A DNA stretch of 64,000 nucleotides. Origin: Gelatoporia subvermispora B. Its lineage: Eukaryota; Basidiomycota; Agaricomycetes; Polyporales; Gelatoporiaceae. The DNA lies in the NCBI GenBank assembly GCA_000320605.2, contig KB445805.1, forward strand, positions 843,430 to 907,429, written 5' to 3'. A model generated the notes under the pieces. The model saw only the letters and a program-made list of their open reading frames with translations, did no database searches and was not told where the DNA came from. This document shows positions 1 through 64,000 of this stretch, piece by piece. Position 1 is the first letter of the stretch. The number at the start of each line of letters is the position of its first letter. Position numbers and translations under genes: made by a program.

Positions 1-2319
1 GTTACTGACCCCATCTGTTGTTGAGGCGAACAATTGCTCGTGTTCTTGGATGGGGGCATTTGACTTTGTGACACTGTTGGTACCGACGTGGTCCCAACTC
101 CGATCATGACCGAGCGGCGGCGTATATACGCCCACCGCATCAGTACCGTGCAGTGGGTCACCACTGCTATGCTGGAATGCCGGTGAACGCTGCTAGTAAT
201 CGCGATATGGTGGTCGTGGAGTGCGCGAGGAACACATGAAGCTCGAGTCAGCAGATGCCGCTCGAGCTCGTTATGTGAAGACTCACCGTCGCAGCAGCCA
301 AAGCTGCAGAGGATTCGTCCGGCCCGAACATTTCCTCGTAAGAGGGGAAGTGGTAACTTCCCTGGCCGTACGACGGCATTGTCAAGCAATAGAACGTCGA
401 AATGCGGAAGTAGGTATGGAATGATCTTCGCTAACGCTGGGGAGAACTCAGGATGATAGAGACGTTCGTACTTTGCTGCTCTTAAATATTCCTCAGTCGT
501 GGTCGCTGATGCGTGACTCGCCAGCGGAGGACCCTCCCACAATGCGTCCTACACGTTCATGTTCGCAGAACTCGACAGACAATCTTAGGTGGCCTGGACT
601 CCGACATGCGGACGAACAACGGGGACCTCTGAACGGCGAACAATGGATCGCCATCTTCCAGTATCACTAGCCGGTCGGTGTCAATATAGAGCTTGTAGTG
701 ATCTTAGCAGAATTTGGTAGTTCTGATCCAAGGTACCAGAAAATGAGCCGTAGCATGAGGATTGGGCACAGCACCGGCCACGACATCTAGTCGCCACAGC
801 TTGCCATTGGTTGCGACATCGCAGTGCTCACTCTAACGCTTTGCGTAAAGGACATTTTGGGGTGGTGGATGTGGGAGACAAACGAACTTCAGATGGAATT
901 ACGTGGTGTGACCTGCCTCTCAGGCCAATTCCTCAGATGTGCGGATTCGGTCATTTTGATAGATATAAAGATTCACTGTTACACTCCGATGATATTCTAG
1001 CGGAAAAATATCATGTATCGCAAGGTGAGGCCCGGGAGCAGCTATTCAGGCGGGGTCTGAATTTGATTTTCCCTCATTCCGTCGCAGTGGTTTCAAAATA
1101 GTTACACGCTATCGCAAGTAGATACAGTGAAAGTTGAGATATTTCGCCTAACGTCTCTTGCTTCAAATTTGATGGTCTGAATGATGATCCACTCCAATCC
1201 GCTACAATGTTCTCATCCGTGGCGCACGGTAATGAATAAGCATTTTTGCCTCGTGCGATGATCAGGGGTAGATTGGATTATAAAAATGTGCTCGCACCTC
1301 CAGCTGTTACCGACGGCAGATTGAACACTATGTACGTCGGATCCAATTCGACAGCGGTTCTTTTCAAGACTTGAAAACTCCTTTGGGCAATACTAACGTA
1401 TAGTTCGGGAAATGTACCGCAACACGAGACGTCCTGAGGTCTGGCTTCGACTAAGGGACCAGATGCGACGGCCATGGATTGGTCATTTATTTGTCAATGC
1501 ACATGATTCTGGTTTTCATATGGGAACAATCTATGAGAACACTTTGGATCGTGGACACCGTGCCACCGCTGCTTGTCGGGTATCGGAATGTGATCCTTGT
1601 ACAACAATCACGGCAGGCGGGCCACATTTCCCTGCAGGCATCAAGCACAGAGCGTGGAACGGGACAAATGCAGCAACAGTGCCAGTACTGGATGTGACCG
1701 GAAGATTCACCGAGGAATTTGGCCCGATCTGCGCGGCGCGCTCGGATGGTCCCGGGTGTAGTTCAACGCGCCAGAAGCGCCCGAGACTGCCAGCGAACGA
1801 CCGTCTGCGTATGTGTCTGGGCCTTCTCATCAGGCTCTGCAATGCCCTTGAGACACACCGCATGCGCATGGACCGAATGAAAGAAACTTTGACATGACTG
1901 GCAGTGGCACCCATAGAGAATATGCACAGTAAGCGCTCAGTCGCTCACGAAGACCTATGTTCAACTCCTCGCATCTTACTATATAGATCGTTCGATCGCA
2001 CTGTCCAAAGCACATCGATTGTTCTTGATGAATGCGGGTCAGTTTTGACTACATTCAAGGTCAGATATCTACGATGTATGCATACGTAGCCATTGAACAC
2101 AAGTCGGGTAGCCCATCGTATGGCGCAGTCTGAGAGTTGTTGTATCGATTATCGCCCAAGCCCAGATCCGTGACTTGTTCATAGGTATGTCATATTTTGT
2201 TCACAATGCTCGTGGCACAAGTCAATACAGATGTGTACATATGAAGCGATACGACTAGCAGCACGAAGCAGGGGTTCTATAATGGGAATCGGGATTCGGA
2301 CCTGGTATACAACAGCACA
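1..2319. other. Gene-poor AT-balanced flank, no supported gene
   Basis: All open frames here are short, overlap on both strands, and show no recognisable domain, splice pattern or codon signal. The stretch around 735-800 shares a short motif (AATGAGCCGT plus flanking similarity) with positions near 4010 and 4535, which suggests pieces of an old dispersed repeat. I see no intact mobile element and no RNA gene. Confidence 0.4.
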
Positions 2320-2721
2320 ATGCAACGACTGTCAATTCATAACCTGCTGGTGGTGAGTCTCCTGGCCTGTGGAAGACGTGTGCAATGTCGGAGGCCTTCC
2401 CCGTTTTTTCATCGGTCGATCTGTTGTACACGGTTGCCCCCTAGCCTGACACTTCCTACAGAAAGGTGACGTCGTCAGCGAAATGAGACATGGCAAGCGC
2501 CGAAGCAAGAAGACAGCATTGGACGCGGATCATTTGGTGGGTATTCCCTGCGTCCGCTATGTGTATTCAACGGATTGTCTCACTCACAAGCATTTGTACG
2601 TCTCATCCCTGGTGCACCTAATCTTGAGCGCTTGACATCTATCGCAAGATCTCTTGAACAGGATTGCGATGATGTCTGTGTCGTCCAAGTGTTCGACGAC
2701 ATGATTGATCCAGGTCCCTAG
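2320..2721 (+). CDS. Possible small three-exon gene or pseudogene, function unknown
   Basis: A consistent model is exons 2320-2352, 2462-2540 and 2591-2721, giving 80 residues. Intron 1 begins GTGAGT and ends CTACAG; intron 2 (50 bases) begins GTATTC and ends CACAAG; phases agree. The product is basic in its middle and acidic near the end. A TATA-like TCTATAAT lies at about 2276. The odd point is the TAG at 2719-2721: the same frame stays open and protein-like to the TAG ending near 2877, so this may be a longer gene broken by one stop. I do not recognise the family. Confidence 0.35.
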
Positions 2722-2877
2722 ACGCCCCTGCCACTCGTTGATGTCGGGGCCGACGTACCAAAGATCGCCGATGTATCCAATTATCTCAAGAAACTGAACG
2801 GCCTGTTCGACGGGGACCGTGCCTATGCATCAGGCATCGTTAAGTGCACGTTGTTTGACTATCTGCTCAAGTAGGCC
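2722..2877 (+). pseudogene. Open continuation after the in-frame TAG of the preceding gene
   Basis: Reading on in the frame of the 2591 exon past the TAG gives about 51 codons with balanced, protein-like composition (valine, aspartate, lysine, leucine) before a second TAG near 2877. This could be the lost C-terminal part of the preceding gene, or chance. I see no nearby splice pair that removes the first TAG cleanly. Confidence 0.25.
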
Positions 2878-2997
2878 TACCAATGAGTGCTTCACGGAAG
2901 CGCACCGAAACTGTATCCTTGATTTCTTGCACCTGCGAAAGCAGTAGTGGGAATGGCACTGCAGAGGTGCGCTTAATTCAGAGCTATATACATTCAT

Positions 2998-3663
2998 TCA
3001 CTGATAAAACGCACTCATGGCCATTGCGGGAGCAGCCAAGGACGTGTCCGGTACTAGACAGCGCATCGAGAGGTCAGTGAGTGTTGTGATCAGAAGTTGT
3101 AATTTCAAACCTGTACTCTGGTGCTGCAGGGCCGTGTGCATCCACCCGTCCATTGGCTCTCTGGAGTTCTCGTAGGTATTACTACTCGAAACTGCGATAC
3201 TGGTCGTCCCGTACGAGATGGCGAGCGGCTGGTCGGCTGTGCGCTGCCATTGACGTGAGCCATTGACGTGAACGCCGATTGCCGTGGGGGCCTGGGACGA
3301 AGTCAGCGAACCTCCGCTACCAACGAAATCGCAAATGTTACTGACCTCGTACGGTGTGGTAACGGGCAATGGCCCGTACGCCCCGGCGGGGACATCTACA
3401 TATGTGCTGTCGTTGGTACTGATGTTTTGCCAACTTGTACCCGTTGCGGATGGTTGCATGTATGCATCCGTGCCCTCCCCATATGACGGATCAGGAGCGA
3501 GATACTGGATCTCGAGAAAATACTCAGAGACCGTTGTTCGAGGCAAGACAGCCCGAATAGATTGACGACTTACCATGCCAGCAGCGGGGGCCGCTCGCAA
3601 CTGGTCTATACCAGGACCTCCGGTGTATGGAGGGAAGTAGTACGATGGGATGAATGACGACAT
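2998..3663 (-). CDS. Gene F: probable truncated member of the tandem zinc-cluster family, lacking the clusters
   Basis: ATG at 3663. The likely first intron is 3511-3573 (GTAAGT...CTCGAG, 63 bases, phase 0). A second of 57 bases (GTTTGA...GTCTAG) lies near the end; both are also open, so reading through gives 221 residues and splicing about 181. The first exon ends with a YxGGPG stretch and a terminal Met at a phase-0 junction, and the next exon carries a PSY...MQP stretch. This matches the order and junction phase of exons 4 and 5 of gene A1 (YPYGGPG...M, then PSYPGQ...YQQP). The protein is Ser/Thr/Pro-rich and has no Cys cluster, because a TGA at 2998 stops it early. The family link is an inference from short stretches. 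Confidence 0.4.
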   Translation of the reverse strand: MSSFIPSYYFPPYTGGPGIDQLRAAPAAGMVSRQSIRAVLPRTTVSEYFLEIQYLAPDPSYGEGTDAYMQPSATGTSWQNISTNDSTYVDVPAGAYGPLPVTTPYEVSNICDFVGSGGSLTSSQAPTAIGVHVNGSRQWQRTADQPLAISYGTTSIAVSSSNTYENSREPMDGWMHTALQHQSTGLKLQLLITTLTDLSMRCLVPDTSLAAPAMAMSAFYQ

Positions 3664-5379
3664 TGGGACTAGAACTCAAACTTGGGTTAAGGGTTGTAGA
3701 AGGTAGACGAAGAACGAGAGAGAGCTTAAAGATGGGAAAGTTCGAGCGCGAGCAGTGCTTTAAGTACTCGCCAGCTGTAATACCTAGAACCTCGGCCTAG
3801 CTACCAGACCGCGTGTGGTGGGTTCCACGCAGTCTTCCTTCACATGATGCCACATAAATGTACGTAATATCGACACGAGGGTGAACAAAGGAGACCCTCC
3901 GGACGGCGGATAATAGTTTGCTAGTCTTGCCGTGGCGGTCATCAGTCGGTGTCTATAGACGAGATTGAAGTGAGTTCGCAGAGTTCGGCAATCCAGGTCG
4001 AAGATGCCACAGAATGAGCCGTTGCACGAGGTCTGGAGGTAGAGTTGGCCACGACGTTTTGTTTCCACGACCATTGGTTGGTTCGAGTAATGTATCCGCA
4101 GACATCAAAACATCGCAAAAACATCGCATGAACACGTTATTGAGGCTATACGGGACAGATTCCGAGCCGAATGCACTGCCTCGTGCAACCAGGAAATCTT
4201 GGGCATCACGTATGTGATCGGGTTTCTGTGAGTACGCGTTCAAGTCGATAGTCGGAGATAAAGATCCATTCCCGAGCTAGAGTGCCCTGAAAGTAGCTAC
4301 AGTGAGGTGGCCATGTGTAATCATTAATGCCGCTGCGCGGCCATATTCGTGATTACGGTGAGCGCATCAGAGACAATCAGAGATCGAATAGACTTAGACA
4401 CGATGTGAAGGGGAGCCAGGCCTTCTCAGCGGCAAGTTAAACCCCGCAGAACATATCGCCGTTAGCCGACCCTCGTGCACAGTGAACTGGCCACCAGCTC
4501 GGCTTGAGCACGATGAGTCGCCACAAGAAGCCAGGAAATGAGCCGTAGCGCGAGGCGCCTTGGCTACGGGAGCAGGTCTTACAACCAATCACCGGCATAC
4601 ATCTGATGTAACCCACCTTCTGCGTGATAACGCGTAGACTTGGCTGCATTTGATCTCTCGAGAAGGATTACATGCCGGACGGGTCACCACTCACGTCCTG
4701 ATGTGAGTGTTACACAGGGAAGACTAAGTAGAGAAATTATGTGCGGGAGAGTATGTAGGCAGTTGTCCTCCTCAAGACTTGAGAAGCTGAGAACTCGACC
4801 GCCTGATGATGTTGACTGCAGGCAGAGAACCGCGCCGGGGAACCAGCTGGATGAGCGTCGGGTGCGCATATGAGCCATTTCTCATGCATTGTGCAGGGTT
4901 GCTTAGTGGCAAAAGTCTAGAAAGTAAAACAAACTACAATTGTGGTATCAGACCACAAAACAAGGGTGCCGATTCTCGCATCCGAGTGTGAAAAACGTCT
5001 TTACTCTAAGTTATAGTGCGAAGACGCCGATCAGTGAGGCCGAGGCTGAGGCCTGAGGGGCCACGATGTACAATGAAAAACGTGTATACCTAATGCACCT
5101 TGCTGTTTGAATCAGGCATTTCAGCCAAAGTTGTTCTGAGCTTCCGACGTGACTTCTTTCCTTCTCCTCCATATCCTGTTGACTCGACAAATCCCCCGTC
5201 TATAATGCAATAGTGAGCTAAGAGATGGTCCGTTAGTGAACTACTAGCTAGAATGTTGGGCCAGTGCTTTCTCTATACCAACCGACTCTGATAGTAATGT
5301 TCTTTTCACAAAAACAATGTAGGCATCTGCGCCGTCTGTCCGTGGATGGTCGTTGACAACGTTGAACTTTGGTTACCGC
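3664..5379. other. Intergenic, no supported gene
   Basis: This holds only short overlapping frames. Two segments, near 4007-4060 and 4532-4560, resemble each other and the one near 742-800 around the shared motif AATGAGCCGT, as pieces of a degraded dispersed repeat. I see nothing else. Confidence 0.35.
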
Positions 5380-5851
5380 GCTGCCTCATTAGGAAGTTCC
5401 CGAGTGCTCGGAGATATCCGATCAGAGATTTCTTCCTCTTGCACGCCCATTTGCCAGCGCATGTCCGTTAATCCCACTCAGCTTCACCGTCATCCCTCGA
5501 TGTGCCTATGGTTCAGTTTGCTTTGCAATGCCCACATGACATGTTCTGCCCTTCTCTGATGATATCGGACTAATCGGTCGGCGCCAGGACCAGTTGCAAA
5601 CAGATGCCGTCCTCTCTGAACACTCGCGGCATATTTTCGGTGCAACATCATGTTCCGTAGTCAAAGTCTAGCTGCGCATACTCTCTGCTAAGGGCCTTTC
5701 TGACCATCTGAGTACTGGAATGTTGGACCGGTCGTTCGCGACGTATAACCACGGATTCATGGACATCTGTTGGTGCTCGGCATGTACATTCAAGAGAAGC
5801 TTATCCCGATTACACATTTACATTACATTCTCAGACAATTCCACCAACCTC

Positions 5852-8078
5852 TCAAGACCCTGTCGTCTTTTTGCTCGCCTTCCTCCTCTGTCCCTGGCCA
5901 GGCTTCGCTCGTTCCTCTATGTACTTACACTCACGGTGTTTATCCCTGCAATGCCTGGTGAGGTCACATTCGTCAATACAGTGGCTGATTTCGACGGAAG
6001 GGTAAACCTCACTTGCATGCGGTGCGTTTACCGTCGACGATGACAGGCAAGCACTTCAGGTGGACTCCGCGGCATCCCGTACAGGATAGCTTGCTCCTGC
6101 GGTGCACGCGCTTGCCTTTGCACTCTTCGCGCTCTACACATGGCACGCCGCGTTTCAAGCAGGTCCTGTGTGATATCAGGTGAGCACGATAGTGTCCAGG
6201 GATAAGCCAAATACTCACGTGCACGATTCTGAAGGTGAAGGTTTGTCGCACTTCTTTTTGCGATCGTGGCAGTGGGCGCATGCAGGAAGTCTGAGTTCCT
6301 CATTGTCCTCGAGCGCGCCAATGGTACTCGGACCTGAGACTGGCCCGTGTGGGTGCATGCCCGCGACCTCGGCGGACTCAGCTTCGTCTCTAGGTGTAGC
6401 TGACGAAGCAATGGAAGACGGTCCTGGCATGCTCGGCGGGCTGGTGCAGATCACTGGACCCGCCGAATGCTCGTCAAATACTGGCGCTGCTAGAAGTACC
6501 AGTCAGCACTTCACGAGTGCGAACGGCTTGCGGCGACACTCACGCGCTTCGGTGCAAGGCGCCTGCCTTGTTGCCTGCACTCGGGCTGGTTGCTTATGTC
6601 TTGCACGCTTGATCTGCGGCTGTGCTTCCGCCTCTTCACCTACGTCAGCACGCCTCTTGCGGACGTTTCCCATCCCTGCGGTCGCCAATTGGACAATCGG
6701 TCGGTCGACCGTCACAATGTTCGCCCTAGTTGTGGGCATCAGAGGCGGTGCCGCAACTTGAGGGGAGTACGATGGGTAGAAGTCTGTTGCATGGTTCAAC
6801 ACATCGCTCCGCGAAGTGAAGCCAGCAGCGACGTACCTGCAGGGACCGACGAGTACTGCGTCATGTGCTCGTATCCAGGCTGGGCAGGTGGATGAACGTA
6901 GCCATTTGGTGCGCTTGGAACCTCTTGTGGCATGTCCTGCGATGTATCTCAGTGGCAAGACGTGACGAGGGACCGTCGAGCTCACCATCCACGGCGTAGC
7001 GTGCAGAGGCTGGTCATTGCAGGCAAACTGTGCATACTGTGTGCGCTCGAATGCGGCGTCCTGCGGGACATGCATGGGCTGCTGATAGCTGGACATGGTG
7101 TCTTGCCCTGGGTACGAAGGCGTCTAGAGCTAGCATCAGCTTGTTGTATCTACAGGTCAGCGTTCGTCGGAAACTTACCATGTACGGCGACTGAGACAGT
7201 TGTCCAGGTCCACCGTATGGGTAATTTTCTGATGTTTGTTGATCTGTAAGAGAATAGCATGTTAGATCTGGCGCAGCGCTCTAATCAATCGGACTCACCA
7301 AAGTGGGCTGCTGCCATGTTGACGAAGCTAGCAACACCCATGTCGATCATTGATGGAGTGATACTGCTCGAGCCCGAAGACGAGTCCTCGATGCCCTGAG
7401 CAAGCATCGCTCCGCCGTGGTATTGAATGCTTGAGTCAGCATTCAGGTTAGTGGCGGTGTCGGGAGTCGGGGGAGGTGCGCCGTAGGTATGTCTGGCGTC
7501 GTATTGGGAGTCGGGCAGGGTCGCGTACTGGCCTTGCGGGTACGAGGCCATTGGCGTACCTCTGATGCCCTCCATCGCGGTGCCGACCACAGGAGAATCC
7601 CCCATCGATCCAGAGGGAGGGAACAGGACCGGGTCGAGCAACGACTGCTGCCCGCCCGGTCCTTCCCCATGGAATCCTGGTTGAAGCCCGCTGCCGACAT
7701 GCTGCCGTGTATGTGAACAAAAGTATGAAGGCGAGCTGGATGAATACTGACCTCTCCGAGCCAAGCCACCTCCGATAACTCTTCTGGTTGAGGTGGTGGG
7801 GACGCCTGCTCGATACCGAGCTGGTCCAGAGGGTGGCCGTACTCCAAGGTGGTATTGTAGGCCTGTCAATTGTGTGTAAGTTTAGTCTCGCCGTAGACAA
7901 ATGCGACACTGACCACACTGACCGGCATAGAGTCCGCCGATGGTTCAAACTGCCCGTTCAGAGCCGGAGGATGGAGTCCCAGAGAGATATACATTTCAGA
8001 AAGATCGTCGCCATCCCCGGCGTTCGGGGGGATATAATGCGCCAGAGGAACATGTGGGAACACAAAGTCAAGGGACAT
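5852..8078 (-). CDS. Gene A1: C-terminal tandem Zn2Cys6 protein (putative DNA-binding regulator)
   Basis: Ten exons (high to low): 8078-7923, 7862-7752, 7701-7299, 7243-7179, 7123-6986, 6936-6837, 6783-6544, 6489-6219, 6165-6013 and 5954-5852. All introns are GT-AG, 48-61 bases. The product is 579 residues. Residues 1-470 are Pro/Ser/Gln/Tyr-rich and probably disordered. Cluster 1 (Cys475-504) is C-x2-C-x6-C-x8-C-x2-C-x6-C. Cluster 2 (Cys523-555) is C-x2-C-x6-C-x11-C-x2-C-x6-C. A basic tail ends the protein. In each cluster a phase-2 intron falls between Cys4 and Cys5. Zn2Cys6 domains are fungal DNA-binding modules holding two zinc ions, normally single and near the N-terminus, so this layout is atypical. 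Nuclear location and DNA binding are inferred from the family. Paralogue A2 is at 56037-58272. Confidence 0.85.
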
Positions 8079-8650
8079 CTTAGCAAGGACTGGGGCGACT
8101 CTGCGAAAAGTGAGAAGAGTGCTGAGGTGCGTGCGGGGGGACGAGCGGCTTAGAGGACGAAGATGTGTCTTGTCCACATTCAGCACGGCGGCGGCGTATT
8201 AATAACGCTCGGCAACAGGCCTCGTTAATATTGTTATGCGAGCACGTCCGAGCGGTGAAGACATTTTGAAGCCTCGGTCCCCGCCCTGAGTACAAATCGG
8301 GACAACATCTCGCGCCGCGTACGGCGCACCCTCTTTGCGTGCTCGCCGTGCCGGGTTATACGGAATTGCATCAGACGCGTCGGTAATCAGGCGGGGAGCA
8401 CGCGCACTTTTGACCGGATACCGCGCCTCAGATGTCCGCCGTCGCACGGACCGCAGTTCCAGCAGTTTGTACCGCGACCGCTAATGTCACGCGAGTGGCA
8501 CATTGGTCAGATGTGCCATCTCGCTCAGCAATCACTCCCAAGAAGACACCGATGCACCGCCCAACACTTGAACAGTCCGAAACTTCGTACGGCTGGATAA
8601 ACGGCTGAGCAAGAGATTTACACGAGAACCAAATTATGTGCCCCAAATTT
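8079..8650 (-). promoter_or_regulatory. Conserved 5' region of gene A1
   Basis: The 570 bases before the A1 start match those before A2 (55470-56036) closely, with long identical stretches around the shared CGCCTGATTACCGACGCG and TTGGGAGTGATTGCTGAGC. An ATTATTAATAC element lies about 110 bases before the ATG in both. Overlapping GTG- and TTG-start frames exist in both copies, but base differences do not favour third positions, so I read this as regulatory DNA rather than coding sequence. Confidence 0.6.
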
Positions 8651-9343
8651 ACTCAGAACATGCTCTCGGGATATACCTGAGTAGTTCAGGAACCTATGGT
8701 GTTATTTGGTCACTCGGTCGTACCAGTGTCGAGTTACGCGCCGCGCCGCAGAGCGTTTGACGGAACGGGCTGTCATCGTGAACACCAGTACTTCGTCACC
8801 TGGGATCGCATGAATTCGTCGAAACCGTCGCTACACTTTTGTTGCAGGGGCCCTCCGAGTCTGCTCATGAATCTCTGCATAACATGCGTTGCGCCGGACG
8901 CGCCAGACGGACACGCATACCATTATTACCGACCGCGTTGCACGGGCACCTGCCAAGCCGATAGTCACGTGCTGCGACATTCCATCGACGTGTCGTCCGA
9001 GGTTCGACGGTAAACACGAACCAGAGCCTGTCCCTCTTGTCCACTGCACCGGTCCCTTCACTTCTTTCTGCGTCTGGATTACTATTGAATAATGCATAGA
9101 CATTTGAGTTGATTGCTCGTCTTCATACTGCGTAGATGAGGCAAGGCTGCAATGACCTAGCACAGACGCGAACTCAGGGCGCTCCGACTTCAGCATACTG
9201 TGGTCCCTCAATGCATCCGATATTCATACGGCGAGAAGACTACAAAGGATGTTACACTACAGATGCCTTAGATGCCAAGGATGGTACAAAGAATTTTCTG
9301 GTGGTACACATAATGACTTGGACGTTCCAATGCGTTGCGGACG
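8651..9343. other. Intergenic; possible relic of a companion gene on the minus strand near 8990-9120
   Basis: There is no intact gene. Downstream of gene D on the minus strand, a frame near 8990-9120 reads VDKRDRL followed by a basic stretch. It resembles GEVDKDDRI in the frame downstream of gene C (58821-59405) and FDKVDRR downstream of gene B (50168-50365). The similarity is short and the frame does not stay open, so at most this is a remnant. Confidence 0.3.
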
Positions 9344-10086
9344 CTATTGATCGACATCCGACGGACTGGCGACAGACTCGTCCTCCGACTCCACCAATGT
9401 CTCGCTCTCAATATCCGTACATTGCCCAGACTCTTGCTTGATGGGTTCCCCGCCACTGTCCTTGACCTCGTATCTGCAGACCTTCTTCGTCCGCGTGCAC
9501 GAACTGCCAAAAGTTATGTCAGCTACGTGAGGAACAGGATTATGGAGACCGTGCGGCGGCGCCCAGGATGAGGACAAAGAAAAATGCAAGCATGTGCATC
9601 GTCAGATTCCGATCTCGCTATCGCGTCACCGCTGTGGCTTTTGGTGGTGTGCTCACCTGCATTTTGTCCGCTGACCGTCCAGCGTACCATACGTACAACT
9701 CCTTTTGGAGTCGCGGCATGCGATGCAAGCTTGTGGCATTTTGAAACGGAGCGTTTTCCAGCCGTTCGTCGGCACGACACATTCTTTGTGAGTATTGTCA
9801 CACCGTCTACAGATTATAATATATCAGTCGCTGTTCCACGAAAGCGAGAGACCACACCCGATACTCGTCACAACCCTCGCGTGGATGCACGAGAGCATGT
9901 GGCCCGTCGTAGGGAGCGGAAGAATATCACTCACTTGCACTTCTCGCTCAATATTCCCCTTCTACATTTTGTTTTCGCTTCGCGACATCTTTGACAGGCG
10001 GGATACACAGGAGACTTCAGGCATGGTCGGACCTCCGATTGTCGCTCAGGTGGGACCTGGATGCCATACTCGTATTGGACCGACAT
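9344..10086 (-). CDS. Gene D: short tandem Zn2Cys6 protein, 5' end uncertain
   Basis: The supported exons are 10086-9935, 9806-9657 and 9503-9344, giving 153 residues from the ATG at 10086. Cluster 1 (Cys31-60) is C-x2-C-x6-C-x8-C-x2-C-x6-C. Cluster 2 (Cys78-110) is C-x2-C-x6-C-x11-C-x2-C-x6-C. Both introns (128 and 153 bases) are phase 2 between Cys4 and Cys5, as in A1, A2, B and C. The sequence before cluster 1 resembles that position in genes B and C. An acidic Ser/Glu-rich tail of about 43 residues follows the last Cys. The gene may extend upstream: a 130-codon frame starts with ATG at 10753, but I could not find a convincing splice joining it. All twelve Cys are intact. Confidence 0.65.
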
Positions 10087-10360
10087 TGACTTCGACGGGG
10101 GGTTTCTTTATGTGGTAGGAAGGAAAGAGAGTTTGTGGCGTTGTCAGGGCGGGCTGCAGGTAAGTGGTAGCGCGCTTTGTCTGATTGATTTGCTGTGGGC
10201 CACAACCCCGCGTTGCTCTGCGTTTTTATCGCTGGATCCGTCCATTGTTCCTCGTCAGTGCTGATTTGGCGCGGTAGGGGAGATCTGATGGCGCGCACAC
10301 CAGCGGAAGCCGAGAGGCTGATAGCACGTGCCGCTTATCGGTGGACCATCGATGCACCAA

Positions 10361-10753
10361 TCAGGCTCTGTACGCTTGTTCGTACGCGCTCTCTTCACTC
10401 GCTGTTCGGCCTCCGTGGGCCCCTGCGTCGGTCGTCCGTTCCTTGCCGTGTCCACAATGTTTGGCGAGGTCAGAAGGGGTGTCTAGCTCGTGCGCTAGTC
10501 GTTCGTCTACGAGAATCGGATGTGTGCCATCTGCTCGTCGGGTGGCCACAGCGGATCCTGCTGGATGAGTATTGATTGCGTGGTCGTCGGAGGAACACAT
10601 GTACATATGCGCGAGTATCGGCTGGCCACAATTGCGGCCGCGGCTATTGCTAGACTCTTGACTTGTTCCCGTCCTGGGTTTGCGTATTCTATACCACCGC
10701 AGCATAGATATGCCAAAAAATTCCATGAAGGACGCAGCATTTACCGTCTCCAT
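10361..10753 (-). CDS. Possible upstream exon(s) of gene D, uncertain
   Basis: An ATG at 10753 opens 130 codons ending at 10361. The start has a hydrophobic/aromatic stretch (MEFFG) loosely like the NFFG stretch of gene C exon 4, and the rest is charged. It lies directly upstream of gene D on the same strand, where B and C carry their N-terminal exons. No domain is recognised and the join to 10086 is unresolved, so it may not be coding. Confidence 0.25.
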   Translation of the reverse strand: METVNAASFMEFFGISMLRWYRIRKPRTGTSQESSNSRGRNCGQPILAHMYMCSSDDHAINTHPAGSAVATRRADGTHPILVDERLAHELDTPSDLAKHCGHGKERTTDAGAHGGRTASEESAYEQAYRA

Positions 10754-11326
10754 GTCTGTCGATACGATACTACATAGCTTCCAGTAGAATATGGTAATGT
10801 TTCACAACGCTCGGAAGGAATGATGATTATTTAGATCGTAATTGGATCGGTCTCTAGTTTCTCTGTCATCTCATCTTGTCCTGTTCGACTCCTTGAGTTT
10901 GTATTCTGCTAGAATATCATGTCTTCGGGCCTTCACGCTCAATTCTAGCTTCAAGCTTTAATGTTCTCAGCGCAGTCATGTCCGGCAACCTCCGGCAACT
11001 CGGCAGATACATATTTCGAGGGGTGTTTCCCACGTGCACTTCACTGCCAGCCCGTCGACTGCGATCGATTTTGAGAGCTTTCAAGACTTTGTGTACTACA
11101 TCACCATCCTGCACAACATATCCAAGCCTACAACGCGATAATGTAAATACAATATTTGGTACTGCTGCTATTGGACTGCACTCTGTCTTCTAGACTTTCA
11201 ACGTCCGCGATACTTCACTGGCGTCGAGGTTGCAATGATTAGACATTCTTCAACGCCTTCACAATACCATCGCTTGTGAATCGTCGCGTATACTCCTATC
11301 TTGGCCGTGTTCGTTTCGCTTGCGAC
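10754..11326. other. Intergenic between genes D and E
   Basis: The sequence is AT-richer, with short frames only. It would contain the gene D promoter if D starts at 10753, and the 3' end region of gene E. No repeat or RNA gene is seen. Confidence 0.35.
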
Positions 11327-12553
11327 TCATGGTATCGGTATGTTCTGTTCTACGATGGCGGTATCTGGCTGATCCTTGCTTCCCTTGCGTCGCCCCGGTG
11401 GTTGTTTTGGCCTACGTATGCAAGGGCATGACTTCCTTTGACATCGTCTGTGATATACGAAGCTCATGAGCTCTGCATTAATTCAAAGCTCATGAGAATC
11501 CTCCAACGCATTGGATCTCTCATCAGAGGTCGTCACCGAAGCCTTTGAACCCAGAACTTAAATGAACGTGCTCGGCCCTCCTCGCTGACTGACATACTCA
11601 ACCAAGACAAGCGAACACTCACTTGCATGAAGTCGACCCTTCCATGGGAACGCACTTGACTTTCTTTTTTCGGCACCTTTCGCAAGCCTTCGTCAGCCCA
11701 CGCTCCGGTGGTCCGTTGGTCCGTGCTACCCCACTTGCGATCATGCTCCTTGGCCGTGCAGACGTATCCTCGACAATCTGTGACGAGTCGGGGAACAGAA
11801 GAGAGCCGAAGACCTGCGTATGGCCCGTGACTGATAAGTTCCCTTGGATGGGTTGTACTACATGATACGTATGAGTGCATGTATCACAGCCGTGACTCAA
11901 GAAAGAACAAGTATCGAGATATCCTTCGTGCGTGTTCTTTCGAAAATATGTTGGCGAGGCAGACTCTGGTGTTCTATAGTCCCGGCTCATACCGAGGTTC
12001 GGATGCATGGCCTCCTACGCATTTTAAATCATTATACCGCTCGTGTTACTGCTGAACAGGTCATACTGCGTACTGACCTCAGATCGGAAGGTCTGGACCT
12101 GATGGTTGAGACCCTCATTGGGTTCATTTGGGGTTTTGACCTGTTCAGCACTTGCATAGTGCCTTGCAGGCTCGTAGGTGCTCGCGTAAAGCATCTGTGG
12201 TCCCTGTGCGGATTCAGCCACAGATCATCGTCCCATGGCAAAACTTACACTTGAATATGGATGAGGTGGCCAAAGCATTGCGCTGCTGGTCCAGCCGGGG
12301 CTTTGCATACTCGGTCCAACAGTGTGCCGCTGCAGGTCTGTGGCGACATGTTGGTCTTGCATTGCGTCCTGGCGTACGGAGATATGACCACTATAGGAGA
12401 TACATGAAGGATCAGGCTCACCTCCAGAAGATCTGATGACTGCGACATCGACATCTCCCATAACCCAAATGAGCCTGGAGCAGGCCCCGGTGCGCTATGC
12501 ATGCCATCTCGGCTGGTGGGCTGGGAGAGAAGTGGAGAATTTAAATGTGACAT
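11327..12553 (-). CDS. Gene E: single C-terminal Zn2Cys6 protein with hybrid exon arrangement
   Basis: Clear exons (high to low) are 12553-12422, 12368-12249, one starting at 12203, 11857-11623 and 11447-11327; the join between about 12140 and 11857 is tentative. The start gives a Ser/Pro/Met-rich segment of 44 residues. The cluster is C-x2-C-x6-C-x8-C-x2-C-x6-C, complete, with a phase-2 intron of 175 bases between Cys4 and Cys5. The 5' half matches cluster 1 of A1, A2 and D (x8 spacing). The 3' half and its basic tail (PGRRKGSK) match the end of cluster 2 of A1/A2 (PGCGRRKRASK). So E looks like a family gene that has lost the middle cassette exon. The role is inferred as a DNA-binding regulator. 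Confidence 0.65.
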
Positions 12554-14341
12554 ATCAACAGGTGGCACTCGGGAGAGCAGACTCCAATGACCGACTTTGC
12601 CACCTCTTCTATAGAGCAGTGATCTCAAACGCCTGCTGTGCGTGGCCACTACGGGCCACATCTTCGCGAGTGGCTTGAACTTGTACAAATAAGGACACAA
12701 TCGCAAACCAATGCTAATTGATCTCACGCTGCACCTCAGCTGCGAAGAATGTATCTTTCTTCGCGGGCCATTCTACGGATGATCATCTGTTGTTCGCGCA
12801 ACGGGGACTCCATCTTCTGGCCTGGAATTGGTAGGACGGCCCTCATATCGAATTCGAGCAGAATGCGCTCTCAGGTGGAGCTACATTGAGAATTTGAGAT
12901 GATATTGGCCTCGATTTTTGCAGGCGTCAAGCCTCTAATAGTTGAACATCGGCTAAGTTATCAGTGACACTATCTCACGTCGCCTTCGTCCCGTTGGGAA
13001 TCGCAAGATGTCTCGTCATTTCCAGTATGACAATTTCGAGTGCGGTGCCTACATGGTCCGCGCCCGCACATCTCACAAACTTTCCGATTTTCATGGTCTA
13101 TAGAGTCGAGGAGGACTCGTCGGTAACACCGGTTAAGAGATGTACTATTCACACAACAACATGGTCAAAGACGTAGGCGCAGGACATAGATTCCCATGTC
13201 TATCCCCTCTGATCACACATTTCAGGATGTTGTATGTCTCTACGGAGATGTTCTAATACAGACAAGTGCGGCCCTAGCTATATATATTCGTGAAGTTGAC
13301 TCAACTGGAGCTTATCTCGGTTTTTGTTCCAGATGTCATAGCAGTGTATGACGAGACCTTTGTTGTCTGCAATGGGCTGGAGCAAGAGTTTCGAACAGTC
13401 CCTCTAAGTCATCTTAGCTCCCTGAGAACGCTTCCGTTGAAGGTTCTTCGACCTATGGATAATCGTTAAGCAACAAAACCCGGAGAGGGCTCCTTCCTGA
13501 GTCGGACGACTCCGGAGACATTGTGCGAGAACGAGTCAAGTGCCATCAACTATGACGCAAAACCGCTCAGCTCCTTCAACGTATTGATCGAAATGCATGA
13601 CCCTACAGGACAATTCAAGGATAACGATGACACGCCCTTCGCTCACGCTGCCGCGTCCAACTGCGCGTGTGGCAGTTCAACTGGTAGATAGAGCATTGAT
13701 TAAGGATGCATGGTTCTGTACCATAATTGGCTCTGTACGTATGTTGCATTGCTGCCAGGTGTAATTTCACGCGTGAAGATTGACTGTACGATGCAGAGGT
13801 TTTGGCGCGGTTAAGCCGTAGATTGTCACCTGGCGAGGATTCTATGGAGATGTCGACTCAACGGTGGACGTTGATCTGATTGCTCATACCGTACTCGTAG
13901 GAGCAACAATCGACATTCACGATAGGCTCAAGCTTTCTCGACCACAAAGCAGGCGGTGGCAAACGGTGCAGGCGTTCTTGATAAGCGTGGAATCACAACT
14001 TCTGATAGTTTGTGGAGTAGCCTCTTGTGGCATTCATCCGCAGTCATAAGGGAAATCGGGGACGGCACCTGTAGGATCTCGTAACAGGAGCCCATGCAGA
14101 GACTAGTTGAGGGGGAAAGTGTCAATCCATATCCTGCAAACAACAAACGCGTATACATGGGGCAGATGAAAATGCGAACTGCTTTATACAAACAATGATG
14201 GCGGTGAAATGGAAACACGGGAAGATAGATATTGGGGGAATAACACACTATTCCAGGGCATACGTTGTGGCGGGGGTGGACTAGGGACACGGGCGTGGGT
14301 ACTTAGACAAGTCAGGGTTGGAGACAAGAGCGGCGAGATGC
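12554..14341. other. Intergenic, 1.8 kb, no supported gene
   Basis: This contains the promoter side of gene E and the 3' side of the sorting nexin gene. Frames are short. A tRNA-like stretch near 13667-13725 was considered and dropped because there is no B box or acceptor stem. I see no repeat. Confidence 0.35.
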
Positions 14342-15025
14342 TTATTGCCACTGGTTTTTGTCCCAGGCGGGATCCTGGAGGAAGGCACATAATACCTTGC
14401 TTCCAGTCTGCCGGGAGGATGAGCACAGATGAAAGCCGAGAACAGATTGCTACGCACCTGCAGGAGAGGATGCCCCGCAACGATCGTCAAGAAACGCTCC
14501 AAGCCCTCCCTCCGAGCTTCAATGACCTCCTCTGAAAAACGGTTCGTGAAGACCTTCCCGGGGAGGGGCGGGATGTTGACTCGTGTGGACTCGCGCTCGA
14601 GGATATCGCGGAAGGCTTCAAAGTCAGAGTAGCGCCGCCGTACGGAGGAGTGGCGCAGCTTGAACGCAGGGATGTTCGTCTTGTGACAGATGTAAGCCAA
14701 GTTCACAGCAAAGAAGCACACAGGGTCGCACCTTGCACACAATCTCGTAATCCGTGTACATCTTGCGTCCGAAACCTACATGACGTCGGTGTTATCAGCT
14801 TGATCCACGAACAAGGAATCCAGGGCGCACCATGGGTCTGTGGGTTGCGCACCTCGATCTCGAGGAAGCTTTCGGGGACGCTGTACATCTCCTCAATCTA
14901 CAACCGATGCTCACACGGGGTTCTCGGGCGAAGAGCTTAGACACCGGGCTCACCGTCTGCTCGCGACCTGTTATGCGCGGCTCGTCGAAGACGCTGCTGC
15001 GCGCGAACGGTGAGACTGTCGTCAT
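14342..15025 (-). CDS. SNX3: Sorting nexin Snx3/Grd19-like, PX domain
   Basis: Exons 15025-14915, 14891-14831, 14775-14732, 14679-14458 and 14407-14342 give 167 residues, the family's usual size (about 160). The PX domain fills most of the protein. It has the phosphoinositide-binding RRRYSDF motif, the PPLPGK polyproline loop, and the REGLERFL...VAGHPLLQ helix. The C-terminus is the short AFLQDPAW type. Snx3/Grd19 binds PI3P on endosomes and works with retromer to return cargo such as the iron transporter and Golgi proteins. The oddity is the first intron, which in the frame-preserving model is only 23 bases (14892-14914). An alternative 56-base intron (14898-14953) also keeps frame but removes a stretch that I believe is conserved in this family. 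Confidence 0.9.
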
Positions 15026-15610
15026 TTGTGCTGTGTGCGCTGTGTGTGTGTGGCGAGGAGGGCGGTGATGGCAGTAGGTGATGAAGGGAAAAGAAAGGAA
15101 ATTGGTGGATGGCTAGAGCAGGGCTCTTCCGGTTCACGGGACGCCAATCATGACACGCACTCAGAATAGGCGCCCGTCTGTCTCGAACGCTCAAGCTAGC
15201 ACTGCTCGGAACTATCGCAAAGCTGCGCACGTCGCCGCATCCGCTGCGCAATCACTCAGGCGGAGAAAAGTAGGCTCTATGCACTTCGAACACGGCAGTG
15301 TTTATTCGAGCAAAAAGCGACATATGCAAGCATGTGGACATACAAGACAAGGATGTAGATACATGTGGTGGAACTGGGGAACCAAGCACGGTCCGAGTCC
15401 AAGCGGAGGAGAGTCAAGATTCAAGCAAGAACGCGTATCTGGGACAGATAGCAGACACGTAAATAGCAGGGCGATACACATGAGCACGTCGAGTCAGATC
15501 AAGCATTCAATGCATAGATTTCATAGATTTGCAGATTTTCAAAATACGCAGTTCTGCAAGAGAAGCCTGTCAGGCAGGAGATTGCGCGTAGATAAATTCA
15601 TCTACCCACC
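15026..15610. other. Intergenic between two minus-strand genes
   Basis: It holds the Snx3 promoter side and the 3' region of the 1337-residue gene. A purine/pyrimidine-biased stretch lies near 15040-15110. No gene is supported. Confidence 0.4.
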
Positions 15611-18600
15611 TCACGGACGCGGAGGCATGCTGTACCGCCGGTCATCTGCCGGTCTTCCATACCCGCCCCTGCCATACGAAGGCGGCGACCTCGGCGGAGG
15701 CATCCTCGATATCGGCTCCCTCCTATCATATCCATACCCACCGGCATCCGGTGCTCGCTCCCTATTAGCATACTCCCGCTCGCGCAGGCTGCGCGAATCA
15801 GGGCCAGCACCGTACGGCGGGCCAGTTGGTGCAGGTTCCCTATCGTAGTACGTTCCACCGCCCGCAGGCGGTGGCGGCGTGCGCATGCGGGGGGCGTAGT
15901 CCGCAGGCGCACTCCCACGCGGCGGTGGGTCGGCCGCAGCAGGCGCAGAGGCGTAGTACCCGTCCCTGCCGTACGCATCGTCGCGCGCCCGCTTTACCGG
16001 CGGACGCAAGTCGTCGACGGGCGGCGGGCCGCCTCTGCGCACGGGGCTCGGGCTCCTTGGGCGCACGCGCGAGAACGGCGGTGCAGAGGGGCTCGCATCG
16101 ACAGGCGGGTAGCGCGGGCGGTCACGGTCGCGGTCGCGATCCCGGTCTCGGTCGATGTCCCGGCCGTACCCGCGATCGTCGCCCGTGTATGCATCGCTGA
16201 GCCGTGAGCTCAGTGGGCGCGGCTCGAAGGGGCGCGCGTGTGCGGCGGGCGGGTCTGGGGCAGGGAACCCGCCTGAGACGCGCCGCTCGCGCTCCTCGCG
16301 CGTCTCCCAGGGGGGTGGGCCCGCGTCGCGCTCGGGGTAGCGCGTATTGCGGTCGCGGTCACGGTCGAACTCCCGCACAGGCGCCGTCGAGGAGCGGTCC
16401 CAGTTGCGGTCCCAGTCTTCGGGGAGGCGGCGCTCATCGGGGCGCCAGTCGCGGTTATTATACGCCTGCGAGTCGACGGGCGGGCGGCGGGGCGAGTCGG
16501 CGTAAGTGTCGTTGGGCACCCATCCGCGTTCGGTACGTGCTGGATAGGAATCTGCCGGGGGTGGTGGAGGCGGGGGCGGAGGCGGAGAAGAGCGCCGGTA
16601 TGGAGGACGTGTTGCAGAAAAGCGGCTTGGCGGCGGGTCCACATCCATCATGTCTCCGCGCCGGTCCACGTATCGGTCAGAGTCGGGGCGGTACGGCGCA
16701 CGATCCCGCGGAGGCGCATCTGCAGTACGGTAGTCCAGGATGTCGGCACGAGCTGGCGAGGGCGGCCGCTTGAATGGCGGACGCGAGTTGTCACGTGCCA
16801 CAGAGGCGGGACGGGAGGACACGAAGGGAGCAGGCCGGTGTCCACGGTCGCTGTGCGCAGGCGAAGGAGGGCGCGCGAAACGGTCTGAGACAGGCGGGCG
16901 CCCGCGATCGTCGGGGCGGCCAGCGCGGTCGACTGGAGGCAGTGGACGGACAGGCTCGGCTAGTAGGATCTTGCGGTCTTCAGGCGGAGCGATGCCAGGG
17001 CCGGGGCGAACAGCACGATCAGAAACAGGAGGTACAGTAGGAGGCGGAGGCCGAGACAGGCGGTCATCAGTGGGTATCGAGTGTACTGGCCGTTCTTCTA
17101 AGACAGGAGGGTGTGACAATCGTTCTTCTAAGCTAGGCGCAGGACGCGAGAGACGTTCCTCAAGCCTTGGAGGAGGTGCATGCCGATCGTCTGGTCTGCT
17201 TATAGGAATTCCGGGAGGACCACTGATGCGTTCCTGGAGCGATGGTGGAGCACGGCTTATTCTGTCTTCTAGAGGGGGAGCCAATCGAGGCGTACGATCT
17301 TCAGGCGGGCGAGCGCCACGCTCTTCCAGGATCGGAGGCGGTCGCAGAGGAGGCAAATCTCCAGGCGGACCAACAGCAGGGCGGACAGAGCGGTCTTCCG
17401 CAGGAGGCACTACCACACGACGGTCTTCGATCGGAGGCCTGGTTTGTCTGTCGACTGCGGGACGAGCTAGAGGTAAAGGCGGACGACGGTCATCAATAGG
17501 CGGGCGGCGATCATCTACAGGGGGCCGACGGTCGTCCACTGGCGGCGGACGAGCCCTGTCCGCGCTCGCCATGGGCGGTGGCGGCGGACGCCTCTCATCG
17601 GACAGGCGGGCCTGACGGTCACTAGTAACAGGCGAGGGCGGGACAGGGCGCCTGTCATCAGTAGGCCTTACCGCAGCAGCAGGTACAGGTCCGGGCGGCG
17701 TGCGCCGCTCCTCAGGTCTCACAGGTCTGTCGGCGCCTGGCGGCAGAGTGGCGGGCAGGCGGCGGTCATCGAATGGCGGGCGCACAGGGCGGTCTCCAGC
17801 AGCAGGCGGGGGTCCGGGAACGCGACGGTCGTCGCCTGGGGGAGGCCGGCGATCTTCAGGCAGCTGTGGGCGCGCTGTGGGCGAAGGCGGCATGCGTCTG
17901 TCTTCAGGCGGTCTCATTTGGCGGTCGTTGGAGCTTGGAGGCGGCGGAGGCGGCCCGCGCCTGTCTTCGAGCGAGCGGATCTGTCTGTCGTCTGCAGCTG
18001 GAGGCGGGGCGGGACGACGGTCGTCGACTGGTGGTCGCGTTGGGCTAGAGTCCGGAGGCGATCTGTGCACAGGCTTATCGCGATCTTCGACAATGGGGCG
18101 CGGGGGCGCGCCGCGTTCCTCTGGCGGGGAGCGCACGTCGGGTCCTCTAGCATCGTACCTGCGTCCATTATCGTACCGCGAGTCAAAGTGCCGCGAGTCT
18201 GGCGGCGGAGGCAGAGGCCCCCGTCGGTCGAACGGCCGCGCACGGTCGTCCCGTCGCTCGTCGCGGAATCGCTCGTGGGCTCCCCTAGGATCACGGCGAT
18301 CCCGGTCGCGCTCCCATTCCCTGCCATCTCGATCCCTGTCGCGCTCTCGCTCCCGATCCTTCTCTCTGTCGTAGAATCCACGACGATCGTAGCCAATACC
18401 TGCGCCGTTGTTGCCATGATAGCCGTTGCTATTGCCGTTACCGTTGCCGCCGCCGTAGCGGGCCTTGTCATCTTGGCCGTTGCGGTACCAGTCTCGAGGA
18501 GGCGGGCGCGTGTCATCCCTAGAGTCGGAGGCAGTAGACTTGGTTGGAGAAGCATCTGGTGGCCGTGCCGCAGACGTAGAGTCACGCACAGGGGACCTAT

Positions 18601-19624
18601 CCAAGATCGATCGCACTACACTAAGAGGCTCCTGCTTGACCACAGGTTGATGTTGTCTTGCGTCGCTGGGCTGCGCAGAGTCAGGGTGAGGTGCCCGCTG
18701 AGAGGTCTCAGGGATAGCAGAAGGGGCAGAGGGCTTGTCGTCCATAGCCTGAGGTTGCGGTCTAGATGCAGGAGTGGATCCGGGTGCAGGCGTTGAGGGT
18801 GCAGCAGACACGGGCCCCGAGCTGGCTGTCTGTAAAAGGGAAGAGGCGGTGTCAGCAGGATACGGAATAACAGCGGGAGTCGAGGCAGGCAGCACATTTG
18901 TGGGCGGTTGCGGCTGGCTCACTGCTTTCGCGCTCTCCTTAGCATCGCTAGCTTGGGATGGTCTGCGGGTCCCAGATACAGCTGACCCATTGATGGCAGT
19001 GGTCGTTCCAGCAGGAGGGAGATCATTGCGTAGCTTAGACGTATCAAAGCGGTCTTGGGCTTGGTGAGGGGATTCAGAGGGCGTTACAGGAGCCTGAGCT
19101 GAAGCTGGAGACGACTGTGGACCTAGGTAGAGAGTTGCAAGAGCAAGAGGCTGCGGAACAGCGCGGAAGAATTCGTGCTGGCCGTTCTTGATCTGCTGCT
19201 TGAGTTTCTCTAGTACTTCAAGGTCACTCTGTCCCGGTGGGAGATCTGGATTAGGTGCGATTGGCTGGTGCTGCTGTTGTGGCGGTGACTGGTGAAAGAA
19301 CTGCTGAGGTGGCGGGCCCATGGGAGAGTGTTGCGATCCAAAGTTCGGTCCAGGCATGGGCTGCATGTACGGAACGTTGTTGTAGGGAAACGGGGCGAAA
19401 CCAGGATTGATGTTCATGGCGAAACCGGGTGGAGGCATGTTGGACTGGTTGCCGGCACTGGAAGCGATCGAGAAGGGCGAGGACATGATGCTGCCAGCAG
19501 GCTCCTCCATAGGCGTGGGGATAAGAAATGAACTCTCGGGAGTCTCTGTGAGCGTCGTCACTGTCCGTTCGCGGTTCATAACATTGTTGCGGCCCTTGCG
19601 CTTCTTGTTTTGCCTTGTCGCCAT
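15611..19624 (-). CDS. Large Arg/Pro/Asp-rich disordered protein, 1337 residues
   Basis: A single uninterrupted frame runs from ATG at 19624 to TGA at 15611. Residues 1-30 are basic (KKRKGR, a likely nuclear localisation signal). Residues about 50-130 are Met/Pro/Gln-rich. The only helix-like, conserved-looking segment is around 130-170 (LEVLEKLKQQIKNGQHEFF). Residues about 400-470 are RD/RE repeats like those in RNA-processing proteins. Residues about 490-1000 are many degenerate copies of a DDRRPPP-type unit, and the C-terminus has more RDRD blocks and Gly/Tyr/Arg stretches. The composition suggests a nuclear RNA-associated or phase-separating protein, but that is inference and I do not recognise the family. 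Long open frames on the opposite strand are composition shadows. Confidence 0.8.
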   Translation of the reverse strand: MATRQNKKRKGRNNVMNRERTVTTLTETPESSFLIPTPMEEPAGSIMSSPFSIASSAGNQSNMPPPGFAMNINPGFAPFPYNNVPYMQPMPGPNFGSQHSPMGPPPQQFFHQSPPQQQHQPIAPNPDLPPGQSDLEVLEKLKQQIKNGQHEFFRAVPQPLALATLYLGPQSSPASAQAPVTPSESPHQAQDRFDTSKLRNDLPPAGTTTAINGSAVSGTRRPSQASDAKESAKAVSQPQPPTNVLPASTPAVIPYPADTASSLLQTASSGPVSAAPSTPAPGSTPASRPQPQAMDDKPSAPSAIPETSQRAPHPDSAQPSDARQHQPVVKQEPLSVVRSILDRSPVRDSTSAARPPDASPTKSTASDSRDDTRPPPRDWYRNGQDDKARYGGGNGNGNSNGYHGNNGAGIGYDRRGFYDREKDRERERDRDRDGREWERDRDRRDPRGAHERFRDERRDDRARPFDRRGPLPPPPDSRHFDSRYDNGRRYDARGPDVRSPPEERGAPPRPIVEDRDKPVHRSPPDSSPTRPPVDDRRPAPPPAADDRQIRSLEDRRGPPPPPPSSNDRQMRPPEDRRMPPSPTARPQLPEDRRPPPGDDRRVPGPPPAAGDRPVRPPFDDRRLPATLPPGADRPVRPEERRTPPGPVPAAAVRPTDDRRPVPPSPVTSDRQARLSDERRPPPPPMASADRARPPPVDDRRPPVDDRRPPIDDRRPPLPLARPAVDRQTRPPIEDRRVVVPPAEDRSVRPAVGPPGDLPPLRPPPILEERGARPPEDRTPRLAPPLEDRISRAPPSLQERISGPPGIPISRPDDRHAPPPRLEERLSRPAPSLEERLSHPPVLEERPVHSIPTDDRLSRPPPPTVPPVSDRAVRPGPGIAPPEDRKILLAEPVRPLPPVDRAGRPDDRGRPPVSDRFARPPSPAHSDRGHRPAPFVSSRPASVARDNSRPPFKRPPSPARADILDYRTADAPPRDRAPYRPDSDRYVDRRGDMMDVDPPPSRFSATRPPYRRSSPPPPPPPPPPADSYPARTERGWVPNDTYADSPRRPPVDSQAYNNRDWRPDERRLPEDWDRNWDRSSTAPVREFDRDRDRNTRYPERDAGPPPWETREERERRVSGGFPAPDPPAAHARPFEPRPLSSRLSDAYTGDDRGYGRDIDRDRDRDRDRDRPRYPPVDASPSAPPFSRVRPRSPSPVRRGGPPPVDDLRPPVKRARDDAYGRDGYYASAPAAADPPPRGSAPADYAPRMRTPPPPAGGGTYYDREPAPTGPPYGAGPDSRSLREREYANRERAPDAGGYGYDRREPISRMPPPRSPPSYGRGGYGRPADDRRYSMPPRP

Positions 19625-19645
19625 CTAATACCAGTCCAACCCCCG

Positions 19646-19846
19646 TCAGAAACCCAATTCTCTATCGAGCTCGGATGGCGACACGGACCCACGAGTTAGT
19701 CGCTGCACCCTGGTACTGGCCTCGATCGTCCCCGCGATCTTGGTGCAGACAAACTTCAGGAGATCAATTTCAGAGCTGGGAGCGGAAAGTATATAGTCAA
19801 GATACAAGTCGAGCAGCAGTTTGACGTGGAATTTTCGGACTCTCAC
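19646..19846 (-). CDS. Possible 3' exon of a small gene, unknown
   Basis: A minus-strand frame of 66 codons ends in TGA near 19646, just upstream of the start of the 1337-residue gene. It reads like real protein: a Leu/Tyr-rich helix (LLLDLYLDYIL), an acidic linker, then KFVCTKIAGTIEAS and a Ser/Glu/Leu end. The frame opens at GTG, not ATG, so a 5' exon is needed. An ATG-led stretch at about 19890-19900 could supply it, but the splice is not clear. Confidence 0.35.
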   Translation of the reverse strand: MRVRKFHVKLLLDLYLDYILSAPSSEIDLLKFVCTKIAGTIEASTRVQRLTRGSVSPSELDRELGF

Positions 19847-22683
19847 TCCTCAGTGGCTGACGCTATCAGCACTTCTCCTCGTCACGCGCATCCGCCTCAC
19901 CATCTAGGTAGCCTAGTACTCTGTCTACAAACACGTTCACCAACCTGTCTTGTCACCTATGGCGGCGGAGAATGGCTCTCTGAACTTGTGAAAACCTCGC
20001 CAACTCGAACCCAGAGACCACACGTGTTTCGACAGGTTGTTGTTTGTTCGCGCAAATATTGCCGTATAAGGCATGGCATGGCGCTTAACTAAGTAGTAAC
20101 CTCAACGTTGCGTACAACCAATCCTACTCTGAGCTTTCTAGGGTACTCGTCGATGACGGCGAGAGCATTGTTTAAGGACCACTATTGCGACCGTGTCTCA
20201 GAAAACTTGCAGAACGTACTACGCTGGATGTGTTGACCGACATCAATCCGTCTTAGTAACTACAGCGAGCCAACTGTGCGGGGTCACCGTGATCTATGGA
20301 CAATGGACATCCTCGAGCAGATTCCTGTCAATTGTGAACGATGACAGTGCAGGTGAAAGTTGTCTGCTGGAGGTCTCCAGTCCTCGTTCGCTCGAATTCT
20401 TGCTACTATCAAGCTCTCAGAGCCCTGGAGTTTGGCAAGGCACCGGCCAACTCTTGGACCGCCGCGGATGTCCTTCTGATTCTCCATTCTACATCTTTGC
20501 ACCCCCGTTCTGCCATCAAGACATGCAGCCTCTACCAGGGCATCTATTCAGCGTCTGTCAGCTCCTGGGCTCGTGGCGAGTCGTCTCGATTCTCAACTAG
20601 TGCCTCCAGGCCCGTCGGAGCGCGTTGAAGGCGGCTCGGAGCTGCGCCCTGGCTCCCAGATGGCAGAGATAATAGACCAGTTGCTTGGGAAACACGCCCC
20701 CAATACATCTAGCTTCTAGTGACACGCCTCGACGAACTCTGCTGTGCGTTCTAGAACGAGGTCCCTCTGTCCTGCGCTGTCCTGCGCAGATTCTGTCGGA
20801 TCTCATGACCCCCGTTGACGAGCGGCACCTGGCCTGGAGTCTCCGCGCCCGCGCTTTTGGTATTATTGTCAAATACAGGACTGATGTCAGCACAGCTGGC
20901 AAGCAAGATGTACCGCAATCACCCCGCGGCCGATAGGCCCACAATGCTCTACAAATAATCGTACTATGGGCCGTGGGACGAAGATCAATTCCAAATTCCA
21001 TCCTCGAGCAGGCCTTCTTTCCCCAGCCTGCGAACCCTCGACCAGACCTAACCCCGGCTTCCAGACGTGCTGGGACACGCCACGAGGCAACACAACATGC
21101 CCAATACGGCTCTTCTCACAAGCCCACCGTAGTCACTCGAATGACAATCGGTTTCAATCAAACACATCGATACCTGTGTCGATCGTCCCGTGAGCGCACC
21201 CATGGCTCGTCGATGATCGGGGGAGGCCCTTCTCGCGCGCGTGCCTGTGCATATCCCCAGCTTCTTTCATATCGCACCGATACATCCCAGGGTCTCGCAG
21301 CGCGTCGCGTCTGCCAGCGGCCAGCCCGCTGCAGCGCGGCGTGTCTCCCAGGGACCCCCGTCTCGCGCTGTCAGACGCATCCTGGGCACAGCTCGACGGG
21401 ACGGGTCACACGCCCCAGCTCGTCGCCTTCGACCCGCGTCGCGCATCCATCGGGGACGCACCGCCTGCTAATAATGCCTGCCCAACTGGCCACAGCCACG
21501 CGCGCGTGCGACAGCGGGCCTGGCTTCTGCTGCCTGCACGCCTCGCCTCGCCTTGCGCAAGGCCAGCCGCGGCCGGCGGGGCACGCAGTGCGCCCAGCGT
21601 CCCGTGACGACGTGCGTCCCCATCCCCCCGCGCGCGCATTCAGCGGGAGAACGTCGCTGAAAGTGCACGTCATCGCGCGCGCCGTGCCAAGGGCGCGCAC
21701 GCGCACCTGATCGCCCAGCACGTCCGTGGTTCGCATTGTGCGTAGCGCTGCCCCGTTGCGGGCACCCGGCGCCCACCCAGCGCACCCCAGGCGTCCTCGA
21801 CTCTCGACTCTCCGGCCTCCCCTGCATCAAGGCACCTCCTGCCGCGCAGAGCAGCCCGTCCCACCCCGCTGCCCCCTCCCCCGTCTCCATTCGTGGTGCA
21901 TCGTGACTTCATTGCGTGCTAAAAACAGATAATACACCGACTATGCTACGTCCGGCCACACGCCTGCGTCTCTTCCACACACCGCCCACCCCCGTGCTGC
22001 GCATCGCGCGCGTCATAAGTAATCAGTGTAGCCAGCCATGCGCGATCAGTCATACCATCGTTCAGTTCGTGCGTAACAAGTGCATGGGACCAGAGTCATA
22101 TATCCATCAGGGAGACGTGAGTAGTGTAAGCAGCAGCAGGCAACATCCCTCCATCTCCAGCGCCGCCTAGCCCCTCCGGGCACCGCGGGACCGCGCAACG
22201 TGTGTGCAGATGGACGCTGGGCTGCCCTTCGTGCACGGACGCGAACAGCGCAGGCCCGGGCGCGAGGGCGGGTGGTCAGTGCGGGTCGTGCTAGGATGCA
22301 CGTGTGTTCGTGGGTGGTTTTGGGCCGGGCATCGCCATCGAGGAGCGCACCGGGGCGCGGGGGCCGCTCGGATGTAGAGGACAAGGCGAGGGCTTGAGGG
22401 ATGCAGCGGAGTCGGGGGCGGCGGTCCACGGAGGGATTGTCGTCGTCAATAAATACGGTGCGGCATGGATCGGAGGGGCTTGAGGATGTAGTTGTAGTTT
22501 GCGACGGAGCAATGCAATATGGACAATGGACAGTACAACAAATGGCACAACCGTGGAACGATCTAGCAGTCTTGGGGCAAAAACGCAGGGAACGGCATGC
22601 AAGGGCGGCTCGGACCTGCAGCGCGCGGACGGGGGTGGGGGACTCGGCGGGCTCGACACTGGGGCGCTGGGACTTGGGTCGAT
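19847..22683. other. Intergenic, GC content rising strongly rightward, no supported gene
   Basis: Between about 21.2 and 22.7 kb the sequence becomes very GC-rich, so long frames appear on both strands (for example a 245-codon frame at 20973-21710 and several antisense ones). They overlap each other heavily, are Arg/Ala/Pro-rich in every frame and show no domain, so I treat them as composition artefacts. The last few hundred bases would be 3' UTR of the gene ending at 22684. Confidence 0.4.
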
Positions 22684-25613
22684 TCACCGCGACGCAGCGC
22701 TGCTCGCGCTCTCGCTCCGGCCCTGCGCCTGCGCCTGCTCCGCCCCGCGCTTCCCGGCGATCGTCAGCCAATTCCACCACCGCCCGCGTCCTTTGCTATC
22801 CTCCTCGTCGTCCTCCTCCGCGCCCGCGGGCACGCCGAGGCCCTCCACGTTCGCAAACGAGACGTACCCGTCCATCGCGCGGCACACCGCGGCCGCTGCG
22901 CGCGCGTCGAACGGCGACGGCGGCGTCGGCGGCGGCGTGAGCGGGCTCGGGCTCGCACTCGCGCTCCCGGGCGAGCCGGGCGGCCGCTGCGTGTGTGCCC
23001 GCGGCGAGCCCGGGGCGCGGGGCAGCTGGAGCGGCGGGGACGCGGCGCTGCGGTGCTTCGCGTGCTTTGCGCTCGCGTGGGCAGACTCGAGCGACGTCAG
23101 GCTGGCCTGTCTCAAACGGATGACGCAAGAGCGCCCACAGTGCGTCAGCGCGGATCGTCCATGCGGGGAACGCGGGGGGTACTCACGTCTACGTGCGCGG
23201 CGAGGAACAGCTCGCCCTCGCTGCTCATATTCCTGCTGCTCGCCATCGAGTTCGCGCTCGCGCTCCCGCTCGCACTCCCGCTCTCCCTCCCGTTCCCACG
23301 GGGCCTCTCCGTGCTCTGCGCCCGCCGCTCCTGCTCCTTCGCGCCGCGCAGCACGCCCTCGAGCCTGCTCCTGAGGACCGCCTCGTGCGGGGTGAGCTGC
23401 GGGCGCTCGCCATCGAGCGACGCGCGCGGCGGGGACGCGGGCGTCGCGTGGGCGCTCCCGCCAAACGTCCCCGAGTGCGATCTCGAGTGCGCGCGCGACG
23501 CACGGCGCACGGCCGGCGAGGAGTGCACCGAGCGCTGCAGCTGCCCGCGCGCGGGCGACGTGCCGGGCGTCGCGTACGCCGTCGGCGGGCTGCCGGGGAC
23601 GAGCGTCCGCGCGGAGGCGTCCGCGCTGCCGACGCTGTTATTCCTGAACAGGGCCGGCTTCTGCTGCGGGTGCTGTGGGTGGGGCAATGGGTATGCCTGG
23701 GTCGACGAGCCCGACGAGCCCGAGGCGGAGTTGCCGCTGCGCGTGCGCCAGAGCCACGCGCGCGGGTCGTCCTTGTCGGACATGAACACGTCGTCGCAGG
23801 CGCACTCGTCCTCGCACGACGCCTCGGTCGACGCGGACGACGCGGTGTGGCGGCGGAGCCTCCGCGCGGGGCGTGTGGGCGAGTTGGGCGTGGACAGCGG
23901 CGTGGGCAGGGGTGGCGGATTCTGCGCCATGCGTTCGTGCTCTTCTGCACGGCGCAGCGTATCCCGGAGCAGCCGCTCGGAGCGGCTTGGTGGGCGGGGC
24001 ATGGGTGGGCGTACCGGTGCGTGCGACGCGGGGAGGGCGGGCACCGAGGGCAGGGGGGGTAGCTGGGATGATGTGGGAAGGGGAGAGTTGGGCTGCGAGG
24101 CTGAATACGAGGACTGGCGTGCTCTTGAGCGCGAGCGTCCACGCGCGACGTGCATGTCGGCGGAGGAGGACGGTGCTGCGCTGTGCACGGGCGCGGTGGA
24201 GCGCGAGGAGAGGGGGGTGGGCGAGTGCACCTGCATGGACATGGCGAGGGTGGGGCGTGACGGCTGCGGGAGGAAGAGGAGGGTTCGGTGCGGTGATCTG
24301 TGGGAGCAGGAGAAGGGGCAGGTGTAATATCGCGGGAGGCCAGAGTTGCGAGGCAGGGTCGGGTGGAAGTGGAAGCAGGGGGGGAAGAAGGCAGGGTCAG
24401 CACAGGGTCATATACGGGTGCGGGTGAGAGGTGGGAGGACGGTGCGCGAGCACATACGGGGGGGCGGGGAAGACGGGATGAAGGGGTACAAAGGTAGATT
24501 GGATGGGCCATTAAGAAGGAGGGGACGAGAAGCTCGCAGCGCAAAGGATAGGCGCGGCAGACCGTGCACATGCGTACGGATGAACACGGTGGCTGGCCGT
24601 GGCATTTGGCACCAAAGGGTGCTCGAGGCACTGGGCCAGACGCCGGTGCGGAAAACGAGGCAAAGAACATATTCGTCCGCGCTTACGGACGCCCGTGGAT
24701 TAGGTTTGCATCCGCTCGTTCTCGCAACAGATGCATACACCGCTCCAGCAGGGCCCCTCCTGCCCGATCCGGAAAATGACAGAAGACCAAAGGGAATCTG
24801 CGAAACGGAAGCAAGAAGACGGCGCAAAACGTAAACTGACCTTAGTGACCGCGACCGGAGCGACCGCGGGGAATGTGCAGGCGTCGAAGGGGCCGCACGG
24901 TGAGAGGCGGCCGGCGTCGCAGGGCCGGACGGCGGGCTTCCAAATGAGGATACGGACGGAGCGGGCGTGAGGAGCGCGCGGTGCAGCGAACGAGGGGGCG
25001 GGGTGGCGGAGGGGCCGGCGCGGGGGCGGGCGTCGAGGGCGAGCGAGATGGGGCGGGGAGACGAGGAGGACGGGGAAGAGGGAGGCGGTACTTGAGCGTG
25101 CAAACTGTGACGCGGGTGCATCTGCGAGCCGTAGCCGGCGTGTCGCGCGTGATGGGCCTGGGCTTTCGCCCTCGGCGCGTGGGGCGCACGGCCCGCCTCC
25201 GCCTCGTCCGTTCCCGGTGCGCACGCATATCCCCGCCCAGACGACGACGGCGAGCTCGACAGCGCCGCGTCTGCAAGCCCGCTTCGACTTCGCGGTGCGA
25301 ACCCGGTGCGCCTGCCCGTGCCCCGTCCCCCCCTCTTCGCCATCGACCCGCCGCCCGGGCTCGCCTCTCGGGGCCGCAGGCCCGGGTGCGCCGCCGCGGG
25401 CTGCTCTTCACATCCGGCGTCGAGATCCCCTGCTCGATCGCGGGGGCCGCGCCCGCTCGTCCGCCGCAGGGACGGGGAGAAGTCCAGCGTGTCGATCCGC
25501 CGGAGCGTGCGCCGGGGCGGGGCGTCGGGCGTGCGGGGGGCCCGTCTTGCGAGCTGCCCCGCCGCGTACGGCGGCGAGGCCGCGAGGGACGAGCGTGAAG
25601 ACCAGCTGCTCAT
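22684..25613 (-). CDS. GC-rich disordered protein gene, at least three exons, unknown function
   Basis: The likely start is the ATG at 25613; the first exon runs to a GTACCG donor near 25090. A second coding block covers about 24242-23145, and a third about 23115 to the TGA at 22684. Intron boundaries between the first and second blocks are not resolved, so the second could be its own gene starting at 24242. The protein is Ser/Pro/Arg/Ala-rich. Ordered-looking parts are two related helices (SERLLRDTLRRAEEHERM and, later, LRSRLEGVLRGAKEQERR) and a C-terminal piece with GYVSFANVEGL and RWWNWL. The repeated helix suggests an internal duplication or a paired binding motif. I recognise no family; the reading frame is supported by the helices and the shared strand. 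Confidence 0.55.
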
Positions 25614-27450
25614 CGCGTCGTCGCCGGCTGCGCGTCGCCAATACTGGGCGTATAATTGCGGTGTGATTGCCTGGGATAGCCTGCGTTCGCGGGGTTGGAT
25701 GTCGGCCACGCGGCGCGGCTAGCTTGCTCGTGTGCGGGGCTGTCCTGGCTGGTCGTAGCGTCGTGGTCCGCGTTGGCGGCGTCGTAGGCGGCGTGGCGGG
25801 CGTGGTGGTCGTCCAGGAGTCGGGGGAATATAATCCTGAGCAAAAAGGAGCCCCGACGACGTCCAAATATGCGCACGCGCGTTACGTAGCAGACACCCAA
25901 ACAACGCAGACCGCGCACCCACGGTCCAGACCCCGCCCATTATCCTGCGTCACGCCTGACGCGCCACAGCCCCCGGCCCAATCGCCGGCCTCACAAACCA
26001 CACGCGTGACATTCCCACGCTTCGTCTTTCTTTCATTTTGTGCAAATCGCCTGACAGCTACCCCGCACTACCGCGCCCCTCCCCATTCCCCGCACGCGCA
26101 TTATATTCCCTGCAGGCACCCGCTCCGGACCTCTCGACGCACGTCGCACGCCTGCGCAAATTCCGCTCGACGTCTTCCAGCTCGTCCCGGGCAAATTCTG
26201 CTCTGCTGCACGCGGCGGACGCCACCGAGCCCGAAGCAGCGAAATGGGCCCGGCGCGGCGGTCCAGACCGCAGCATGCGCGCGCGCGTTCTGCCGTCCGC
26301 TGCAGCCGCTGGCTTTGGGTGGTTACCGACCGCGGCCCTGGCGGCGCAACGGATCAAGCAGCCTCCGTGCGACGGCGATCAGTGCGCCGCACCCACGCCC
26401 GTCTTCGCCGGGCGCCGTCGCTGCCGCCACCGCCACGCCGGCGTTGGGAGGTGCGTCGGCGTGCCAATGGCTGGCTGGCTGACGGATGATGCTGAATTTC
26501 CGAGGGGGCTGCCTGCCTGGTGTGGACGCGCCACGTCCAGCTCATCACCCCGTGCTGGATTTGCATTTGCATTTTGCGATATCGCTGCTCCAAGGCCCAA
26601 AGCCCGTCGCGAGGGGGTGTCGCTCAGCGGGTGTCGAGCACGCCCCGCCAGGCCCGGCCTGCCCGGTGGCAGCTACCTATAGCGGCGTCCTGTCCGGATA
26701 TCCAAATTCAGACAGCCTCGCAAATTGGCCTGCGGACGACGTCCTCGCATACGGCCGTGGCCTCTGGCGCATCGGAATAAACCTCGTTCGGACGCTCGGA
26801 TGCGATAGCGGGCGCGCTATCGCAAAGCGACCCCGCAGATGTTCCGACAATGCCTCTGGCCAGAGCCCGATTCCCCAGCCCCGCTCGTACGTGTGCGCTG
26901 TGACGCGTTCCCTGGTATCTGGCGTTTGCGGTGCGGTACTGGTGCGTGAAGAGCCGCCTGCGCCGCGCAGAGTTGTCCGGGAACGACGATGCGCGGACGA
27001 GCAGGATCTGACATAACGTGAACGGCGCAGGGGTGCACATGACGCAACCGGCCTCATGCACGATTCGTGCGCGCGCGATCTGCGCTTCGTTCGTCGCACC
27101 GAGAAGCTCACCGAAGCCTCGCCCAGATCTCGCTCGAATTAGCTCAGCATCCTCGTCTCGCCTTCCAACACCGACGTCAGCATCAATATTAATATCATTT
27201 GCAAGCGACTCTTCCACCGACCGCGCGAGCTGGCCGTATAGCTCTTTGGCCTCATACGCGCCCACATCAATTTCACTGCTGTTGATGCTATTCGGGGCCG
27301 AAGCATGACCGGAACATGCTGCACACTGCAAGGCCTGGCAAGCCCGATGCCTCATCTCGTCCTGCGCCGGCTGCTCCCGCCGATTTCCTCAGCTGCCAGC
27401 CTCGGACGCTACGCATACCGAATACGCACCGCGCGCGAACGCAGCACGCT
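25614..27450. other. GC-rich intergenic, no supported gene
   Basis: This contains the 5' region of the preceding gene. A minus-strand stretch near 27130-27290 reads as an acidic helix-rich segment (EIDVGAYEAKELYGQLARSV) and could be one exon of an unrecognised gene, but no start, splice partners or domain were found. Confidence 0.3.
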
Positions 27451-28850
27451 CAGCTGGCCGCGCCTCCTTACGACACGCCCCTTGCGCGCGACTGGTGGCC
27501 TCCCGTGCGCCGTTATTGCCTCTCAGCAGGCAACCCTCTGTGGGATGGCGCGCGCGACAACGGGAAGCCGACCCCCCCGGAAGCTCGCGCGTGCGTCTCC
27601 CTATCCCCGCCTCCTCACGCGTTCTTAATGCTATTCGGAATCCTCCCCGGAATCCTTCCTGGTGATCCAGCCCCATAGCCACCGGGGGCTGCAAGGCCGA
27701 ATTCGCGCACTCCGATAGATGACGGAGTACTTCGCGAGGCTCTGCCGTCCAATGGCACAGACCGCTATCGAGGTGCTGGCGTACTAGGATGCCTTTTCCC
27801 GCTCTCGACTGGATCGAGAGCCCCGGAGCTTGCACGTCTTCCTTGGATCTCCTTCGACCGCGCGCAGCATCCTGGAATTTGCCAATTCGCGAGCATGCCT
27901 GACGTCGCTGAAGTCGCGCGTGCGGAATCGGAGCTGGCAATGCTTCAACGCGCGATTTTCGCGACTCGATACTCGATATTAGACTATTGAGGGTGGGTTC
28001 CCGCTAAAGCCACGCTCGGGACGCATTCACTGACCGTATGCGTCCTTTCGGCTTCTTGGCTTCTTCGCTGGTGTAAGTTCTGTGCCACTCTCCACGCTAT
28101 CTGCTCGTATATCACACCTGAAGTCTTCTGGCGTTTTTGGCGTCACTCGAGAATGCAATACGCCCAGCTGGCTCCAACTCATTACGCACAATCTGGCTTC
28201 GCGTGCACCATTGTCGACTTTCGGTGTGGGGCGACATGCGCGACAACCGAAGACCGACACTCCCGGAAGTATGTCCCTTGCGTCCGCTGGCCCCCGCTTC
28301 CTCACGCGTTGTTTACGCCACTCGCAGTGACCGGCGCATCTCTTGTCATGAGGTAACACAGCTTCCGGAGGCCTGTAACGGCCAAACTTGCTCAGTCCGA
28401 TGAATGACGCAACCCTTCGTCGTGCTCTGAAGGATGGCTCCTCGTGCATTGAGTTGCGAGCTCCGGAATTGGCACATCCTCCTCACATGTCTCTCTCGAC
28501 ATCGCGTAGCCTCCGGGACTTTGGCAATCGACGAACCTACTCGATATTGCTGGAGTCGGTCATAGCGGGATTGGGGCTGAACCCACCCCGACGAGCGATT
28601 TTAGCGACTCGGGAGTCCATTTTGGACTGTTGAGGATGTTTTCTTCGTTAAAACCGCGCCCGGACCATGATCTCATCAGCACCATACACGTCCAACCTTA
28701 TTCTGCATTAGGCACGCAGTGAGCCCATTCGGCCGCGTCGCGCCTTCGCTGGCGTAAGCTCTGTTCCACACTCTGCACACCCTACGCATCGTTGCTGTCT
28801 GTCTGTTCATGCATCTCGAAATTTTCCGGGGTTTGCGCGCACATAGTCGT
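27451..28850. repeat. Degenerate tandem duplication, two units of about 680 bases
   Basis: Unit 1 (about 27466-28140) and unit 2 (about 28157-28850) align in order through several blocks: the GGAAG...CCCCGC(C/T)TCCTCACGCGTT block (near 27577 and 28263), the ACTCCGAT(A)GATGACG block (near 27709 and 28395), the GCGATTTT(C/A)GCGACTCG block (near 27952 and 28597), and the TTCGCTGGTGTAAG block (near 28061 and 28747). Neither unit has a convincing long reading frame on either strand. They look like an old duplicated segment that is decaying, possibly of a gene. Confidence 0.55.
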
Positions 28851-31800
28851 TGGTATGTCTTTGGCTATCATCGGCAATCCCGTTTCTGATGTTCGACGTA
28901 GTGGAAGTCGATTACACACTGCTTCCCTTGTATTCACGCGAGATGAGGGCGTAATCGCATAAAATGACCTCTGCGGTGCTCCAACTGTCTATCTACCTCT
29001 GTGTTAGCGGTCGTTATCTCACCGCACGCTGCGTCTGCAGATCGTCCAGCGAGTCGTGCAACTTCCTGAAAGGCAACGCAGGACAAGCGATGCACGTGAC
29101 TCGCGCAGCTACCGACACGCCCGCCTCTCAAGGAGCCCTCTTCTCCCGCGTCGCAGTACTGTCCGCGTATCGAATTTGATTATAAGACCCGCACCCGGCT
29201 TTGAAATTTGACAGATCGCACGGGCAGTCACACCGAACTTTCTCTGTCCCTCAGCGATTCTTCGCGACCGCGGGATCCCTTGGCGAACATCCCAAAACCG
29301 CGCCATCGTGTTATTATCGTGTATTCTACCCCTCAATTAAATCGCTCTCGTCTCGGACTACGCACCCACGCAGTGCGAGCTTCACCAATCGCGGCCATCT
29401 AATCGACCATCGCCCGGCGATATCACATCTTCCTCGACACTAACCCGACGCGCCGCGTCTCGCCCTCAACACGCCGTCCTATACCGTCCTCCGATCGCCC
29501 CCTCCCACTCTCACAGCCGCCAGACTAATCCCCTACGCCCGCCCCGGACAATCCGATCGCACCATCGCTGCAGACACGCCCGCGGTCATAGGAGGGCGGA
29601 GGCGCCGTGCGCGCACGCAGATGACCCCCGCCGAACCTCGTCGAATCTTCGCGACGGCCGGTGTGAGCGACCCGTGCGCGCAACCACATATCAGCCCATC
29701 ACGCCCAGGCAGCGCGGCACCCTCTGGCCGCCTGCTCCCTCGCCGTCTCGCCGTGGAGCGCTGCATACAGTCCAGTCCGACGCACCCGCCCACCTGTCGG
29801 GCGTGGCGACCGCGCTTTCGAATCTGCACTCGCGATCTGGGCCGAGACTCGCGACTGGGACAAAGACGGCTGGGGCGGCTGCGCGTGAGTTTGTTCGACG
29901 GGCTGAGAACGCGTGGGGAGTGCGCTGAATTGTGTGGTGGGTCGTATTGCCCGCTGGGGGGCAGGTTCTGGTGGAAGATCGAGCAAGGCCTCGTCGCTGC
30001 GCCGAATCTCCTTCGGACGTCAAGTTGTCTTCCACTATCGCTTTCCAGACAATGGGTCCTCGTCGAGGCCCACGCTCCCTACTCCACGTCCGCCCCCGAG
30101 TCCGCCCCGTGCACTGCAGACGTCGAAACCACTTCTAGTCTGAGATATCTGCCCTACCACCCACCCGCACAGGCTTCGCACGACCTTTGGGTCTCTTCTG
30201 CCGCGAAGTCTGATCCACCGCTGTTCTTTATTCGCAGTATCCACTCTGGGCATAGTCGTCCTACTCCTGCATCTGTATCGTGTTCGATCGATCATATACA
30301 ATCCTCGACCCATTCCCGGGCACATCACACTTCTGCACGCGTGCGAACCAACGCTCCATGGCGCTTCCGGATTATCTTCCTTCCCTCGCGCGAGGATTCG
30401 AGGTTCTATTCCGGATGCGGGACACCGTCCGTCGTCAGGCCGCACAGATGACCGTGCTCGATTGTCATGCCGCTGCGCACGCAGCACTGCCGGACGACTC
30501 ATCGCCATCCTTCTCCCTTCCTCCAGACGACTTCTGGCCTCGCCCACCTGAGCGCACACCATAATCCCCACCTACAGACGCTCCTGCTCGCCCGACAGAT
30601 CTCAACCCCTCACGCATCCTCGCAGGGCGTTCCGCTCGATATGCATCCCAGTCGGCGCCCGCCGCTCCACTTGGTACCTCCAGAGGCGAGTCCCACCCGC
30701 GCACCCCCGCCGCCGGCACCTGCCGGCACCGACGCGCTATCCCCCGCGCATCTCAGCTCTGCACATCAAGTTGGAGCGCGAGCTCTGATGCTCGCGGGCC
30801 TGGACCGCGCCCCACCGTCTGGTGATGGACGCGGCGCACCGGTGGAGCGTGCCTGCGAAGTCGTTCCACGCGCAAAGCAAGGATTGGCGGGGGAAGCACG
30901 ACGTCGGACTAGGCTTTGATACCGGGGCGCGAGGTGCACAAGACCGCCTGGGCTGCGCTCCGCCGACGCCGTCGTCGTCATGGCCCGGCCAAAGTTGGAA
31001 ATACTTTTGCGCCGTGTACTCTGTGTCTTGTGCCCAGCCGAGCGAACCACCCTTGCCGGAGCGCGCATCTCTTCGGGTGCAATGCGCCTAGACCATGGGC
31101 TGCAAGTCCTCCGCATCTCCGGACTCAAGTAGCACCCTCGCCAGACGACGCGAGCAGCCGGCTTGGCCATTGGGATCTCGAAATACAGCGTCTTTGCACG
31201 ACTCACGGGACGCCCCCTCACGGGCCTGGCCGCCGCTCGCAGATGACGGACTCGCAAGTCGCAAGACAGAATCAATGAGAAGCCCTATGACGCAATGTGG
31301 GGAAGCGGGCGCCTGTCGCAGGAGCTTGTTTGGCGGGCGAGCAGCCCCCGACGCTGGGAGTCTCGGGGACGCAATTTGCAAGGGCGAGGAGAGCACTTGA
31401 TCACCAGTGCTGCTGAGGTGCGGGCTCCGAGGACGGCATCGCGCGATGTGTGTCCGGGTCGAGCTCGGCTGCATCCAGGTGCCAGGTGCTCGACGAGCCT
31501 GACCAATGTGTTATATCATCTCTTGTGCAAGAGTGGGCGTGGTTTCCAGCTTCGCTTTCTGCTGACCTCTTCCTGTGCGCATGCCTGACCCAGCGACGGC
31601 AACACGAGGTGCACATGCTCGCCCCGAGCACGGCAGTCGCACGATCAATCCCGACGTCTTGGTGAAACTCGAAACTCTTTCGGCTTGCAAATACATGTCC
31701 AGCTGCACGTACCTCAAAGTTCACGAGCTTTGCGCACACGAGGCGACTAAACCACCTCGCGTGACTTCGGTAGCCGCCGCTCACAGACTCTGTACGTAAC

Positions 31801-34497
31801 ACTCGAGCTAAAACTTCGGTTTCATTCGCTCATGCGCAGGTCAGCAGCCTTCGCAATATATCTTCACGCTCACGGACACTCAAACCAGCCTACGCTTTGC
31901 TGTTTACATTAGCTCGTTGCCTTTCGGTCCACGCCGTCATAGCCAGCGTCCCGACATACTGCCTCCGGCATCTCGACGTGCTGCGTCAAATGATTACAGC
32001 GACCACAGGACCAATTGGCGTCGTGGCCCTCTGCTCGCCCTGGCATTTTGCGAGACTGCGGATGACAGAACGATGACGGCTGCCACAGTGTCTTTCGTCA
32101 TTCCAGATCAACCCGGCTCACACTTGACGTTCAGCCTGATCATCTGTTCCGGCCACACCTCCGTCCGGACAATGCGACGCACCTCGGCCACGGGCCTGCG
32201 CACCTAGCAACATTCGAGATCAGCACGGTCGAGACGCTCGGGCATCGCTCAGCATGTTCACCTAAGCTGATCCGGTTGCTCGAGTCATCACGAACGTGCA
32301 TGTCCTGCCCTGCGAACAATTCATCTGCACTGCCGGTAGTCTCGCAATATGCCCTATATTCGGCAGGCTGTGCTAAGATGGCGCTCGGGCCCTTGGTGTC
32401 CTGTCCGGAAGCGCTCTGGACAACATTCAGGTAGAAGCGCGCGTTCTCGAATTCCGGACGAGTCGCACATTTATGCAACCACCATCGACATCAGGACATA
32501 GCTTCGTCTCGCTGTCTTCCACCAAGGTGATATCTCGAATACTGGTGGTCTGTGTCCTTGTCTTCCCAACTTCGCTCTGCGCATTTCGGCGCTTCAAATC
32601 CTCAGGGTACCTCTTAATGCAGTGCGGTTGTTTCGCTGGTGAGGCGTCCCCATCTACTTCAACGTGCCGAGGGCGAACATCATACAATCATAGGTAATGC
32701 TGCCCCGCCAGATTCGTTTGCTCGTCGTCATCGATGTACGGGTCGCATACCTGGTGGCCAAAGTTACCCCGGACGGATATTGCCACGATGGCACGGGGCG
32801 ACGGCGCTACGGCCAGACGCACCACGCGTGGATATCTCCATCTTTCCCATTTCGCAGCGGACAATACTCCTGAAAATGGGACCATTGTCCTTGAGAGGCG
32901 ATTCTCGGGATACAGGTCGGGATACAGGGAACCCTCGCCAGATCAGCGGGATGCTCACAAGGCTTCAAGGCTGCCGTTATCCCTACAGGCACTGCAAGTC
33001 TGCACGGATCTCCGCCGGACATCGCTGTATCCCGTTCTCGTCCTGAGTTGAAGACCAACGTGCGCATTACGTGCGGGCTCCGCGTCTGCAACGTTTCTGA
33101 GGAGGCTACTCGTCGTGCAAATGCGGTGGTGCTCCCTCTGCATCTTCGGTCCGAACCCTGGCTGAACTTGGTGCGCTGACGCTCGTGGTAACCTCGGCTT
33201 TTCAAGCAGCACAGGATGCGGAGGATCAGCGCACTCCGGTCGCACTCGTCACACTTACATCACGCCTTGCGAAAACAAGCTACGTGCCCTGTTATATCCT
33301 CGGCATCAGTCCCATTACGCCGCACGAGACGCATCTGCTGGCGTCGTTCCTGTGTCTTGATGGCTGGGCAGCGCCCGCGACATTCATCGAGTACCCCAAA
33401 CCGGTCCTGCATCCTATCTCTGTCTGTTATAACCTACGAATTACGACACCCTTCGACATCGACCTCCTTCTGACCGCTCTTCTCCGGGGTATCATTCGCC
33501 CCAGCTCTCACGCATCGAAAAGAAATAGGCTGTGCTACCGGTCTCATGGTGCGCATATTGGTGAAGCCGTCGCCCGTTCCAGCCTCGAAAGTCGGTCCGC
33601 GCCACCCAGGTAGCCTAATGTCCAAAAATTGGTGAAATCGGAGCCTGTGGTCTATTGGGGTGCGTTACTGGTCTCATATTCAACATACGCACACGCATAT
33701 CCGCCTTCCGGACCTGATTCCGCATGACGGGACGCGCGAGAATTCGACGCCTCCGAACATAGGACGCTCCTTGTGCACGAGTTACGGCAGTCAATATTCT
33801 TCACCTTCGCACCGTGTCCGCAGTCAAATAACCGGCGGGAGATAAGGGCGAAGTCCCCCGGCTAGCCGATAATTGACATCCTGACAGTTCATATACTCAC
33901 ATACTTACTCGCTTACCCGAGACACACATACCTTCTCTCGCTCACCTACACGGTACACAGCACACGTCTAATACCGGTTACACCTGTATAGTTTATACAT
34001 CTGTCCTACTACAGCACGCTGTAGGGCAGAGAACTATGCAATCGCATTCGCGACATGGGTAGTGTATAATGATGTTGTATGAATCGGGACAAGAAACCAA
34101 CAATGAACAGTCCACGCGTACCCGGCTAGCGCCCGGCACACGATAAGCAAGCACTGCGCTGTAAAGCAGCCCCCGCCGCCCGCACATGCGCGGGCGGCGC
34201 ATACAAGATAGTCAGTCGTGAAGAGAAAAGGTCCGAGTGCGTCTACGTGAGGAGTCCATGAGTGGGAGAGCGCTACAAGCAGCAGCGCAAACAGGACCTG
34301 GCTTTGGAACCAATGCCAGATTGCAGCGGCCAGAGACAAGGTGGGAGGAGCAGCGGCAGGCAGGGCGGAACAGGGTGCGTAGGTAGACGTAGGCAGGGCG
34401 GGTATATTCCGTATCGTAAGTATAGATGAGCATCGGGAGATGGGACGCCGTCCGTGTCCTGTCCGTGCCAGCCCCGCCGCACGCGCACTAGGGCGCG
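28851..34497. other. 5.6 kb with no recognised gene; possible coding tract on plus near 29.6-31.1 kb
   Basis: Between 29674 and 30143 the plus strand reads like protein in consecutive segments (for example LSGVATALSNLHSRSG and GRQVVFHYRFPDNG). Two more such segments follow near 30359-30560 and 30822-31090. Frames switch between segments and I could not find a set of splice sites that joins them. This may be an unrecognised multi-exon gene or a decayed one. I see no repeats, mobile elements or RNA genes in the rest. Confidence 0.3.
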
Positions 34498-36405
34498 CTA
34501 CTGCGCGTAAACCTGCTGCCCCTCGCCAGGCGGTGGCGAGTAGCCGGACTGCATCTCGACGGGGGGCTGCGCGTAGTACTGCTGCTGCGGCTCTGGGTAT
34601 CGCGGCGTGGGCGACTCGGGAATCTGCTTTTCTTCGGCAGGGCTGCCTTTGCCTCCATCCGCTGCGGCGGTGGCAGCAGTCGGGTCGCCGATACCAGCAC
34701 GGGTACCCCAACCAGTCTGACAGATTCATGAATACACGTCGATGGAGATGATAGCGATACGTACCTCGTGAAGCGTGAGCAGCGCATAGAGCTTCATGAT
34801 TGCGAAGTAATACCCGAACGCGATGAACGCCGGGACGTAGATCACATCCTGCGGACGGAACCACAAATGCGGCAGGAGCTTCGCCGTACGTGTCGCTGTC
34901 AGCCATATGACATAACTGACAACGATGTTCCTATAGCGACAACATGAGCCTATACTGAGAACTTGCAGGGCAAAGCACATACCACCATGGCAAATGGTAA
35001 CCACCGTCGTCGATGGGCAGGGTGCTCTTGTAGATTAGGTATGCGACGAGACATGGGCCGGAGAGGAGTGTGAACGGGTTGAACAGCTTGTCCACCTATC
35101 GTGATTCAGCGTCAAAACACGATCGTCAATCACCTGTCGATCATGACCACATAAAAAAACTGCGCACCATGGTATATGCAACATATGGATGAGTTGTCCA
35201 GATGTAGCGCTCCATGAACAGAGAACGGAGGTCAGACCGCCACGTATTACGCGTCCACCGTAGGACCTGTTTGAGGAACCGCCAGTTAGGCTTCATCGTC
35301 GACAGCAGCTCGGCCTCCTTGCAGCACTGCACGTATGTGCTCCAACCGTGGCTGACCATCCAGCGCGTGAGGAACTTGTCGTCGCCCGAGTTCAGCTGGT
35401 ACTTTCCGAGCCAGTAGTCGTGCGTGAAGCCGTGGAGGAACTCGGGGTCCTTGAGGATGACAGTGCGGTACGCGGCAGTACGGCCAGACAAGCACGGGAG
35501 CCCGCCGTCGATGTGCGTCGAAGACGCGATCTCGATGTTACGGATGGACAGACGGAACGCAGCGAGGACCTCCCAGACGGTGAATTTGTCGCCACAGGGC
35601 TGGACACGCTGCGACGTGCCCACACCGCCCATCTTCTGGTCCTCGAAGCAGGCGAGGGTGTATGGGAGGAGCGTGGGCGGCCAGATAGCGTCGTCGTCGG
35701 CAAAAACGATGATATCCGTGGTGGTGTTCTTGATGCCGTGGGACATCTGCAGCCGCTTGTTCGCATAGGGCACAGTGAGGACGCGGATGCGCTCTGGGTC
35801 GACCGCATTCGCGAGCTCCTGGAGCGGGCCAAGCATCTTTTCCTCGGTGATGATGAGGATCTCCTTGGGCTTGCCGACGAGCCAGCTGTGGGCGGCCTCC
35901 TTGAACTCCTCGCCGGCATCAATGGTGGGTACTACGATCGTAACATCTTCTTCGGCGATGTATGTTGGGTTTTCAGGTAGAGGGATGGGACGGTATGTCC
36001 AGGACGCGACAAGACGAATGAGGTACCATAGATATCGGTAGAAACTGCCTCGAGGTCAGCATGTGGACTACGTGAGTGGCTCTGGAACGTACCCAATGAC
36101 CCCAAATGGTACAACTGAAGAACGGTGTCAGCGGCGGCCATGGACGGCGCTGGAGCGGGGACTTACAGACTGGGAAGTGATCAGAGGTCAAACGAAGCAT
36201 TGTTCGACCACGGGGGGGTTAGGACACGCAAAACGGCAGATGTGCAAAGGAGCGGGTAGGGGATGGTGTGGTAGTCGAGTCGAGCGCCGCGGACAGCGAG
36301 CGCACCGTCGTCTTCGTCGTTGTCGTCGTCGCTGGCAGTTGGCGAGCAGCCAGCCTCAGCGAAGTCGATGGCGACGACACGTCCAGCCCGCGTCAGCCAC
36401 CTCAT
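34498..36405 (-). CDS. Cps1-type family 2 glycosyltransferase, membrane polysaccharide synthase
   Basis: ATG at 36405, TAG at 34498; at least six exons. The N-terminal exon carries an acidic stretch and the LDYHTIPYPLL segment typical of this fungal family, then a membrane helix (WYLIRLV). The catalytic part includes VTIVVPTIDAG, the DxD-type metal site ADDDA, the acceptor-side GDDKFLTRW, and Q..RWTRNTWRS, which matches the Q-x-x-R-W motif of processive family 2 enzymes. Several membrane helices follow (VSYVIWL, IYVPAFIAFGYYFA), then a WGTR motif and a hydrophilic Pro/Gln tail. Relatives include the cryptococcal Cps1 protein, linked to capsule or hyaluronan-like polymer. The product is not predictable from sequence. 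It probably lies in the plasma membrane. The promoter region is shared with divergent ADE6. Confidence 0.85.
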
Positions 36406-37694
36406 CACGCAATTCAAGCGGAGTACGGCGGACTTTCAAAAGAGAAGCTTCCCGATACAGGTGTTCTAGGGCCCTCTCCTTACGTGTTTGACGCTCCGAC
36501 TCGGCGTCTGCTCGGCTTCCTTGTATTTCGCTAGCGGAGTTCCTCACGCACATCAAACTCCTGTCTTCCTCACGAGTCCACGGCCGTCTGCTGCCTCCAC
36601 AAGTCCCCATGTTCGAAAAACGCAGCCTTCGAGCGCAAGCACAGTGCTGAATTTTTTGGATAAGGCACGGGAGGTGTGCCTATCGCCGACTGTGATGGGT
36701 TGGGCTGTCACACAGTGCCGCGCCCGAGGTCGGCACCGCGCTCAGTGCTGTTCGGATCAGCCTGCAGTTCTTCCCGTCGTCAAGTTCGGTTAGCCCATTG
36801 CGGGGCTGTGGATAACAGGCTTGGCTGTCTATTTATTGAGAATACAAATTGCAGCGGTGATCCTTCACAGGCCTACGCATGCTACATATACATGAACGAG
36901 CTGGGCTTTTCTTGGGACCAACATCTGTGCTGGCCATCGAACGTGTATCGGAAAGTTACGAGGTAGACGGACGGTGTGAGATGACCATTGCCAGGCTCAC
37001 GGGAACCGTCCAGACAAAAGTGTACGGACCGCCGGGTGGGTGCGGTCCACGACAAATAAGCATCCCGTCATGTCGAGGCTATCTCGCGTGAAAATAGCCA
37101 AGACTGCATTCGATGTTCCAATCGGTGAATTTTACGTGTGTAGATGTGTCGAAAGAATCCTGCTGTGCGCTCAGCCAGCAGACTGACTCCTCAGCTTGGA
37201 TGAGCCGCTGCAACGTTCGGCTCGAGTCAGTCAAATAGCTTGCAATGGAATCGACATGCACGAAGCTGGCTTCAGAGTAGAGACCTTGAGGGTGCCTCAG
37301 AGGTCTGCCCAGCTCGTCTAATTTCTCGAGTGCGAAATTTCGAGCGCCAGATTGGGCGCTTAATATCAGGCGACAATGCGGCGTCTATCTCTAAGACGAT
37401 AAGATAAGATAAGATGCGTGCTAACTTCGACAAATTTCAATGACTGCTCAATGGCTGCAACCCTCACCACAAAGCCCGGTAACTTGCAAAGCAAGGCACT
37501 CCCGAGGTCCGTTTTGAATGCATATGCATAAATTTGGTTACAGACTCATGGTTCGACGTTGAACCAGTCCGTCTCGTCCGGATTGCGACAATCGCTCGCT
37601 TATTCTCGAGGAAAACCGTGATATAGCGCGTCGCGGACGGTACGTGACCGTCGAACTGAAGCGCTCAGCAGTCTATTGACCGGAGGTGCAGAAC
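36406..37694. promoter_or_regulatory. Shared divergent promoter region, glycosyltransferase / ADE6
   Basis: This 1.29 kb separates two divergent starts. Near ADE6 it holds three overlapping GATAAG units at 37398-37415 and two TGACTC sites, 37184-37189 on plus and 37224-37229 on minus. GATA sites are bound by nitrogen-control GATA factors in fungi. TGACTC is the Gcn4/Cpc1-type site, and in yeast also the Bas1 site of ADE genes. Short frames here are not convincing genes. Confidence 0.5.
37398..37415 (+). promoter_or_regulatory. GATAA repeat array upstream of ADE6
   Basis: Three GATAA units plus a fourth GAT stand in direct repeat with 5-base spacing, about 280 bases before the ADE6 ATG. It could be a cluster of GATA-factor sites or simply a pentanucleotide microsatellite. 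Confidence 0.5.
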
Positions 37695-40600
37695 ATGTTG
37701 GTCCTGACCGGAACTTCATTCCTCTCGGTCTCGAAACGGGACACGCTCCTGCGGAACATTCAGGAAAGGTGCCCCAAGATCGCCTCAGTCGATGCTGTCT
37801 ACCTCCACCTGGTGGCGTGCTCCTCGGCAGCGGCAAAAGATGAGCTCTCGAAGCTGCAGTCCCCCTACAGACAGATCCTCGATCGCCTGCTCGCATACGG
37901 CGACGATATCAGTCTGCCCTCAACAGCAGAGGCGTTGCGCGCGTCCCACAACGTCGCTTTCGTACTCCCTCGGCCTGGTTCCATTTCCCCTTGGTCCAGC
38001 AAAGCCACAGATATCTCTGCCATCTGCAACTTGTTCAACTATGTTGAACGAATTGAACGTGGTGTCGTCTTCACCTTCACTACGACCGAAGGGAACGTTA
38101 CGACAGAGGATCTGAGCACGTTCTCCCATCTCATCCATGACCGCATGACGCAGACTGTGCAGTTGTCACTTCCGGATGCAACTGCTCTGTTCGCTCACAA
38201 GGTACCAAGCCCTCTGCGCACTGTCGACTTGCTTTCCGAGGGAAGTTCGGACGCCCGAGAACGGCTCGTTGCAGCAAACAGAGAACTGGGCCTGGCTCTG
38301 TCCACCGATGAGATCGACTACCTCGTCGATGCCTTCGTCTCGGGTTCCTCCCCCATCAAGCGCAACCCTACGGATGCAGAGCTCTTCATGTTTGCTCAGG
38401 TCAACTCAGAACACTGTCGTCATAAGATCTTCAACGCATCCTGGACGATCGATGGAGCACCTCGCGACGTTTCCCTATTCCAGATGATCCGCAACACCGA
38501 GAAGTTGAATGGGACCGGCACGATCTCCGCCTACTCTGACAATGCTGCTGTCTTTGAGGGACATCCAGCCCCTCGCTTCGCCGTGACGTACTCTGCGTCA
38601 GAGGGCGCCGATGGTGTCCCCCTTTACCACTCGCAAGTCGAAGACATGCCTATTCTTGTCAAGGTCGAGACTCACAATCACCCGACCGCTGTCTCTCCTT
38701 ATCCCGGCGCTGCGACTGGCTCTGGAGGGGAGATCCGGGATGAGGGTGCCGTCGGACGTGGATCCAAGCCCAAGGCTGGCCTCTCTGGCTTCACTGTTTC
38801 CAACTTGCTGATTCCTGGTCATGAACAACCCTGGGAGACCGACTTTGGCCGTCCGGCACATATCGCATCTCCCTTCGACATTATGGTCGAGGGCCCCCTC
38901 GGCGCAAGCGCATTCAACAACGAATTTGGTCGCCCAGCGCTCGCGGGCTATTTCCGTACGTTCGCGGAGACCGTTCCCGCCGAGGATGGCAAGTCGGAGA
39001 TTAGAGGATACCACAAGCCCATTATGATCGCCGGTGGTCTCGGGAACGTCCGCACACCATTCGCCATAAAGTCCAAGATCTCTGCGGGGGCGAAGATCAT
39101 CGTTCTTGGTGGACCTGGTATGCTGATTGGTCTTGGTGGGGGTGCTGCGAGCAGTCAAGTGTCCGGCGCGGGTTCGGCAGAGCTAGACTTCGCGAGCGTG
39201 CAGAGGGATAATGCGGAGATGCAGCGCAGATGCCAGCAGGTGATCGACGCTTGCGCCAATATGGGCGAGGGGAACCCTATCCAGTCTATCCATGACGTCG
39301 GAGCTGGAGGACTCTCTAATGCGCTGCCCGAATTGGTACACGACTCAGACTTGGGTGCTGTCTTCGAGATTCGGGATGTGCTTGTCGCCGACTCCAGTAT
39401 GTCGCCCATGGAGATTTGGTGTAACGAGAGCCAGGAGCGGTACGTTCTTGCGGTCTCACCGGAGAAGGAAGAGCTCTTCAGGGGTCTTGCGATGCGCGAA
39501 CGCTGCCCGTTCTCGGTCGTCGGCGTCGCCACTGCGGAAGAGGAGCTCATTGTGACCGACCGCTTGCTCAAGCAAGATGTCATCCACCTCAAGATGTCGA
39601 CACTCTTCGGCAAGCCTCCTCGCATGCACCGCACAGATGTGTCTCGATCGGTAGCCCACGTGCCCTTCGACAACACACTGAGCAGTTACTTGTCTCAAAG
39701 CAGCCTGGAGGAGCGTCTCACCACAGCAGTAGACCGTGTCCTCCGTCTTCCTTCAGTCGGGTCGAAGTCCTTCCTCATCACCATTGGCGATCGCACGATT
39801 ACTGGTCTGGTCACCCGGGACCAGATGGTCGGGCCCTGGCAAGTTCCAGTCGCCGACGTCGCCGTCACACGCTCGTCGTACGGATTTGATGTGCTCTCCG
39901 GAGAAGCCATGGCAATGGGCGAGAGGACGCCAGTGGCGTTGCTCAATCCGGCCGCGTCGGCGCGTATGGCGGTGGCGGAGTCGCTCACAAACCTTGTTGC
40001 GGCCAACATTGGCGAGCTCAACCGTGTCAAGCTCAGCGCCAACTGGATGTGCGCTGCGTCGAAGTCTGGAGAGGGTGTCGCTCTGTACGATGCTGTCAAG
40101 GCTGTCGGGCTGGACCTGTGCCCCGCGCTCGGCGTCGGAATCCCCGTCGGCAAGGACTCAATGTCGATGTCGATGAACTGGAAGGAGGGCGTCGAGCAGC
40201 GGGAAGTCAGTTCGCCGCTTTCCCTCATTGTTACCGCCTTTGCTGGAGTAGAGAACGTCGGCGCAACCTGGACTCCGCAGCTGCAGACCAACGTTGGGGA
40301 GGCGACCGTGCTGCTTTTCTTCGACCTCGCAGATGGCAAGGAGCGCCTTGGCGGTTCCGCCATCGCCCAAGTCTTCAAGCAAATCGGTTCAGAAGCTCCG
40401 GACGTTGAGGACCCCGCAAAGCTGAAGGCCTTCTTGGTGGGCTCTCAGGACGCGCGGGTGAGACAACCCGGCGTTGTCCTCGCATACCACGACAGGTCAG
40501 ACGGAGGTCTTTTCACTGCGGTTGCAGAGATGTCTTTCGCTGGACGTGCTGGCGTCACTATCGATCTGGATGTTCTAAAGCAGAGCAGCAGTGTCGTTGC

Positions 40601-41756
40601 CGCTTTGTTCAACGAGGAGCTGGGTGCTGTCCTTCAAGTGCGCGATTCTGCCGTCGAGACCGTCCAGGCAGCATTCGCCGAGGCCGGTTTCCCTACTTCG
40701 TGTATCTACCGTCTGGGCAAGGTCGCCCCCTCCGTGTCAGATCAGGCTATCACCATCATACACACGTCGTCCGTCGTCTTCAGCAGTACCCGTGCAGATC
40801 TCCAACAGAAGTGGGCAGAGACTTCTTACCGCATGCAGGCGCTACGGGACGACCCCAAGGGCGCCCAGGAGGAATTCGGACTGATCGCCGACGACAAGCA
40901 CACCGGCCTCTTCTACGACCTCACCTTCAGTCCAGAACCGGCGCGGCCCCTTTCCGTCAGACCCAAGGTTGCCATCCTGCGCGAGCAGGGAGTCAACGGC
41001 CAAGTTGAGATGGCGTGGGCGTTCACCGCAGCAGGCTTTGACGCTGTCGACGTTCACATGTCAGACATCCTCCGCGGTACTACATCGCTGTCCGTCTTCC
41101 GTGGCTTCGCTGCCTGTGGTGGCTTCTCATACGGCGACGTCCTCGGTGCTGGGAAGGGCTGGGCCAATTCGGTCCTGCTGAACGAAACCGCGCGGCGCGA
41201 GTTTGTGGAGTTCTTCCGCCGCGAGGATACCTTCGCTCTGGGCGTTTGCAATGGATGTCAGTTCATGAGCCATCTGCGAGAGATCATCCCAGGTGCGCAG
41301 GATTGGCCTGACTTCAAGCCCAACCGCAGCGAGCGATTCGAAGGCCGCGTCTGCATGGTAGAGGTCGTTCCAGGGCCAGTCACAAGCCGCTCCGTCTTCT
41401 TGAGCGATATGGTTGGTTCCAAGCTGCCCGTGGCGGTGGCACACGGCGAGGGCCGTGTCTCGTTCGCGGGCGCGCAGCAGAGCGAGGCGCTGACGTTCCA
41501 GGGCCTCGTCGCCGTCCGGTATGTCGACCCAGCTGGGACGCCGACGGAGGTGTACCCCCTTAACCCGAACGGCAGTCCTGGCGGTATTACTGGTGTGCAG
41601 ACTCCCAACGGTCGCGTATTGGCGCTCATGCCTCACCCCGAACGTGTCACGACATTGGAGAGTAACAGTTGGTATCCACTGGAGTTCAAGGATAGTTGGA
41701 AGGGCGAGGGCCCGTGGTTCAGGCTGTTCCAGAATGCAAGGAAGTGGTGTGCGTGA
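37695..41756 (+). CDS. ADE6: Phosphoribosylformylglycinamidine synthase (FGAM synthase)
   Basis: This enzyme uses ATP and glutamine to convert FGAR to FGAM, step four of purine synthesis, in the cytosol. A single uninterrupted frame of 1353 residues matches the large eukaryotic form (human about 1338). I chose the ATG at 37695; an in-frame GTG nine bases earlier is not needed. It shows the N-terminal and linker region, two AIRS-type ATP/substrate domains ([24 protein letters not shown] and [13 protein letters not shown] in the first half; GKDSMSMSM in the second) and the C-terminal glutaminase. The glutaminase triad is visible: Cys1185 in GVCNGCQ, and His1314 and Glu1316 in MPHPERV. It lies convergent with TRS65 and divergent from the glycosyltransferase. 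Absence of introns in so long a gene is notable beside its heavily spliced neighbours. Confidence 0.97.
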
Positions 41757-42061
41757 AAGGAAGCAAGCGATGGGAGGCTTAGAAACAAGGGTGTATCTTC
41801 GTAATGTAGCATTATGATAGAGGGATTTATGGTTCACGATCTCAGAAACTGTACCGCTTAGTTGTCCGAAGAGCAGTGTCGGAGAATAACTACGACTGGC
41901 ACAGTGGTGTGCGGCGCAAGCGACGTTGAGCGTGTGCGATGACGTTAAAATGCAGTTTCCTGGAATCACACTTGAAATCACGACGATGTCATCATGTCCA
42001 ATGGGTGCAGGGATTTTTGCGGCATCCATTCCAATGTACCTAATGCATCGAAAGCAGTTAT
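41757..42061. other. Convergent 3' intergenic, ADE6 / TRS65
   Basis: These 305 bases between two stop codons must hold both 3' ends and cleavage/polyadenylation signals. I see no gene. Confidence 0.5.
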
Positions 42062-45000
42062 CTACAAACTGACCTCCTTGAGGTCCTCGATCTTATCTAC
42101 GCCTATGGGCTCATGTATGACGACGTCCGTGACCGGCCTGTGAGACACACGTCAGCCAAGGGCGTTGTTATACTGGAGCATGAAAGCGCGAGGGCAGGCC
42201 GAGGGCAACGCAAAAAAAGCCGAAGAATAGATCATCAATTGCAAAAGATGGTACGCACCGCAATTTCATCGAATAACCGGTGTGCACGTCACGCATGATC
42301 AGTGTCTCCAGGGTGTGCACACCGGGCGAAAGTGCAAGGAAGTCCATTCTCACGGATTGACATGTCCCTGGCAAAAGCGGGCTGCACGACGTTGAGCATC
42401 ACGGGAAACGACATCAGTACCCATAGCTCACCCTATTCGCACGCGACTTTCTAGTGGTACGAATCCTGGCCCTCGCTCGCCAGAAGCTTTGGCGGCACCA
42501 CGTGTTCTGCGCTCCTTTTCATCAGAATAGCTCACCTCAAATCGTCTCGTCCAAGACGACCGGTTGAACACAAAAATGTCCAGTGTGAACTTGTCCAGGG
42601 GAAATATTTCCTCTGCAGCAAATGGGTTTCCTTTCGCCTTCCGCTTCGAATCATTGGGCAGAAGCCGTACGGAGATGACAATGGGCTCTTCAGGCGTGGA
42701 CGTCTGTTCATCGTCGTATCCTGGGCCCACAGGGAACCCTCCAACCCGGGGACCCGGGGTAACCGGACCCTGCCTTTCGCGTCTAGGGTCTACGGTTACT
42801 CCGACAACCCCGGTGCTCACATTCTGCGGCAATCCGATGGGTGTAGGGGGCCCGCTAATACCAGGCGTGGATGGGTACGCAGGGTATGCGGGTGTGCGCG
42901 GAGGTTCTCCTCCAGGAGAATATGGGCCTGGCGAAGCGGGGGAAATATCGAGCACTGGTGTACGGAGATTGAAGGGGGATACAGGTGCATAGGGCGCGAG
43001 GGGATGTGTGAACGGGTTCGGTGGAGGCGCGTAGGTTGTGGGCGAGCGCACCTGTGCCTGTTGCATCATCATAGATGGCGGGAAGTAAGACGTACGGGTA
43101 CCAGGTACTGAGAGCTGAAGCAGCGGATTAGATGCAGCAGTTGGTGTGTATGATCCACTTGTCGCGGCAACGGCATTTGCTGGATTGAGGAGTGAAGTAG
43201 GGCTAGTGTAGTCAACTGGCGGGCGTCGCCAGCCGTCGACGGGCGACATAAGGGCGGTTGCGGAGAAACGTTTGCTTCCTGCGATTGCTGGTGCAGGCGT
43301 GCTGCTGCTGGAGGTGCCGCTTCGGGATGTTAACGACGGCATCGCTGGGGGAATGGCCTGGCCTATGGAAAGAAGTCCCTGGCCACGGGGTATTGGCGCC
43401 GGAGACATAGGGAATGGAGTAGCAGGAGTTGGCATTGCGGTCGGGGAAGAGGGTCTATTGATGGTGGAAATTGAGTCTCGTGAGGAGAATGGTACTCGTT
43501 TGGGGGATAGGTCCAGAGTACATCTCCAACGGGAGGTATATGAACGAGCTGGGAAGGAGTCAGAGACACTATCTGATTCTCCGGAAACGTCAGCTCCGCC
43601 CGAGGGAGCGTCGCTCGGCCGCCCATATAAGATAATCTGTACTTCACGTTGAGTGTCCGAGAGTTCTATGCCTCGTCGGGGCTTGTTTGAAGGGACGACA
43701 AGTCCACTGTCCTCTGCCTCAGGGCCGCGTAAGAACGATACGGCATAGAGCAGATTTAGCTGTTCTCGTGGTGCGAGCCGCAGCGGGAACATCCCTTCGT
43801 CACATTCTGGATCCACAATGAGGGTCTCACCCCAACCGACTAGCGTCGTCCGCGAGTCCTCTCCGCTGACCACAATTTCTGCTCGATCGATCGTAAAACC
43901 AAATGAATCCTGAGGAGCCTCTGTTGATACACCAGAGCCATCGTCGTCGGAGGTGAAGGCGTTTTCGACCTCGATGCACAACACGACAGTGTGTTCCTCA
44001 GAACCCGCTTCCCGTTGCTCACGTGCACGTCTTGCAGCTTCTTCATCATCTTCATCTTCCATAGAGGCAGTAGTAGCAGGTGGATGATCCAGGGCAGACT
44101 TTCTAATTTTCTTGCCCATAGGATTGGTTGGAGGGAGTAGCACATGCGGAACGAAAGCAGTGTGCATTCGTACGTGAATTCCAGCGAGTGTGCGAAGAAC
44201 TTTGCGGAACGATCGCCGTAAAGTGATAGAAGTGGGATGGGGCGTGAGGGCAGAGGCTGGTGAGGTTGGGGAGCGAGGCGCTAATCCAAACGCATTGCGC
44301 CGTGTCGAGGGTCCCAAGCGGGTAGAGGGGAGATTGAGGGGTATAGATGAGAAAGTAGGATCTGTATATTGGTTCACATCGAAAATACGTCAGAAAACGA
44401 GACACGGTCGAGTGGACTACGGGAGCGGGTACACACCTCCCCGAAGGCCTTCGAGCAAGTTGACTTCCTTCGGCCCCGACAAAATAATATCCTCAGGGTT
44501 CGCACCGTTGGTTGCAATCGGCGAGGTAGGACCTTGAGAACCGTCAGCAGCCTCGAGTAGAGCTACAAGGGCCCGGCGAGGTGGTGTTACCGGAAGAGGC
44601 TTCTCTCGCAGTGTGATGGAGACAGTCAGTGCAAGTAACGGATCTACTATCCGTAGAGGCATGAATGCTGCGGATGTACACAATTGAATATGTCAGCGTA
44701 GAATGGGACATTCGGAAATGTGAGGACGTACGGACGAGGACGTTCATGCGAAACACTGCAACCCACTCCTGCAGTTCCGAGTCCCAGAGTAACGTGATAG
44801 CCTCCCTATCCTCATCGACCTTCTTGCCTCCCTTCTTCCGACCTCCTGCGTCCCTCGCACCAGGATTTCGCTCACCCCATACACCGGTGCGTACGGGCGT
44901 ACCCTGCGTCTGCACATACCGCTTGTCCGCACCAGTAGAGCCAGGCACAGGATTCGGTGTATTTGGAGGGAATATAGAAGGATGCGTGGCGCCGCGTCCG

Positions 45001-45483
45001 GACTGAGATGGCGGAAATGGTCCATTCTGTAGGCTGTCTGCACCTCCGGGACCTGGCGTGAGTGAGCTTGTCCGTGGCGGGATCTGCAGCTGGGTTGGGG
45101 CCGTCAAGACGGATGGAATGTAAGACACATCGTACGCGACTTGAAGGCGCACGAGGTATGCGAGGAGGACCGCGGGAGGCTTGTTGTCCAGCTCGTCGGC
45201 GGGTGTTAGGTCGAGAGCGGATTTGGGTATACGATGGAGAAGGAGGAAGTCGAGCTCCTCGTCTGATAGTGATATCAGCTATCGTCCTATACCATCAAGA
45301 CTGAACATACTCACCAAAGAATGCAACGGCACGATCGGTGCCGGGTTCTAGTAGTCGGGCTAGCCAGTCACGGCCGACGGCGGAGTCAACGGCCACGGAG
45401 GTGGGAATGTCAAACGACGCATGAGGGGCAATGACTTCCAGCGAACTTGAGTTGAATATATCCGCGAACGTCACGGCCGACAT
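42062..45483 (-). CDS. TRS65: TRAPPII complex subunit Trs65
   Basis: Trs65 belongs to the TRAPPII tether and guanine-nucleotide exchange complex that acts on Rab GTPases at the late Golgi. ATG at 45483; TAG at 42062. The main exons cover about 45483-45310, 45280-44730, 44665-44440, 44370-42430, then two short C-terminal exons (about 42378-42256 and a last one of about 75 bases ending 42062). The C-terminal half has the family signature: PLDKFTLDIFVFNRSSW, then PLESRVRIG spliced to PLLPGTCQSVRM, LALSPGVHTLETL and TGYSMKLR. The last exon ends VIHEPIG. The long middle (about residues 500-800) is Pro/Ser/Thr-rich and disordered, as in other basidiomycetes. Exon edges in the N-terminal half are approximate. 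Confidence 0.85.
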
Positions 45484-45722
45484 CGACGACACCAATGTGG
45501 TCGCTGCTGCTGTTGCCGAGCTCAATCATCTAGCAGTGCGCACGTGACGTTTCATCCGTATGCGTATTGCGACGTTTGCGCCGGCTGGGCTGTCTGAGAC
45601 TTGGACTGCGACTCACGCGCAACACCATCATTTACAGTCTAAAACAGCAAAAAGGTGATATTGCAATGCAATGCTACGCTAGCCGACAGTACTTCACAGA
45701 TTATGCTCTAGTATACAAACGT

Positions 45723-48275
45723 CTAGTCTACATCCATTTCAGCCGGTCCGTCTTCCCTCTTCTCCTCCGCGGGTTGCTGCTGCTCGCCCTGCGGAGTCTC
45801 TTGTCCGCTCTTGGGCGTCTCTGCGCCCTCAACCTTCGGGGCTTTGGGCTTTGGGCGGGTGAGGATGGGCGTCGCAAGGTAGATGATCTCATCGCGCTTC
45901 TTCATGATCTCCGCGCTGGTGAGGACCGGGTCGGCATCCTTGGCGCGCTCGCTCTGGCGGACGATCTGATCCTCGAGCCACTTCTGGACCGTCGCGCACT
46001 TCTCAATGATGGGCTGCTTGTCCTTCTCGTCGATGTGTGCGAAGCGCTCCTCACTCGACGTCGCCTGCGCCATGTAGCTGTTGATCGTCTCGCGCAGCTG
46101 GGCCACGTTCTTGCTCCGCTCCTCCGCCTCCTTGTACCGGAACGAGATCGGGTCGCCCAGCGTCTTCAGCTTGTCGAGACGCTCCGCGTACACCGATTTG
46201 CTCGCATCCTCGCCCTCCTCGCTGTACAGCCAGTCCTCAGCCTCCTGTAGCGCCGCGAGCAGCTTCTCCTTCTCGTCCGCCTTGACGTACGACGCATAAC
46301 GTTCGCCGAGGCGGCTCCGAGTGTCGTAGATGTACTCCTCAAGAGCATTTTTGCGGTCCTGTCGACTCGTCAGCATCAACTCGTCGTATGCGACCGCGCA
46401 AGATACTCACCTCGGTGTCCTTGACAAGCTTGTCAGCGGCGTGCATCTCCGCCTCCTGCTCCTTGAACTTGTTAAGGGCAGCGGCGTCGAGGTTGGCGCC
46501 CCTCCACTCGAAGGGAACATCCTTCTTACGCGTGACCCGCTTCTTCTTGGGGGCCTCCTGCGACTCGCCGTCGACCTGCATAGGCTCTTCTTTCTCTTCG
46601 ATCTCCTCAACGTACGCCTGCTCAAACGACATGATACCATGCAGGTTCAGGCGCGTCTTGACCTTGACGCATGTGAGGTCGCCCTTGGCGTCGGGGCCAA
46701 CCTGCTTCGCGGCGAAGTGCGCGACAAAGGGGTTGATGCCACCAGGCAGGGCAGAGGGCTCGGCGTAGCGCGCCTCGATCTCGAACGGCTCCTTGCGGTA
46801 GAACGTGAGCACCTTGGTCGAGGGGATGGAGTTGCCCTTGGGGAAAACGACCAGCTCGGTGTCCTCGTCCGCGTCCTCTGCCGTGGGCTGCCACTGCACC
46901 TTGACGGAGTAGGGCGTGATGTCGTGCAGCGTGAACTCACGGACGCGGAAGACGGGCGAGAGCATCGCACACGCGAAGGTCGCACCGCGCGCAGCAGCCT
47001 CGTCCTGGTTGAGCGTCGTCGACAGGGTCTTGCCAGGGAAGACGCTCTGGATCTTCGCGCGGACGGCAGGGATACGTGTGCAGCCACCGATGAGCTCGAT
47101 CGCGTCGATCTGCTCGAGCGTCAGGCCGGACTCGGCGAGCGCCTGGTGGAGCGGGCTGGGGATGCGGTCGAGCACAACCTGGATGAGCTGCTCGTACTCG
47201 TCGCGGTTGAGGCGCGAGCTCGCGTCGATGTCGTTCATGATGCTCTCCACGTTCAGCGGCGCCTCTGCATTCGCGGACAGCACCTTCTTCACCTTGTCGC
47301 ATCCCGCAGCGAGCCGGAACATCGCCTTGGGGTTCGAGAGCACGTCGATCTTGTACTTCTGCTTGAACTCCGCGGCAAAGTGCCGCAGGAGTGCGTAATC
47401 GATGTCGCGCCCGCCCGCATGCCGGTCGAATGCCGTCGATTTGACCGTGAGCTGGCCCTTGGAGAAGGCGACAACGGTGCACGAGGTGGAGGAGTGGCCG
47501 ACGTCGACGAAGACGACGTGACGCGGGTTTTCGGGCTCGGGCAGGTCCGACTTGGTGATACCGTAGCCGAGGGCGACCGCGGTAGTGTCGTTGATCAGCC
47601 GGAGGCAGTTGAGACCCGCGATCTGCGCGGCATCGAGCAATGCGCGGCGCTGGATATCGGTGAACCAGCCGGGGACGGTGATCACGATGTCGGTCACGCC
47701 TGTCCGCAGCTCGTTCGCGGCAATGTCGCGCAGCTTGCCCAGGTACATCGCAGTGATTTGCGTGATAGTGAACTGCCGCTGCTCGCCGAGGTAATTGACC
47801 TTAAAAACAGAAAGTGAGATGACGCCGAGGCTGTGAGGGCTGAGTGCGACGCACCTGAGCACCGAGCGTGCCGTTGATGTCAACCAGCTTCACATGGGTG
47901 AACTTTTGCTCGACCTCCTGGATCTCCGGGTCCTGGAATGTGCGGCCAATGAGCCTCTTGAGGGAGCCGATGGTGTTGCGGAAGTTGGACGTTTCGAGAG
48001 TCTTTGCGGCCTCGCCAATTGCTCGCTGCTTGTGGCCAAAGGAGACGAGTGATCTAAGATGATGAAATGGGTCAGCATAGAGTCCTAGGTATCACTCACA
48101 TTGTCAAAAAAACCACTTACGGTGTAGCACGATTCGAGACCTCGTTTACGATGATATCGATACCGCGGTGTCTCGCGACACCGATCTGCCAGACGTTAGT
48201 ACGTTCAACCACGGTTCTAGCAATTGTGCTCACCTTGCTGTGAAGCGCACCAAGATCAACGCCGACAACAGCCAT
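45723..48275 (-). CDS. SSE1: Hsp110-family chaperone / Hsp70 nucleotide exchange factor
   Basis: Cytosolic Hsp110 (Sse1) releases ADP from Hsp70 and holds unfolded proteins. The first exon is 48275-48234 (14 codons, MAVVGVDLGALHSK) and the second starts at 48185. Further exons cover the region to 47883, then a long block to 46410 and the last 46370-45723, ending in EMDVD. The actin-like ATPase domain shows VGVDLG, the INDTTAVALGYG and VFVDVGHSST phosphate loops, and ELIGGCTRIPAV. A substrate-binding beta domain, an acidic/basic insert (EEIEEKEEPMQVDGE then KKKRVTRKK) and a helical lid follow. The length of about 785 residues fits Hsp110 rather than Hsp70, and there is no EEVD end. A heat-shock-element array lies just upstream. 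Confidence 0.95.
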
Positions 48276-48379
48276 GATTAGAGTCGTGAAGAAGGGTTTG
48301 AGGGTTGTGAGTGACGGTGAGCCATGCTGCTTTTACGCGCCCAAAATTTGAGCGCGCACGAGCGCTTAATAAGGGGCTA

Positions 48380-48450
48380 TTCGAGCATGTTCTTGCAGGT
48401 TCTCGTGAGTTCCTAACACTAGTTCCAACACGTACTGCCTCCTTCGAGAA
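48380..48450 (-). promoter_or_regulatory. Step-type heat shock element array upstream of SSE1
   Basis: TTC occurs at 48380, 48390, 48400 and 48410, exactly 10 bases apart, so the gene strand carries four GAA units spaced as in step-type elements (nTTCn repeats with 5-base gaps). Further upstream TTCGAGAA at 48443-48450 gives an inverted TTC/GAA pair. The array is about 105-175 bases before the ATG, a normal place for Hsf1 sites. Confidence 0.65.
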
Positions 48451-50167
48451 CCCTTGACAATTCCTAAGGTAGGATAAAAGGCCATCCACACTTCAAAAGT
48501 CGGACAGTCTTTCAATCAGGCTAATATTTAGCAACAAAAAATGGTCCTAGACAGGTCGCGGTCCGGACGAAAGATGCTGGAGATGTTCCCTAATATATCT
48601 CAGTCCGGATAAATGCTGTTAAAAGTCGCTCGATGTGGGGCATTGAGATCCCGTGATCTACCTTAGACGCTGCCGAACACAACTTATTTGGCTAATTATG
48701 GGCCCAATTTTGCGAAAATACCTCCTCAGGGTTGCGTTCTGAGACCAATATGAGAACTAGTCTACTTGGAGGATTATCAAGGGTCGTCCCGTCAGTCACC
48801 TCGCGAGCAACACGCCGTATCTGCACCTAGCACGCATGTATCACCATTCCAATCTCGTCTGTGTCTCATCGATCGCCGTCTTTCCGTGATCTTCGCCTCT
48901 GATTTGGTCCTGACTCAATGGGGCGCTGTCCAACCGCATCTCAGGCGACCGACGTCAACGTGACCCGGGTGACGACAACGACGAAAAAAGCCTTGTAAAC
49001 TCATATCAAAGAGTGTCTCACACGACGGGCAATGGCCGGTAATTCCACCCCAGAACAGGCCCGTACAAGGCCCTAAAATGGTTTCCCGTTCACAAGAATG
49101 TTCTGAACCTGAAAGATTAAAGAGGTATTTACCATAGATAGCGTACTTCATGCCAAATGTCCCTCCGCTTTGGCCAGGATCGATGCCAGATAGGCAGTAT
49201 TTGACACATATTTATCCAAATATGGATGGAGAATACATTACATTTTCAGGTCCGGAACAGTCTCGTGAACAGGAAACCATTCCAGGTACTTTCACAAGCC
49301 TGTTCCGGGGAGGGATTATCGGCCATTACCCGTCGTGTCATGTGCTCAAGATTAACTGGAAAGCTCTCTTGGCTGTGTCCTTACGTTGTTCGAAGTACAA
49401 ATGACGGGAACAGCGCCCTTGTAACCCCGAATGGCTACAAGTACCTTCTGATCGTCCTTGATAACTGTCGAATCCGGGTGGTACTGGGTTTGAAAAGCTT
49501 CTGATGTCTGCCATCCTGTATAGCGAGTCGTATATTCTTGTCCTGGGTTCGGAAGCACAGGGTAAATGGTGGTTTGCAGCTAAGTGCTGTCCCCGTGCTC
49601 GTTCATAATTCCCACTTGTCGACCAAGCTAGGACGGCATTGCACGGCCTTCGAAGTTCTTCAGCTCAATACCATCAGGACTGGTTACCGCATTCCAATAT
49701 ATTTGATTATCTCATAGGCGGCGAAGCCGGATCGTCTGCTGGCTGGAATCTGGATCGATGAAGCGCCCTAACCTCACAATTGGGCTTGTCTGAAGCGATA
49801 CGCACTGACAGTGCACGTACGCCTCCTGTCATGCCTGCTAACGCTTCTCATCCGTTATCGATGCCATATATACGGCACGATGGCTGATGCACAATGCCAG
49901 TAGCTTTCCCCGGGCCTTGGTTGGGGATCATCGACACTATACGCGCAAGCGCAAAGTAGTCATCCCAATACTGAAACTTCATATTTGTCTATTATAATGG
50001 TGGACGCGGATGAATTAGAAGAATCCATTATACCCGTCGTCTCAGTGACCATGGGTGTGCGCCTTATGTTCATCTATACTGATTTGTATGCCGCTAATTG
50101 GAGTACCCACAACATGCTGCTCAACTCGTACTGGGGCTGACCATCGATACGGTGGATGGGAAGACGT
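48451..50167. other. Accessory intergenic region with a foldback element
   Basis: Apart from the 49018-49340 foldback element, only short frames are present and none shows a domain. The plus-strand piece just right of the element (about 49350-49560) is moderately open but short. Confidence 0.35.
49018..49340. mobile_element. Foldback / MITE-like element with 97-base inverted arms
   Basis: The left arm 49018-49114 and right arm 49244-49340 are imperfect inverted complements over their full 97 bases (I estimate about 80% identity), with a 129-base spacer. The outer ends are TCACACGACGGG and its near-complement CCCGTCGTGTCA. There is no transposase frame. Terminal inverted repeats this long around a short non-coding centre fit a non-autonomous DNA element, or alternatively a hairpin RNA source. 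Target-site duplications were not evident. Confidence 0.55.
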
Positions 50168-50365
50168 CTATAGCTCACGGGCCGTCTTGCCACCTCCAAG
50201 CCGAGCGCGCGGCAAGCTCCGAAGAACGAATCTGGAGTTTAGCTTGTGCTTTCTTCGGTCAACCTTGTCAAATCCCTCCTTGATCCTATATTCGTTGATA
50301 ATGATGAAAAACATGGCTTTGTTCTTTATCGCCACTCCCTCAAGGTCGAACAAGAATGAGGGCAT
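50168..50365 (-). pseudogene. Relic resembling the companion gene downstream of gene C
   Basis: A minus-strand frame reads FDKVDRRKHKLNSRFVLRSL, similar to VDKDDRIRYKASSKFVIRRL in the frame at 58821-59405. It occupies the same place relative to gene B as that frame does to gene C, downstream on the same strand. The frame is short and lacks the rest of the companion protein. Confidence 0.4.
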
Positions 50366-50580
50366 ATATACTTGCCGTCGCTGTTGACCGATAAGCGACC
50401 TGTTCGATAGCGTCTCTATTTGGATGCAAGATGGTACGTGCAGTCACTCATGTTCGACCCTCCAAGTGTACTGATATGATTGACTATATCTACATGTTAC
50501 GCATTTACACAGCCGCGATATATATAGCTTCGGTAAAACGGTCTGCCTTGAAAAAGACCGCCAATGCTCGCCGAGCACAC

Positions 50581-52458
50581 TCAGCGAGATTTATACACGC
50601 AGCGGTCGCCGAGCCTGATACATCTCCTGAGGATCATTCACGTCAGTCCCGGGGTCAAATTAGAGAAGATCTATACACGCTCAAACAGGTGCACCAGGTC
50701 GCCATGGATCGCATTGCTGCATACACCTCAGTCTAAGAGCTGGGGTAGTAGACACTCACTCGCATTTACTCATTCTCCCATCGACTGACACCCGGTTGTT
50801 GCACTTCGCTCTCCGTCGGCGACATGGTTCACAGGCTCGAGTAGATTTGTTGACGGGGTTGGCTCCACTTGGTACGCACTCTATACGCCTCTTCGCGCAA
50901 CGCCTGTGACAAAGAACAGATCAACGTCAACGACCAACTCAGGGACAATGGATTCAACGGCGTGATTGACTCAGGTAGAGTGCCATTATACTCACGTGCA
51001 CGTTCCGGACACATGGATATCGCATCTGTAATGACGCTTGTGACAGGGAATACACGCTGGCCGTACTGTGACCTCGCCTGCTTCTCGGGGCAGCCACCGG
51101 CCGTCTGCTACAGTACGACTTGACTGAAGATTATTCAATATGACAGGTGCAGACTCTGGTCCAGTGTAACTCGTGGACGATGTTGTGTCAACGGTAGAGC
51201 AGGCATCCCAGTCAGGGACTGCTGTAGGTGCGTCTTCCTCGTGATGCGTGGAATGACCGCAGAGTGCCTCAGAGTCGCATGGCGTAGAGGCTGGACATTT
51301 GGTCAGCTCTCCATGTACACATCCAACATTATATGAGGCCTTACCAGCTCCTGTGCCCTTGATGCCCTGCTTCTGATTCGCGTCGCATTGTGCATGTTCT
51401 GTCTCGAAGGGACTCCCTGACAGAGACTCGTCGGGTGTCGTATCAGCGCCCCATAGTAGCAAGTATCCGTTGGATTCTTGAGTGTCGCGGAATGTTCTCT
51501 CTGCAACATTGTCGGTACTATGGAAGCCGAAATTTGCTATGTGTACCTCAGTACAGCCGTTCAGTAAGCGGACTCAACGTGCCCCACCTGACAGTATAGG
51601 ATAGGGATCCATCAAACTCAATCCATGCCCCCGGAGCTCGGTAAAGTCGAGGAACGAAATTGGCAATGAAGGTAGCTGTCCTGCGTCATTCTATCGCTTG
51701 ATCAATCAGCACTCTACAGAACAAAATGCAAACGAAGCTGACCATTCGTGAGAGGGCATGGTACACTTGCCAGTCTTGCGCGTATGGTGCATTTTCGAAT
51801 GTATGATGGTCTGTAAACATGCATCATGAGTATAGAACCAGCATTTTGCGTAAGGAAAGTCATCATACTGTCGTAACCCATATGTGAGGATGTTGAATAG
51901 TCGTGACTACTCTCGCCCATTGGAGCCATTGTGCCAGACCCTCCGCTTGCGATCGCAAAATGCGATGTATTGCCGTCATGGGTGGGGTTCTTGCTGGACA
52001 TGGTGTAATCGTAATAAACATCACCCACATGACCGAGCTGGTACGAGGAATAATTGATCTCCAAATTCGATGATGTTCCATAAGACGTGTCGGAGACTAC
52101 AGGGAATGGTGCAGAGGCGCCGTACAGCGGCGGCGGGCTCAGTGAGGCCTAGAAGAAATGCAGCATAAGCCAAGACTCGCTGAAAATGATCATAAGTGAA
52201 CACCTCAGTAACAGCCCTGTTACTGGCACTTTGAGTTGTATTACCGGGGGCGGCGTCCATCTGTAGCGTTCTGGATAGCGTCGGTATGTTTTCATCCGTG
52301 ACGGTACCATGAATCGTGTTACAGGTCGGAGACCGCGATCCACCGAAATTGTAGACGTCAAGCTCAGGCAGCGTGGGGCCATACGTTTGTTGTCCGTGTG
52401 CCGTATACATACGTATGAAGGCTGGGCCTGCGTATGGGAGATAGTGCGACGAGTCCAT
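50581..52458 (-). CDS. Gene B: C-terminal tandem Zn2Cys6 protein
   Basis: Eight exons (high to low): 52458-52204, 52148-51869, 51810-51767, 51690-51588, 51476-51345, 51290-50996, 50903-50760 and 50626-50581. All are GT-AG and in phase, giving 432 residues. Cluster 1 (Cys351-379) is C-x2-C-x6-C-x7-C-x2-C-x6-C. Cluster 2 (Cys394-427) is C-x2-C-x6-C-x12-C-x2-C-x6-C. The protein ends five residues after the last Cys. The N-terminal 340 residues are Ser/Thr/Gly/Tyr-rich and probably disordered. A 44-base mini-exon with TFENAPYAQDW matches similar exons of gene C (TFKNVPNARDW) and of A1/A2 (ENYPY). The last four full exon sizes shared with gene C (103, 144 and 46 bases, plus the cluster-1 exon) show common origin. 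DNA binding is inferred from the family. Confidence 0.82.
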
Positions 52459-53501
52459 CCTGCAATTGCGATGGGATGGAGGGTTGGTTGTGGTTCAGTG
52501 GAATGGTTCGGTAGGTGTGGCTTCGTCGTACTTATGAGATGCGTCCAGCGCTCAACATTCAACATCGGGGTGGCCCACCTCCAAAACAGTCGAAATCTAA
52601 ACACCACCTTTCGGATCTAAACCATTTGAACTCCTCCGAGCCACCAGCCACATTGAGTGTTCATTGTCCTCATTGCGAGCGCCGAGGACTGGCGATATAT
52701 ATTTCCCTCCTCCTTTGTCAGACTTCTTGGTCTCTAAATTGTTTGACACTATCCACTGCGATGATGCGAAGTTTGAGTCGCGCCTGTTGTTGTCTGAAGA
52801 GCGGACACACTCTCCGGGACGAGCACGGGCCACATGCCGATGCCGAGAGTAAGGCCAATGGGGACAATCAGCGAATTCGCAACGATTCTATGATGCGCGG
52901 ACGCAGAGGGGGTCTAGATGCCGCTTGAAACACTGTATATACGATCTAATGACGTTCTTTCGTCTTGCGAGGCCAAGCAATGCAAACAGCATCCACAACA
53001 ACTCTTTGCAGCAACGACGCGCCGCGTAATGCAGCTCAACATGCATATGGGCTCATGGGTCGTAGTCTCGTGATCAGACTATCGGCACGTCGGCATAGCA
53101 CTGCCAGTCGAGCCTTGAGCCTGAGCCTGAGGGCGAGATGCCTTCCACTTGAACCAGTTCGATGAGTCACCGAATTTCACTACTCCAGCGTTCTCTGGCT
53201 GCATGCAGACTCTCAGTCCTAATAGCAGATATCGCATCTACATGCATGAAATCGATAAACCTTGTAGATCTCAGCAAGAGTGTCACATGCTGACTCGGAG
53301 GACTATTCGGTCAATTCCCTTGACTGCGTCATATTCCCGTGTTATCCGCAGCAGCCATGTCCGGGATGCCATCCAGAAGGGGTATCTGTGTCCGCACTAT
53401 CTACTCTGATCAGTGTGGAAGCTAGGTCGTACATCGTCAGGGCATTCCAGTGCACACCCATTCTGCAGACATCGTCTCGCGTCCGGACTAAATAGTTGAT
53501 C
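52459..53501. other. Intergenic, divergent promoters of gene B and the dioxygenase
   Basis: About 1 kb between starts facing opposite ways. Short frames only; nothing recognised. Confidence 0.4.
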
Positions 53502-54980
53502 ATGGCCGCCATCGAAATAGCATCTCTGCCTCTGCCCCCCTCGGCAGATGCCTCCAAGTTTTTTGACTTTGGACGCGAACTCAGGAACGTGAACCCTGGC
53601 GCACTCACGGCCGAACAGTTCAAAGAGATTGAGCAGCTTCTGTACAAGGTGAAGCACCGCGTCGCTCTATACATGGTTCGTGTTGCTCACGCTAGTGTGA
53701 TTGAGCATAGCACAGCGTCTTGCTTTTCCGGGATGTCAACCTTACCCCAGAGCAGCAGTACGCTCTCGTAAAGGTATGTTCCCCGATCATCCAAGATGAA
53801 TAGCCATGCGATGACCTCGGGGCCAGGCGTTTGACCCTACCTCCGAGAGCTACGGGCACGGGAACTTCAAGACAGAAAGCATCAAGAAATCAATCCTGCA
53901 TCCTCATCTCAGGACTATTCCACGCCAGCCACAGGTGCAACTCATTGGCCATGGCGTGGTGTACAATCATGAGGGCCTCGCGGAGGCAGAGCTACAACAC
54001 CCGTCGCACAAGACCTTCCACAAAACACGCGTGTCGGAGGAGGACGACGCAAAGGGTGTGACGCGGTTCTACCGCTGGCACATCGACGCAGCGCTGTATG
54101 ACCTTGCCCCGCCCAAAGTAACGGCCCTATATGGAATTTCTGTACCGCAGAGCCCAAAGCAGGTGTGTAGGTACGACGACGGGACTGGCGATGAACTCGA
54201 GGTCCCGCTCGGCACGACCGCGTTCGTTTCTGGAAAGATGATGTTTGAGATCCTTCCACCTGAGCTGAAGAGCCTTGCGGTACGGAGTAAGGTCAAGTAT
54301 GCGCCGCACCCGTACGTGTGGATGGCTACTGCGGGTGCAAAGTCAAACGGTCTTGGGATTGAAACGGATGGTCTTGAGCCGTCTTTGGATGAGCTTCCGT
54401 CTTGGGAAGAATCGAAGATTCAAATTCTGCCTGTTGTAAGTCCTATGCCCCCTGCTATGCTCAAAACTGTGTATGCAAAGTTCTCCTCGTGTAGCTCTGG
54501 AAGAACCCTGTCACGGGATGTTTGCATTTCATAGTGCACCCCTGTGGCGTGGTGGAGCTGCTGGTGGACCCACTACCAGACGGCGTAAAGCGCAATGACG
54601 CTCTATATCCCGACGGGGCGCACATCACAGACCTTCAGACAGTGCGGGATTTGTTGTACAAGATGCAGAGGCCTGCGATCGCCCCCAACGTGAGTTGCTA
54701 TGTCGTCTCCCGTCCAAACCCAATTTTAGTGATCTGTGCCTTCGCAGCTGGTGTACCCCCATGATTGGTCAGTGCTCCTTTAGTATGTATGTTCTCGTTC
54801 CTTGCGCTGAGTTGATGCAGGCAAGAGAAGGACCTCATCCTCTTCCATAATCGCGGTGTGATGCACTCCGTAGTGGGTACATTCAAGCCGGACCAAGTGC
54901 GTGTGTTCCATCAGTGCAATCTTGCCGCTTCGGACATGCCAGTCGGACCCGATGTGGTGGATGTCAAGAACTGGGCATGA
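53502..54980 (+). CDS. Alpha-ketoglutarate-dependent xanthine dioxygenase, XanA/Xan1 type
   Basis: The enzyme oxidises xanthine to uric acid with alpha-ketoglutarate, O2 and Fe(II), the fungal alternative to xanthine dehydrogenase in purine breakdown. Exons 53502-53675, 53711-53773, 53827-54435, 54495-54689, 54748-54767 and 54821-54980 give 406 residues. The TauD-family iron site is seen as His164-x-Asp166 in WHIDAA and a distal His369 in RGVMHSVVG. The Arg for the alpha-ketoglutarate carboxylate is probably in VRVFHQCNLAAS. PPKVTALYGI, YDDGTGDEL and YAPHPYVWM match what I recall of the XanA family. Start choice: the ATG at 53502 gives a normal cytosolic N-terminus with no signal peptide. The first intron (35 bases) is short. 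The other introns are 53, 59, 58 and 53 bases. Confidence 0.85.
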
Positions 54981-55469
54981 TCATTAGTCGTAAGAACGGG
55001 CCGTAAGAATGGGAGATGGTGTAGGATACAGTACTAGAGCAATTGCCCGTGTCGATGCAAGTCTTGGACGGACTGCACGACATAATCAGTACTGTTACTC
55101 AGGCATTAGATCTGTTACAACTGGCAGTAAATCGCATATTGTTGTCCTGCTACGTTCGAAATTACCAAGATGACATGGTAGACCTGTTCTACTCGGACGG
55201 AACAAGCGTTGAAAGTGAACAGCCCTGCGACCGGCTTCGATACGTTCTCGACTCGCAACTGACTCGTTGCGCTCAGCTCGTCTCTTCCTAAGGGCCCTTC
55301 GCTTGTTCGAAGTGGTTTCAGGTAGCTTCGTGTCCGTGATGGCAGTTAGTCCCGTCTCTCGGAACGCTCTCCGGTGGGCGCGCAAGTCGACATTGGTCCG
55401 AACGATTCATCAAGCAACATTAGAGGGTCTTGAACTACTTGGGAGTATCCCGATCGAATTTTCTGAGGA
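54981..55469. other. Intergenic between the dioxygenase and the duplicated block
   Basis: There are no supported genes in these roughly 490 bases. The conserved A2 promoter block begins near 55470. Confidence 0.4.
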
Positions 55470-56036
55470 AATTTGGGGTACATAATCCTCTTCTGGTGTA
55501 AATCTCTTGCCCAGCCGTTTATCCAACCGTACGAAGTCGACCGTCAAAGTGTCGGGCGGTGCATCGTTGTCTTCTTGGGAGTGATTGCTGAGCGACAAGG
55601 AACATCTGACCAATGTGCCGCTCGCGTGGCATTAGCGGTCGAGGTACAAACTGCTGGATCTGCGATCCGTGCGACGGCGGGCATCTGAGGCGCGGTATCC
55701 GGTCAAAATTGCGCGTGCTCACCGCCTGATTACCGACGCGTCTGATGCAATTCCGTATAACCCGGTACAGCGAGCACGCGAAGAGGGTGCGCTGTACGCG
55801 CCGCGAGATGATATCCCGATTTGTACTCAGGGCGGGGACCGAGGCTTCAAGATGTCTTCACCGCCTGGACGTGCTCGGATAGCAATATTGTTGAGGCCCG
55901 TTGCCGAGCATTATTAATACGGCACCACCGCGCTGAATGTGGACAAGACACATCTTCGCCTTCTGCGCCGCTCGCCCCCCGCAAGGCATCGTATCACTCT
56001 CCTCAGTTTTGCGCAATCATTTGAGTCCCTGCCAGG
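55470..56036 (+). promoter_or_regulatory. Conserved 5' region of gene A2
   Basis: This is the counterpart of 8079-8650. Long identical runs persist although coding exons have diverged more in places. It includes the shared ATTATTAATACG element near 55910 and a conserved GAATGTGGACAAGACACATC just after it. A conserved 82-codon frame without ATG overlaps it in both copies, but the base changes fall mostly at first and second positions, so it is unlikely to be translated. Confidence 0.6.
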
Positions 56037-58272
56037 ATGTCCTTCGACTTCGAGCTCCCGCGTGTTCCTCTAGCGCAGCACATCCCACCGAACGCCGAGG
56101 GAAATGAAAATCTTTTTGAAATGTATACGACACTGGGCATCCCTCTAGCTCTGGACGGGCAATTTGAACTATCAATGGATTTCACACGGGTCAGTGTCGC
56201 GTTTATTCACAGCGTGGCTGAACTTACATGCAATTCACAGACCTACAACACGGCCTTGGATCACGGCTCCCCACTACACCAGCTCGGTATCAAGCAGGTG
56301 TCCACACCTCAATCAGAGACATTACCGGAGGTGGCCTGGTTCGGTGAGGCGAGTACTATTGATTGAAAGTGCCGTCCTACATTTGCTTACACACCTGGCA
56401 GCACGTCGACAGCGGGGTTCAACCAGGATTCCACGGAGACGGATCGGGCGAGCAGCAGTCGCTGCTCCCCACGGTCCTGTTTCCTTCCTTCGGACCGATA
56501 GGGAGCCCCCTTGCATTCGGCGCCGCGACGGAGGGCATCAGGGGTACGCCGACGACCCCACAAGGCCAGTATGCAGTCCTGCCCGATCCCCAATACGACG
56601 CCTACCAGGCCTACGGCGCACCTCCCCCGCCTCCCGCCCCCGCCTCTATCCTGAACGCTGAGCCCGTAGCGCCTAGCATTGAATACTACGGCGGAGCGAT
56701 CCTCGCTTACGACACCGAGGACTCGTTCTCGGGCTCGAGCGGCATTGCTCCATTCATGATCGACATGGGTACTGCTAGCTTCGTCAACATTGCAGCAGCC
56801 CAGTTTGGTGTGCCCGATCGTTGAGAGTGCTGCGCCAGATCTGACATGCTATTCTCTTACAGATCAACATCCATTTGAAAATTACCCATATGAGAGACTT
56901 GGACAGTTGTCCCAGCCCGCATACATGGTGAGTTTCGAACGAACGCTGACCTGTAGATACTACGAACTGATGCTGGTTCTAGGAGCGTTCGTACCCAGGG
57001 CAAGTCACCATGTCCAGCTATCAGCAGCCCGTGCACGTCCAGCAGGACCCCACATTCGAGTACCCGCAGTACCCGCAGTGTGCCTACAGTGACCAGCCAC
57101 TGTACGCTGAACCATGGATGGTGAGTTGCAACGGTTCCTCGTCGTGTCCTGCAACTCAGATACATCGTAGGACATGCCACGACAGGATCCAAGCGCACCA
57201 AATGGTTACGTTCATCCACCTGTCCAGCCTGGATACGAGCACATGATGCAGTACTCGTCAGCCCCTGCAGGTACGTCGCTATTGGCTTCATTGCGCGGAG
57301 CGATGTGTTGAGCCATGCAACAGACTTCTACCCATCGTACTCCCCTCAAGTCGCGGTACCGCCCCTGATGCCCACAACTAGGGCGAACATTGTGACCGTC
57401 GATCAACAGACTGTCCAACTGACAGCTGCAGCGATGGGGAGCGTCCGCAAGAGACGTGGTGACGCCGAGGGAGATACGGAAGCGCAGCCGGAGATCAAAA
57501 GTGCAAGGCATAAGCAACCAGCCCGAGTGCAGGCAACAAAACAGGCGCCTAGCGCCGAAGCAAGTGAGTGTCGCCGCAAGTTGTTTGCATTCATGAGTGT
57601 CAACCAGTGCTTCCAGTAACCCTAGCGACTGGCGAATATTCGGCGAGCCCGACGATCAGCGACAGCGTGTCAAGTATGTTGGGACTGTCGACTGGCACCG
57701 ACGTGTCCTGTATTAGTTCGTCAGTCACGCCTAGCGACGAAGTGGGGTCCACTGGTGTCGGGGTCCTGCACCCACACGAGCCAGTCCCAGGTCCGAGTCT
57801 CATCGACATTGTCAAGGCACGCATGGGACTTAGGTTCCCTGCATGTGCCCACTGCCATGCAAGCAAGAAGAAGTGCGATAAGCCTTCGGCGTCAGGATCG
57901 TGCACGTGAGTATACAGTTCATCCATGGACATCATCATGCTCACCAGATACAATACAGGACATGCTTGTTAGCTGGCGTGCTATGTGTAGTGCGCGACGA
58001 GTGCAAAGGCAAGCTCGTGCACTGCAGGAGCAAGCTGTCTTGTACGGGATGCCGCGAGGCGCAGGTAAAATGCTCCCCTGTCATCGTCAAGGGAAAGCGC
58101 ATCGCATGCCAGTGAGGTCTACCTTTCCATCGGAACCAGCCTCTGGACTGACGAATGCGACCTCACCAGGAATTGTAAAGATAGAGGCCGTGAGTGCAAG
58201 TATGTAGAGGAACGAGCGAAGCCTGGCTGCGGACGGAGGAAGAGGGCGAGCAAAAAGACGATAGGGTCTTGA
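56037..58272 (+). CDS. Gene A2: C-terminal tandem Zn2Cys6 protein, paralogue of A1
   Basis: Ten exons: 56037-56189, 56241-56348, 56402-56807, 56863-56927, 56983-57120, 57171-57270, 57324-57563, 57617-57905, 57959-58111 and 58170-58272. All phases agree, giving 584 residues. Cluster 1 has Cys480, 483, 490, 499, 502 and 509; cluster 2 has Cys528, 531, 538, 550, 553 and 560. Two extra Cys (515, 522) lie between the clusters. A basic tail (CGRRKRASKK) closes the protein. Residues 1-470 are Pro/Gln/Tyr/Ser-rich, as in many activator regions. Intron 2 (56349-56401) starts with GC, not GT, where A1 has GT; the nearby GT in GGTGAG would shift frame. Both clusters being intact argues for function. A nuclear DNA- or protein-binding role is inferred. 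Confidence 0.85.
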
Positions 58273-58820
58273 GAGGTTTGCAGAATTGTTTGAGAATATG
58301 ATGTACATGACGTTGGTGGTTGGACCCCTTCTGAATGTACATACCGAGCGCCATCGAACGTCTGCGAATCCGTAATAATCCTTCGCAGATGAACGAGCCG
58401 AAAGTAGACCATCCCGCATTGCTCCGATGATCAGCACAGATTCTTGCCAGGAAGAGTGCGCAGGTAGACTTTAGCTACGGAACAAGATGTTGCACCAAAA
58501 TATGCGATGAGTATTCAATCGGGACGGCGTCTGTTCGCACCGACATGTGTCCCGACGTTGGCCGGGTTTTCCACAGCATCGAGGGGAATGACATGGGATG
58601 TAAGTCAAGAGACGACGAGGGAATGAGTGTGAGCGGCATGCGCTGGCAAATTGGGCGTGCAAGAAGAAATCTCTGGTCGGATATCTCCGGGCACTCGGGA
58701 ACTTCCCAATAAGGCAGCATGGTAACCTATGTCGGACAGACGGTGAAGCTGCTTATAGTATTTTGTGAAACGGGCGTAATTATCAGAGCCAACGGCGATA
58801 GAGAAAATATTGACCTCACG
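58273..58820. other. 3' region of A2 and intergenic
   Basis: To about 58710 this is the conserved downstream part of the duplication. No gene is seen. Confidence 0.4.
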
Positions 58821-59405
58821 TTATTCTGTGTGGATTTCATGGAAATCACTTTTTGGCTCCATACACCATCCCAGACAAGGGATTTGCCAAGTTGAGACAA
58901 GTCGAGAGACGTTGAAGAGAAGCAGATGAGTCAGGTCGGAACACGGTCCGAATTCGTCGGATGTCAGAATGTGTGAAGCAGAAATAAGGTAATATGATTC
59001 CTCAGAGGAGGCCTCAGAGTAAAGGGTTGCTACTACGGTGTGCACTGGGCCGAAGCGCCCCAAACGCCACCGGTCGTACCAAGCAGACATGTGCAGGACT
59101 ACATGCGTGCCCCCAATCTTGCACAATAGATATAGAGTTGTAATGTCCTCCCTGTTCAGCACCCCATGATGGCCAACGGGCTGTCCGTCCGACACTGTCA
59201 GCGCATGAACCAGGATGTGCGACAAGCGCCGAATTACAAATTTGGAGCTTGCCTTGTACCTGATTCGGTCATCCTTGTCAACCTCGCCCTTCTTGTTTTC
59301 ATGGACTACAATACGTTGGATGATTTCCTGATGGTTCATCACTAGGTTCAGCTCGAACGAGCTGTACTGCTCACTGCGACATAGCCCATCCGACCGCGCC
59401 CTCAT
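58821..59405 (-). CDS. Companion gene downstream of gene C, unknown (194 residues)
   Basis: ATG at 59405, stop at 58821, single open frame. The first 70 residues are charged and helical (HQEIIQRIVVHENKKGEVDK, then RYKASSKFVIRRL). The rest is hydrophobic with Trp, His and Cys. No known domain is recognised. Remnants of the charged part occur downstream of gene B (50168-50365) and perhaps gene D (near 9000), always on the same strand as the zinc-cluster gene, which suggests that the two were duplicated together. It may contain unrecognised introns or be a 3' extension of the C transcript. Confidence 0.45.
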   Translation of the reverse strand: MRARSDGLCRSEQYSSFELNLVMNHQEIIQRIVVHENKKGEVDKDDRIRYKASSKFVIRRLSHILVHALTVSDGQPVGHHGVLNREDITTLYLLCKIGGTHVVLHMSAWYDRWRLGRFGPVHTVVATLYSEASSEESYYLISASHILTSDEFGPCSDLTHLLLFNVSRLVSTWQIPCLGWCMEPKSDFHEIHTE

Positions 59406-59611
59406 GTTGGCAGACGAAATCAACGGTACGCTCACCTGGCATCCCCACCCTCACAACAAACTCTTTGACGTACCAGTTTTCATGCATTAGTAATGGCAAA
59501 TTGTACATACTATTTCATGGAGCATTGGTCTGGCTAAAGCAAAGCGCCGACATTTCTATTCGTGGGTGACTCATACGCCCTCCAACCTTGTCGAACACTA
59601 ATGAGATGTCT

Positions 59612-61638
59612 TCAGCGCAACTTGTACTCGCAGTAATGGCCCATCTTGGTACACCTCCTGAAAGTTTTCTCGTGTAAGTCTCATCATCAGATCATCAAGG
59701 AAAGAAGGTCATGTGCTTAGGTCACAGTGAAACGCGCCACCGGACGACTCGATACTCACTTGCATCTACTCATTCTCCCGTCGATTGACAACCGATTGTT
59801 GCATTTAACCTTGCGTATATGACATCGCACACAGGCTTGAGCAGACTTGGTGATGGGTTGTAATCCACTCGGCATACACTGCACCTCCATTTGGTTGCAA
59901 CGTCTGAGTCAAAGGAATGGTCAACTTCGATTCGGTGAGAGCGAACCAAACGAATGCGTCGGGCTTAGGTGTGTCGTTGACTTCACTCACATGCATGTCC
60001 CAGACTCATCCATGTTGCACCTGTAGCGATACTCGCGGCAGCGAAGACATGATGGCCATACGATGACTTCGCTTGCTTGTTGGGGAAGCCACCACTCGTC
60101 TGGCAGATCAACCCCTGGCTCAAACTCGACCGAAAGGCCAGGCACGTTACCCTCGTGCTCGACTTGGCATGGAAGCGCTACCACGGAGAAATTATGCGAC
60201 GCCTCTCCGTGGCGGAATTCTGAGGTGGGTGCGTCTCCGGTGTGATCCATGAGCTGATCACAGAGCGCAGGCGCTACCTTGACTTCATTTGTCGAGTACA
60301 GCGTGGATCCTAAACACTTTGTCAGACCCTGATGCAAAAGCCTAGCATCATGTGAAACGCACCGCACTCTGTCTCTCGGTTCTGTTCCAGCCCTATAGGT
60401 CTCTTTCCGAGAGCTCTCTCTGACGGCCATCTGTCGAGTGACGTATTGAGACCCCACAGACGCATATATCCACCGGATGCTTGCGCGCCATAGAGTGACG
60501 GGTGGCTGTAGGATCCAGTAACTACCACAAGGCAACTCAGGATACTTACTATTCGAGTGGACCCTGCGAGACGCACCTGAGGACATGGCACGAGTGCCCA
60601 TCGGGGTCGTATATGGTAGCTCATGCCCGAAGAAATTGAGCAGTAGAAGTGGCAAATTATCCAGCTGCGCTGCAACGTACTGTGGGTCGATCGATGAGCT
60701 TAATTATAGGCCGGGGCATAGGCAAAACTGACTATTTGCGGAAAATTGAAATTCCATTGCCAATCTCTCGCATTTGGTACATTTTTGAATGTGCTCTGGT
60801 CTGTAAAAAGCGCATTACCCTAGTCAGTATAATTCTACCTCGCATAGAACGAAAGACATACAATGGCCGTAAGTATTCTGATTCCCCAACCCGGCTAAAA
60901 GTGGGCTGATTGTAGTCGATGATGCAGTACCGGGACCTCCAAAGGTAGGCAAACCGCGCACATCGACGTCGCACGAAGACTCTGCATGACCCCATGAAGT
61001 GATCTCCGCTTCCAAACTTGACCAAATATAGTTTGCATCTTCCGCATGTGGATCACGATGTTGCGTAGGAACCAAAACATTAGACGTCAGTGGCGCCAAT
61101 GAAGCAATCACCGGACACTGAAGATTCTCCAGGATGCCGTCCGGTTCCGTTAGTGACCGGCTGTAGTGAACATCATTCGTAACGCAAATGGAGGACAGTG
61201 GCTTGTGCAGGCCACTGGCGAACTGTGTGACCGAATGTATGTCGAGGAAGCGCTCATAACCATCAATATGTACAGGGAACGACGACGATGCGTTGCAGGG
61301 GATCAGCGTAGTCGACTGTGCCTACGTATCAACCAGGTGTGAGTCAAGGTGCGAAGCGAAGCAATCGACGATCTCACCTCGGCAGCGACCAGAGTTTCTG
61401 TGGTATGTAGCCGACCCGAAGATGGGCCTTGCGGGAGGTCTAAGGCCAGAACGGGGATGCCTTCACCAGTTGGGAGATGAACTTCGTTGGTCACCGGAGA
61501 CCGTTCTCCGGAGAGCTTGAGGTCATCTACCTCCGAGAATATAGAGCGGTGCACATCAGTTACAGTGTGATTTATTGCGAGGTTCGAGGCATCTAAGAGG
61601 TGCGGGTCTTGAGGCAGAAGGAACGGTGGCAACTCCAT
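59612..61638 (-). CDS. Gene C: C-terminal tandem Zn2Cys6 protein, paralogue of B
   Basis: Eight exons (high to low): 61638-61378, 61315-60862, 60800-60733, 60679-60577, 60479-60363, 60309-59991, 59903-59760 and 59657-59612. All are GT-AG and in phase, giving 503 residues. Cluster 1 (Cys422-450) is C-x2-C-x6-C-x7-C-x2-C-x6-C. Cluster 2 (Cys465-498) is C-x2-C-x6-C-x12-C-x2-C-x6-C, with five residues after it. The N-terminus is acidic and Leu/Pro-rich, and residues 90-260 are mixed. The exon with TFKNVPNARDW matches the mini-exon of gene B. A CTATAAA box lies near 61714, about 80 bases before the ATG. All twelve Cys are present. Regulator function is inferred from the domain. Confidence 0.82.
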
Positions 61639-63735
61639 CCTGCAAGCGGTCGTGATAAGAGCTGAGTCAGTCGTGGTAGGATGAAAGAAACCAGCAAACG
61701 TGGCCCGACGCAATTTATAGGAGATCTTTGGCGCTTTCTTCACTGTGGCCCGTCAGTCTCCAAATATTACTCACCGGAATCAGTTTGCTTTACCTAATCT
61801 GGGCCACTAACCATGTCGAGCTCTCTTTGTCCTGCCTATCACGGCAAGTGTACATGCCCATGCTTTCTGCCATATCAAACTTCTTGCACCCTAATTCTGT
61901 TTGAGTTCTTGGCCGAATTAGGCAGATGACATGCTCTTGAAGGTGACCTTGTCAAGACTCGCGCATGAAGAGTTAGCCCAGTTGAAGCCGATTGCGATCG
62001 TTTTCTTGTTCATAAATGTAAATTTGGGACTCGTGATAACCTCTACAGTATACCCAGCTATGTGCCATGGTAGACTTTTTTCGCGTAGCCTCGAGCGAAT
62101 GAGCATTATTTCGCGTCGTGTTGTAGCCACAGCCCACCAACGGGACGCGTCGCGGTCTCGTGACTAAGTGCCGGCATGTCGGCACCGCCACGATTGAGAG
62201 CGAGGTCAGCGACTTATGAGGACTGCCGGCAGACATTCTACATTATCTATGACAATGGAGGACACTCAGAATGCTCTATGTTGTCTGAAGACATGGTGCT
62301 CTTCATAGTATACCGGTGTACACGGACTACGACTTCAACCTGTCTACGACTCTACACCACGACATCTGCTCGTGTCATCATTCCGCATCTCCTGAGATCG
62401 CCTCGAGCTTCACTTACTTGAAAATGCCAGTAAATATTAATGGTGGAATATCCCAGCGTAAAGCTCCCTTGGCGGCAGTTACGATATTGACATCTAGCTG
62501 AAGTACAATATCCGCTAGTATATACTCCTCCCATTTACTGACAGCCAAGCGGCAGATCTCACGTTCTGAAGATAGCATTGCGCGCATGGGAGATTGAGCG
62601 TCGTCCTACAATTGTATGAGGGCGACTGAAAAACAGGCCTTCGCTGAGAGGCAAGGCACCGAACAGTCTGCAGGTTCAAAGGTACCTCCGCTACGCTTCG
62701 CTCCTTGAAGTAGGATTAATTGACTCGTCAAATATTCGGACTGTCCTATAAGACATGTTGAGCGTAATGCCTGGCGTTTTCAAGTAGAACTGCTTACAGA
62801 CAACGATCAAACAACCGAGCGTGCGAGAGACAAGCCGCACGGTGCAGGTGACAGGTGGCATACCAGCCACAGACGCGTCGGGATCTCGTGACCCGACTGT
62901 GGCATCTCGGCACGAGCAGGGCGACACGCCGACAAGGGCGAAGTGCATGGAATGTCCAAGTCAAAGCCTAAGAGAAGGGGGAGTCCTCATCTTCATACTA
63001 TGGTTTCCTTGTCCGACGGGCGACCTCTTCTGCGTTCCTCGAGTCGGGCCGTGAGCTTGCTTTGTTAGCGCGTCATTGAACGCAGAGCATTTGGACTCCT
63101 TCGCCCTCGCAGCAACAACGGCGTAATCATAAAGTAGCACAATCCATTCCACGCCAGGCGCTCTTCATGTCTTGAGCCTTGATGATATTTTGACCGGCTC
63201 TCAGACTCGGAGGAAGCACACATAATGAGCGAGCACGTTGTCTCTTGATGAGCTCGCGATGTCACGCAAATCTGGGCCTTGAAGTTCGTGCTGCCAGAGG
63301 CGGCTCTTGATATGTGCGCCAAACATTAACGTCTTGGCCCACAGTAGATTCTCCGACATTGAGCGGGTAGGACTTGAGCGTTCGGACAAATCACACCGAT
63401 TGATGCAACTTGCTGCAGCTTTGAGTACTTGACGGGCGAGTCTTGTTGGAACTTGAATGAAAACTGTCGCAGGGTTGAGCACTACACGCGGCAAGATAGC
63501 AGACCGTGGAGTGGGAATAGTCCGAACAATGCCTCCACGACTTGAAGACGGGCGTTAGGGTCTTTGGACCCTTCTTGTTGGCTTGACGCATGGCTCGTTG
63601 GTCAGAACGCCCGGGCAGGTGTCCGAACAATGCATCCCGCAACACAGGCCGATACTATAGAATAACAGAACCACGCTCAAGAGAAGCATGCGCAGGCATA
63701 CGTTACGTCAAAATTGGAGTAATATGAGCAGATTA
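61639..63735. other. Intergenic, no supported gene
   Basis: About 2.1 kb between the gene C start and the kinase stop. Several overlapping short frames on both strands show no domain. The part next to 63735 would be kinase 3' UTR. Confidence 0.35.
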
Positions 63736-63932
63736 TTACTGCGACGGGCCTGGGCCTGGGATTATTGTCTCCTGGGAGGAGGTGCGGGCGGCAGAAGCAG
63801 TGTCATTGTGCCCGAAGGTGGACGGAGGGTGCTCCGCGGCCTCAGCGGCGAGCCACGGGTGCCTGAGCGCATTGGCGGTGCTCATTCGGTATTCGGGGTT
63901 CGGCTCGAGCATCTTGGACAAGAAGTGCATCC
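63736..63932 (-). CDS. 3' exon of a Ser/Thr protein kinase, gene runs off the window
   Basis: An acceptor TACTCAG ends at 63933, and the exon reads GMHFLSKMLEPNPEYRMSTANALRHPWL before a short Ser/Pro tail and TAA at 63736. This is the end of the kinase C-lobe (subdomain XI): a KML/R-M-x-x-x-A-L-x-H-P-W-L pattern with the invariant Arg, typical of CAMK-like kinases. The catalytic loop and ATP site must lie beyond 64000, so the exact class cannot be told. Confidence 0.75.
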
Positions 63933-64000
63933 CTGAGTAAGCGACACACGTGTTGGCTCCGTGACAGGCTTCTAGACTGGAAAATTTCTGGAAGAACGCA
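63933..64000 (-). other. Intron and possibly exon end of the kinase gene
   Basis: The 68 bases before the window edge contain the pyrimidine-rich acceptor side of the last kinase intron. The donor is not certain within the window. Confidence 0.45.

Follow-up and report, generated by a model that had tools for sequence, protein, structure and literature searches.

Zn2Cys6 proteins are among the largest classes of fungal regulators, and in the textbook form each protein carries a single cluster and binds bipartite sites as a dimer, with a coiled coil pairing the two proteins. The clusters are described as "almost universally" N-terminal, with PacX (A. nidulans), Ume6, and Czf1 given as C-terminal exceptions in the available part of PMC4832277. 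As in the proteins reported here, the clusters of these three lie towards the C-terminus, but each is single, and PacX has at its N-terminus a strong coiled coil (same part of PMC4832277) where a crude scan of our proteins found none. In Pleurotus ostreatus, 4 of 66 zinc cluster proteins were C-terminal, and the accessible portion of PMC7295025 lists one of this basidiomycete's proteins, PoZCP55, with two C-terminal zinc clusters, like ours when compared by description. PoZCP55 differs in its three listed septin domains and is possibly a fused gene model. Two C6 domains per protein are also found in CCG_02279 and CCM_00582 from a Tolypocladium/Cordyceps survey (PMC6471507, in part), but these are ascomycete proteins with loops of 5 and 6 residues, described among DUF3468 proteins. 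Monomeric DNA binding by a Zn2Cys6 protein is cited for AlcR, which aligns with the second of our clusters, and raised just as a possibility for Pho7 (PMC5559640, in part); both have a single cluster.

We found no paper describing a family with tandem C-terminal clusters in the open-license literature, which leaves most subscription journals outside. The initial annotation of this locus knew of no described family with the layout. That holds for studied families in the literature covered, but PoZCP55 had already been listed with two C-terminal clusters (PMC7295025, in part). What is new here is the layout of a tandem-cluster family; the Zn2Cys6 class, single C-terminal clusters, and listed two-cluster proteins were already known.

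The window is the whole 64-kb stretch of DNA analyzed, contig C15 843430–907429 in the 37.7 Mb genome of the wood-decay fungus Gelatoporia subvermispora B (Polyporales, Gelatoporiaceae). Inspecting all six frames of the window and splicing the genes gave two complete six-Cys Zn2Cys6 clusters, 14–18 residues apart, in each of the genes A1, A2, B, C, and D, as the initial annotation had reported. Its features are as follows (window coordinates).

5852–8078, minus strand: gene A1, public model CERSUDRAFT_76506 plus a missing last exon, with C-terminal tandem clusters
6489–6219, 6165–6013, and 5954–5852, minus strand: last three exons of A1
6138–6280, minus strand: A1 cluster 1 (Cys1–Cys6), intron 6218–6166, Pfam Zn_clus match
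5927–6083, minus strand: A1 cluster 2, intron 6012–5955, without a separate Pfam match
56037–58272, plus strand: gene A2, public model CERSUDRAFT_98366 plus a missing last exon
57844–57986, plus strand: A2 cluster 1
58041–58197, plus strand: A2 cluster 2
59612–61638, minus strand: gene B, 3' part modeled; the ATG at 61638 is the putative start from the initial annotation
Exon ending 59991, 59903–59760, and 59657–59612, minus strand: 3' exons of B
59876–60049, minus strand: B cluster 1
59630–59833, minus strand: B cluster 2
50581–51507, minus strand: gene C, 3' part; 51507 is where the reading begins, not the gene limit
Exon ending 50996, 50903–50760, and 50626–50581, minus strand: exons of C
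50876–51054, minus strand: C cluster 1
50599–50833, minus strand: C cluster 2
9344–10086, minus strand: gene D, encoding 153 residues if its own ATG is the start, as predicted; public fragment CERSUDRAFT_87133
9779–9996, minus strand: D cluster 1
9476–9727, minus strand: D cluster 2
11327–11759, minus strand: 3' part of gene E, a single C-terminal cluster split by the phase-2 intron found in the tandem genes
2332–2694, minus strand: 3' part of gene F, a single C-terminal cluster split in the same way, then KKRGRPP

All five tandem genes had the same exon order, with Cys1–4 followed by an intron, then Cys5–6, the linker, and Cys1'–4', a second intron, and Cys5'–6'. Both introns were phase-2 and GT..AG, and in every cluster the intron followed the second base of the codon next to Cys4 on its C-terminal side. 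The linker between clusters was 18 residues in A1 and A2, 14 in B and C, and 17 in D. The clusters had been placed at the protein end, which is where they lie in A1 and A2 (24 residues beyond the pair) and in B and C (5 residues), but not in D, where 43 residues follow. Neither a single cluster near the N-terminus, the canonical Gal4-type layout, nor the PacX-family combination of an N-terminal coiled coil with one C-terminal cluster was found in the tandem proteins; they carry a pair, which lies at the C-terminus in A1, A2, B, and C. The split-cluster scan and splicing found no second cluster in gene E, and gene F belongs to a second local family.

A split-cluster grammar scan of C15 743431–988158 (244.7 kb) found 27 clusters and 8 tandem pairs, while 30 first-order shuffles gave 0 and 0. 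The tandem genes lie near 770.6, 780.2, 791.5, 849.7 (A1), 853.4 (D), 894.5 (C), 901.3 (A2), and 903.5 kb (B), and the same scan held 10 single-cluster F-type genes in addition to the single-cluster gene E. A protein search with D located six more tandem genes on contig C1, from 157 to 308 kb, for a total of at least 14 on two contigs, with the copies arranged in local arrays. In the 157 and 175 kb copies on C1 the join to the last exon was made by eye at a GTC donor, and the 285 kb copy needs an AAG acceptor. T770 is a less sure member, with a second loop of six residues where the others have 11–12. Searches with the C1 members returned no additional clearly matching locus, and the counts are lower bounds. 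Three weak matches elsewhere were examined and are not tandem genes. The sole match outside G. subvermispora in database protein searches was a relative of D in Obba rivulosa, also Gelatoporiaceae (OBBRIDRAFT_666347, P0003).

Public gene models differ from the spliced genes. Those of A1 (P0002, CERSUDRAFT_76506) and A2 (P0001, CERSUDRAFT_98366) begin further upstream (window 8078 and 56037, respectively), cross the first junction, and end one residue past Cys4', lacking the last exon and reading through the donor to a TGA. By our own arithmetic, A1 has ~578 residues and A2 ~561 once the spliced last exon replaces the public end. Model P0005, for the 157-kb copy on C1, goes out of frame past the first Cys4 and is missing most of both clusters. 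Pfam Zn_clus scored P0002 at 21.6 bits and P0001 at 19.2, below the cut-off of 21, and did not match P0005. If such models were right, the true proteins would end at Cys4' with an incomplete second cluster and our splicing would be an artifact; P0001 and P0002 fit that reading, and P0005 also departs from the splicing made here. We consider this scarcely credible. The C-x6-C of the last exon was in phase at 14/14 loci, the public Obba protein is unbroken across both junction positions with all 12 Cys present, and the public fragment CERSUDRAFT_87133 (P0004), the 3' part of D, crosses the last junction. Moreover, read-through stops immediately because the GTGAG donor in phase 2 itself contains TGA. 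Automatic gene models can thus hide half of a DNA-binding domain, as in public A1 and A2 without their last exon.

The ATG assigned to D is the first one downstream of an in-frame stop, placing the pair at residues 31–110 of 153. A 153-residue protein is the simplest reading, although D may have a further 5' exon. The 43-residue tail contains 13 acidic and 3 basic residues. The Obba protein shares 65% identity with D across the aligned part and is likely its orthologue.

Both clusters in all 15 rows (14 paralogues and Obba) matched the motif C-x2-C-x6-C-x5-12-C-x2-C-x6-8-C, and the only invariant columns of a 14-row alignment were the 12 Cys. Ten rows, including Obba, kept the 12 Cys and a D-G pair in the second loop; outside that set, A2, T791, and T770 were without the D or the loop. 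The apparent zinc scaffold is kept while the surface varies. Tandem regions of the paralogues shared 24–46% identity with that of A2, except for A1 at 73%. The five copies had been called independent; they are instead related paralogues, with A1 and A2 66% identical.

We estimated dN/dS by the Nei-Gojobori method over the aligned coding parts. Values were 0.49 for A1/A2, 0.38 for B/C, 0.24 for T780/T791, and 0.12, 0.12, and 0.16 among S281, S300, and S308. Against T780, A1 gave 0.22 and A2 0.30, with synonymous sites near saturation. Per-cluster values were below 1 wherever computable, with both clusters computable in 5 of 8 pairs, and selection across family pairs was purifying. Non-Cys cluster residues were no slower than the remainder in several pairs. 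The selection on the pair argued for by the initial annotation fits the 12 Cys kept in 14 paralogues and Obba and these dN/dS values, but the independence of the copies on which it leaned does not stand. The arrays might alternatively hold expanding but decaying paralogues, with clusters real by descent, many copies weakly constrained and contributing little, and D with its Obba relative as the conserved part. The local arrays, the A1/A2 values (0.49 overall and 1.93 in the tail, the latter on 24 codons), and the finding of a close relative outside the species for D only in database searches would suit decay. We regard it as improbable, since decay would break the 12 Cys codons and the GT..AG junctions, which were intact at 14/14 loci (one junction with the AAG acceptor), and dN/dS was 0.12–0.24 in T780/T791 and S281/S300/S308.

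The tandem proteins resemble Gal4-type PF00172 factors in how their Cys are spaced, in the basic residues that lie between Cys2 and Cys3, in a predicted fold of two helices, and, for the spliced models, in Pfam scores over the cut-off. They differ in having two clusters, usually C-terminal, with no coiled coil detected and no Fungal_trans in those scanned. A search of the spliced proteins with Pfam Zn_clus (PF00172), proposed in the initial annotation, recovered two stretches (each E ≤ 1) in 12 of 13 and one in A1, and all 13 exceeded the curated cut-off of 21 bits. This set was A1, A2, D, and ten others (two stretches in 10/10), with S300 and S308 left out. No Fungal_trans or middle homology domain was matched in A1, A2, D, P0001, P0002, P0003, or P0005, a scan that did not take in the N-terminal regions of B and C. 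The absence of a coiled coil had also been claimed. None was seen, but the heptad scan was crude and had no positive control, and the models were of low confidence; that of P0003 had no helix longer than 6 residues and low pLDDT outside the clusters. The N-terminal region of A1 and A2 is Pro/Ala/Ser-rich with basic NLS-like stretches and is probably disordered.

The Cys3–Cys4 loop was 11–12 residues in cluster 2 in 14/15 rows and 7–8 in cluster 1, cluster 2 matched solved domains more weakly, and in A1 Pfam found cluster 1 only. A K/R occupied what we take to be the Gal4-Lys18-like position in the first clusters of 13/15 rows and the second clusters of 12/15. One cluster, mostly cluster 1, might bind DNA while the other serves as a protein-protein, RNA, or structural zinc module, the protein being monomeric or dimerizing through cluster 2. 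The loop, the weaker structural matches, the A1 result, the three second clusters without K/R, and the lower A1/A2 dN/dS of cluster 1 (0.26 vs 0.52) favor this, but the order is reversed, on few sites, in B/C (0.47 for cluster 1 vs 0.28), T780/T791 (0.35 vs 0.24), and S300/S308 (0.29 vs 0.21). Furthermore, the 12 second clusters retained K/R, and the solved domains that cluster 2 did match were the DNA-binding domains of AlcR and Hap1. We consider a single DNA-binding cluster rather unlikely; K/R in most clusters points somewhat more to both of them contacting DNA.

The phase-2 intron after Cys4 occurs in both clusters of the 14 tandem genes, in the 10 F-type genes, and in E. Among eight other Zn_clus loci fetched from this genome, the cluster was unbroken in five, in a sample that favors unbroken ones. 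Most simply, the exons of the cluster may have been duplicated in a single-cluster gene that already had the Cys4 intron, although the tree of the clusters is too short for proof of exon duplication.

We favor the reading, at a probability of roughly 0.55, that the tandem proteins are a lineage-specific Zn2Cys6 branch whose paired DNA-binding modules, joined in cis, take the place of the usual coiled-coil dimer. Zinc binding, DNA binding, the use of both clusters on DNA, and a regulatory role are what we infer from sequence features. A DNA-binding module would have been duplicated inside the gene, leaving two clusters in cis on a linker of 14–18 residues. These would occupy neighboring major grooves, each reading a CGG-like half-site, and since a single molecule would span both half-sites, a coiled coil would be unnecessary. 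The N-terminal region, or the acidic tail of D, would then activate or repress transcription. More tentatively, intragenic duplication of a Zn2Cys6 cluster may have produced a covalent "built-in dimer" that radiated in the Gelatoporiaceae into two loci of rapidly diverging regulators.

If the built-in dimer is true, half-sites would be read in fixed order and polarity, giving non-palindromic composite sites without partner choice. A cis pair retained in two genera and in 14 copies or more would reveal a further route to a bipartite site, and the family would offer a natural test of the effect that linker length and cluster order have on spacing.

The contig holding the window (C15) carries a second local family of at least ten genes, here called F-type after gene F, whose products each have one C-terminal zinc cluster. 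F-type proteins possess a W...L..LFxR(S/A)CDxC motif upstream and a GRP(P) tail, and some copies adjoin the tandem genes, the family encoding two Zn2Cys6 clusters side by side. Features of the region were as follows:

Window 2332-2694 (minus strand) and C15 743.8-846.1 kb: F-type family
Window 11327-11759: gene E, encoding one C-terminal cluster and a PPGRRKG tail
Window 37680-41756, plus strand: FGAR amidotransferase (purine synthesis), a single open frame of 1358 codons
Window 46339-47889, minus strand: Hsp70-like open frame

The cluster of gene E is split by the same phase-2 intron (between Cys4 and Cys5) as in the tandem and F-type genes, and gene E is not clearly a member of either family. 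Six further tandem-cluster genes lie at a second locus, on another contig of the genome (C1, 157-308 kb), where the public model CERSUDRAFT_69833 loses frame past the first Cys4.

Given the FGAR amidotransferase frame, the region also contains housekeeping genes. The antisense frame of the Hsp70-like open frame matched Pfam NAD-GH (PF10712), which we take to be a probably spurious family derived from antisense frames. The 1337-codon open frame at window 15611-19624 (minus strand) had no match in Pfam.

The F-type pair at C15 800.7/804.1 kb (plus strand) mirrors that at 846.1/842.7 kb (minus strand) in reversed orientation. This arrangement suggests that a segment around the left edge of the window was duplicated in inverted form.
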